Below are positions 1-64,000 of a stretch of 64,000 nt of DNA, piece after piece (position 1 is the stretch's first letter; each line of letters begins with the position of its first letter). The stretch is taken from contig CP136066.1 in assembly GCA_032622095.1 (NCBI GenBank), positions 54,278,609-54,342,608 of the forward strand. The letters are read 5' to 3'. The stretch comes from Siphonodentalium dalli. Lineage: Eukaryota; Mollusca; Scaphopoda; Gadilida; Siphonodentaliidae. The notes beneath the pieces were generated by a model. It saw only the letters and a program-made list of their open reading frames with translations, did not search any database and was not told the DNA's origin. A program made the position numbers and the translations under genes.

Positions 1-96
1 ACACCACTGGCTAGTGCTAGTCAAAACATTCTAATTTCTGGGATGCCTCAAAGAAAATAACACCTTTGTTCTTATTAACAACAACAGTACTAAAAA

Positions 97-108
97 TATA
101 TATAAAAG
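97..108 (+). promoter_or_regulatory. TATA-box-like motif in leader
   Basis: TATATATAAAAG closely matches the RNA polymerase II TATA consensus (TATAWAAR). It lies 96 bases from the start of the leader. It is present in all 18 leaders, 3 bases nearer the edge in leaders 5, 12, 15 and 16, and also in the three 288-bp truncated leaders. Conservation may reflect only recent copying rather than selection, and an AT-rich stretch can match by chance. Promoter activity is inferred, not shown. Confidence 0.35.
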
Positions 109-442
109 TCAGGAATGGACAAGATAAACTGTCAAATCTACATGATGAGCTGATACATGGCATTAACAGCTTAAGATGCTAATGTGTTTTGTCACATTGA
201 TTAGGTATTGTTTTGACAAGTCAACAACCACTGACATCAAAGCTGGAGCATTATGTGTCATTAGATAGTCTATTGTTTGTCACAAAGTGAGAACTTTTCA
301 CATCATTAGCAAGTTTGAAGTGAGGGTTTAAATATTCTGCAGAAACTAAATTTTCAGCATAACATCAACTGTAGTGGGCAGGAAAGCAGCTAGGATTTAA
401 TATTATAACAACTTGGGTTTTTTTTCAACATTGGATTATTTT

Positions 443-465
443 AGGCATCCAAGCTTAAGGTAAGG
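443..465 (+). other. Splice-site-like pair flanking 15 bases in leader
   Basis: A T-rich tract ends in TTTTAG at 439-444, like a 3' splice site. The 15 bases 445-459 follow, then AAG/GTAAGG with GT at 460-461, like a strong 5' splice site. The 15-base segment contains a HindIII site. The arrangement is repeated in every full-length leader and lost from the three truncated leaders. In an AT-rich repeat this could be chance. No transcript evidence is available. Confidence 0.2.
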
Positions 466-586
466 TATATTAATTTTTTTATAATCTTATATTTGTGTTT
501 AAAATCAATCACAACACATTTTTTTTTTCGATTGTAAAATTTATGGATTTACATTTAATATCATTCATCCAAAAGTAACTTTTAAA

Positions 587-592
587 ATTAAA
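587..592 (+). other. ATTAAA, possible variant poly(A) signal
   Basis: ATTAAA is the commonest variant of the animal polyadenylation signal. It lies near the right end of each full leader, about 480 bases after the TATA-like string. No AATAAA was noticed in the leader. The motif is short and the region is AT-rich, so chance is a good explanation. Confidence 0.15.
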
Positions 593-771
593 CAAATGTC
601 CTAAAAAAAAGTTAATAGAAACATTCAGTTGAAATTGTTCTGACATTCAAATTGGTTGAGTTAAAAGTTGATATATATATATTGGTTCATCGATTTTAAA
701 GTTATTTTGACAGAGAAAAGCTTCCTAGTCAGTCCCACTATTTGGTCAGTTCTGGTGCAACATGAAACTAG

Positions 772-786
772 CACTAGTCAGTAGTG
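772..786. repeat. Core inverted repeat CACTA-GTCAG-TAGTG
   Basis: Five-base arms surround a GTCAG or GCCAG spacer, seven bases before the GACTGG hairpin. A third CACTA upstream (CCCACTATTTGG) can also pair with TAGTG in CTAGTGTGAC. Together these give each monomer a cluster of alternative stems in its right half. Confidence 0.7.
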
Positions 787-792
787 GTACTG

Positions 793-807
793 GACTGGGA
801 ACCAGTC
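793..807. repeat. Core inverted repeat GACTGG-GAA-CCAGTC
   Basis: Six-base arms flank a three-base spacer. It is present in nearly every monomer of the window, so more than 300 times. Copies reading GGGAACAAGTC or GACTTGGAACC break one arm. In RNA or single-stranded DNA it would form a short, tight hairpin. Confidence 0.8.
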
Positions 808-810
808 ATC

Positions 811-970
811 TTATGGTTGAGTTAAAAGTTGATGTATACATTGGTTTATCGATTTTCAAGATCTTTTGACATAGAAAAGCTTCCTAGTCAGTTCTACTAT
901 TTGGTCAGTTCTGGTGTTATATGAAAACTAGCACTAGTCAGTAGTGGTGTTGGACTGGGAACCAGTCATC
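811..970. repeat. Representative 160-bp satellite monomer
   Basis: The register used here starts right after ACCAGTCATC. The left ~75 bp is AT-rich (TTGAGT[T/C]AAAAGTTGATG, then TATCGATTTTCAAG with a ClaI site in many copies). A HindIII site AAGCTT follows, then a right half with repeated GTCAGT words, GCACTAG[T/C]CAGTAGTGG and ACTGGACTGGGAACCAGTC. The size is close to one nucleosome plus a short linker, which is common for satellites. Each monomer carries about four short inverted repeats. Confidence 0.95.
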
Positions 971-2097
971 TAATGGTAGAGTCAAAAGTTGATGTATATA
1001 TTGGTTAATCGATTTTCAAGTTATTTTGACAGAGAAAAGCTTCCTAGTCAGTCCCACTATTTGGTCAGTTCTAGTGTGACATGAAAACTAGCACTAGTCA
1101 GTAGTGGCACTGGACTGGGAACCAGTCATCTTATGGTTGAGTTAAAAGTTGATGTATACATTGGTTTATCGATTTTCAAGATCTTTTGACATAGAAAAGC
1201 TTCCTAGTCAGTTCTACTATTTGGTCAGTTCTGGTGTTATATGAAAACTAGCACTAGTCAGTAGTGGTGTTGGACTGGGAACCAGTCATCTAATGGTAGA
1301 GTCAAAAGTTGATGTATATATTGGTTAATCGATTTTCAAGTTATTTTGACAGAGAAAAGCTTCCTAGTCAGTCCCACTATTTGGTCAGTTCTAGTGTGAC
1401 ATGAAAACTAGCACTAGTCAGTAGTGGCACTGGACTGGGAACCAGTCATCCTATGGTTGAATCAAAAGTTGATGTAAATAATGGTTTATCTATTTTCAAG
1501 ATCTTTTGACAGAGAAAAGCTTCCTAGTCAGTCCCACTATTTGGTCAGTTCTAGTGTGACATGAAAACTAGCACTAGTCAGTAGTGGTACTGGACTGGGA
1601 ACCAGTCATCCTATGGTTGAGTTAAAAGTTGATGTATACATTGGTTTATCGATTTTCAAGATCTTTTGACAAAGAAAAGCTTCCAAGTCAGTTCCACTAT
1701 TTGGTCAGTTCTGGTGTGATATGAAAACTAGCACTAGCCAGTAGTGGTGTTGGACTGGGAACCAGTCATCTTATGGTTGAGTCAAAAGTTGATGTATATA
1801 TTGGTTTATCAATTTTCAAGATCTTTTGAAAGAGAAAAGCTTCCTAGTCAGTCCCACTATTTGGTCAGTTCTAGTGTGACATGAAAACTAGCACTAGCCA
1901 GTAGTGGTACTGGACTGGGAACCAGTCATCTTATGGTTGAGTTAAAAGTATGTCGTATATATTGGTTTATCAATTTTCAAGTTCTTTTGACAGAAAAGCT
2001 TCCCAGTCAGTCCCACTATTCGGTCAGTTCTGGTGACATAAAAACTAGCACTAGTCAGTAGTGGTACTGGACTGGGAACCAGTCATCCTATGGTTGA

Positions 2098-2147
2098 GTC
2101 AAAAGTTGATGTATACATTGGTTTATCGATTTTCAAGATCTTTTGAC
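2098..2147. repeat. Left-half inverted repeat GTCAAAAG...CTTTTGAC
   Basis: In monomers reading GAGTCAAAAG, the 8-base arm at 2098-2105 is exactly complementary to CTTTTGAC at 2140-2147, with a 34-base AT-rich loop. Monomers reading GAGTTAAAAG have one mismatch. It bounds the AT-rich half of the monomer. Confidence 0.6.
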
Positions 2148-4155
2148 AGAGAAAAGCTTCCTAGTCAGTTCCACTATTTGGTCAGTTCTGGTGTGATATG
2201 AAAACTAGCACTAGCCAGTAGTGGTGTTGGACTTGGAACCAGTCATCTTATGGTTCAGTCAAAAGTTGATGTATATATTGGTTTATCAATTTTCAAGATC
2301 TTTTGAAAGAGAAAAGCTTCCTAGTCAGTCCCACTATTTGGTCAGTTCTAGTGTGACATGAAAACTAGCACTAGTCAGTAGTGGTACTGGACTGGGAACC
2401 AGTCATCCTACGGTTGAGTTAAAAGTTGATGTATATATTGGTTTATCGATTTTCAAGTTATTTTGACAGAGAAAAGCTTCCTAGTCAGTCCCACTAATTG
2501 GTCAGTTCTAGTGTGACATGAAAACTAGCACTAGCCAGTAGTGGTACTGGAATGGGAACCAGTCATCTTATGGTTGAGTTAAAAGTATGTCGTATATATT
2601 GGTTTATCAATTTTCAAGTTCTTTTGACAGAAAAGCTTCCCAGTCAGTCCCACTATTCGGTCAGTTCTGGTGACATAAAAACTAGCACTAGTCAGTAGTG
2701 GTACTGGACTGGGAACCAGTCATCCTATGGTTGAGTCAAAAGTTGATGTATACATTGGTTTATCGATTTTCAAGATCTTTTGACAGAGAAAAGCTTCCTA
2801 GTCAGTTCCACTATTTGGTCAGTTCTGGTGTGATATGAAAACTAGCACTAGCCAGTAGTGGTATTGGACTGGGAACCAGTCATCTTATGGTTGAGTCAAA
2901 AGTTGATGTATATATTGGTTTATCTATTTTCAAGATCTTTTGACAGAGAAAAGCTTCCTAGTCAGTCCCACTATTTGGTCAGTTCTAGTGTGACATGAAA
3001 ACTAGCACTAGTCAGTAGTGGTACTGGACTGGGAACCAGTCATCCTATGGTTGAGTTAAAAGTTGATGTATACATTGGTTTATCGATTTTCAAGATCTTT
3101 TGACAGAGAAAAGCTTCCTAGTCAGTTCCACCATTTGGTCAGTTCTGGTGTGATATGAAAACTAGCACTAGCCAGTAGTGGTGTTGGACTGGGAACCAGT
3201 CATCTTATGGTTCAGTCAAAAGTTGATGTATATATTGGTTTATCAATTTTCAAGATCTTTTGAAAGAGAAAAGCTTCCTAGTCAGTCCCACTATTTGGTC
3301 AGTTCTAGTGTGACATGAAAACTAGCACTAGTCAGTAGTGGTACGGGACTGGGAACAAGTCATCTTATGGTTGAGTTAAAAGTTGATGTATACATTGGTT
3401 TATCGATTTTCAAGATCTTTTGACAGAGAAAAGCTTCCTAGTCAGTTCCACTATTTGGTCAGTTCTGGAGTGATATGAAAACTAGCACTAGCCAGTAGTG
3501 GTGTTGGACTGGGAACCAGTCATCTTATGGTTCAGTCAAAAGTTGATGTATATATTGGTTTATCAATTTTCAAGATCTTTTGAAAGAGAAAAGCTTCCTA
3601 GTCAGTCCCACTATTTGGTCAGTTCTGGTGTGATATGAAAACTAGCACTAGCCAGTAGTGGTATTGGACTGGGAACCAGTCATCTTATGGCTGAGTCAAA
3701 AGTTGATGTATATATTGGTTTATCTATTTTCAAGATCTTTTGACAAGAGAAAAGCTTCCTAGTCAGTCCCACTATTTGGTCAGTTCTAGTGTGACATGAA
3801 AACTAGCACTAGTCAGTAGTGGTACTGGACTGGGAACCAGTCATCTTATGGTTGAGTTAAAAGTTGATGTATAAATTGGTTTATCGATTTTCAAGATCTT
3901 TTGACATAGAAAAGCTTCCTAGTCAGTTCCACTATTTGGTCAGTTCTGGTGTGATATGAAAACTAGCACTAGCCAGTAGTGGTGTTGGACTGGGAACCAG
4001 TCATCTTATGGTTGAGTCAAAAGTTTATGTATCTATTTTCAAGATCTTTTGACAAAGAAAAGCTTCCTAGTCAGTTCCACTATTTGGTCAGTTCTGGTGT
4101 GATATGAAAACTAGCACTAGCCAGTAGTGGTGTTGGACTGGGAACCAGTCATCTT

Positions 4156-4374
4156 ATGGTTGAGTCAAAAGTTGATGTATATATATTGGTTTATCTACTT
4201 TCAAGATCTTTTGACAGAGAAAAGCTTCCTAGTCAGTCCCACTATTTGGTCAGTTCTAGTGTGACAAGAAAACTAGCACTAGTCAGTAGTGGTACTGGAC
4301 TGGGAACCAGTCATCCTACGGTTGAGTTAAAAGTTGATGTATATATTGGTTTATCGATTTTCAAGTTATTTTGA
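4156..4374 (+). other. Chance 72-codon open frame in satellite, not a gene
   Basis: An ATG-initiated frame runs through one and a half monomers. It is open only because this copy has GACAAG where others have GACATG, and because a 162-bp monomer shifts the frame. The product would be a translation of satellite DNA with the same words twice (VSS...KLALVSSGTGLGTSH-like). No such frame is kept in other units. Confidence 0.9.
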
Positions 4375-6059
4375 CAGAGAAAAGCTTCCTAGTCAGTCCC
4401 ACTAATTGGTCAGTTCTAGTGTGACATGAAAACTAGCACTAGTCAGTAGTGGTACTGGACTGGGAACCAGTCATCTTATGGTTGAGTTAAAAGTATGTCG
4501 TATATATTGGTTAAACAATTTTCAAGTTCTTTTGACAGAAAAGCTTCCCAGTCAGTCCCACTATTCGGTCAGTTCTGGTGACATAAAAACTAGCACTAGT
4601 CAGTAGTGGTACTGGACTGGGAACCAGTCATCCTATGGTTGAGTCAAAAGTTGATGTATACATTGGTTTATCGATTTTCAAGATCTTTTGACAGAGAAAA
4701 GCTTCCAAGTCAGTTCCACTATTTGGTCAGTTCTGGTGTGATATGAAAACTAGCACTAGCCAGTAGTGGTGTTGGACTGGGAACCAGTCATCTTATGGTT
4801 GAGTCAAAAGTTGATGTATATATTGGTTTATCAATTTTCAAGTTATTTTGACAGAGAAAAGCTTCCTAGTCAGTCCCACTAATTGGTCAGTTCTAGTGTG
4901 ACATGAAAACTAGCACTAGCCAGTAGTGGTACTGGACTGGGAACCAGTCATCTTATGGTTGAGTTAAAAGTATGTCGTATATATTGGTTTATCAATTTTC
5001 AAGTTCTTTTGACAGAAAAGCTTCCCAGTCAGTCCCACTATTCGGTCAGTTCTGGTGACATAAAAACTAGCACTAGTCAGTAGTGGTACTGGACTGGGAA
5101 CCAGTCATCCTATGGTTGAGTCAAAAGTTGATGTATACATTGGTTTATCGATTTTCAAGATCTTTTGACAGAGAAAAGCTTCCTAGTCAGTTCCACTATT
5201 TGGTCAGTTCTGGTGTGATATGAAAACTAGCACTAGCCAGTAGTGGTATTGGACTGGGAACCAGTCATCTTATGGTTGAGTCAAAAGTTGATGTATATAT
5301 TGGTTTATCTATTTTCAAGATCTTTTGACAGAGAAAAGCTTCCTAGTCAGTCCCACTATTTGGTCAGTTCTAGTGTGACATGAAAACTAGCACTAGTCAG
5401 TAGTGGTACTGGACTGGGAACCAGTCATCCTATGGTTGAGTCAAAAGTTGATGTATACATTGGTTTATCGATTTTCAAGATCTTTTGACATAGAAAAGCT
5501 TCCTAGTCAGTTCCACTATTTGGTCAGTTCTGGTGTGATATGAAAACTAGCACTAGCCAGTAGTGGTGTTGGACTGGGAACCAGTCATCTTATGGTTGAG
5601 TCAAAAGTTTATGTATCTATTTTCAAGATCTTTTGACAAAGAAAAGCTTCCAAGTCAGTTCCACTATTTGGTCAGTTCTGGTGTGATATGAAAACTAGCA
5701 CTAGCCAGTAGTGGTGTTGGACTGGGAACCAGTCATCTTATGGTTGAGTCAAAAGTTGATGTATATATATTGGTTTATCTACTTTCAAGATCTTTTGACA
5801 GAGAAAAGCTTCCTAGTCAGTCCCACTATTTGGTCAGTTCTGGTGTGAAATGAAAACTAGCACTAGTCAGTAGTGGTACTGGACTGGGAACCAGTCATCC
5901 TATGGTTGAGTCAAAAGTTGATGTATATATTGGTTTATCGATTTTCAAGTTCTTATGACAGAGAAACTCTTCCTAGTCAGTCCCACTATTTGGTCAGATC
6001 TGGTGTAAAATGAAAACTAGCACTAGTCAGTATTGGTACTGGACTGGGAACCAGTCATC

Positions 6060-6133
6060 TTATAGTTTAGTTATCAGTCGACGTTTATATATGTTTGCCA
6101 TTTTTTAAAGTTCTTTCAATAGAAAATATTATA
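6060..6133. repeat. Tail: diverged half-monomer ending each unit
   Basis: After the last full monomer the sequence TTATAGTTTAGTTATCAGTC aligns with the left half of a monomer (TTATGGTTGAGTTAAAAGTT) but is much more diverged. It contains GTCGAC (SalI), seen only in tails. It stops near the point where the HindIII site would be, and the next leader begins. The same 74 bp end all 17 complete units. The SalI site is lost in unit 17 (GTCGAA). The T/A run is CCATTTTTTAAAG in units 1, 2, 14 and 15, and CCATTTTTTTAAG in the others. Confidence 0.9.
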
Positions 6134-6781
6134 ACACCACTGGCTAGTGCTAGTCAAAACATTCTAATTTCTGGGATGCCTCAAAGAAAATAACACCTTT
6201 GTTCTTATTAACAACAACAGTACTAAAAATATATATAAAAGTCAGGAATGGACAAGATAAACTGTCAAATCTACATGATGAGCTGATACATGGCATTAAC
6301 AGCTTAAGATGCTAATGTGTTTTGTCACATTGATTAGGTATTGTTTTGACAAGTCAACAACCACTGACATCAAAGCTGGAGCATTATGTGTCATTAGATA
6401 GTCTATTGTTTGTCACAAAGTGAGAACTTTTCACATCATTAGCAAGTTTGAAGTGAGGGTTTAAATATTCTGCAGAAACTAAATTTTCAGCATAACATCA
6501 ACTGTAGTGGGCAGGAAAGCAGCTAGGATTTAATATTATAACAACTTGGGTTTTTTTTCAACATTGGATTATTTTAGGCATCCAAGCTTAAGGTAAGGTA
6601 TATTAATTTTTTTATAATCTTAGATTTGTGTTTAAAATCATTCACAACACATTTTTTTTTTCGATTGTAAAATTTATGGATTTACATTTAATATCATTCA
6701 TCCAAAAGTAACTTTTAAAATTAAACAAATGTCCTAAAAAAAATTAATAGAAACATTCAGTTGAAATTGTTCTGACATTCA
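6134..6781. repeat. Leader 2 (648 bp)
   Basis: Full-length leader. It differs from leader 1 by CTTAGATTTG, ATCATTCACAAC and loss of the G after the A8 tract near 6740. The last two changes are shared with leader 3 only, showing that units 2 and 3 are closely related copies. TATA-like string at 6230. Confidence 0.93.
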
Positions 6782-9700
6782 AATTGGTTGAGTTAAAAGT
6801 TGATATATATATATTGGTTCATCGATTTTAAAGTTATTTTGACAGAGAAAAGCTTCCTAGTCAGTCCCACTATTTGGTCAGTTCTGGTGCAACATGAAAC
6901 TAGCACTAGTCAGTAGTGGTACTGGACTGGGAACCAGTCATCTTATGGTTGAGTTAAAAGTTGATGTATACATTGGTTTATCGATTTTCAAGATCTTTTG
7001 ACATAGAAAAGCTTCCTAGTCAGTTCCACTATTTGGTCAGTTCTGGTGTGATATGAAAACTAGCACTAGTCAGTAGTGGTGTTGGACTGGGAACCAGTCA
7101 TCTAATGGTAGAGTCAAAAGTTGATGTATATATTGGTTAATCGATTTTCAAGTTATTTTGACAGAGAAAAGCTTCCTAGTCAGTCCCACTATTTGGTCAG
7201 TTCTAGTGTGACATGAAAACTAGCACTAGTCAGTAGTGGCACTGGACTGGGAACCAGTCATCCTATGGTTGAATCAAAAGTTGATGTAAATAATGGTTTA
7301 TCTATTTTCAAGATCTTTTGACAGAGAAAAGCTTCCTAGTCAGTCCCACTATTTGGTCAGTTCTAGTGTGACATGAAAACTAGCACTAGTCAGTAGTGGT
7401 ACTGGACTGGGAACCAGTCATCCTATGGTTGAGTTAAAAGTTGATGTATACATTGGTTTATCGATTTTCAAGATCTTTTGACAAAGAAAAGCTTCCAAGT
7501 CAGTTCCACTATTTGGTCAGTTCTGGTGTGATATGAAAACTAGCACTAGCCAGTAGTGGTGTTGGGCTGGGAACCAGTCATCTCATGGTTGAGTCAAAAG
7601 TTGATGTATATATTGGTTTATCAATTTTCAAGTTATTTTGACAGAGAAAAGCTTCCTAGTCAGTCCCACTAATTGGTCAGTTCTAGTGTGACATGAAAAC
7701 TAGCACTAGCCAGTAGTGGTACTGGACTGGGAACCAGTCATCTTATGGTTGAGTTAAAAGTATGTTGTATATATTGGTTTATCAATTTTCAAGTTCTTTT
7801 GACAGAAAAGCTTCCCAGTCAGTCCCACTATTCGGTCAGTTCTGGTGACATAAAAACTAGCACTAGTCAGTAGTGGTACTGGACTGGGAACCAGTCATCC
7901 TATGGTTGAGTCAAAAGTTGATGTATACATTGGTTTATCGATTTTCAAGATCTTTTGACAGAGAAAAGCTTCCTAGTCAGTTCCACTATTTGGTCAGTTC
8001 TGGTGTGATATGAAAACTAGCACTAGCCAGTAGTGGTGTTGGACTGGGAACCAGTCATCTTATGGTTCAGTCAAAAGTTGATGTATATATTGGTTTATCA
8101 ATTTTCAAGATCTTTTGAAAGAGAAAAGCTTCCTAGTCAGTCCCACTATTTGGTCAGTTCTAGTGTGACATGAAAACTAGCACTAGTCAGTAGTGGTACG
8201 GGACTGGGAACAAGTCATCCTATGGTTGAGTCAAAAGTTGATGTATACATTGGTTTATCGATTTTCAAGATCTTTTGACAGAGAAAAGCTTCCTAGTCAG
8301 TTCCACTATTTGGTCAGTTCTGGTGTGATATGAAAACTAGCACTAGCCAGTAGTGGTGTTGGACTGGGAACCAGTCATCTTATGGTTCAGTTAAAAGTTG
8401 ATGTATACATTGGTTTATCGATTTTCAAGATCTTTTGACAGGGAAAAGCTTCCTAGTCAGTTCCACTATTTGGTCAGTTCTGGTGTGATATGAAAACTAG
8501 CACTAGCCAGTAGTGGTGTTGGACTGGGAACCAGTCATCTTATGGTTCAGTCAAAAGTTGATGTATATATTGGTTTATCAATTTTCAAGATCTTTTGAAA
8601 GAGAAAAGCTTCCTAGTCAGTCCCACTATTTGGTCAGTTCTAGTGTGACATGAAAACTAGCACTAGTCAGTAGTGGTACTGGACTGGGAACCAGTCATCC
8701 TACGGTTGAGTTAAAAGTTGATGTATATATTGGTTTATCGATTTTCAAGTTATTTTGACAGAGAAAAGCTTCCTAGTCAGTCCCACTAATTGGTCAGTTC
8801 TAGTGTGACATGAAAACTAGCACTAGCCAGTAGTGGTACTGGAATGGGAACCAGTCATCTTATGGTTGAGTTAAAAGTATGTCGTATATATTGGTTTATC
8901 AATTTTCAAGTTCTTTTGACAGAAAAGCTTCCCAGTCAGTCCCACTATTCGGTCAGTTCTGGTGACATAAAAACTAGCACTAGTCAGTAGTGGTACTGGA
9001 CTGGGAACCAGTCATCCTATGGTTGAGTCAAAAGTTGATGTATACATTGGTTTATCGATTTTCAAGATCTTTTGACAGAGAAAAGCTTCCAAGTCAGTTC
9101 CACTATTTGGTCAGTTCTGGTGTGATATGAAAACTAGCACTAGCCAGTAGTGGTGTTGGACTGGGAACCAGTCATCTTATGGTTGAGTCAAAAGTTGATG
9201 TATATATTGGTTTATCAATTTTCAAGTTATTTTGACAGAGAAAAGCTTCCTAGTCAGTCCCACTAATTGGTCAGTTCTAGTGTGACATGAAAACTAGCAC
9301 TAGCCAGTAGTGGTACTGGACTGGGAACCAGTCATCTTATGGTTGAGTTAAAAGTATGTCGTATATATTGGTTTATCAATTTTCAAGTTCTTTTGACAGA
9401 AAAGCTTCCCAGTCAGTCCCACTATTCGGTCAGTTCTGGTGACATAAAAACTAGCACTAGTCAGTAGTGGTACTGGACTGGGAACCAGTCATCCTATGGT
9501 TGAGTCAAAAGTTGATGTATACATTGGTTTATCGATTTTCAAGATCTTTTGACAGAGAAAAGCTTCCAAGTCAGTTCCACTATTTGGTCAGTTCTGGTGT
9601 GATATGAAAACTAGCACTAGCCAGTAGTGGTGTTGGACTGGGAACCAGTCATCTTATGGTTGAGTCAAAAGTTGATGTATATATTGGTTTATCAATTTTC

Positions 9701-10994
9701 AAGTTATTTTGACAGAGAAAAGCTTCCTAGTCAGTCCCACTAATTGGTCAGTTCTAGTGTGACATGAAAACTAGCACTAGCCAGTAGTGGTACTGGACTG
9801 GGAACCAGTCATCTTATGGTTGAGTTAAAAGTATGTCGTATATATTGGTTTATCAATTTTCAAGTTCTTTTGACAGAAAAGCTTCCCAGTCAGTCCCACT
9901 ATTCGGTCAGTTCTGGTGACATAAAAACTAGCACTAGTCAGTAGTGGTACTGGACTGGGAACCAGTCATCCTATGGTTGAGTCAAAAGTTGATGTATACA
10001 TTGGTTTATCGATTTTCAAGATCTTTTGACAGAGAAAAGCTTCCTAGTCAGTTCCACTATTTGGTCAGTTCTGGTGTGATATGAAAACTAGCACTAGCCA
10101 GTAGTGGTATTGGACTGGGAACCAGTCATCTTATGGTTGAGTCAAAAGTTGATGTATATATTGGTTTATCTATTTTCAAGATCTTTTGACAGAGAAAAGC
10201 TTCCTAGTCAGTCCCACTATTTGGTCAGTTCTAGTGTGACATGAAAACTAGCACTAGTCAGTAGTGGTACTGGACTGGGAACCAGTCATCCTATGGTTGA
10301 GTCAAAAGTTGATGTATACATTGGTTTATCGATTTTCAAGATCTTTTGACATAGAAAAGCTTCCTAGTCAGTTCCACTATTTGGTCAGTTCTGGTGTGAT
10401 ATGAAAACTAGCACTAGCCAGTAGTGGTGTTGGACTGGGAACCAGTCATCTTATGGTTGAGTCAAAAGTTTATGTATCTATTTTCAAGATCTTTTGACAA
10501 AGAAAAGCTTCCAAGTCAGTTCCACTATTTGGTCAGTTCTGGTGTGATATGAAAACTAGCACTAGCCAGTAGTGGTGTTGGACTGGGAACCAGTCATCTT
10601 ATGGTTGAGTCAAAAGTTGATGTATATATATTGGTTTATCTACTTTCAAGATCTTTTGACAGAGAAAAGCTTCCTAGTCAGTCCCACTATTTGGTCAGTT
10701 CTGGTGTGAAATGAAAACTAGCACTAGTCAGTAGTGGTACTGGACTGGGAACCAGTCATCCTATGGTTGAGTCAAAAGTTGATGTATATATTGGTTTATC
10801 GATTTTCAAGTTCTTATGACAGAGAAACTCTTCCTAGTCAGTCCCACTATTTGGTCAGATCTGGTGTAAAATGAAAACTAGCACTAGTCAGTATTGGTAC
10901 TGGACTGGGAACCAGTCATCTTATAGTTTAGTTATCAGTCGACGTTTATATATGTTTGCCATTTTTTAAAGTTCTTTCAATAGAAAATATTATA
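6782..10994. repeat. Monomer array 2: 26 monomers plus tail 10921-10994
   Basis: The 4139 bp before the tail fit 26 monomers: four 157-bp, one 148-bp, one 162-bp, one 161-bp and the rest 160. The 157-bp type starts at 7743, 8860, 9337 and 9814. The last three are exactly 477 bp apart, a local trimer. The first part (to about 9060) matches unit 3 at an offset of 4861, including the rare GTTGGGCTGG and CTCATGGTTG variants near 7561. The end matches unit 1 (CTTATGAC, GTGTAAAATG). Confidence 0.94.
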
Positions 10995-11642
10995 ACACCA
11001 CTGGCTAGTGCTAGTCAAAACATTCTAATTTCTGGGATGCCTCAAAGAAAATAACACCTTTGTTCTTATTAACAACAACAGTACTAAAAATATATATAAA
11101 AGTCAGGAATGGACAAGATAAACTGTCAAATCTACATGATGAGCTGATACATGGCATTAACAGCTTAAGATGCTAATGTGTTTTGTCACATTGATTAGGT
11201 ATTGTTTTGACAAGTCAACAACCACTGACATCAAAGCTGGAGCATTATGTGTCATTAGATAGTCTATTGTTTGTCACAAAGTGAGAACTTTTCACATCAT
11301 TAGCAAGTTTGAAGTGAGGGTTTAAATATTCTGCAGAAACTAAATTTTCAGCATAACATCAACTGTAGTGGGCAGGAAAGCAGCTAGGATTTAATATTAT
11401 AACAACTTGGGTTTTTTTTCAACATTGGATTATTTTAGGCATCCAAGCTTAAGGTAAGGTATATTAATTTTTTTATAATCTTAGATTTGTGTTTAAAATC
11501 ATTCACAACACATTTTTTTTTTCGATTGTAAAATTTATGGATTTACATTTAATATCATTCATCCAAAAGTAACTTTTAAAATTAAACAAATGTCCTAAAA
11601 AAAATTAATAGAAACATTCAGTTGAAATTGTTCTGACATTCA
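10995..11642. repeat. Leader 3 (648 bp)
   Basis: Full-length leader sharing the ATCATTCACAAC and missing-G variants with leader 2. The first monomer after it has a private change, GGGAACCTGTCATC, near 11790. Confidence 0.93.
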
Positions 11643-14600
11643 AATTGGTTGAGTTAAAAGTTGATATATATATATTGGTTCATCGATTTTAAAGTTATTT
11701 TGACAGAGAAAAGCTTCCTAGTCAGTCCCACTATTTGGTCAGTTCTGGTGCAACATGAAACTAGCACTAGTCAGTAGTGGTACTGGACTGGGAACCTGTC
11801 ATCTTATGGTTGAGTTAAAAGTTGATGTATACATTGGTTTATCGATTTTCAAGATCTTTTGACATAGAAAAGCTTCCTAGTCAGTTCCACTATTTGGTCA
11901 GTTCTGGTGTGATATGAAAACTAGCACTAGTCAGTAGTGGTGTTGGACTGGGAACCAGTCATCTAATGGTAGAGTCAAAAGTTGATGTATATATTGGTTA
12001 ATCGATTTTCAAGTTATTTTGACAGAGAAAAGCTTCCTAGTCAGTCCCACTATTTGGTCAGTTCTAGTGTGACATGAAAACTAGCACTAGTCAGTAGTGG
12101 CACTGGACTGGGAACCAGTCATCCTATGGTTGAATCAAAAGTTGATGTAAATAATGGTTTATCTATTTTCAAGATCTTTTGACAGAGAAAAGCTTCCTAG
12201 TCAGTCCCACTATTTGGTCAGTTCTAGTGTGACATGAAAACTAGCACTAGTCAGTAGTGGTACTGGACTGGGAACCAGTCATCCTATGGTTGAGTTAAAA
12301 GTTGATGTATACATTGGTTTATCGATTTTCAAGATCTTTTGACAAAGAAAAGCTTCCAAGTCAGTTCCACTATTTGGTCAGTTCTGGTGTGATATGAAAA
12401 CTAGCACTAGCCAGTAGTGGTGTTGGGCTGGGAACCAGTCATCTCATGGTTGAGTCAAAAGTTGATGTATATATTGGTTTATCAATTTTCAAGTTATTTT
12501 GACAGAGAAAAGCTTCCTAGTCAGTCCCACTAATTGGTCAGTTCTAGTGTGACATGAAAACTAGCACTAGCCAGTAGTGGTACTGGACTGGGAACCAGTC
12601 ATCTTATGGTTGAGTTAAAAGTATGTTGTATATATTGGTTTATCAATTTTCAAGTTCTTTTGACAGAAAAGCTTCCCAGTCAGTCCCACTATTCGGTCAG
12701 TTCTGGTGACATAAAAACTAGCACTAGTCAGTAGTGGTACTGGACTGGGAACCAGTCATCCTATGGTTGAGTCAAAAGTTGATGTATACATTGGTTTATC
12801 GATTTTCAAGATCTTTTGACAGAGAAAAGCTTCCTAGTCAGTTCCACTATTTGGTCAGTTCTGGTGTGATATGAAAACTAGCACTAGCCAGTAGTGGTGT
12901 TGGACTGGGAACCAGTCATCTTATGGTTCAGTCAAAAGTTGATGTATATATTGGTTTATCAATTTTCAAGATCTTTTGAAAGAGAAAAGCTTCCTAGTCA
13001 GTCCCACTATTTGGTCAGTTCTAGTGTGACATGAAAACTAGCACTAGTCAGTAGTGGTACGGGACTGGGAACAAGTCATCCTATGGTTGAGTCAAAAGTT
13101 GATGTATACATTGGTTTATCGATTTTCAAGATCTTTTGACAGAGAAAAGCTTCCTAGTCAGTTCCACTATTTGGTCAGTTCTGGTGTGATATGAAAACTA
13201 GCACTAGCCAGTAGTGGTGTTGGACTGGGAACCAGTCATCTTATGGTTCAGTTAAAAGTTGATGTATACATTGGTTTATCGATTTTCAAGATCTTTTGAC
13301 AGGGAAAAGCTTCCTAGTCAGTTCCACTATTTGGTCAGTTCTGGTGTGATATGAAAACTAGCACTAGCCAGTAGTGGTGTTGGACTGGGAACCAGTCATC
13401 TTATGGTTCAGTCAAAAGTTGATGTATATATTGGTTTATCAATTTTCAAGATCTTTTGAAAGAGAAAAGCTTCCTAGTCAGTCCCACTATTTGGTCAGTT
13501 CTAGTGTGACATGAAAACTAGCACTAGTCAGTAGTGGTACTGGACTGGGAACCAGTCATCCTACGGTTGAGTTAAAAGTTGATGTATATATTGGTTTATC
13601 GATTTTCAAGTTATTTTGACAAAGAAAAGCTTCCTAGTCAGTCCCACTAATTGGTCAGTTCTAGTGTGACATGAAAACTAGCACTAGCCAGTAGTGGTAC
13701 TGGAATGGGAACCAGTCATCTTATGGTTGAGTTAAAAGTATGTCGTATATATTGGTTTATCAATTTTCAAGTTCTTTTGACAGAAAAGCTTCCCAGTCAG
13801 TCCCACTATTCGGTCAGTTCTGGTGACATAAAAACTAGCACTAGTCAGTAGTGGTACTGGACTGGGAACCAGTTATCCTATGGTTGAGTCAAAAGTTGAT
13901 GTATACATTGGTTTATCGATTTTCAAGATCTTTTGACAGAGAAAAGCTTCCTAGTCAGTTCCACTATTTGGTCAGTTCTGGTGTGATATGAAAACTAGCA
14001 CTAGCCAGTAGTGGTATTGGACTGGGAACCAGTCATCTTATGGTTGAGTCAAAAGTTGATGTATATATTGGTTTATCTATTTTCAAGATCTTTTGACAGA
14101 GAAAAGCTTCCTAGTCAGTCCCACTATTTGGTCAGTTCTAGTGTGACATGAAAACTAGCACTAGTCAGTAGTGGTACTGGACTGGGAACCAGTCATCTTA
14201 TGGTTGTGTTAAAAGTTGATGTATACATTGGTTTATCGATTTTCAAGATCTTTTGACATAGAAAAGCTTCCTAGTCAGTTCCACTATTTGGTCAGTTCTG
14301 GTGTGATATGAAAACTAGCACTAGCCAGTAGTGGTGTTGGACTGGGAACCAGTCATCTTATGGTTGAGTCAAAAGTTTATGTATCTATTGGTTTATCAAT
14401 TTTCAAGATCTTTTGAAAGAGAAAACCTTCCTAGTCAGTCCCACTATTTGGTCAGTTCTAGTGTGACATGAAAACTAGCACTAGTCAGTAGTGGTACGGG
14501 ACTGGGAACAAGTCATCCTATGGTTGAGTCAAAAGTTGATGTATACATTGGTTTATCGATTTTCAAGATCTTTTGACAGAGAAAAGCTTCCTAGTCAGTT

Positions 14601-17600
14601 CCACTAATTGGTCAGTTCTAGTGTGACATGAAAACTAGCACTAGTCAGTAGTGGTACTGGACTGGGAACCAGTCATCTTATGGTTGAGTTAAAAGTTGAT
14701 GTATACATTGGTTTATCGATTTTCAAGATCTTTTGACAGGGAAAAGCTTCCTAGTCAGTTCCACTATTTGGTCAGTTCTGGTGTGATATGAAAACTAGCA
14801 CTAGCCAGTAGTGGTGTTGGACTGGGAACCAGTCATCTTATGGTTCAGTCAAAAGTTGATGTATATATTGGTTTATCAATTTTCAAGATCTTTTGAAAGA
14901 GAAAAGCTTCCTAGTCAGTCCCACTATTTGGTCAGTTCTAGTGTGACATGAAAACTAGCACTAGTCAGTAGTGGTACTGGACTGGGAACCAGTCATCCTA
15001 CGGTTGACTTAAAAGTTGATGTATATATTGGTTTATCGATTTTCAAGTTATTTTGACAGAGAAAAGCTTCCTAGTCAGTCCCACTAATTGGTCAGTTCTA
15101 GTGTGACATGAAAACTAGCACTAGTCAGTAGTGGTACTGGACTGGGAACCAGTCATCTTATGGTTGAGTTAAAAGTATGTCGTATATATTGGTTTAACAA
15201 TTTTCAAGTTCTTTTGACAGAAAAGCTTCCCAGTCAGTCCCACTATTCGGTCAGTTCTGGTGACATAAAAACTAGCACTAGTCAGTAGTGGTACTGGACT
15301 GGGAACCAGTCATCCTATGGTTGAGTCAAAAGTTGATGTATACATTGGTTTATCGATTTTCAACATCTTTTGACAGAGAAAAGCTTCCTAGTCAGTTCCA
15401 CTATTTGGTCAGTTCTGGTGTGATATGAAAACTAGCACTAGCCAGTAGTGGTATTGGACTGGGAACCAGTCATCTTATGGTTGAGTCAAAAGTTGATGTA
15501 TATATTGGTTTATCTATTTTCAAGATCTTTTGACACAGAAAAGCTTCCTAGTCAGTCCCACTATTTGGTCAGTTCTAGTGTGACATGAAAACTAGCACTA
15601 GTCAGTAGTGGTACTGGACTGGGAACCAGTCATCTTATGGTTGAGTTAAAAGTTGATGTATACATTGGTTTATCGATTTTCAAGATCTTTTGACATAGAA
15701 AAGCTTCCTAGTCAGTTCCACTATTTGGTCAGTTCTGGTGTGATATGAAAACTAGCACTAGCCAGTAGTGGTGTTGGACTGGGAACCAGTCATCTTATGG
15801 TTGAGTCAAAAGTTTATGTATCTATTTTCAAGATCTTTTGACAAAGAAAAGCTTCCTAGTCAGTTCCACTATTTGGTCAGTTCTGGTGTGATATGAAAAC
15901 TAGCACTAGCCAGTAGTGGTGTTGGACTGGGAACCAGTCATCTTATGGTTGAGTCAAAAGTTGATGTATATATATTGGTTTATCTACTTTCAAGATCTTT
16001 TGACAGAGAAAAGCTTCCTAGTCAGTCCCACTATTTGGTCAGTTCTAGTGTGACATGAAAACTAGCACTAGTCAGTAGTGGTACTGGACTGGGAACCAGT
16101 CATCCTATGGTTGAGTTAAAAGTTGATGTATATATTGGTTTATCGATTTTCAAGTTATTTTGACAGAGAAAAGCTTCCTAGTCAGTCCCACTAATTGGTC
16201 AGTTCTAGTGTGACATGAAAATTAGCACTAGTCAGTAGTGGTACTGGACTGGGAACCAGTCATCTTATGGTTGAGTTAAAAGTATGTCGTATATATTGGT
16301 TTAACAATTTTCAAGTTCTTTTGACAGAAAAGCTTCCCAGTCAGTCCCACTATTCGGTCAGTTCTGGTGACATAAAAACTAGCACTAGTCAGTAGTGGTA
16401 CTGGACTGGGAACCAGTCATCCTATGGTTGAGTCAAAAGTTGATGGATACATTGGTTTATCAATTTTCAAGTTATTTTGACAGAGAAAAACTTCCTAGTC
16501 AGTCCCACTAATTGGTCAGTTCTAGTGTGACATGAAAACTAGCACTAGCCAGTAGTGGTACTGGACTGGGAACCAGTCATCTTATGGTTGAGTTAAAAGT
16601 ATGTCGTATATATTGGTTTATCAATTTTCAAGTTCTTTTGACAGAAAAGCTTCCCAGTCAGTCCCACTATTCGGTCAGTTCTGGTGACATAAAAACTAGC
16701 ACTAGTCAGTAGTGGTACTGGACTGGGAACCAGTCATCCTATGGTTGAGTCAAAAGTTGATGTATACATTGGTTTATCGATTTTCAAGATCTTTTGACAG
16801 AGAAAAGCTTCCTAGTCAGTTCCACTATTTGGTCAGTTCTGGTGTGATATGAAAACTAGCACTAGCCAGTAGTGATATTGGACTGGGAACCAGTCATCTT
16901 ATGGTTGAGTCAAAAGTTGATGTATATATTGGTTTATCTATTTTCAAGATCTTTTGACAGAGAAAAGCTTCCTAGTCAGTCCCACTATTTGGTCAGTTCT
17001 AGTGTGACATGAAAACTAGCACTAGTCAGTAGTGGTACTGGACTGGGAACCAGTCATCTTATGGGTGAGTTAAAAGTTGATGTATACATTGGTTTATCGA
17101 TTTTCAAGATTTTTTGACATAGAAAAGCTTCCTAGTCAGTTCCACTATTTGGTCAGTTCTGGTGTGATATGAAAACTAGCACTAGCCAGTAGTGGTGTTG
17201 GACTGGGAACCAGTCATCTTATGGTTGAGTCAAAAGTTTATGTATCTATTTTCAAGATCTTTTGACAAAGAAAAGCTTCCAAGTCAGTTCCACTATTTGG
17301 TCAGTTCTGGTGTGATATGAAAACTAGCACTAGCCAGTAGTGGTGTTGGACTGGGAACCAGTCATCTTATGGTTGAGTCAAAAGTTGATGTATATATATT
17401 GGTTTATCTACTTTCAAGATCTTTTGACAGAGAAAAGCTTCCTAGTCAGTCCCACTATTTGGTCAGTTCTGGTGTGAAATGAAAACTAGCACTAGTCAGT
17501 AGTGGTACTGGACTGGGAACCAGTCATCCTATGGTTGAGTCAAAAGTTGATGTATATATTGGTTTATCGATTTTCAAGTTCTTTTGACAGAGAAACTCTT

Positions 17601-17762
17601 CCTAGTCAGTCCCACTATTTGGTCAGATCTGGTGTGAAATGAAAACTAGCACTAGTCAGTATTGGTACTGGACTGGGAACCAGTCATCTTATAGTTTAGT
17701 TATCAGTCGACGTTTATATATGTTTGCCATTTTTTTAAGTTCTTTCAATAGAAAATATTATA
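11643..17762. repeat. Monomer array 3: 38 monomers plus tail 17689-17762
   Basis: 6046 bp fit 38 monomers, including five 157-bp, two 148-bp and two 162-bp types. Private features include the HindIII-losing GAAAACCTTCC near 14424, TTTATGTATCTATTGG near 14377 (a join of the 148-bp type to a 160-bp type), TTTTCAACATC near 15360 and a seam near 16451 where GATGGATAC joins a different monomer. From 16451 onward it is the left end of the ~11.9-kb duplicated tract. The last full monomer has GAAACTCTTCC and GTGTGAAATG. Confidence 0.94.
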
Positions 17763-18411
17763 ACACCACTGGCTAGTGCTAGTCAAAACATTCTAATTTC
17801 TGGGATGCCTCAAAGAAAATAACACCTTTGTTCTTATTAACAACAACAGTACTAAAAATATATATAAAAGTCAGGAATGGACAAGATAAACTGTCAAATC
17901 TACATGATGAGCTGATACATGGCATTAACAGCTTAAGATGCTAATGTGTTTTGTCACATTGATTAGGTATTGTTTTGACAAGTCAACAACCACTGACATC
18001 AAAGCTGGAGCATTATGTGTCATTAGATAGTCTATTGTTTGTCACAAAGTGAGAACTTTTCACATCATTAGCAAGTTTGAAGTGAGGGTTTAAATATTCT
18101 GCAGAAACTAAATTTTCAGCATAACATCAACTGTAGTGGGCAGGAAAGCAGCTAGGATTTAATATTATAACAACTTGGGTTTTTTTTCAACATTGGATTA
18201 TTTTAGGCATCCAAGCTTAAGGTAAGGTATATTAATTTTTTTATAATCTTAGATTTGTGTTTAAAATCAATAACAACACATTTTTTTTTTCGATTGTAAA
18301 ATTTATGGATTTACATTTAATATCATTCATCCAAAAGTAACTTTTAAAATTAAACAAATGTCCTAAAAAAAAGTTAATAGAAACATTCAGTTGAAATTGT
18401 TCTGACATTCA
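17763..18411. repeat. Leader 4 (649 bp)
   Basis: Full-length leader with a private ATCAATAACAAC near 18264 where others read ATCAATCACAAC. It starts the 2481-bp unit class. Confidence 0.93.
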
Positions 18412-20243
18412 AATTGGTTGAGTTAAAAGTTGATATATATATATTGGTTCATCGATTTTAAAGTTATTTTGACAGAGAAAAGCTTCCTAGTCAGTCCCAC
18501 TATTTGGTCAGTTCTGGTGCAACATGAAACTAGCACTAGTCAGTAGTGGTACTGGACTGGGAACCAGTCATCTTATGGTTGAGTTAAAAGTTGATGTATA
18601 CATTGGTTTATCGATTTTCAAGATCTTTTGACATAGAAAAGCTTCCTAGTCAGTTCCACTATTTGGTCAGTTCTGGTGTGATATGAAAACTAGCACTAGT
18701 CAGTAGTGGTGTTGGACTGGGAACCAGTCATCTTATGGTAGAGTCAAAAGTTGATGTATATATTGGTTAATCGATTTTCAAGTTATTTTGACAGAGAAAA
18801 GCTTCCTAGTCAGTCCCACTATTTGGTCAGTTCTAGTGTGACATGAAAACTAGCACTAGTCAGTAGTGGCACTGGACTGGGAACCAGTCATCCTATGGTT
18901 GAATCAAAAGTTGATGTAAATAATGGTTTATCTATTTTCAAGATCTTTTGACAGAGAAAAGCTTCCTAGTCAGTCCCACTATTTGGTCAGTTCTAGTGTG
19001 ACATGAAAACTAGCACTAGTCAGTAGTGGTACTGGACTGGGAACCAGTCATCCTATGGTTGAGTTAAAAGTTGATGTATACATTGGTTTATCGATTTTCA
19101 AGATCTTTTGACAAAGAAAAGCTTCCAAGTCAGTTCCACTATTTGGTCAGTTCTGGTGTGATATGAAAACTAGCACTAGCCAGTAGTGGTGTTGGACTGG
19201 GAACCAGTCATCTTATGGTTGAGTCAAAAGTTGATGTATATATTGGTTTATCAATTTTCAAGTTATTTTGACAGAGAAAAGCTTCCTAGTCAGTCCCACT
19301 AATTGGTCAGTTCTAGTGTGACATGAAAACTAGCACTAGCCAGTAGTGGTACTGGACTGGGAACCAGTCATCTTATGGTTGAGTTAAAAGTATGTCGTAT
19401 ATATTGGTTTATCAATTTTCAAGTTCTTTTGACAGAAAAGCTTCCCAGTCAGTCCCACTATTCGGTCAGTTCTGGTGACATAAAAACTAGCACTAGTCAG
19501 TAGTGGTACTGGACTGGGAACCAGTCATCCTATGGTTGAGTCAAAAGTTGATGTATACATTGGTTTATCGATTTTCAAGATCTTTTGACAGAGAAAAGCT
19601 TCCTAGTCAGTTCCACTATTTGGTCAGTTCTGGTGTGATATGAAAACTAGCACTAGCCAGTAGTGGTGTTGGACTGGGAACCAGTCATCTTATGGTTCAG
19701 TCAAAAGTTGATGTATATATTGGTTTATCAATTTTCAAGATCTTTTGAAAGAGAAAAGCTTCCTAGTCAGTCCCACTATTTGGTAAGTTCTAGTGTGACA
19801 TGAAAACTAGCACTAGTCAGTAGTGGTACGGGACTGGGAACAAGTCATCTTATGGTTGAGTTAAAAGTTGATGTATACATTGGTTTATTGATTTTCAAGA
19901 TCTTTTGACAGGGAAAAGCTTCCTAGTCAGTTCCACTATTTGGTCAGTTCTGGTGTGATATGAAAACTAGCACTAGCCAGTAGTGGTGTTGGACTGGGAA
20001 CCAGTCATCTTATGGTTCAGTCAAAAGTTGATGTATATATTGGTTTATCGATTTTCAAGTTCTTTCGGCAGAGAAACGCTTCCTAGTCAGTCCCACTATT
20101 TGGTCAGATCTGGTGTGAAATGAAAACTAGCACTAGTCAGTATTGGTACTGGACTGGGAACCAGTCATCTTATAGTTTAGTTATCAGTCGACGTTTATAT
20201 ATGTTTGCCATTTTTTTAAGTTCTTTCAATAGAAAATATTATA
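18412..20243. repeat. Monomer array 4: 11 monomers plus tail 20170-20243
   Basis: 1758 bp equal 11 monomers with one 157-bp type and no 148-bp type. The last full monomer is distinct, reading CTTTCGGCAGAGAAACGCTTCC-like sequence near 20060. This alternative end is shared by units 11, 14 and 15. Unit 4 is the first copy of a unit repeated at 35126-37606. Confidence 0.94.
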
Positions 20244-20889
20244 ACACCACTGGCTAGTGCTAGTCAAAACATTCTAATTTCTGGGATGCTTCAAAGAAAA
20301 TAACACCTTTGTTCTTATTAACAACAGTACTAAAAATATATATAAAAGTCAGGAATGGACAAGATAAACTGTCAAATCTACATGATGAGCTGATACATGG
20401 CATTAACAGCTTAAGATGCTAATGTGTTTTGTCACATTGATTAGGTATTGTTTTGACAAGTCAACAACCACTGACATCAAAGCTGGAGCATTATGTGTCA
20501 TTAGATAGTCTATTGTTTGTCACAAAGTGAGAACTTTTCACATCATTAGCAAGTTTGAAGTGAGGGTTTAAATATTCTGCAGAAACTAAATTTTCAGCAT
20601 AACATCAACTGTAGTGGGCAGGAAAGCAGCTAGGATTTAATATTATAACAACTTGGGGTTTTTTTCAACATTGGATTATTTTAGGCATCCAAGCTTAAGG
20701 TAAGGTAAATTAATTTTTTTATAATCTTAGATTTGTGTTTAAAATCAATCACAACACATTTTTTTTTTCGATTGTAAAATTTATGGATTTACATTTAATA
20801 TCATTCATCCAAAAGTAACTTTTAAAATTAAACAAATGTCCTAAAAAAAAGTTAATAGAAACATTCAGTTGAAATTGTTCTGACATTCA
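20244..20889. repeat. Leader 5 (646 bp)
   Basis: Lacks one ACA triplet before the TATA-like string. It reads GATGCTTCAAAG, CTTGGGGTTTTTTTC and GGTAAATTAATT. The same set occurs in leader 12, its duplicate. Confidence 0.93.
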
Positions 20890-23800
20890 AATTGGTTGAG
20901 TTAAAAGTTGATATATATATATTGGTTCATCGATTTTAAAGTTATTTTGACAGAGAAAAGCTTCCTAGTCAGTCCCACTATTTGGTCAGTTCTGGTGCAA
21001 CATGAAACTAGCACTAGTCAGTAGTGGTACTGGACTGGGAACCAGTCATCTTATGGTTGAGTTAAAAGTTGATGTATACATTGGTTTATCGATTTTCAAG
21101 ATCTTTTGACATAGAAAAGCTTCCTAGTCAGTTCTACTATTTGGTCAGTTCTGGTGTTATATGAAAACTAGCACTAGTCAGTAGTGGTGTTGGACTGGGA
21201 ACCAGTCATCTAATGGTAGAGTCAAAAGTTGATGTATATATTGGTTAATCGATTTTCAAGTTATTTTGACAGAGAAAAGCTTCCTAGTCAGTCCCACTAT
21301 TTGGTCAGTTCTAGTGTGACATGAAAACTAGCACTAGTCAGTAGTGGCACTGGACTGGGAACCAGTCATCATATGGTTGAATCAAAAGTTGATGTAAATA
21401 ATGGTTTATCTATTTTCAAGATCTTTTGACAGAGAAAAGCTTCCTAGTCAGTCCCACTATTTGGTCAGTTCTAGTGTGACATGAAAACTAGCACTAGTCA
21501 GTAGTGGTACTGGACTGGGAACCAGTCATCCTATGGTTGAGTTAAAAGTTGATGTATACATTGGTTTATCGATTTTCAAGATCTTTTGACAAAGAAAAGC
21601 TTCCAAGTCAGTTCCACTATTTGGTCAGTTCTGGTGTGATATGAAAACTAGCACTAGCCAGTAGTGGTGTTGGACTGGGAACCAGTCATCTTATGGTTGA
21701 GTCAAAAGTTGATGTATATATTGGTTTATCAATTTTCAAGTTATTTTGACAGAGAAAAGCTTCCTAGTCAGTCCCACTAATTGGTCAGTTCTAGTGTGAC
21801 ATGAAAACTAGCACTAGCCAGTAGTGGTACTGGACTGGGAACCAGTCATCTTATGGTTGAGTTAAAAGTATGTCGTATATATTGGTTTATCAATTTTCAA
21901 GTTCTTTTGACAGAAAAGCTTCCCAGTCAGTAACACTATTCGGTCAGTTCTGGTGACATAAAAACTAGCACTAGTCAGTAGTGGTACTGGACTGGGAACC
22001 AGTCATCCTATGGTTGAGTCAAAAGTTGATGTATACATTGGTTTATCGATTTTCAAGATCTTTTGACAGAGAAAAGCTTCCTAGTCAGTTCCACTATTTG
22101 GTCAGTTCTGGTGTGATATGAAAACTAGCACTAGCCAGTAGTGGTGTTGGACATGGAACCAGTCATCTTAAGGTTCAGTCAAAAGTTGATGTATATATTG
22201 GTTTATCAATTTTCAAGATCTTTTGAAAGAGAAAAGCTTCCTAGTCAGTCCCACTATTTGGTCAGTTCTAGTGTGACATGAAAACTAGCACTAGTCAGTA
22301 GTGGTACGGGACTGGGAACAAGTCATCCTATGGTTGAGTCAAAAGTTGATGTATACATTGGTTTATCGATTTTCAAGATCTTTTGACAGAGAAAAGCTTC
22401 CTAGTCAGTTCCACTAATTGGTCAGTTCTAATGTGACATGAAAACTAGCACTAGTCAGTAGTGGTACTGGACTGGGAACCAGTCATCTTATGGTTGAGTT
22501 AAAAGTTGATGTATACATTGGTTTATCGATTTTCAAGATCTTTTGACAGGGAAAAGCTTCCTAGTCAGTTCCACTATTTGGTCAGTTCTGGTGTGATATG
22601 AAAACTAGCACTAGCCAGTAGTGGTGTTGGACTGGGAACCAGTCATCTTATGGTTCAGTCAAAAGTTGATGTATATATTGGTTTATCAATTTTCAAGATC
22701 TTTTGAAAGAGAAAAGCTTCCTAGTCAGTCCCACTATTTGGACAGTTCTAGTGTGACATGAAAACTAGCACTAGTCAGTAGTGGTACTGGACTGGGAACC
22801 AGTCATCCTACGGTTGAGTTAAAAGTTGATGTATATATTGGTTTATCGATTTTCAAGTTATTTTGACAGAGAAAAGCTTCCTAGTCAGTCCCACTAATTG
22901 GTCAGTTCTAGTGTGACATGAAAACTAGCACTAGTCAGTAGTGGTACTGGACTGGGAACCAGTCATCTTATGGTTGAGTTAAAAAGTATGTCGTATATAT
23001 TGGTTTAACAATTTTCAAGTTCTTTTGACAGAAAAGCTTCCCAGTCAGTCCCACTATTCGGTCAGTTCTGGTGACATAAAAACTAGCACTAGTCAGTAGT
23101 GGTACTGGACTGGGAACCAGTCATCCTATGGTTGAGTCAAAAGTTGATGTATACATTGGTTTATCGATTTTCAAGATCTTTTGACAGAGAAAAGCTTCCT
23201 AGTCAGTTCCACTATTTGGTCAGTTCTGGTGTGATATGAAAACTAGCACTAGCCAGTAGTGGTATTGGACTGGGAACCAGTCATCTTATGGTTGAGTCAA
23301 AAGTTGATGTATATATTGGTTTATCTATTTTCAAGATCTTTTGACAGAGAAAAGCTTCCTAGTCAGTCCCACTATTTGGTCAGTTCTAGTGTGACATGAA
23401 AACTAGCACTAGTCAGTAGTGGTACTGGACTGGGAACCAGTCATCTTATGGTTGAGTTAAAAGTTGATGTATACATTGGTTTATCGATTTTCAAGATCTT
23501 TTGACATAGAAAAGCTTCCTAGTCAGTTCCACTATTTGGTCAGTTCTGGTGTGATATGAAAACTAGCACTAGCCAGTAGTGGTGTTGGACTGGGAACCAG
23601 TCATCTTATGGTTGAGTCAAAAGTTTATGTATCTATTTTCAAGATCTTTTGACAAAGAAAAGCTTCCTAGTCAGTTCCACTATTTGGTCAGTTCTGGTGT
23701 GATATGAAAACTAGCACTAGCCAGTAGTGGTGTTGGACTGGGAACCAGTCATCTTATGGTTGAGTCAAAAGTTGATGTATATATATTGGTTTATCTACTT

Positions 23801-25735
23801 TCAAGATCTTTTGACAGAGAAAAGCTTCCTAGTCAGTCCCACTATTTGGTCAGTTCTAGTGTGACATGAAAACTAGCACTAGTCAGTAGTGGTACTGGAC
23901 TGGGAACCAGTCATCCTATGGTTGAGTTAAAAGTTGATGTATATATTGGTTTATCGATTTTCAAGTTATTTTGACAGAGAAAAGCTTCCTAGTCAGTCCC
24001 ACTAATTGGTCAGTTCTAGTGTGACATGAAAACTAGCACTAGTCAGTAGTGGTACTGGACTGGGAACCAGTCATCTTATGGTTGAGTTAAAAGTATGTCG
24101 TATATATTGGTTTATCTATTTTCAAGATCTTTTGACAAAGAAAAGCTTCCAAGTCAGTCCCACTATTCGGTCAGTTCTGGTGACATAAAAACTAGCACTA
24201 GTCAGTAGTGGTACTGGACTGGGAACCAGTCATCCTATGGTTGAGTCAAAAGTTGATGGATACATTGGTTTATCGATTTTCAAGATCTTTTGACAGAGAA
24301 AAGCTTCCAAGTCAGTTCCACTATTTGGTCAGTTCTGGTGTGATATGAAAACTAGCACTAGCCAGTAGTGGTGTTGGACTGGGAACCAGTCATCTTATGG
24401 TTGAGTCAAAAGTTGATGTATATATTGGTTTATCAATTTTCAAGTTATTTTGACAGAGAAAAACTTCCTAGTCAGTCCCACTAATTGGTCAGTTCTAGTG
24501 TGACATGAAAACTAGCACTAGCCAGTAGTGGTACTGGACTGGGAACCAGTCATCTTATGGTTGAGTTAAAAGTATGTCGTATATATTGGTTTATCAATTT
24601 TCAAGTTCTTTTGACAGAAAAGCTTCCCAGTCAGTCCCACTATTCGGTCAGTTCTGGTGACATAAAAACTACCACTAGTCAGTAGTGGTACTGGACTGGG
24701 AACCAGTCATCCTATGGTTGAGTCAAAAGTTGATGTATACATTGGTTTATCGATTTTCAAGATCTTTTGACAGAGAAAAGCTTCCTAGTCAGTTCCACTA
24801 TTTGGTCAGTTCTGGTGTGATATGAAAACTAGCACTAGCCAGTAGTGGTATTGGACTGGGAACCAGTCATCTTATGGTTGAGTCAAAAGTTGATGTATAT
24901 ATTGGTTTATCTATTTTCAAGATCTTTTGACAGAGAAAAGCTTCCTAGTCAGTCCCACTATTTGGTCAGTTCTAGTGTGACATGAAAACTAGCACTAGTC
25001 AGTAGTGGTACTGGACTGGGAACCAGTCATCTTATGGGTGAGTTAAAAGTTGATGTATACATTGGTTTATCGATTTTCAAGATCTTTTGACATAGAAAAG
25101 CTTCCTAGTCAGTTCCACTATTTGGTCAGTTCTGGTGTGATATGAAAACTAGCACTAGCCAGTAGTGGTGTTGGACTGGGAACCAGTCATCTTATGGTTG
25201 AGTCAAAAGTTTATGTATCTATTTTCAAGATCTTTTGACAAAGAAAAGCTTCCAAGTCAGTTCCACTATTTGGTCAGTTCTGGTGTGATATGAAAACTAG
25301 CACTAGCCAGTAGTGGTGTTGGACTGGGAACCAGTCATCTTATGGTTGAGTCAAAAGTTGATGTATATATATTGGTTTATCTACTTTCAAGATCTTTTGA
25401 CAGAGAAAAGCTTCCTAGTCAGTCCCACTATTTGGTCAGTTCTGGTGTGAAATGAAAACTAGCACTAGTCAGTAGTGGTACTGGACTGGGAACCAGTCAT
25501 CCTATGGTTGAGTCAAAAGTTGATGTATATATTGGTTTATCGATTTTCAAGTTCTTTTGACAGAGAAACTCTTCCTAGTCAGTCCCACTATTTGGTCAGA
25601 TCTGGTGTGAAATGAAAACTAGCACTAGTCAGTATTGGTACTGGACTGGGAACCAGTCATCTTATAGTTTAGTTATCAGTCGACGTTTATATATGTTTGC
25701 CATTTTTTTAAGTTCTTTCAATAGAAAATATTATA
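20890..25735. repeat. Monomer array 5: 30 monomers plus tail 25662-25735
   Basis: 4772 bp fit 30 monomers. Near-identical to array 12. Differences seen are ACATGG at 22151-22156 (array 12 ACTTGG), TTAAGG near 22171 (array 12 TTATGG) and one extra A at 22985. One 157-type monomer near 24087 is a hybrid, with a left edge of that type, a central part like the TATCTATTTTC type, then CTATTCGG of the 157 type. Two 148-bp and two 162-bp monomers are present. Confidence 0.94.
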
Positions 25736-26023
25736 ACACCACTGGCTAGTGCTAGTCAAAACATTCTAATTTCTGGGATGCCTCAAAGAAAATAACACCT
25801 TTGTTCTTATTAACAACAACAGTACTAAAAATATATATAAAAGTCAGGAATGGACAAGATAAACTGTCAAATCTACATGATGAGCTGATACATGGCATTA
25901 ACAGCTTAAGATGCTAATGTGTTTTGTCACATTGATTAGGTATTGTTTTGACAAGTCAACAACCACTGACATCAAAGCTGGAGCATTATGTGTCATTAGA
26001 TAGTCTATTGTTTGTCACAAAGT
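25736..26023. repeat. Leader 6, truncated to 288 bp
   Basis: Ends inside GTCACAAAGT and runs straight into monomer sequence TTGATGTATACATTGG. The right 361 bp of the leader, with the splice-like sites, and the start of the array are absent. AAAGT is shared by the two joined sequences, so the join has 5-bp microhomology. The TATA-like string is retained. Confidence 0.94.
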
Positions 26024-26720
26024 TGATGTATACATTGGTTTATCGATTTTCAAGATCTTTTGACATAGAAAAGCTTCCTAGTCAGTTCCACTATTTGGTC
26101 AGTTCTGGTGTGATATGAAAACTAGCACTAGTCAGTAGTGGTGTTGGACTGGGAACCAGTCATCTTATGGTAGAGTCAAAAGTTGATGTATATATTGGTT
26201 AATCGATTTTCAAGTTATTTTGACAGAGAAAAGCTTCCTAGTCAGTCCCACTATTTGGTCAGTTCTAGTGTGACATGAAAACTAGCACTAGTCAGTAGTG
26301 GCACTGGACTGGGAACCAGTCATCCTATGGTTGAATCAAAAGTTGATGTATATATATTGGTTTATCTACTTTCAAGATCTTTTGACAGAGAAAAGCTTCC
26401 TAGTCAGTCCCACTATTTGGTCAGTTCTGGTGTGAAATGAAAACTAGCACTAGTCAGTAGTGGTACTGGACTGGGAACCAGTCATCCTATGGTTGAGTCA
26501 AAAGTTGATGTATATATTGGTTTATCGATTTTCAAGTTCTTTTGACAGAGAAACTCTTCCTAGTCAGTCCCACTATTTGGTCAGATCTGGTGTGAAATGA
26601 AAACTAGCACTAGTCAGTATTGGTACTGGACTGGGAACCAGTCATCTTATAGTTTAGTTATCAGTCGACGTTTATATATGTTTGCCATTTTTTTAAGTTC
26701 TTTCAATAGAAAATATTATA
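26024..26720. repeat. Monomer array 6: about 4 monomers plus tail 26647-26720
   Basis: Part of the 985-bp unit class. The first monomer lacks its initial ~17 bases. The third begins as GTTGAATCAAAAG (normally monomer 4 of a full unit) but continues as the TATATATTGG...CTACTTTC type that is normally next to last. So an internal block was deleted at about 26338-26350. Confidence 0.93.
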
Positions 26721-27369
26721 ACACCACTGGCTAGTGCTAGTCAAAACATTCTAATTTCTGGGATGCCTCAAAGAAAATAACACCTTTGTTCTTATTAACA
26801 ACAACAGTACTAAAAATATATATAAAAGTCAGGAATGGACAAGATAAACTGTCAAATCTACATGATGAGCTGATACATGGCATTAACAGCTTAAGATGCT
26901 AATGTGTTTTGTCACATTGATTAGGTATTGTTTTGACAAGTCAACAACCACTGACATCAAAGCTGGAGCATTATGTGTCATTAGATAGTCTATTGTTTGT
27001 CACAAAGTGAGAACTTTTCACATCATTAGCAAGTTTGAAGTGAGGGTTTAAATATTCTGCAGAAACTAAATTTTCAGCATAACATCAACTGTAGTGGGCA
27101 GGAAAGCAGCTAGGATTTAATATTATAACAACTTGGGTTTTTTTTCAACATTGGATTATTTTAGGCATCCAAGCTTAAGGTAAGGTATATTAATTTTTTT
27201 ATAATCTTAGATTTGTGTTTAAAATCAATCACAACACATTTTTTTTTTCGATTGTAAAATTTATGGATTTACATTTAATATCATTCATCCAAAAGTAACT
27301 TTTAAAATTAAACAAATGTCCTAAAAAAAAGTTAATAGAAACATTCAGTTGAAATTGTTCTGACATTCA
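26721..27369. repeat. Leader 7 (649 bp)
   Basis: Full-length leader of the common type (ATCAATCACAAC, three ACA triplets). No difference from leaders 8, 10, 11 and 14 was noticed on reading. Confidence 0.93.
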
Positions 27370-29988
27370 AATTGGTTGAGTTAAAAGTTGATATATATAT
27401 ATTGGTTCATCGATTTTAAAGTTATTTTGACAGAGAAAAGCTTCCTAGTCAGTCCCACTATTTGGTCAGTTCTGGTGCAACATGAAACTAGCACTAGTCA
27501 GTAGTGGTACTGGACTGGGAACCAGTCATCTTATGGTTGAGTTAAAAGTTGATGTATACATTGGTTTATCGATTTTCAAGATCTTTTGACATAGAAAAGC
27601 TTCCTAGTCAGTTCCACTATTTGGTCAGTTCTGGTGTGATATGAAAACTAGCACTAGTCAGTAGTGGTGTTGGACTGGGAACCAGTCATCTTATGGTAGA
27701 GTCAAAAGTTGATGTATATATTGGTTAATCGATTTTCAAGTTATTTTGACAGAGAAAAGCTTCCTAGTCAGTCCCACTATTTGGTCAGTTCTAGTGTGAC
27801 ATGAAAACTAGCACTAGTCAGTAGTGGCACTGGACTGGGAACCAGTCATCCTATGGTTGAATCAAAAGTTGATGTAAATAATGGTTTATCTATTTTCAAG
27901 ATCTTTTGACAGAGAAAAGCTTCCTAGTCAGTCCCACTATTTGGTCAGTTCTAGTGTGACATGAAAACTAGCACTAGTCAGTAGTGGTACTGGACTGGGA
28001 ACCAGTCATCCTATGGTTGAGTTAAAAGTTGATGTATACATTGGTTTATCGATTTTCAAGATCTTTTGACAAAGAAAAGCTTCCAAGTCAGTTCCACTAT
28101 TTGGTCAGTTCTGGTGTGATATGAAAACTAGCACTAGCCAGTAGTGGTGTTGGACTGGGAACCAGTCATCTTATGGTTGAGTCAAAAGTTGATGTATATA
28201 TTGGTTTATCAATTTTCAAGTTATTTTGACAGAGAAAAGCTTCCTAGTCAGTCCCACTAATTGGTCAGTTCTAGTGTGACATGAAAACTAGCACTAGCCA
28301 GTAGTGGTACTGGACTGGGAACCAGTCATCTTATGGTTGAGTTAAAAGTATGTCGTATATATTGGTTTAACAATTTTCAAGTTCTTTTGACAGAAAAGCT
28401 TCCCAGTCAGTCCCACTATTCGGTCAGTTCTGGTGACATAAAAACTAGCACTAGTCAGTAGTGGTACTGGACTGGGAACCAGTCATCCTATGGTTGAGTC
28501 AAAAGTTGATGGATACATTGGTTTATCGATTTTCAAGATCTTTTGACAGAGAAAAGCTTCCAAGTCAGTTCCACTATTTGGTCAGTTCTGGTGTGAAATG
28601 AAAACTAGCACTAGCCAGTAGTGGTGTTGGACTGGGAACCAGTCATCTTATGGTTGAGTCAAAAGTTGATGTATATATTGGTTTATCAATTTTCAAGTTA
28701 TTTTGACAGAGAAAAACTTCCTAGTCAGTCCCACTAATTGGTCAGTTCTAGTGTGACATGAAAACTAGCACTAGCCAGTAGTGGTACTGGACTGGGAACC
28801 AGTCATCTTATGGTTGAGTTAAAAGTATGTCGTATATATTGGTTTATCAATTTTCAAGTTCTTTTGACAGAAAAGCTTCCCAGTCAGTCCCACTATTCGG
28901 TCAGTTCTGGTGACATAAAAACTAGCACTAGTCAGTAGTGGTACTGGACTGGGAACCAGTCATCCTATGGTTGAGTCAAAAGTTGATGTATACATTGGTT
29001 TATCGATTTTCAAGATCTTTTGACAGAGAAAAGCTTCCTAGTCAGTTCCACTATTTGGTCAGTTCTGGTGTGATATGAAAACTAGCACTAGCCAGTAGTG
29101 ATATTGGACTGGGAACCAGTCATCTTATGGTTGAGTCAAAAGTTGATGTATATATTGGTTTATCTATTTTCAAGATCTTTTGACAGAGAAAAGCTTCCTA
29201 GTCAGTCCCACTATTTGGTCAGTTCTAGTGTGACATGAAAACTAGCACTAGTCAGTAGTGGTACTGGACTGGGAACCAGTCATCTTATGGGTGAGTTAAA
29301 AGTTGATGTATACATTGGTTTATCGATTTTCAAGATTTTTTGACATAGAAAAGCTTCCTAGTCAGTTCCACTATTTGGTCAGTTCTGGTGTGATATGAAA
29401 ACTAGCACTAGCCAGTAGTGGTGTTGGACTGGGAACCAGTCATCTTATGGTTGAGTCAAAAGTTTATGTATCTATTTTCAAGATCTTTTGACAAAGAAAA
29501 GCTTCCAAGTCAGTTCCACTATTTGGTCAGTTCTGGTGTGATATGAAAACTAGCACTAGCCAGTAGTGGTGTTGGACTGGGAACCAGTCATCTTATGGTT
29601 GAGTCAAAAGTTGATGTATATATATTGGTTTATCTACTTTCAAGATCTTTTGACAGAGAAAAGCTTCCTAGTCAGTCCCACTATTTGGTCAGTTCTGGTG
29701 TGAAATGAAAACTAGCACTAGTCAGTAGTGGTACTGGACTGGGAACCAGTCATCCTATGGTTGAGTCAAAAGTTGATGTATATATTGGTTTATCGATTTT
29801 CAAGTTCTTTTGACAGAGAAACTCTTCCTAGTCAGTCCCACTATTTGGTCAGATCTGGTGTGAAATGAAAACTAGCACTAGTCAGTATTGGTACTGGACT
29901 GGGAACCAGTCATCTTATAGTTTAGTTATCAGTCGACGTTTATATATGTTTGCCATTTTTTTAAGTTCTTTCAATAGAAAATATTATA
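27370..29988. repeat. Monomer array 7: 16 monomers plus tail 29915-29988
   Basis: 2545 bp equal 16 monomers with two 157-bp, one 148-bp and one 162-bp type. It matches array 10 at an offset of 5137, including GTGTGAAATG near 28602, AGTGATATTGG near 29098 and AAGATTTTTTGAC near 29333. One monomer near 28711 has lost HindIII (GAAAAACTTCC). Confidence 0.94.
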
Positions 29989-30637
29989 ACACCACTGGCT
30001 AGTGCTAGTCAAAACATTCTAATTTCTGGGATGCCTCAAAGAAAATAACACCTTTGTTCTTATTAACAACAACAGTACTAAAAATATATATAAAAGTCAG
30101 GAATGGACAAGATAAACTGTCAAATCTACATGATGAGCTGATACATGGCATTAACAGCTTAAGATGCTAATGTGTTTTGTCACATTGATTAGGTATTGTT
30201 TTGACAAGTCAACAACCACTGACATCAAAGCTGGAGCATTATGTGTCATTAGATAGTCTATTGTTTGTCACAAAGTGAGAACTTTTCACATCATTAGCAA
30301 GTTTGAAGTGAGGGTTTAAATATTCTGCAGAAACTAAATTTTCAGCATAACATCAACTGTAGTGGGCAGGAAAGCAGCTAGGATTTAATATTATAACAAC
30401 TTGGGTTTTTTTTCAACATTGGATTATTTTAGGCATCCAAGCTTAAGGTAAGGTATATTAATTTTTTTATAATCTTAGATTTGTGTTTAAAATCAATCAC
30501 AACACATTTTTTTTTTCGATTGTAAAATTTATGGATTTACATTTAATATCATTCATCCAAAAGTAACTTTTAAAATTAAACAAATGTCCTAAAAAAAAGT
30601 TAATAGAAACATTCAGTTGAAATTGTTCTGACATTCA
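29989..30637. repeat. Leader 8 (649 bp)
   Basis: Full-length leader of the common type, followed by the smallest array in the window. Confidence 0.93.
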
Positions 30638-30872
30638 AATTGGTTGAGTTAAAAGTTGATATATATATATTGGTTCATCGATTTTAAAGTTATTTTGACA
30701 GAGAAAAGCTTCCTAGTCAGTCCCACTATTTGGTCAGTTCTGGTGCAACATGAAACTAGCACTAGTCAGTAGTGGTACTGGACTGGGAACCAGTCATCTT
30801 ATAGTTTAGTTATCAGTCGACGTTTATATATGTTTGCCATTTTTTTAAGTTCTTTCAATAGAAAATATTATA
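30638..30872. repeat. Array 8: a single monomer plus tail 30799-30872
   Basis: One 161-bp monomer of the leader-adjacent type (GCAACATGAAACTAG) passes directly into the tail. The join lies within the shared GGACTGGGAACCAGTCATCT stretch, so monomer 1 recombined with the last monomer of a unit. This is the minimal 884-bp unit and shows that leader plus tail are copied without needing a long array. Confidence 0.95.
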
Positions 30873-31160
30873 ACACCACTGGCTAGTGCTAGTCAAAACA
30901 TTCTAATTTCTGGGATGCCTCAAAGAAAATAACACCTTTGTTCTTATTAACAACAACAGTACTAAAAATATATATAAAAGTCAGGAATGGACAAGATAAA
31001 CTGTCAAATCTACATGATGAGCTGATACATGGCATTAACAGCTTAAGATGCTAATGTGTTTTGTCACATTGATTAGGTATTGTTTTGACAAGTCAACAAC
31101 CACTGACATCAAAGCTGGAGCATTATGTGTCATTAGATAGTCTATTGTTTGTCACAAAGT
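30873..31160. repeat. Leader 9, truncated to 288 bp
   Basis: Same truncation and same AAAGT join as leader 6, so it is a copy of one event. It starts the second copy of the 5137-bp tandem duplication. Confidence 0.94.
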
Positions 31161-31857
31161 TGATGTATACATTGGTTTATCGATTTTCAAGATCTTTTGA
31201 CATAGAAAAGCTTCCTAGTCAGTTCCACTATTTGGTCAGTTCTGGTGTGATATGAAAACTAGCACTAGTCAGTAGTGGTGTTGGACTGGGAACCAGTCAT
31301 CTTATGGTAGAGTCAAAAGTTGATGTATATATTGGTTAATCGATTTTCAAGTTATTTTGACAGAGAAAAGCTTCCTAGTCAGTCCCACTATTTGGTCAGT
31401 TCTAGTGTGACATGAAAACTAGCACTAGTCAGTAGTGGCACTGGACTGGGAACCAGTCATCCTATGGTTGAATCAAAAGTTGATGTATATATATTGGTTT
31501 ATCTACTTTCAAGATCTTTTGACAGAGAAAAGCTTCCTAGTCAGTCCCACTATTTGGTCAGTTCTGGTGTGAAATGAAAACTAGCACTAGTCAGTAGTGG
31601 TACTGGACTGGGAACCAGTCATCCTATGGTTGAGTCAAAAGTTGATGTATATATTGGTTTATCGATTTTCAAGTTCTTTTGACAGAGAAACTCTTCCTAG
31701 TCAGTCCCACTATTTGGTCAGATCTGGTGTGAAATGAAAACTAGCACTAGTCAGTATTGGTACTGGACTGGGAACCAGTCATCTTATAGTTTAGTTATCA
31801 GTCGACGTTTATATATGTTTGCCATTTTTTTAAGTTCTTTCAATAGAAAATATTATA
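31161..31857. repeat. Monomer array 9: about 4 monomers plus tail 31784-31857
   Basis: Identical on reading to array 6, including the internal deletion joining the GAATCAAAAG monomer to the TATATATTGG monomer. Confidence 0.93.
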
Positions 31858-32506
31858 ACACCACTGGCTAGTGCTAGTCAAAACATTCTAATTTCTGGGA
31901 TGCCTCAAAGAAAATAACACCTTTGTTCTTATTAACAACAACAGTACTAAAAATATATATAAAAGTCAGGAATGGACAAGATAAACTGTCAAATCTACAT
32001 GATGAGCTGATACATGGCATTAACAGCTTAAGATGCTAATGTGTTTTGTCACATTGATTAGGTATTGTTTTGACAAGTCAACAACCACTGACATCAAAGC
32101 TGGAGCATTATGTGTCATTAGATAGTCTATTGTTTGTCACAAAGTGAGAACTTTTCACATCATTAGCAAGTTTGAAGTGAGGGTTTAAATATTCTGCAGA
32201 AACTAAATTTTCAGCATAACATCAACTGTAGTGGGCAGGAAAGCAGCTAGGATTTAATATTATAACAACTTGGGTTTTTTTTCAACATTGGATTATTTTA
32301 GGCATCCAAGCTTAAGGTAAGGTATATTAATTTTTTTATAATCTTAGATTTGTGTTTAAAATCAATCACAACACATTTTTTTTTTCGATTGTAAAATTTA
32401 TGGATTTACATTTAATATCATTCATCCAAAAGTAACTTTTAAAATTAAACAAATGTCCTAAAAAAAAGTTAATAGAAACATTCAGTTGAAATTGTTCTGA
32501 CATTCA
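31858..32506. repeat. Leader 10 (649 bp)
   Basis: Full-length leader of the common type. It corresponds to leader 7 in the 5137-bp duplication. Confidence 0.93.
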
Positions 32507-35125
32507 AATTGGTTGAGTTAAAAGTTGATATATATATATTGGTTCATCGATTTTAAAGTTATTTTGACAGAGAAAAGCTTCCTAGTCAGTCCCACTATTT
32601 GGTCAGTTCTGGTGCAACATGAAACTAGCACTAGTCAGTAGTGGTACTGGACTGGGAACCAGTCATCTTATGGTTGAGTTAAAAGTTGATGTATACATTG
32701 GTTTATCGATTTTCAAGATCTTTTGACATAGAAAAGCTTCCTAGTCAGTTCCACTATTTGGTCAGTTCTGGTGTGATATGAAAACTAGCACTAGTCAGTA
32801 GTGGTGTTGGACTGGGAACCAGTCATCTTATGGTAGAGTCAAAAGTTGATGTATATATTGGTTAATCGATTTTCAAGTTATTTTGACAGAGAAAAGCTTC
32901 CTAGTCAGTCCCACTATTTGGTCAGTTCTAGTGTGACATGAAAACTAGCACTAGTCAGTAGTGGCACTGGACTGGGAACCAGTCATCCTATGGTTGAATC
33001 AAAAGTTGATGTAAATAATGGTTTATCTATTTTCAAGATCTTTTGACAGAGAAAAGCTTCCTAGTCAGTCCCACTATTTGGTCAGTTCTAGTGTGACATG
33101 AAAACTAGCACTAGTCAGTAGTGGTACTGGACTGGGAACCAGTCATCCTATGGTTGAGTTAAAAGTTGATGTATACATTGGTTTATCGATTTTCAAGATC
33201 TTTTGACAAAGAAAAGCTTCCAAGTCAGTTCCACTATTTGGTCAGTTCTGGTGTGATATGAAAACTAGCACTAGCCAGTAGTGGTGTTGGACTGGGAACC
33301 AGTCATCTTATGGTTGAGTCAAAAGTTGATGTATATATTGGTTTATCAATTTTCAAGTTATTTTGACAGAGAAAAGCTTCCTAGTCAGTCCCACTAATTG
33401 GTCAGTTCTAGTGTGACATGAAAACTAGCACTAGCCAGTAGTGGTACTGGACTGGGAACCAGTCATCTTATGGTTGAGTTAAAAGTATGTCGTATATATT
33501 GGTTTAACAATTTTCAAGTTCTTTTGACAGAAAAGCTTCCCAGTCAGTCCCACTATTCGGTCAGTTCTGGTGACATAAAAACTAGCACTAGTCAGTAGTG
33601 GTACTGGACTGGGAACCAGTCATCCTATGGTTGAGTCAAAAGTTGATGGATACATTGGTTTATCGATTTTCAAGATCTTTTGACAGAGAAAAGCTTCCAA
33701 GTCAGTTCCACTATTTGGTCAGTTCTGGTGTGAAATGAAAACTAGCACTAGCCAGTAGTGGTGTTGGACTGGGAACCAGTCATCTTATGGTTGAGTCAAA
33801 AGTTGATGTATATATTGGTTTATCAATTTTCAAGTTATTTTGACAGAGAAAAACTTCCTAGTCAGTCCCACTAATTGGTCAGTTCTAGTGTGACATGAAA
33901 ACTAGCACTAGCCAGTAGTGGTACTGGACTGGGAACCAGTCATCTTATGGTTGAGTTAAAAGTATGTCGTATATATTGGTTTATCAATTTTCAAGTTCTT
34001 TTGACAGAAAAGCTTCCCAGTCAGTCCCACTATTCGGTCAGTTCTGGTGACATAAAAACTAGCACTAGTCAGTAGTGGTACTGGACTGGGAACCAGTCAT
34101 CCTATGGTTGAGTCAAAAGTTGATGTATACATTGGTTTATCGATTTTCAAGATCTTTTGACAGAGAAAAGCTTCCTAGTCAGTTCCACTATTTGGTCAGT
34201 TCTGGTGTGATATGAAAACTAGCACTAGCCAGTAGTGATATTGGACTGGGAACCAGTCATCTTATGGTTGAGTCAAAAGTTGATGTATATATTGGTTTAT
34301 CTATTTTCAAGATCTTTTGACAGAGAAAAGCTTCCTAGTCAGTCCCACTATTTGGTCAGTTCTAGTGTGACATGAAAACTAGCACTAGTCAGTAGTGGTA
34401 CTGGACTGGGAACCAGTCATCTTATGGGTGAGTTAAAAGTTGATGTATACATTGGTTTATCGATTTTCAAGATTTTTTGACATAGAAAAGCTTCCTAGTC
34501 AGTTCCACTATTTGGTCAGTTCTGGTGTGATATGAAAACTAGCACTAGCCAGTAGTGGTGTTGGACTGGGAACCAGTCATCTTATGGTTGAGTCAAAAGT
34601 TTATGTATCTATTTTCAAGATCTTTTGACAAAGAAAAGCTTCCAAGTCAGTTCCACTATTTGGTCAGTTCTGGTGTGATATGAAAACTAGCACTAGCCAG
34701 TAGTGGTGTTGGACTGGGAACCAGTCATCTTATGGTTGAGTCAAAAGTTGATGTATATATATTGGTTTATCTACTTTCAAGATCTTTTGACAGAGAAAAG
34801 CTTCCTAGTCAGTCCCACTATTTGGTCAGTTCTGGTGTGAAATGAAAACTAGCACTAGTCAGTAGTGGTACTGGACTGGGAACCAGTCATCCTATGGTTG
34901 AGTCAAAAGTTGATGTATATATTGGTTTATCGATTTTCAAGTTCTTTTGACAGAGAAACTCTTCCTAGTCAGTCCCACTATTTGGTCAGATCTGGTGTGA
35001 AATGAAAACTAGCACTAGTCAGTATTGGTACTGGACTGGGAACCAGTCATCTTATAGTTTAGTTATCAGTCGACGTTTATATATGTTTGCCATTTTTTTA
35101 AGTTCTTTCAATAGAAAATATTATA
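32507..35125. repeat. Monomer array 10: 16 monomers plus tail 35052-35125
   Basis: Same length and order as array 7. From 33814 to its end it also matches array 3 from 16451, at offset 17363. It is therefore the left end of the second copy of the ~11.9-kb tract. Confidence 0.94.
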
Positions 35126-35774
35126 ACACCACTGGCTAGTGCTAGTCAAAACATTCTAATTTCTGGGATGCCTCAAAGAAAATAACACCTTTGTTCTTAT
35201 TAACAACAACAGTACTAAAAATATATATAAAAGTCAGGAATGGACAAGATAAACTGTCAAATCTACATGATGAGCTGATACATGGCATTAACAGCTTAAG
35301 ATGCTAATGTGTTTTGTCACATTGATTAGGTATTGTTTTGACAAGTCAACAACCACTGACATCAAAGCTGGAGCATTATGTGTCATTAGATAGTCTATTG
35401 TTTGTCACAAAGTGAGAACTTTTCACATCATTAGCAAGTTTGAAGTGAGGGTTTAAATATTCTGCAGAAACTAAATTTTCAGCATAACATCAACTGTAGT
35501 GGGCAGGAAAGCAGCTAGGATTTAATATTATAACAACTTGGGTTTTTTTTCAACATTGGATTATTTTAGGCATCCAAGCTTAAGGTAAGGTATATTAATT
35601 TTTTTATAATCTTAGATTTGTGTTTAAAATCAATCACAACACATTTTTTTTTTCGATTGTAAAATTTATGGATTTACATTTAATATCATTCATCCAAAAG
35701 TAACTTTTAAAATTAAACAAATGTCCTAAAAAAAAGTTAATAGAAACATTCAGTTGAAATTGTTCTGACATTCA
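35126..35774. repeat. Leader 11 (649 bp)
   Basis: Full-length leader. It corresponds to leader 4 in the large duplication but reads ATCAATCACAAC instead of the private ATCAATAACAAC of leader 4. Confidence 0.93.
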
Positions 35775-37606
35775 AATTGGTTGAGTTAAAAGTTGATATA
35801 TATATATTGGTTCATCGATTTTAAAGTTATTTTGACAGAGAAAAGCTTCCTAGTCAGTCCCACTATTTGGTCAGTTCTGGTGCAACATGAAACTAGCACT
35901 AGTCAGTAGTGGTACTGGACTGGGAACCAGTCATCTTATGGTTGAGTTAAAAGTTGATGTATACATTGGTTTATCGATTTTCAAGATCTTTTGACATAGA
36001 AAAGCTTCCTAGTCAGTTCCACTATTTGGTCAGTTCTGGTGTGATATGAAAACTAGCACTAGTCAGTAGTGGTGTTGGACTGGGAACCAGTCATCTTATG
36101 GTAGAGTCAAAAGTTGATGTATATATTGGTTAATCGATTTTCAAGTTATTTTGACAGAGAAAAGCTTCCTAGTCAGTCCCACTATTTGGTCAGTTCTAGT
36201 GTGACATGAAAACTAGCACTAGTCAGTAGTGGCACTGGACTGGGAACCAGTCATCCTATGGTTGAATCAAAAGTTGATGTAAATAATGGTTTATCTATTT
36301 TCAAGATCTTTTGACAGAGAAAAGCTTCCTAGTCAGTCCCACTATTTGGTCAGTTCTAGTGTGACATGAAAACTAGCACTAGTCAGTAGTGGTACTGGAC
36401 TGGGAACCAGTCATCCTATGGTTGAGTTAAAAGTTGATGTATACATTGGTTTATCGATTTTCAAGATCTTTTGACAAAGAAAAGCTTCCAAGTCAGTTCC
36501 ACTATTTGGTCAGTTCTGGTGTGATATGAAAACTAGCACTAGCCAGTAGTGGTGTTGGACTGGGAACCAGTCATCTTATGGTTGAGTCAAAAGTTGATGT
36601 ATATATTGGTTTATCAATTTTCAAGTTATTTTGACAGAGAAAAGCTTCCTAGTCAGTCCCACTAATTGGTCAGTTCTAGTGTGACATGAAAACTAGCACT
36701 AGCCAGTAGTGGTACTGGACTGGGAACCAGTCATCTTATGGTTGAGTTAAAAGTATGTCGTATATATTGGTTTATCAATTTTCAAGTTCTTTTGACAGAA
36801 AAGCTTCCCAGTCAGTCCCACTATTCGGTCAGTTCTGGTGACATAAAAACTAGCACTAGTCAGTAGTGGTACTGGACTGGGAACCAGTCATCCTATGGTT
36901 GAGTCAAAAGTTGATGTATACATTGGTTTATCGATTTTCAAGATCTTTTGACAGAGAAAAGCTTCCTAGTCAGTTCCACTATTTGGTCAGTTCTGGTGTG
37001 ATATGAAAACTAGCACTAGCCAGTAGTGGTGTTGGACTGGGAACCAGTCATCTTATGGTTCAGTCAAAAGTTGATGTATATATTGGTTTATCAATTTTCA
37101 AGATCTTTTGAAAGAGAAAAGCTTCCTAGTCAGTCCCACTATTTGGTAAGTTCTAGTGTGACATGAAAACTAGCACTAGTCAGTAGTGGTACGGGACTGG
37201 GAACAAGTCATCTTATGGTTGAGTTAAAAGTTGATGTATACATTGGTTTATTGATTTTCAAGATCTTTTGACAGGGAAAAGCTTCCTAGTCAGTTCCACT
37301 ATTTGGTCAGTTCTGGTGTGATATGAAAACTAGCACTAGCCAGTAGTGGTGTTGGACTGGGAACCAGTCATCTTATGGTTCAGTCAAAAGTTGATGTATA
37401 TATTGGTTTATCGATTTTCAAGTTCTTTCGGCAGAGAAACGCTTCCTAGTCAGTCCCACTATTTGGTCAGATCTGGTGTGAAATGAAAACTAGCACTAGT
37501 CAGTATTGGTACTGGACTGGGAACCAGTCATCTTATAGTTTAGTTATCAGTCGACGTTTATATATGTTTGCCATTTTTTTAAGTTCTTTCAATAGAAAAT
37601 ATTATA
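35775..37606. repeat. Monomer array 11: 11 monomers plus tail 37533-37606
   Basis: Same length and order as arrays 4 and 14, with the TTCGGCAG/GAAACGCTTCC end monomer near 37428 and the GGTAAGTTC variant near 37146. Confidence 0.94.
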
Positions 37607-38252
37607 ACACCACTGGCTAGTGCTAGTCAAAACATTCTAATTTCTGGGATGCTTCAAAGAAAATAACACCTTTGTTCTTATTAACAACAGTACTAAAAAT
37701 ATATATAAAAGTCAGGAATGGACAAGATAAACTGTCAAATCTACATGATGAGCTGATACATGGCATTAACAGCTTAAGATGCTAATGTGTTTTGTCACAT
37801 TGATTAGGTATTGTTTTGACAAGTCAACAACCACTGACATCAAAGCTGGAGCATTATGTGTCATTAGATAGTCTATTGTTTGTCACAAAGTGAGAACTTT
37901 TCACATCATTAGCAAGTTTGAAGTGAGGGTTTAAATATTCTGCAGAAACTAAATTTTCAGCATAACATCAACTGTAGTGGGCAGGAAAGCAGCTAGGATT
38001 TAATATTATAACAACTTGGGGTTTTTTTCAACATTGGATTATTTTAGGCATCCAAGCTTAAGGTAAGGTAAATTAATTTTTTTATAATCTTAGATTTGTG
38101 TTTAAAATCAATCACAACACATTTTTTTTTTCGATTGTAAAATTTATGGATTTACATTTAATATCATTCATCCAAAAGTAACTTTTAAAATTAAACAAAT
38201 GTCCTAAAAAAAAGTTAATAGAAACATTCAGTTGAAATTGTTCTGACATTCA
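37607..38252. repeat. Leader 12 (646 bp)
   Basis: Carries the leader-5 variants: one fewer ACA, GATGCTTCAAAG, CTTGGGGTTTTTTTC and GGTAAATTAATT. Confidence 0.93.
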
Positions 38253-41200
38253 AATTGGTTGAGTTAAAAGTTGATATATATATATTGGTTCATCGATTTT
38301 AAAGTTATTTTGACAGAGAAAAGCTTCCTAGTCAGTCCCACTATTTGGTCAGTTCTGGTGCAACATGAAACTAGCACTAGTCAGTAGTGGTACTGGACTG
38401 GGAACCAGTCATCTTATGGTTGAGTTAAAAGTTGATGTATACATTGGTTTATCGATTTTCAAGATCTTTTGACATAGAAAAGCTTCCTAGTCAGTTCTAC
38501 TATTTGGTCAGTTCTGGTGTTATATGAAAACTAGCACTAGTCAGTAGTGGTGTTGGACTGGGAACCAGTCATCTAATGGTAGAGTCAAAAGTTGATGTAT
38601 ATATTGGTTAATCGATTTTCAAGTTATTTTGACAGAGAAAAGCTTCCTAGTCAGTCCCACTATTTGGTCAGTTCTAGTGTGACATGAAAACTAGCACTAG
38701 TCAGTAGTGGCACTGGACTGGGAACCAGTCATCATATGGTTGAATCAAAAGTTGATGTAAATAATGGTTTATCTATTTTCAAGATCTTTTGACAGAGAAA
38801 AGCTTCCTAGTCAGTCCCACTATTTGGTCAGTTCTAGTGTGACATGAAAACTAGCACTAGTCAGTAGTGGTACTGGACTGGGAACCAGTCATCCTATGGT
38901 TGAGTTAAAAGTTGATGTATACATTGGTTTATCGATTTTCAAGATCTTTTGACAAAGAAAAGCTTCCAAGTCAGTTCCACTATTTGGTCAGTTCTGGTGT
39001 GATATGAAAACTAGCACTAGCCAGTAGTGGTGTTGGACTGGGAACCAGTCATCTTATGGTTGAGTCAAAAGTTGATGTATATATTGGTTTATCAATTTTC
39101 AAGTTATTTTGACAGAGAAAAGCTTCCTAGTCAGTCCCACTAATTGGTCAGTTCTAGTGTGACATGAAAACTAGCACTAGCCAGTAGTGGTACTGGACTG
39201 GGAACCAGTCATCTTATGGTTGAGTTAAAAGTATGTCGTATATATTGGTTTATCAATTTTCAAGTTCTTTTGACAGAAAAGCTTCCCAGTCAGTAACACT
39301 ATTCGGTCAGTTCTGGTGACATAAAAACTAGCACTAGTCAGTAGTGGTACTGGACTGGGAACCAGTCATCCTATGGTTGAGTCAAAAGTTGATGTATACA
39401 TTGGTTTATCGATTTTCAAGATCTTTTGACAGAGAAAAGCTTCCTAGTCAGTTCCACTATTTGGTCAGTTCTGGTGTGATATGAAAACTAGCACTAGCCA
39501 GTAGTGGTGTTGGACTTGGAACCAGTCATCTTATGGTTCAGTCAAAAGTTGATGTATATATTGGTTTATCAATTTTCAAGATCTTTTGAAAGAGAAAAGC
39601 TTCCTAGTCAGTCCCACTATTTGGTCAGTTCTAGTGTGACATGAAAACTAGCACTAGTCAGTAGTGGTACGGGACTGGGAACAAGTCATCCTATGGTTGA
39701 GTCAAAAGTTGATGTATACATTGGTTTATCGATTTTCAAGATCTTTTGACAGAGAAAAGCTTCCTAGTCAGTTCCACTAATTGGTCAGTTCTAATGTGAC
39801 ATGAAAACTAGCACTAGTCAGTAGTGGTACTGGACTGGGAACCAGTCATCTTATGGTTGAGTTAAAAGTTGATGTATACATTGGTTTATCGATTTTCAAG
39901 ATCTTTTGACAGGGAAAAGCTTCCTAGTCAGTTCCACTATTTGGTCAGTTCTGGTGTGATATGAAAACTAGCACTAGCCAGTAGTGGTGTTGGACTGGGA
40001 ACCAGTCATCTTATGGTTCAGTCAAAAGTTGATGTATATATTGGTTTATCAATTTTCAAGATCTTTTGAAAGAGAAAAGCTTCCTAGTCAGTCCCACTAT
40101 TTGGACAGTTCTAGTGTGACATGAAAACTAGCACTAGTCAGTAGTGGTACTGGACTGGGAACCAGTCATCCTACGGTTGAGTTAAAAGTTGATGTATATA
40201 TTGGTTTATCGATTTTCAAGTTATTTTGACAGAGAAAAGCTTCCTAGTCAGTCCCACTAATTGGTCAGTTCTAGTGTGACATGAAAACTAGCACTAGTCA
40301 GTAGTGGTACTGGACTGGGAACCAGTCATCTTATGGTTGAGTTAAAAGTATGTCGTATATATTGGTTTAACAATTTTCAAGTTCTTTTGACAGAAAAGCT
40401 TCCCAGTCAGTCCCACTATTCGGTCAGTTCTGGTGACATAAAAACTAGCACTAGTCAGTAGTGGTACTGGACTGGGAACCAGTCATCCTATGGTTGAGTC
40501 AAAAGTTGATGTATACATTGGTTTATCGATTTTCAAGATCTTTTGACAGAGAAAAGCTTCCTAGTCAGTTCCACTATTTGGTCAGTTCTGGTGTGATATG
40601 AAAACTAGCACTAGCCAGTAGTGGTATTGGACTGGGAACCAGTCATCTTATGGTTGAGTCAAAAGTTGATGTATATATTGGTTTATCTATTTTCAAGATC
40701 TTTTGACAGAGAAAAGCTTCCTAGTCAGTCCCACTATTTGGTCAGTTCTAGTGTGACATGAAAACTAGCACTAGTCAGTAGTGGTACTGGACTGGGAACC
40801 AGTCATCTTATGGTTGAGTTAAAAGTTGATGTATACATTGGTTTATCGATTTTCAAGATCTTTTGACATAGAAAAGCTTCCTAGTCAGTTCCACTATTTG
40901 GTCAGTTCTGGTGTGATATGAAAACTAGCACTAGCCAGTAGTGGTGTTGGACTGGGAACCAGTCATCTTATGGTTGAGTCAAAAGTTTATGTATCTATTT
41001 TCAAGATCTTTTGACAAAGAAAAGCTTCCTAGTCAGTTCCACTATTTGGTCAGTTCTGGTGTGATATGAAAACTAGCACTAGCCAGTAGTGGTGTTGGAC
41101 TGGGAACCAGTCATCTTATGGTTGAGTCAAAAGTTGATGTATATATATTGGTTTATCTACTTTCAAGATCTTTTGACAGAGAAAAGCTTCCTAGTCAGTC

Positions 41201-43097
41201 CCACTATTTGGTCAGTTCTAGTGTGACATGAAAACTAGCACTAGTCAGTAGTGGTACTGGACTGGGAACCAGTCATCCTATGGTTGAGTTAAAAGTTGAT
41301 GTATATATTGGTTTATCGATTTTCAAGTTATTTTGACAGAGAAAAGCTTCCTAGTCAGTCCCACTAATTGGTCAGTTCTAGTGTGACATGAAAACTAGCA
41401 CTAGTCAGTAGTGGTACTGGACTGGGAACCAGTCATCTTATGGTTGAGTTAAAAGTATGTCGTATATATTGGTTTATCTATTTTCAAGATCTTTTGACAA
41501 AGAAAAGCTTCCAAGTCAGTCCCACTATTCGGTCAGTTCTGGTGACATAAAAACTAGCACTAGTCAGTAGTGGTACTGGACTGGGAACCAGTCATCCTAT
41601 GGTTGAGTCAAAAGTTGATGGATACATTGGTTTATCGATTTTCAAGATCTTTTGACAGAGAAAAGCTTCCAAGTCAGTTCCACTATTTGGTCAGTTCTGG
41701 TGTGATATGAAAACTAGCACTAGCCAGTAGTGGTGTTGGACTGGGAACCAGTCATCTTATGGTTGAGTCAAAAGTTGATGTATATATTGGTTTATCAATT
41801 TTCAAGTTATTTTGACAGAGAAAAACTTCCTAGTCAGTCCCACTAATTGGTCAGTTCTAGTGTGACATGAAAACTAGCACTAGCCAGTAGTGGTACTGGA
41901 CTGGGAACCAGTCATCTTATGGTTGAGTTAAAAGTATGTCGTATATATTGGTTTATCAATTTTCAAGTTCTTTTGACAGAAAAGCTTCCCAGTCAGTCCC
42001 ACTATTCGGTCAGTTCTGGTGACATAAAAACTACCACTAGTCAGTAGTGGTACTGGACTGGGAACCAGTCATCCTATGGTTGAGTCAAAAGTTGATGTAT
42101 ACATTGGTTTATCGATTTTCAAGATCTTTTGACAGAGAAAAGCTTCCTAGTCAGTTCCACTATTTGGTCAGTTCTGGTGTGATATGAAAACTAGCACTAG
42201 CCAGTAGTGGTATTGGACTGGGAACCAGTCATCTTATGGTTGAGTCAAAAGTTGATGTATATATTGGTTTATCTATTTTCAAGATCTTTTGACAGAGAAA
42301 AGCTTCCTAGTCAGTCCCACTATTTGGTCAGTTCTAGTGTGACATGAAAACTAGCACTAGTCAGTAGTGGTACTGGACTGGGAACCAGTCATCTTATGGG
42401 TGAGTTAAAAGTTGATGTATACATTGGTTTATCGATTTTCAAGATCTTTTGACATAGAAAAGCTTCCTAGTCAGTTCCACTATTTGGTCAGTTCTGGTGT
42501 GATATGAAAACTAGCACTAGCCAGTAGTGGTGTTGGACTGGGAACCAGTCATCTTATGGTTGAGTCAAAAGTTTATGTATCTATTTTCAAGATCTTTTGA
42601 CAAAGAAAAGCTTCCAAGTCAGTTCCACTATTTGGTCAGTTCTGGTGTGATATGAAAACTAGCACTAGCCAGTAGTGGTGTTGGACTGGGAACCAGTCAT
42701 CTTATGGTTGAGTCAAAAGTTGATGTATATATATTGGTTTATCTACTTTCAAGATCTTTTGACAGAGAAAAGCTTCCTAGTCAGTCCCACTATTTGGTCA
42801 GTTCTGGTGTGAAATGAAAACTAGCACTAGTCAGTAGTGGTACTGGACTGGGAACCAGTCATCCTATGGTTGAGTCAAAAGTTGATGTATATATTGGTTT
42901 ATCGATTTTCAAGTTCTTTTGACAGAGAAACTCTTCCTAGTCAGTCCCACTATTTGGTCAGATCTGGTGTGAAATGAAAACTAGCACTAGTCAGTATTGG
43001 TACTGGACTGGGAACCAGTCATCTTATAGTTTAGTTATCAGTCGACGTTTATATATGTTTGCCATTTTTTTAAGTTCTTTCAATAGAAAATATTATA
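38253..43097. repeat. Monomer array 12: 30 monomers plus tail 43024-43097
   Basis: Near-identical to array 5 and one base shorter, lacking the extra A. It includes the same hybrid 157-type monomer near 41451 and the same CTACCACTAG variant near 42031. Confidence 0.94.
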
Positions 43098-43385
43098 ACA
43101 CCACTGGCTAGTGCTAGTCAAAACATTCTAATTTCTGGGATGCCTCAAAGAAAATAACACCTTTGTTCTTATTAACAACAACAGTACTAAAAATATATAT
43201 AAAAGTCAGGAATGGACAAGATAAACTGTCAAATCTACATGATGAGCTGATACATGGCATTAACAGCTTAAGATGCTAATGTGTTTTGTCACATTGATTA
43301 GGTATTGTTTTGACAAGTCAACAACCACTGACATCAAAGCTGGAGCATTATGTGTCATTAGATAGTCTATTGTTTGTCACAAAGT
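43098..43385. repeat. Leader 13, truncated to 288 bp
   Basis: Third copy of the truncated leader, with the same AAAGT join as leaders 6 and 9. Confidence 0.94.
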
Positions 43386-44082
43386 TGATGTATACATTGG
43401 TTTATCGATTTTCAAGATCTTTTGACATAGAAAAGCTTCCTAGTCAGTTCCACTATTTGGTCAGTTCTGGTGTGATATGAAAACTAGCACTAGTCAGTAG
43501 TGGTGTTGGACTGGGAACCAGTCATCTTATGGTAGAGTCAAAAGTTGATGTATATATTGGTTAATCGATTTTCAAGTTATTTTGACAGAGAAAAGCTTCC
43601 TAGTCAGTCCCACTATTTGGTCAGTTCTAGTGTGACATGAAAACTAGCACTAGTCAGTAGTGGCACTGGACTGGGAACCAGTCATCCTATGGTTGAATCA
43701 AAAGTTGATGTATATATATTGGTTTATCTACTTTCAAGATCTTTTGACAGAGAAAAGCTTCCTAGTCAGTCCCACTATTTGGTCAGTTCTGGTGTGAAAT
43801 GAAAACTAGCACTAGTCAGTAGTGGTACTGGACTGGGAACCAGTCATCCTATGGTTGAGTCAAAAGTTGATGTATATATTGGTTTATCGATTTTCAAGTT
43901 CTTTTGACAGAGAAACTCTTCCTAGTCAGTCCCACTATTTGGTCAGATCTGGTGTGAAATGAAAACTAGCACTAGTCAGTATTGGTACTGGACTGGGAAC
44001 CAGTCATCTTATAGTTTAGTTATCAGTCGACGTTTATATATGTTTGCCATTTTTTTAAGTTCTTTCAATAGAAAATATTATA
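43386..44082. repeat. Monomer array 13: about 4 monomers plus tail 44009-44082
   Basis: Third copy of the 985-bp unit array, 623 bp before the tail as in arrays 6 and 9. Confidence 0.93.
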
Positions 44083-44731
44083 ACACCACTGGCTAGTGCT
44101 AGTCAAAACATTCTAATTTCTGGGATGCCTCAAAGAAAATAACACCTTTGTTCTTATTAACAACAACAGTACTAAAAATATATATAAAAGTCAGGAATGG
44201 ACAAGATAAACTGTCAAATCTACATGATGAGCTGATACATGGCATTAACAGCTTAAGATGCTAATGTGTTTTGTCACATTGATTAGGTATTGTTTTGACA
44301 AGTCAACAACCACTGACATCAAAGCTGGAGCATTATGTGTCATTAGATAGTCTATTGTTTGTCACAAAGTGAGAACTTTTCACATCATTAGCAAGTTTGA
44401 AGTGAGGGTTTAAATATTCTGCAGAAACTAAATTTTCAGCATAACATCAACTGTAGTGGGCAGGAAAGCAGCTAGGATTTAATATTATAACAACTTGGGT
44501 TTTTTTTCAACATTGGATTATTTTAGGCATCCAAGCTTAAGGTAAGGTATATTAATTTTTTTATAATCTTAGATTTGTGTTTAAAATCAATCACAACACA
44601 TTTTTTTTTTCGATTGTAAAATTTATGGATTTACATTTAATATCATTCATCCAAAAGTAACTTTTAAAATTAAACAAATGTCCTAAAAAAAAGTTAATAG
44701 AAACATTCAGTTGAAATTGTTCTGACATTCA
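44083..44731. repeat. Leader 14 (649 bp)
   Basis: Full-length leader of the common type. The large duplication runs through it and about 1 kb into the following array. Confidence 0.93.
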
Positions 44732-46563
44732 AATTGGTTGAGTTAAAAGTTGATATATATATATTGGTTCATCGATTTTAAAGTTATTTTGACAGAGAAA
44801 AGCTTCCTAGTCAGTCCCACTATTTGGTCAGTTCTGGTGCAACATGAAACTAGCACTAGTCAGTAGTGGTACTGGACTGGGAACCAGTCATCTTATGGTT
44901 GAGTTAAAAGTTGATGTATACATTGGTTTATCGATTTTCAAGATCTTTTGACATAGAAAAGCTTCCTAGTCAGTTCCACTATTTGGTCAGTTCTGGTGTG
45001 ATATGAAAACTAGCACTAGTCAGTAGTGGTGTTGGACTGGGAACCAGTCATCTTATGGTAGAGTCAAAAGTTGATGTATATATTGGTTAATCGATTTTCA
45101 AGTTATTTTGACAGAGAAAAGCTTCCTAGTCAGTCCCACTATTTGGTCAGTTCTAGTGTGACATGAAAACTAGCACTAGTCAGTAGTGGCACTGGACTGG
45201 GAACCAGTCATCCTATGGTTGAATCAAAAGTTGATGTAAATAATGGTTTATCTATTTTCAAGATCTTTTGACAGAGAAAAGCTTCCTAGTCAGTCCCACT
45301 ATTTGGTCAGTTCTAGTGTGACATGAAAACTAGCACTAGTCAGTAGTGGTACTGGACTGGGAACCAGTCATCCTATGGTTGAGTTAAAAGTTGATGTATA
45401 CATTGGTTTATCGATTTTCAAGATCTTTTGACAAAGAAAAGCTTCCAAGTCAGTTCCACTATTTGGTCAGTTCTGGTGTGATATGAAAACTAGCACTAGC
45501 CAGTAGTGGTGTTGGACTGGGAACCAGTCATCTTATGGTTGAGTCAAAAGTTGATGTATATATTGGTTTATCAATTTTCAAGTTATTTTGACAGAGAAAA
45601 GCTTCCTAGTCAGTCCCACTAATTGGTCAGTTCTAGTGTGACATGAAAACTAGCACTAGCCAGTAGTGGTACTGGACTGGGAACCAGTCATCTTATGGTT
45701 GAGTTAAAAGTATGTCGTATATATTGGTTTATCAATTTTCAAGTTCTTTTGACAGAAAAGCTTCCCAGTCAGTCCCACTATTCGGTCAGTTCTGGTGACA
45801 TAAAAACTAGCACTAGTCAGTAGTGGTACTGGACTGGGAACCAGTCATCCTATGGTTGAGTCAAAAGTTGATGTATACATTGGTTTATCGATTTTCAAGA
45901 TCTTTTGACAGAGAAAAGCTTCCTAGTCAGTTCCACTATTTGGTCAGTTCTGGTGTGATATGAAAACTAGCACTAGCCAGTAGTGGTGTTGGACTGGGAA
46001 CCAGTCATCTTATGGTTCAGTCAAAAGTTGATGTATATATTGGTTTATCAATTTTCAAGATCTTTTGAAAGAGAAAAGCTTCCTAGTCAGTCCCACTATT
46101 TGGTAAGTTCTAGTGTGACATGAAAACTAGCACTAGTCAGTAGTGGTACGGGACTGGGAACAAGTCATCTTATGGTTGAGTTAAAAGTTGATGTATACAT
46201 TGGTTTATTGATTTTCAAGATCTTTTGACAGGGAAAAGCTTCCTAGTCAGTTCCACTATTTGGTCAGTTCTGGTGTGATATGAAAACTAGCACTAGCCAG
46301 TAGTGGTGTTGGACTGGGAACCAGTCATCTTATGGTTCAGTCAAAAGTTGATGTATATATTGGTTTATCGATTTTCAAGTTCTTTCGGCAGAGAAACGCT
46401 TCCTAGTCAGTCCCACTATTTGGTCAGATCTGGTGTGAAATGAAAACTAGCACTAGTCAGTATTGGTACTGGACTGGGAACCAGTCATCTTATAGTTTAG
46501 TTATCAGTCGACGTTTATATATGTTTGCCATTTTTTAAAGTTCTTTCAATAGAAAATATTATA
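44732..46563. repeat. Monomer array 14: 11 monomers plus tail 46490-46563
   Basis: 2481-bp unit class with the TTCGGCAG end monomer. Its tail reads CCATTTTTTAAAG, unlike arrays 4 and 11. Homology with array 7 ends at about 45732 (TTTATC here, TTTAAC there). Confidence 0.94.
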
Positions 46564-47207
46564 ACACCACTGGCTAGTGCTAGTCAAAACATTCTAATTT
46601 CTGGGATGCTTCAAAGAAAATAACACCTTTGTTCTTATTAACAACAGTACTAAAAATATATATAAAAGTCAGGAATGGACAAGATAAACTGTCAAATCTA
46701 CATGATGAGCTGATACATGGCATTAACAGCTTAAGATGCTAATGTGTTTTGTCACATTGATTAGGTATTGTTTTGACAAGTCAACAACCACTGACATCAA
46801 AGCTGGAGCATTATGTGTCATTAGATAGTATTGTTTGTCACAAAGTGAGAACTTTTCACATCATTAGCAAGTTTGAAGTGAGGGTTTAAATATTCTGCAG
46901 AAACTAAATTTTCAGCATAACATCAACTGTAGTGGGCAGGAAAGCAGCTAGGATTTAATATTATAACAACTTGGGTTTTTTTTCAACATTGGATTATTTT
47001 AGGCATCCAAGCTTAAGGTAAGGTATATTAATTTTTTTATAATCTTAGATTTGTGTTTAAAATCAATCACAACACATTTTTTTTTTCGATTGTAAAATTT
47101 ATGGATTTACATTTAATATCATTCATCCAAAAGTAACTTTTAAAATTAAACAAATGTCCTAAAAAAAAGTTAATAGAAACATTCAGTTGAAATTGTTCTG
47201 ACATTCA
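46564..47207. repeat. Leader 15 (644 bp)
   Basis: Lacks one ACA triplet and also lacks CT in GATAGTATTG (others GATAGTCTATTG). It has GATGCTTCAAAG. The same three changes occur in leader 16, marking units 15 and 16 as sisters. Confidence 0.93.
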
Positions 47208-49039
47208 AATTGGTTGAGTTAAAAGTTGATATATATATATTGGTTCATCGATTTTAAAGTTATTTTGACAGAGAAAAGCTTCCTAGTCAGTCCCACTATT
47301 TGGTCAGTTCTGGTGCAACATGAAACTAGCACTAGTCAGTAGTGGTACTGGACTGGGAACCAGTCATCTTATGGTTGAGTCAAAAGTTGATGTATACATT
47401 GGTTTATCGATTTTCAAGATCTTTTGACATAGAAAAGCTTCCTAGTCAGTTCCACTATTTGGTCAGTTCTGGTGTGATATGAAAACTAGCACTAGTCAGT
47501 AGTGGTGTTGGACTGGGAACCAGTCATCTTATGGTAGAGTCAAAAGTTGATGTATATATTGGTTAATCGATTTTCAAGTTATTTTGACAGAGAAAAGCTT
47601 CCTAGTCAGTCCCACTATTTGGTCAGTTCTAGTGTGACATGAAAACTAGCACTAGTCAGTAGTGGCACTGGACTGGGAACCAGTCATCCTATGGTTGAAT
47701 CAAAAGTTGATGTAAATAATGGTTTATCTATTTTCAAGATCTTTTGACAGAGAAAAGCTTCCTAGTCAGTCCCACTATTTGGTCAGTTCTAGTGTGACAT
47801 GAAAACTAGCACTAGTCAGTAGTGGTACTGGACTGGGAACCAGTCATCCTATGGTTGAGTTAAAAGTTGATGTATACATTGGTTTATCGATTTTCAAGAT
47901 CTTTTGACAAAGAAAAGCTTCCAAGTCAGTTCCACTATTTGGTCAGTTCTGGTGTGATATGAAAACTAGCACTAGCCAGTAGTGGTGTTGGACTGGGAAC
48001 CAGTCATCTTATGGTTGAGTCAAAAGTTGATGTATATATTGGTTAATCGATTTTCAAGTTATTTTGACAGAGAAAAGCTTCCTAGTCAGTCCCACTATTT
48101 GGTCAGTTCTAGTGTGACATGAAAACTAGCACTAGTCAGTAGTGGCACTGGACTGGGAACCAGTCATCCTATGGTTGAGTTAAAAGTATGTCGTATATAT
48201 TGGTTTATCAATTTTCAAGTTCTTTTGACAGAAAAGCTTCCCAGTCAGTCCCACTATTCGGTCAGTTCTGGTGACATAAAAACTAGCACTAGTCAGTAGT
48301 GGTACTGGACTGGGAACCAGTCATCCTATGGTTGAGTCAAAAGTTGATGTATACATTGGTTTATCGATTTTCAAGATCTTTTGACAGAGAAAAGCTTCCT
48401 AGTCAGTTCCACTATTTGGTCAGTTCTGGTGTGATATGAAAACTAGCACTAGCCAGTAGTGGTGTTGGACTGGGAACCAGTCATCTTATGGTTCAGTCAA
48501 AAGTTGATGTATATATTGGTTTATCAATTTTCAAGATCTTTTGAAAGAGAAAAGCTTCCTAGTCAGTCCCACTATTTGGTAAGTTCTAGTGTGACATGAA
48601 AACTAGCACTAGTCAGTAGTGGTACGGGACTGGGAACAAGTCATCTTATGGTTGAGTTAAAAGTTGATGTATACATTGGTTTATTGATTTTCAAGATCTT
48701 TTGACAGGGAAAAGCTTCCTAGTCAGTTCCACTATTTGGTCAGTTCTGGTGTGATATGAAAACTAGCACTAGCCAGTAGTGGTGTTGGACTGGGAACCAG
48801 TCATCTTATGGTTCAGTCAAAAGTTGATGTATATATTGGTTTATCGATTTTCAAGTTCTTTCGGCAGAGAAACGCTTCCTAGTCAGTCCCACTATTTGGT
48901 CAGATCTGGTGTGAAATGAAAACTAGCACTAGTCAGTATTGGTACTGGACTGGGAACCAGTCATCTTATAGTTTAGTTATCAGTCGACGTTTATATATGT
49001 TTGCCATTTTTTAAAGTTCTTTCAATAGAAAATATTATA
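47208..49039. repeat. Monomer array 15: 11 monomers plus tail 48966-49039
   Basis: Same length as array 14. One stretch, about 48042-48173, reads GGTTAATCGATTTTC, then GTGGCACTGG and CCTATGG. That is the signature of monomer 3 rather than of the monomer expected here (TTTATCAATTTTC, ACTAATTGG, AGCCAGTAG). This looks like a conversion patch. The second monomer also reads GAGTCAAAAG where sisters read GAGTTAAAAG. Confidence 0.93.
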
Positions 49040-49748
49040 ACACCACTGGCTAGTGCTAGTCAAAACATTCTAATTTCTGGGATGCTTCAAAGAAAATAAC
49101 ACCTTTGTTCTTATTAACAACAGTACTAAAAATATATATAAAAGTCAGGAATGGACAAGATAAACTGTCAAATCTACATGATGAGCTGATACATGGCATT
49201 AACAGCTTAAGATGCTAATGTGTTTTGTCACATTGATTAGGTATTGTTTTGACAAGTCAACAACCACTGACATCAAAGCTGGAGCATTATGTGTCATTAG
49301 ATAGTATTGTTTGTCACAAAGTGAGAACTTTTCACATCATTAGCAAGTTTGAAGTGAGGGTTTAAATATTCTGCAGAAACTAAATTTTCAGCATAACATC
49401 AACTGTAGTGGGCAGGAAAGCAGCTAGGATTTAATATTATAACAACTTGGGTTTTTTTTCAACATTGGATTATTTTAGGCATCCAAGCTTAAGGTAAGGT
49501 ATATTAATTTTTTTATAATCTTAGATTTGTGTTTAAAATCAATCACAACACATTTTTTTTTTCGATTGTAAAATTTATGGATTTACATTTAATATCATTC
49601 ATCCAAAAGTAACTCTTAAAATTAAACAAATGTCCTAAAAAAAAGTAAAACTATAGAAAAAATTTAAGAAAAATATTAAATTGAAATGTTTTGACATTCA
49701 AATTTGAGTTTAAATAGAAACATTCAGTTGAAATTGTTCTGACATTCA
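49040..49748. repeat. Leader 16 (709 bp), with 65-bp insertion
   Basis: Has the leader-15 deletions plus about 65 extra bases at roughly 49646-49713. The insert contains a diverged copy of the leader's right edge (TTGAAATGTTTTGACATTC beside TTGAAATTGTTCTGACATTC). This is either a tandem duplication with unusual divergence or an older form of the leader. It also has AACTCTTAAAATT where others read AACTTTTAAAATT. Confidence 0.93.
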
Positions 49749-52700
49749 AATTGGTTGAGTTAAAAGTTGATATATATATTGGTAAATCGATTTTAAAGTT
49801 ATTTTGACAGAGAAAAGCTTCCTAGTCAGTCCCACTATTTGGTCAGTTCAGGTGTGAAATGAAAAATAGCACTGAGTTAAAAGTTGATGTATATATTGGT
49901 TAATCGATTTTCAAGTTATTTTGACAGAGAAAAGCTTCCTAGTCAGTCCCACTATTTGGTCAGTTCTAGTGTGATATGAAACTAGCACTAGTCAGTAGTG
50001 GTACTGGACTGGGAACCAGTCATCTTATGGTTGAGTCAAAAGTTTATGTATATAATGGTTTATCAATTTTCAAGATCTTTTGACAGAGAAAAGCTTCCTA
50101 GTCAGTCCCACTATTTGGTCAGTTCTAGTGTGACATAAAAACTAGCACTAGTCAGTAGTGGTACTGGACTGGGAACCAGTCATCCTACGGTTGAGTTAAA
50201 AGTTGATGTATATATTGGTTTATCGATTTTCAAGTTATTTTGACAGAGAAAAGCTTCCTAGTCAGTCCCACTAATTGGTCAGTTCTAGTGTGACATGAAA
50301 ACTAGCACTAGTCAGTAGTGGGTATTGGACTGGGAACCAGTCATCTTATGGTTGAGTTAAAAGTATGTCGTATATATTGGTTTAACAATTTTCAAGTTCT
50401 TTTGACAGAAAAGCTTCCCAGTCAGTCCCACTATTCGGTCAGTTCTGGTGACATAAAAACTAGCACTAGTCAGTAGTGGTACTGGACTGGGAACCAGTCA
50501 TCCTATGGTTGAGTCAAAAGTTGATGTATACATTGGTTTATCGATTTTCAACATCTTTTGACAGAGAAAAGCTTCCTAGTCAGTTCCACTATTTGGTCAG
50601 TTCTGGTGTGATATGAAAACTAGCACTAGCCAGTAGTGGTATTGGACTGGGAACCAGTCATCTTATGGTTGAGTCAAAAGTTGATGTATATATTGGTTTA
50701 TCTATTTTCAAGATCTTTTGACAGAGAAAAGCTTCCTAGTCAGTCCCACTAATTGGTCAGTTCTAGTGTGACATGAAAACTAGCACTAGTCAGTAGTGGT
50801 ACTGGACTGGGAACCAGTCATCTTATGGTTGAGTTAAAAGTATGTCGTATATATTGGTTTAACAATTTTCAAGTTCTTTTGACAGAAAAGCTTCCCAGTC
50901 AGTCCCACTATTCGGTCAGTTCTGGTGACATAAAAACTAGCACTAGTCAGTAGTGGTACTGGACTGGGAACCAGTCATCCTATGGTTGAGTCAAAAGTTG
51001 ATGTATACATTGGTTTATCGATTTTCAACATCTTTTGACAGAGAAAAGCTTCCTAGTCAGTTCCACTATTTGGTCAGTTCTGGTGTGATATGAAAACTAG
51101 CACTAGCCAGTAGTGGTATTGGACTGGGAACCAGTCATCTTATGGTTGAGTCAAAAGTTGATGTATATATTGGTTTATCTATTTTCAAGATCTTTTGACA
51201 GAGAAAAGCTTCCTAGTCAGTCCCACTATTTGGTCAGTTCTAGTGTGACATGAAAACTAGCACTAGTCAGTAGTGGTACTGGACTGGGAACCAGTCATCT
51301 TATGGTTGAGTTAAAAGTTGATGTATACATTGGTTTATCGATTTTCAAGATCTTTTGACATAGAAAAGCTTCCTAGTCAGTTCCACTATTTGGTCAGTTC
51401 TGGTGTGATATGAAAACTAGCACTAGCCAGTAGTGGTGTTGGACTGGGAACCAGTCATCTTATGGTTGAGTCAAAAGTTAATGTATCTATTTTCAAGATC
51501 TTTTGACAAAGAAAAGCTTCCTAGTCAGTTCCACTATTTGGTCAGTTCTGGTGTGATATGAAAACTAGCACTAGCCAGTAGTGGTGTTGGACTGGGAACC
51601 AGTCATCTTATGGTTGAGTCAAAAGTTGATGTATATATATTGGTTTATCTACTTTCAAGATCTTTTGACAGAGAAAAGCTTCCTAGTCAGTCCCACTATT
51701 TGGTCAGTTCTAGTGTGACATGAAAACTAGCACTAGTCAGTAGTGGTACTGGACTGGGAACCAGTCATCCTATGGTTGAGTTAAAAGTTGATGTATATAT
51801 TGGTTTATCGATTTTCAAGTTATTTTGACAGAGAAAAGCTTCCTAGTCAGTCCCACTAATTGGTCAGTTCTAGTGTGACATGAAAACTAGCACTAGTCAG
51901 TAGTGGTACTGGACTGGGAACCAGTCATCTTATGGTTGAGTTAAAAGTATGTCGTATATATTGGTTTAACAATTTTCAAGTTCTTTTGACAGAAAAGCTT
52001 CCCAGTCAGTCCCACTATTCGGTCAGTTCTGGTGACATAAAAACTAGCACTAGTCAGTAGTGGTACTGGACTGGGAACCAGTCATCCTATGGTTGAGTCA
52101 AAAGTTGATGGATACATTGGTTTATCGATTTTCAAGATCTTTTGACAGAGAAAAGCTTCCAAGTCAGTTCCACTATTTGGTCAGTTCTGGTGTGATATGA
52201 AAACTAGCACTAGCCAGTAGTGGTGTTGGACTGGGAACCAGTCATCTTATGGTTGAGTCAAAAGTTGATGTATATATTGGTTTATCAATTTTCAAGTTAT
52301 TTTGACAGAGAAAAACTTCCTAGTCAGTCCCACTAATTGGTCAGTTCTAGTGTGACATGAAAACTAGCACTAGCCAGTAGTGGTACTGGACTGGGAACCA
52401 GTCATCTTATGGTTGAGTTAAAAGTATGTCGTATATATTGGTTTATCAATTTTCAAGTTCTTTTGACAGAAAAGCTTCCCAGTCAGTCCCACTATTCGGT
52501 CAGTTCTGGTGACATAAAAACTAGCACTAGTCAGTAGTGGTACTGGACTGGGAACCAGTCATCCTATGGTTGAGTCAAAAGTTGATGTATACATTGGTTT
52601 ATCGATTTTCAAGATCTTTTGACAGAGAAAAGCTTCCTAGTCAGTTCCACCATTTGGTCAGTTCTGGTGTGATATGAAAACTAGCACTAGCCAGTAGTGG

Positions 52701-53427
52701 TATTGGACTGGGAACCAGTCATCTTATGGTTGAGTCAAAAGTTGATGTATATATTGGTTTATCTATTTTCAAGATCTTTTGACAGAGAAAAGCTTCCTAG
52801 TCAGTCCCACTATTTGGTCAGTTCTAGTGTGATATGAAAACTAGCACTAGCCAGTAGTGGTGTTGGACTGGGAACCAGTCATCTTATGGTTGAGTCAAAA
52901 GTTTATGTATCTATTTTCAAGATCTTTTGACAAAGAAAAGCTTCCAAGTCAGTTCCACTATTTGGTCAGTTCTGGTGTGATATGAAAACTAGCACTAGCC
53001 AGTAGTGGTGTTGGACTGGGAACCAGTCATCTTATGGTTGAGTCAAAAGTTGATGTATATATATTGGTTTATCTACTTTCAAGATCTTTTGACAGAGAAA
53101 AGCTTCCTAGTCAGTCCCACTATTTGGTCAGTTCTGGTGTGAAATGAAAACTAGCACTAGTCAGTAGTGGTACTGGACTGGGAACCAGTCATCCTATGGT
53201 TGAGTCAAAAGTTGATGTATATATTGGTTTATCGATTTTCAAGTTCTTTTGACAGAGAAACTCTTCCAAGTCAGTCCCACTATTTGGTCAGATCTGGTGT
53301 GAAATGAAAACTGGCACTACTCAGTATTGGTACTGGACTGGGAACCAGTCATCTTATAGTTTAGTTATCAGTCGACGTTTATATATGTTTGCCATTTTTT
53401 TAAGTTCTTTCAATAGAAAATATTATA
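49749..53427. repeat. Monomer array 16: 23 monomers plus tail 53354-53427
   Basis: The first monomer is cut at AATAGCACT/GAGTTAAAAG (49873/49874), a 43-bp deletion spanning the end of one monomer and the start of the next. A 477-bp trimer is repeated at 50346-50822 and 50823-51299, both copies carrying TTTTCAACATC. Private changes include GTAGTGGGTATTGG near 50314. Two 148-bp monomers occur, one in a GTTAATGTATC form. Confidence 0.93.
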
Positions 53428-54076
53428 ACACCACTGGCTAGTGCTAGTCAAAACATTCTAATTTCTGGGATGCCTCAAAGAAAATAACACCTTTGTTCTT
53501 ATTAACAACAACAGTACTAAAAATATATATAAAAGTCAGGAATGGACAAGATAAACTGTCAAATCTACATGATGAGCTGATACATGGCATAAACAGCTTA
53601 AGATGCTAATGTGTTTTGTCACATTGATTAGGTATTGTTTTGACAAGTCAACAACCACTGACATCAAAGCTGGAGCATTATGTGTCATTAGATAGTCTAT
53701 TGTTTGTCACAAAGTGAGAACTTTTCACATCATTAGCAAGTTTGAAGTGAGGGTTTAAATATTCTGCAGAAACTAAATTTTCAGCATAACATCAACTGTA
53801 GTGGGCAGGAAAGCAGCTAGGATTTAATATTATAACAACTTGGGTTTTTTTTCAACATTGGATTATTTTAGGCATCCAAGCTTAAGGTAATGTATATTAA
53901 ATTTTTTATAATCTTAGATTTGTGTTTAAAATCAATCACAACACATTTTTTTTTTCGATTGTAAAATTTATGGATTTACATTTAATATCATTCATCCAAA
54001 AGTAACTTTTAAAATTAAACAAATGTCCTAAAAAAAAGTTAATAGAAACATTCAGTTGAAATTGTTCTGACATTCA
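53428..54076. repeat. Leader 17 (649 bp)
   Basis: Full-length leader with private changes: GGCATAAACAGC near 53587, GGTAATGTATATT (the second GT site lost) and TTAAATTTTTTATA near 53900. Confidence 0.93.
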
Positions 54077-57000
54077 AATTGGTTGAGTTAAAAGTTGATA
54101 TATATATATTGGTTCATCGATTTTAAAGTTATTTTGACAGAGAAAAGCTTCCTAGTCAGTCCCACTATTTGGTCAGTTCTGGTGCAACATGAAACTAGCA
54201 CTAGTCAGTAGTGGTACTGGACTGGGAACCAGTCATCTTATGGTTGAGTTAAAAGTTGATGTATACATTGGTTTATCGATTTTCAAGATCTTTTGACATA
54301 GAAAAGCTTCCTAGTCAGTTCCACTATTTGGTCAGTTCTGGTGTGATATGAAAACTAGCACTAGTCAGTAGTGGTGTTGGACTGGGAACCAGTCATCTTA
54401 TGGTAGAGTCAAAAGTTGATGTATATATTGGTTAATCGATTTTCAAGTTATTTTGACAGAGAAAAGCTTCCTAGTCAGTCCCACTATTTGGTCAGTTCTA
54501 GTGTGACATGAAAACTGGCACTAGTCAGTAGTGGCACTGGACTGGGAACCAGTCATCCTATGGTTGAATCAAAAGTTGATGTAAATAATGGTTTATCTAT
54601 TTTCAAGATCTTTTGACAGAGAAAAGCTTCCTAGTCAGTCCCACTATTTGGTCAGTTCTAGTGTGACATGAAAACTAGCACTAGTCAGTAGTGGTACTGG
54701 ACTGGGAACCAGTCATCCTATGGTTGAGTTAAAAGTTGATGTATACATTGGTTTATCGATTTTCAAGATCTTTTGACAAAGAAAAGCTTCCAAGTCAGTT
54801 CCACTATTTGGTCAGTTCTGGTGTGATATGAAAACTAGCACTAGCCAGTAGTGGTGTTGGACTGGGAACCAGTCATCTTATGGTTGAGTCAAAAGTTGAT
54901 GTATATATATTGGTTTATCTACTTTCAAGATCTTTTGACAGAGAAAAGCTTCCTAGTCAGTTCCACTATTTGGTCAGTTCTGGTGTGAAATGAAAACTAG
55001 CACTAGTCAGTAGTGGTACTGGACTGGGAACCAGTCATCCTATGGTTGAGTCAAAAGTTGATGTATATATTGGTTTATCGATTTTCAAGTTCTTTTGACA
55101 GAGAAACTCTTCCTAGTCAGTCCCACTATTTGGTCAGTTCTAGTGTGACATGAAAACTAGCACTAGTCAGTAGTGGTACTGGACTGGGAACCAGTCATCT
55201 TATGGTTGAGTTAAAAGTTGATGTATACATTGGTTTATCGATTTTCAAGATCTTTTGACATAGAAAAGCTTCCTAGTCAGTTCCACTATTTGGTCAGTTC
55301 TGGTGTGATATGAAAACTAGCACTAGCCAGTAGTGGTGTTGGACTGGGAACCAGTCATCTTATGGTTGAGTCAAAAGTTAATGTATCTATTTTCAAGATC
55401 TTTTGACAAAGAAAAGCTTCCTAGTCAGTTCCACTATTTGGTCAGTTCTGGTGTGATATGAAAACTAGCACTAGCCAGTAGTGGTGTTGGACTGGGAACC
55501 AGTCATCTTATGGTTGAGTCAAAAGTTGATGTATATATATTGGTTTATCTACTTTCAAGATCTTTTGACAGAGAAAAGCTTCCTAGTCAGTCCCACTATT
55601 TGGTCAGTTCTAGTGTGACATAAAACTAGCACTAGTCAGTAGTGGTACTGGACTGGGAACCAGTCATCCTATGGTTGAGTCAAAAGTTGATGTATACATT
55701 GGTTTATCGATTTTCAAGATCTTTTGACAGAGAAAAGCTTCCTAGTCAGTTCCACTATTTGGTCAGTTCTGGTGTGATATGAAAACTAGCACTAGCCAGT
55801 AGTGGTGTTGGACTTGGAACCAGTCATCTTATGGTTCAGTCAAAAGTTGATGTATATATTGGTTTATCAATTTTCAAGATCTTTTGAAAGAGAAAAGCTT
55901 CCTAGTCAGTCCCACTATTTGGTCAGTTCTAGTGTGACATGAAAACTAGCACTAGTCAGTAGTGGTACGGGACTGGGAACAAGTCATCCTATGGTTGAGT
56001 CAAAAGTTGATGTATACATTGGTTTATCGATTTTCAAGATCTTTTGACAGAGAAAAGCTTCCTAGTCAGTTCCACTAATTGGTCAGTTCTAGTGTGACAT
56101 GAAAACTAGCACTAGTCAGTAGTGGTACTGGACTGGGAACCAGTCATCTTATGGTTGAGTTAAAAGTTGATGTATACATTGGTTTATCGATTTTCAAGAT
56201 CTTTTGACAGGGAAAAGCTTCCTAGTCAGTTCCACTATTTGGTCAGTTCTGGTGTGATATGAAAACTAGCACTAGCCAGTAGTGGTGTTGGACTGGGAAC
56301 CAGTCATCTTATGGTTCAGTCAAAAGTTGATGTATATATTGGTTTATCAATTTTCAAGATCTTTTGAAAGAGAAAAGCTTCCTAGTCAGTCCCACTATTT
56401 GGACAGTTCTAGTGTGACATGAAAACTAGCACTAGTCAGTAGTGGTACTGGACTGGGAACCAGTCATCCTACGGTTGAGTTAAAAGTTGATGTATATATT
56501 GGTTTATCGATTTTCAAGTTATTTTGACAGAGAAAAGCTTCCTAGTCAGTCCCACTAATTGGTCAGTTCTAGTGTGACATGGAAACTAGCACTAGTCAGT
56601 AGTGGTACTGGACTGGGAACCAGTCATCTTATGGTTGAGTTAAAAGTATGTCGTATATATTGGTTTAACAATTTTCAAGTTCTTTTGACAGAAAAGCTTC
56701 CCAGTCAGTCCCACTATTCGGTCAGTTCTGGTGACATAAAAACTAGCACTAGTCAGTAGTGGTACTGGACTGGGAACCAGTCATCCTATGGTTGAGTCAA
56801 AAGTTGATGTATACATTGGTTTATCGATTTTCAAGATCTTTTGACAGAGAAAAGCTTCCTAGTCAGTTCCACTATTTGGTCAGTTCTGGTGTGATATGAA
56901 AACTAGCACTAGCCAGTAGTGGTATTGGACTGGGAACCAGTCATCTTATGGTTGAGTCAAAAGTTGATGTATATATTGGTTTATCTATTTTCAAGATCTT

Positions 57001-60000
57001 TTGACAGAGAAAAGCTTCCTAGTCAGTCCCACTATTTGGTCAGTTCTAGTGTGACATGAAAACTAGCACTAGTCAGTAGTGGTACTGGACTGGGAACCAG
57101 TCATCTTATGGTTGAGTTAAAAGTTGATGTATACATTGGTTTATCGATTTTCAAGATCTTTTGACATAGAAAAGCTTCCTAGTCAGTTCCACTATTTGGT
57201 CAGTTCTGGTGTGATATGAAAACTAGCACTAGCCAGTAGTGGTGTTGGACTGGGAACCAGTCATCTTATGGTTGAGTCAAAAGTTTATGTATCTATTTTC
57301 AAGATCTTTTGACAAAGAAAAGCTTCCTAGTCAGTTCCACTATTTGGTCAGTTCTGGTGTGATATGAAAACTAGCACTAGCCAGTAGTGGTGTTGGACTG
57401 GGAACCAGTCATCTTATGGTTGAGTCAAAAGTTGATGTATATATATTGGTTTATCTACTTTCAAGATCTTTTGACAGAGAAAAGCTTCCTAGTCAGTCCC
57501 ACTATTTGGTCAGTTCTAGTGTGACATGAAAACTAGCACTAGTCAGTAGTGGTACTGGACTGGGAACCAGTCATCCTATGGTTGAGTTAAAAGTATGTCG
57601 TATATATTGGTTTATCTATTTTCAAGATCTTTTGACAAAGAAAAGCTTCCAAGTCAGTCCCACTATTCGGTCAGTTCTGGTGACATAAAAACTAGCACTA
57701 GTCAGTAGTGGTACTGGACTGGGAACCAGTCATCCTATGGTTGAGTCAAAAGTTGATGGATACATTGGTTTATCGATTTTCAAGATCTTTTGACAGAGAA
57801 AAGCTTCCAAGTCAGTTCCACTATTTGGTCAGTTCTGGTGTGATATGAAAACTAGCACTAGCCAGTAGTGGTGTTGGACTGGGAACCAGTCATCTTATGG
57901 TTGAGTCAAAAGTTGATGTATATATTGGTTAATCGATTTTCAAGTTATTTTGACAGAGAAAAGCTTCCTAGTCAGTCCCACTATTTGGTCAGTTCTAGTG
58001 TGACATGAAAACTGGCACTAGTCAGTAGTGGCACTGGACTGGGAACCAGTCATCCTATGGTTGAATCAAAAGTTGATGTAAATAATGGTTTATCTATTTT
58101 CAAGATCTTTTGACAGAGAAAAGCTTCCTAGTCAGTCCCACTATTTGGTCAGTTCTAGTGTGACATGAAAACTAGCACTAGTCAGTAGTGGTACTGGACT
58201 GGGAACCAGTCATCCTATGGTTGAGTTAAAAGTTGATGTATACATTGGTTTATCGATTTTCAAGATCTTTTGACAAAGAAAAGCTTCCAAGTCAGTTCCA
58301 CTATTTGGTCAGTTCTGGTGTGATATGAAAACTAGCACTAGCCAGTAGTGGTGTTGGACTGGGAACCAGTCATCTTATGGTTGAGTCAAAAGTTGATGTA
58401 TATATATTGGTTTATCTACTTTCAAGATCTTTTGACAGAGAAAAGCTTCCTAGTCAGTTCCACTATTTGGTCAGTTCTGGTGTGAAATGAAAACTAGCAC
58501 TAGTCAGTAGTGGTACTGGACTGGGAACCAGTCATCCTATGGTTGAGTCAAAAGTTGATGTATATATTGGTTTATCGATTTTCAAGTTCTTTTGACAGAG
58601 AAACTCTTCCTAGTCAGTCCCACTATTTGGTCAGTTCTAGTGTGACATGAAAACTAGCACTAGTCAGTAGTGGTACTGGACTGGGAACCAGTCATCTTAT
58701 GGTTGAGTTAAAAGTTGATGTATACATTGGTTTATCGATTTTCAAGATCTTTTGACATAGAAAAGCTTCCTAGTCAGTTCCACTATTTGGTCAGTTCTGG
58801 TGTGATATGAAAACTAGCACTAGCCAGTAGTGGTGTTGGACTGGGAACCAGTCATCTTATGGTTGAGTCAAAAGTTAATGTATCTATTTTCAAGATCTTT
58901 TGACAAAGAAAAGCTTCCTAGTCAGTTCCACTATTTGGTCAGTTCTGGTGTGATATGAAAACTAGCACTAGCCAGTAGTGGTGTTGGACTGGGAACCAGT
59001 CATCTTATGGTTGAGTCAAAAGTTGATGTATATATATTGGTTTATCTACTTTCAAGATCTTTTGACAGAGAAAAGCTTCCTAGTCAGTCCCACTATTTGG
59101 TCAGTTCTAGTGTGACATAAAAACTAGCACTAGTCAGTAGTGGTACTGGACTGGGAACCAGTCATCCTATGGTTGAGTCAAAAGTTGATGTATACATTGG
59201 TTTATCGATTTTCAAGATCTTTTGACAGAGAAAAGCTTCCTAGTCAGTTCCACTATTTGGTCAGTTCTGGTGTGATATGAAAACTAGCACTAGCCAGTAG
59301 TGGTGTTGGACTTGGAACCAGTCATCTTATGGTTCAGTCAAAAGTTGATGTATATATTGGTTTATCAATTTTCAAGATCTTTTGAAAGAGAAAAGCTTCC
59401 TAGTCAGTCCCACTATTTGGTCAGTTCTAGTGTGACATGAAAACTAGCACTAGTCAGTAGTGGTACGGGACTGGGAACAAGTCATCCTATGGTTGAGTCA
59501 AAAGTTGATGTATACATTGGTTTATCGATTTTCAAGATCTTTTGACAGAGAAAAGCTTCCTAGTCAGTTCCACTAATTGGTCAGTTCTAGTGTGACATGA
59601 AAACTAGCACTAGTCAGTAGTGGTACTGGACTGGGAACCAGTCATCTTATGGTTGAGTTAAAAGTTGATGTATACATTGGTTTATCGATTTTCAAGATCT
59701 TTTGACAGGGAAAAGCTTCCTAGTCAGTTCCACTATTTGGTCAGTTCTGGTGTGATATGAAAACTAGCACTAGCCAGTAGTGGTGTTGGACTGGGAACCA
59801 GTCATCTTATGGTTCAGTCAAAAGTTGATGTATATATTGGTTTATCAATTTTCAAGATCTTTTGAAAGAGAAAAGCTTCCTAGTCAGTCCCACTATTTGG
59901 ACAGTTCTAGTGTGACATGAAAACTAGCACTAGTCAGTAGTGGTACTGGACTGGGAACCAGTCATCCTACGGTTGAGTTAAAAGTTGATGTATATATTGG

Positions 60001-62893
60001 TTTATCGATTTTCAAGTTATTTTGACAGAGAAAAGCTTCCTAGTCAGTCCCACTAATTGGTCAGTTCTAGTGTGACATGAAAACTAGCACTAGTCAGTAG
60101 TGGTACTGGACTGGGAACCAGTCATCTTATGGTTGAGTTAAAAGTATGTCGTATATATTGGTTTAACAATTTTCAAGTTCTTTTGACAGAAAAGCTTCCC
60201 AGTCAGTCCCACTATTCGGTCAGTTCTGGTGACATAAAAACTAGCACTAGTCAGTAGTGGTACTGGACTGGGAACCAGTCATCCTATGGTTGAGTCAAAA
60301 GTTGATGTATACATTGGTTTATCGATTTTCAAGATCTTTTGACAGAGAAAAGCTTCCTAGTCAGTTCCACTATTTGGTCAGTTCTGGTGTGATATGAAAA
60401 CTAGCACTAGCCAGTAGTGGTATTGGACTGGGAACCAGTCATCTTATGGTTGAGTCAAAAGTTGATGTATATATTGGTTTATCTATTTTCAAGATCTTTT
60501 GACAGAGAAAAGCTTCCTAGTCAGTCCCACTATTTGGTCAGTTCTAGTGTGACATGAAAACTAGCACTAGTCAGTAGTGGTACTGGACTGGGAACCAGTC
60601 ATCTTATGGTTGAGTTAAAAGTTGATGTATACATTGGTTTATCGATTTTCAAGATCTTTTGACATAGAAAAGCTTCCTAGTCAGTTCCACTATTTGGTCA
60701 GTTCTGGTGTGATATGAAAACTAGCACTAGCCAGTAGTGGTGTTGGACTGGGAACCAGTCATCTTATGGTTGAGTCAAAAGTTTATGTATCTATTTTCAA
60801 GATCTTTTGACAAAGAAAAGCTTCCTAGTCAGTTCCACTATTTGGTCAGTTCTGGTGTGATATGAAAACTAGCACTAGCCAGTAGTGGTGTTGGACTGGG
60901 AACCAGTCATCTTATGGTTGAGTCAAAAGTTGATGTATATATATTGGTTTATCTACTTTCAAGATCTTTTGACAGAGAAAAGCTTCCTAGTCAGTCCCAC
61001 TATTTGGTCAGTTCTAGTGTGACATGAAAACTAGCACTAGTCAGTAGTGGTACTGGACTGGGAACCAGTCATCCTATGGTTGAGTTAAAAGTTGATGTAT
61101 ATATTGGTTTATCGATTTTCAAGTTATTTTGACAGAGAAAAGCTTCCTAGTCAGTCCCACTAATTGGTCAGTTCTAGTGTGACATGAAAACTAGCACTAG
61201 TCAGTAGTGGTACTGGACTGGGAACCAGTCATCTTATGGTTGAGTTAAAAGTATGTCGTATATATTGGTTTATCTATTTTCAAGATCTTTTGACAAAGAA
61301 AAGCTTCCAAGTCAGTCCCACTATTCGGTCAGTTCTGGTGACATAAAAACTAGCACTAGTCAGTAGTGGTACTGGACTGGGAACCAGTCATCCTATGGTT
61401 GAGTCAAAAGTTGATGGATACATTGGTTTATCGATTTTCAAGATCTTTTGACAGAGAAAAGCTTCCAAGTCAGTTCCACTATTTGGTCAGTTCTGGTGTG
61501 ATATGAAAACTAGCACTAGCCAGTAGTGGTGTTGGACTGGGAACCAGTCATCTTATGGTTGAGTCAAAAGTTGATGTATATATTGGTTTATCAATTTTCA
61601 AGTTATTTTGACAGAGAAAAACTTCCTAGTCAGTCCCACTAATTGGTCAGTTCTAGTGTGACATGAAAACTAGCACTAGCCAGTAGTGGTACTGGACTGG
61701 GAACCAGTCATCTTATGGTTGAGTTAAAAGTATGTCGTATATATTGGTTTATCAATTTTCAAGTTCTTTTGACAGAAAAGCTTCCCAGTCAGTCCCACTA
61801 TTCGGTCAGTTCTGGTGACATAAAAACTACCACTAGTCAGTAGTGGTACTGGACTGGGAACCAGTCATCCTATGGTTGAGTCAAAAGTTGATGTATACAT
61901 TGGTTTATCGATTTTCAAGATCTTTTGACAGAGAAAAGCTTCCTAGTCAGTTCCACTATTTGGTCAGTTCTGGTGTGATATGAAAACTAGCACTAGCCAG
62001 TAGTGGTATTGGACTGGGAACCAGTCATCTTATGGTTGAGTCAAAAGTTGATGTATATATTGGTTTATCTATTTTCAAGATCTTTTGACAGAGAAAAGCT
62101 TCCTAGTCAGTCCCACTATTTGGTCAGTTCTAGTGTGACATGAAAACTAGCACTAGTCAGTAGTGGTACTGGACTGGGAACCAGTCATCTTATGGGTGAG
62201 TTAAAAGTTGATGTATACATTGGTTTATCGATTTTCAAGATCTTTTGACATAGAAAAGCTTCCTAGTCAGTTCCACTATTTGGTCAGTTCTGGTGTGATA
62301 TGAAAACTAGCACTAGCCAGTAGTGGTGTTGGACTGGGAACCAGTCATCTTATGGTTGAGTCAAAAGTTTATGTATCTATTTTCAAGATCTTTTGACAAA
62401 GAAAAGCTTCCAAGTCAGTTCCACTATTTGGTCAGTTCTGGTGTGATATGAAAACTAGCACTAGCCAGTAGTGGTGTTGGACTGGGAACCAGTCATCTTA
62501 TGGTTGAGTCAAAAGTTGATGTATATATATTGGTTTATCTACTTTCAAGATCTTTTGACAGAGAAAAGCTTCCTAGTCAGTCCCACTATTTGGTCAGTTC
62601 TGGTGTGAAATGAAAACTAGCACTAGTCAGTAGTGGTACTGGACTGGGAACCAGTCATCCTATGGTTGAGTCAAAAGTTGATGTATATATTGGTTTATCG
62701 ATTTTCAAGTTCTTTTGACAGAGAAACTCTTCCTAGTCAGTCCCACTATTTGGTCAGATCTGGTGTGAAATGAAAACTAGCACTAGTCAGTATTGGTACT
62801 GGACTGGGAACCAGTCATCTTATAGTTTAGTTATCAGTCGAAGTTTATATATGTTTGCCATTTTTTTAAGTTCTTTCAATAGAAAATATTATA
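54077..62893. repeat. Monomer array 17: 55 monomers plus tail 62820-62893
   Basis: The longest array. 8743 bp fit 55 monomers, with five 148-bp and seven 162-bp types. It contains an internal tandem duplication: a block from about 54433 recurs from about 57930 at offset 3497, both copies holding the rare AAACTGGCACTAG (54511, 58008). The first copy lacks one monomer near 57585 that the second keeps. The tail has lost the SalI site (GTCGAA). Confidence 0.94.
56559..56759 (+). other. Chance 66-codon open frame in satellite, not a gene
   Basis: The frame begins at a TTG inside a monomer and is open because this copy reads GACATGGAAAC where others read GACATGAAAAC, removing a TGA. The sister copy 3497 bp downstream (near 60076) reads GACATGAAAAC and is closed. 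There is no ATG start, no domain and no conservation. Confidence 0.9.
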
Positions 62894-63542
62894 ACACCAC
62901 TGGCTAGTGCTAGTCAAAACATTCTAATTTCTGGGATGCCTCAAAGAAAATAACACCTTTGTTCTTATTAACAACAACAGTACTAAAAATATATATAAAA
63001 GTCAGGAATGGACAAGATAAACTGTCAAATCTACATGATGAGCTGATACATGGCATTAACAGCTTAAGATGCTAATGTGTTTTGTCACATTGATTAGGTA
63101 TTGTTTTGACAAGTCAACAACCACTGACATCAAAGCTGGAGCATTATGTGTCATTAGATAGTCTATTGTTTGTCACAAAGTGAGAACTTTTCACATCATT
63201 AGCAAGTTTGAAGTGAGGGTTTAAATATTCTGCAGAAACTAAATTTTCAGCATAACATCAACTGTAGTGGGCAGGAAAGCAGCTAGGATTTAATATTATA
63301 ACAACTTGGGTTTTTTTTCAACATTGGATTATTTTAGGCATCCAAGCTTAAGGTAAGGTATATTAATTTTTTTATAATCTTAGATTTGTGTTTAAAATCA
63401 ATCACAACACATTTTTTTTTTCGATTGTAAAATTTATGGATTTACATTTAATATCATTCATCCAAAAGTAACTTTTAAAATTAAACAAATGTCCTAAAAA
63501 AAAGTTAATAGAAACATTCAGTTGAAATTGTTCTGACATTCA
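62894..63542. repeat. Leader 18 (649 bp)
   Basis: Full-length leader of the common type. The first monomer after it has GGTGTAACATG where all others read GGTGCAACATG. Confidence 0.93.
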
Positions 63543-64000
63543 AATTGGTTGAGTTAAAAGTTGATATATATATATTGGTTCATCGATTTTAAAGTTATTT
63601 TGACAGAGAAAAGCTTCCTAGTCAGTCCCACTATTTGGTCAGTTCTGGTGTAACATGAAACTAGCACTAGTCAGTAGTGGTACTGGACTGGGAACCAGTC
63701 ATCTTATGGTTGAGTTAAAAGTTGATGTATACATTGGTTTATCGATTTTCAAGATCTTTTGACATAGAAAAGCTTCCTAGTCAGTTCCACTATTTGGTCA
63801 GTTCTGGTGTGATATGAAAACTAGCACTAGTCAGTAGTGGTGTTGGACTGGGAACCAGTCATCTTATGGTAGAGTCAAAAGTTGATGTATATATTGGTTA
63901 ATCGATTTTCAAGTTATTTTGACAGAGAAAAGCTTCCTAGTCAGTCCCACTATTTGGTCAGTTCTAGTGTGACATGAAAACTAGCACTAGTCAGTAGTGG
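63543..64000. repeat. Monomer array 18, cut by window end
   Basis: Two full monomers (63543, 63704) and 137 bp of a third (63864). Order matches the start of other full units, so the macrosatellite continues beyond the window. Confidence 0.93.

Follow-up and report, generated by a model that had tools for sequence, protein, structure and literature searches.

A tandem satellite of Siphonodentalium dalli with a constant spacer module and monomer blocks of variable length, probably shaped by unequal exchange between monomers

A stretch of 64,000 nt in the Siphonodentalium dalli genome, referred to here as the window (C6:54,278,609-54,342,608; whole genome 2.23 Gb in nine contigs, with no chlorophyll a/b-binding protein match, which fits an animal and not a plant), repeats one leader and one tail around monomer blocks of very different length. 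Is such a locus a satellite or a mobile element that became tandem, and how does block length change while the flanks stay constant? The preferred answer, held with a probability of roughly three in four, is a single-locus tandem satellite in which a constant spacer module and ordered monomers in variable number would have been shaped by unequal exchange between monomers.

Leader, monomer and tail modules make up 99.2 % of the window. Eighteen leader copies are present, three of them shortened, together with 17 copies of a 74-bp tail that closes all 17 complete units at 97–100 % identity (Table 1). A preliminary description had reported exactly this arrangement, 18 times around 1–55 monomers, and the extremes are indeed found in units 8 and 17. 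The full-length leader is 650 bp, a constant spacer of ~0.65 kb, and the leaders of the window are 98.5–100 % identical to the first; in unit 16, ~63 bp (49650-49712) have no match. Monomers are ~160 bp long, and 328 of them were typed into 30 clusters. Tandem Repeats Finder scores in the window run from 410 to 20,708, and chance repetition is therefore out of the question. In each higher-order unit a spacer module of ~0.72 kb, made up of the half-monomer tail and the leader, precedes an ordered run of ~160-bp monomers of variable length. The order of the units is that of one assembly.

Table 1. Units, an example of the tail, and tandem duplications in the window (window positions; every unit starts with its leader)
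Feature	Position	Strand	Composition
Unit 1	1..6133	+	leader 1-650, 34 monomers, tail to 6133
Unit 2	6134..10994	+	leader, 26 monomers, tail
Unit 3	10995..17762	+	leader, 38 monomers, tail
Unit 4	17763..20243	+	leader, 11 monomers, tail; in the most frequent length class (~2,476 bp)
Unit 5	20244..25735	+	leader, 30 monomers, tail
Unit 6	25736..26720	+	leader shortened to 288 bp, 4 monomers (TGDM), tail
Unit 7	26721..29988	+	leader, 16 monomers, tail
Unit 8	29989..30872	+	leader, 1 hybrid J/M monomer, tail; junction of 5,137-bp tandem duplication
Unit 9	30873..31857	+	truncated leader, 4 monomers, tail; identical to unit 6
Unit 10	31858..35125	+	leader, 16 monomers, tail; identical to unit 7
Unit 11	35126..37606	+	leader, 11 monomers, tail
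Unit 12	37607..43097	+	leader, 30 monomers, tail
Unit 13	43098..44082	+	truncated leader, 4 monomers, tail
Unit 14	44083..46563	+	leader, 11 monomers, tail
Unit 15	46564..49039	+	leader, 11 monomers, tail
Unit 16	49040..53427	+	leader with altered 3' part, 23 monomers, tail
Unit 17	53428..62893	+	leader, 55 monomers, tail; holds internal 22-monomer tandem duplication
Unit 18	62894..64000	+	leader, at least 3 monomers; ends at window edge
Tail (example)	6060..6133	+	74 bp; leader start directly after
Tandem duplication, youngest	25636..35909	+	2 x 5,137 bp (25,636-30,772; 30,773-35,909), 0 differences in one assembly
Tandem duplication	16451..46039	+	2 x 12,226 bp (16451-28676; about 33814-46039), 99.93 % (99.926 %), 8 differences; afterwards interrupted by the 5,137-bp duplication
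Tandem duplication	4357..14078	+	2 x 4,861 bp, 99.8 %, 7–8 differences
Tandem duplication inside unit 17	54400-61393	+	22 monomers, 3,497 bp, 99.0 %

Type J (GCAACATGAAAC; 13 exact copies of this word) opens the block in 14 units and type M closes it in 12 of the 17 complete units; thus both block ends are ordered. The order of leader-proximal monomers noted at the outset holds: every one of the 12 J-starting units whose third monomer is complete has the succession J-A/Q-G. The M end is a feature absent from the preliminary description. Longer strings also recur, JAGKLFCBNAR in units 4, 11 and 14 and JAGKLFCBFCBEAHDM in units 7 and 10. Distinct monomer types are ~9 % apart (median 14 edits per ~160 bp), whereas leaders are ~99 % alike; homogenised units made of diverged monomers are the classic higher-order signature. 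The units are copies of each other, and in-register duplications and deletions inside them account for the differences.

The tail is the diverged 5' half of a monomer. Its alignment covers the first 67 monomer positions (67 bp), with 0 of 300 shuffled tails scoring higher and the best one tied, and a longer relative of the tail in captured dispersed copies aligns over 96 bp. At the start of the leader, ~22 bp look like a piece of monomer in inverted orientation, a marginal match that scores barely above the best of 300 shuffles. In units 6, 9 and 13 only the first 288 bp of the leader are retained; the join, which in unit 9 reads CACAAAGT followed by TGATGT, shares ~5 bp between leader and monomer. 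This sole leader breakpoint is one deletion at ~5 bp of shared sequence.

Beyond the window the array spans C6:54.143-54.808 Mb (665 kb), with ~130 leaders, nearly all in the same orientation, and blocks of 1 to 55 or more monomers. Its left end at C6:54,143,006 is abrupt and falls mid-monomer, and on the right the last monomer stops near C6:54,807,845. A 24-bp leader word (≤2 mismatches) has 136 forward matches and 1 reverse match genome-wide. The first 100 by position are all forward and all within C6:54.15-54.66 Mb, and none of the matches listed lies on C1-C5. Leaders at the left edge are 93.8 % and those at the right edge 95.1–97.6 % identical to a central leader, against 99–100 % for most mid-array copies. 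The array is interrupted by a leader-free stretch of ~78 kb (C6:54.390-54.468 Mb), in which four probes (54.40, 54.43, 54.45 and 54.46 Mb) met no leader, monomer or tail. At the left edge, the second leader is broken by ~380 bp of other sequence with the look of a small mobile element.

The units do not share one constant length, measuring 884–17,229 bp with a median of 3,228 bp over 100 mapped leaders. Lengths are not wholly irregular, since a 2,476-bp class holds 14 of 98 units. Recurring pairs of neighbouring unit lengths number 8, compared with 1.9 expected after shuffling, although the highest value among 2,000 shuffles was likewise 8; this gives modest support to the exchange reading. 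The locus had at first been set against ordinary higher-order satellites on the premise that these keep a fixed monomer number, a premise which fails for human alpha-satellite arrays, where unit sizes are mixed (PMC11062924); variable length is therefore no bar to membership. In such arrays (centromeres, e.g. D5Z2), units with different monomer number coexist, having arisen by monomer deletion from an ancestral unit (PMC11062924). In the C6 array the units are more alike than their monomers, the types are ordered in a head-to-tail tandem, and diverged edges surround a homogeneous centre. By its units, order and edges the array is a higher-order satellite and not a dispersed element.

Alpha-satellite and the C6 array are alike in having ordered, diverged monomers within highly similar higher-order units, and in being most homogeneous at the centre and diverged at the edges. 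Units of alpha-satellite as described lack a unique leader (PMC11062924), whereas those of C6 carry one, and the range of 1–55 monomers is wider than in the alpha-satellite examples, 4 to 18 (PMC11062924). The family on C6 and C4 has two clear leader arrays, whereas alpha-satellite has one per chromosome.

How block length changes can be read from the duplications found by self-comparison of the window. Breakpoints of the 5,137-, 12,226- and 4,861-bp duplications are all within monomers, at matching phase. The 12.2-kb copies are now 17,363 bp apart and become exactly tandem after removal of the younger 5,137-bp copy, and their aligned flanks are just 92–94 % alike. The array has grown by tandem duplication of 5–12 kb segments with breakpoints in monomers. 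The preliminary description had proposed a cassette amplified by exchange anchored in the flanks. Exchange is upheld by the three tandem duplications, with their precise breakpoints, and by hybrid monomers; anchoring in the flanks is not, as every length-changing duplication breakpoint that could be placed lies between non-equivalent monomers. Exchange between aligned leaders would be invisible, because leader sequence is near-identical. In unit 8 the single monomer follows J as far as the last informative site and continues as M plus tail; the switch falls within an identical stretch of 29 bp (GGTACTGGACTGGGAACCAGTCATCTTAT), and this one-monomer unit is probably a crossover product. Additionally, the rare types V, U and c can each be pieced together exactly, as mosaics, from two common monomers, whereas any single parent leaves 4–5 differences.

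From these patterns we infer that misaligned monomers on sister or homologous arrays have repeatedly undergone unequal homologous exchange. A single event would reset the monomer number of the cut unit and duplicate or delete whole units in between. The leader would remain constant because it is carried as a passenger and homogenised within the duplicated segment, and block length would vary because a 160-bp register slip is far easier than a slip in the unique leader. The repair route, whether crossing-over, break-induced replication or conversion, we infer from the sequence. Gene conversion, break-induced replication and slippage leave nearly the same sequence outcome as crossing-over: two-parent hybrid monomers are also compatible with conversion, and tandem duplication with junction homology is also compatible with break-induced replication. 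That the lengths in this same array changed mainly by break-induced replication, replication slippage or gene conversion in one chromatid is nevertheless rather unlikely. Multi-unit duplications of 5–12 kb are long for simple slippage, although the present data do not separate non-reciprocal processes as a whole from unequal crossing-over.

A second array with the same architecture is located at C4:38.20-38.35 Mb, with 12 leaders spaced 3.5–30.7 kb apart; most of this array, like the copies at C6:33 Mb and the 78-kb interruption on C6, was mapped by coordinates only. The C4 leaders are 96–100 % like the C4 query leader, and their monomers are ~76–93 % like those of C6. At 1.1 kb or more, the C4 leader exceeds that of C6 in length; across the first 570 bp the two are ~85 % identical. 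The design of constant leader and variable block is thus present at two loci, each homogenised separately, and the shared architecture and variable spacing of the C4 array support the exchange account. Its equally irregular spacing on another chromosome, at a diverged locus, also weighs against the suspicion that collapsed or mis-joined repeats in the assembly produced the irregular block lengths. Near-identical leaders and the perfect 5,137-bp duplication, which rests on one assembly and could be an assembly error, are sequence prone to mis-joining, but the 12.2-kb duplication has accumulated 8 differences and the 4.9-kb one 7–8, and the array edges are graded in divergence; such an artefact is highly improbable. 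To the left of the C4 array the sequence resembles, on inspection by eye, the coding end of a non-LTR retrotransposon (FVRPTLEYASPVWD-like). Part of the C4 spacer (query positions 756-868) is matched at 83–84 % by a ~113-bp dispersed repeat on C1, C2, C3, C4 and C5, which at several places occurs in pairs ~450 bp apart.

The search of the source genome for the leader, originally suggested as a way of telling an element (dispersed copies) from a satellite (tandem copies), came out in favour of the satellite. Interspersed leader copies in both orientations, a mark of HINE elements, were not seen; the leader forms two tandem arrays, with a few degenerate copies on C4 and C6. Major arrays on every chromosome, together with CENP-A, would be the marks of a centromeric satellite; among the first 100 places listed, a conserved leader word lies in the arrays on C4 and C6 only, while 149 reverse matches from the monomer search could lie elsewhere. 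Degenerate single leaders are found at C6:33.009, C6:33.145 and C4:38.196 Mb, and related monomers at C6:34.86 Mb. The tail word also matches C1, C6, C7 and C8. The 12-mer GCAACATGAAAC is additionally present on C1 (253,587,305-253,603,383) as five copies at a constant spacing of 2,863 bp, probably an unrelated tandem repeat.

Six dispersed sites (C1:144.636, C6:163.27, C6:163.30, C6:190.57, C7:169.30 and C8:86.90 Mb) share one ~186-bp fragment of the monomer-tail-leader junction. They were considered as element copies and rejected: their surroundings are shared as well, over several hundred bases to 1.2 kb at 95–99 %, so that another repeat family carries the fragment, and one capture has occurred rather than six insertions. 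The captured junction lacks the inverted 22-bp piece; it is of an older type and appears to preserve the ancestral state as a fossil. The older leader start (27 bp, ≤3 mismatches) occurs at 20 sites in 2.2 Gb, all accounted for: 12 in the C4 array, 1 at its edge, 1 at C6:33.0 Mb and the 6 hitch-hikers.

This census bears on the possibility that the unit derives from a transposable element with central tandem repeats, of the Helentron type (HINE or 'pearl'), in which leader and tail would be the left and right flanks and the tandem arrangement would have followed insertion. The anatomy is close to that of Cg_HINE of oyster, which has a left flank, central satellite-like repeats and a right flank of ~60 bp (PMC7492417), and pearl-type Helentrons, like the C6 units, have constant flanks on either side of satellite-like repeats in variable number. 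The degenerate single leaders also fit such an origin. However, Cg_HINE is interspersed, with subterminal inverted repeats and a 3' palindrome, whereas the C6 copies are tandem and these marks were not found: in tail plus leader, subterminal inverted repeats are not convincing, a clear 3' hairpin is missing, and just three inverted 9-mers occur, about chance level for such AT-rich DNA. In addition, the 20 sites do not constitute an interspersed family, and in this one assembly no flanked insertion or empty site was seen, where a Helentron would be expected to insert between T and T. An origin from such an element is improbable.

In a human megasatellite, an LTR insertion in one monomer was amplified into higher-order repeats, and units later lost monomers via unequal crossing-over between the higher-order repeats (PMC2588610). 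Its monomers are 3.5 kb, LTR-derived and six per unit, in few units (PMC2588610), as against 160-bp monomers on C6, and the inserted piece is an LTR, whereas the C6 leader is of unassigned origin. The best functional analogue for a constant module with variable subrepeats is the ribosomal spacer: in the Saccharum rDNA intergenic spacer, a constant module lies between subrepeat blocks whose number varies within one array (PMC5560572). The constant module of rDNA is, however, a gene under selection, whereas the C6 leader carries no gene or known RNA.

Selection on the leader is the core of another account, in which the array is a functional macrosatellite whose leader is a regulatory or transcribed module and whose monomers are binding sites. 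Over positions 419-458 the C4 and C6 leaders do not differ at all, with the rest 70–95 % alike per 40-bp bin. Similarly, the 3' half of the monomer is far more conserved than its columns 21-60: between C4 (38.20-38.22 Mb) and C6, differences per site are only 0.05–0.14 in columns 81-160 but 0.44 in columns 21-60. Within the C6 array, monomer diversity is flat along the columns. Satellites commonly combine conserved with variable parts, however, and positions 1-20,000 of the window have no Rfam match, no stop-to-stop reading frame exceeds 88 codons, and folding of the monomer is no stronger than that of shuffled sequence, which makes a functional macrosatellite very unlikely. A splice-site-like motif of the C6 leader (AAG/GTAAGG) was also considered and set aside, as it is not conserved in the C4 leader. 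By analogy with rDNA, the leader might be an origin, a fork barrier or a break hotspot that drives exchange in adjacent monomers. This is very doubtful; if true, the leader would be an initiation or barrier site that sustains the architecture independently on two chromosomes.

Unequal exchange between monomers, as preferred here, means that the array calls for no new mechanism. The array is instead a readable record of satellite evolution, in which duplications peel off in order and breakpoints can be placed to tens of bases. One unequal exchange would be visible in it as the source of both a duplication and a one-monomer unit, and the array is suited to the measurement of exchange rates in long reads.
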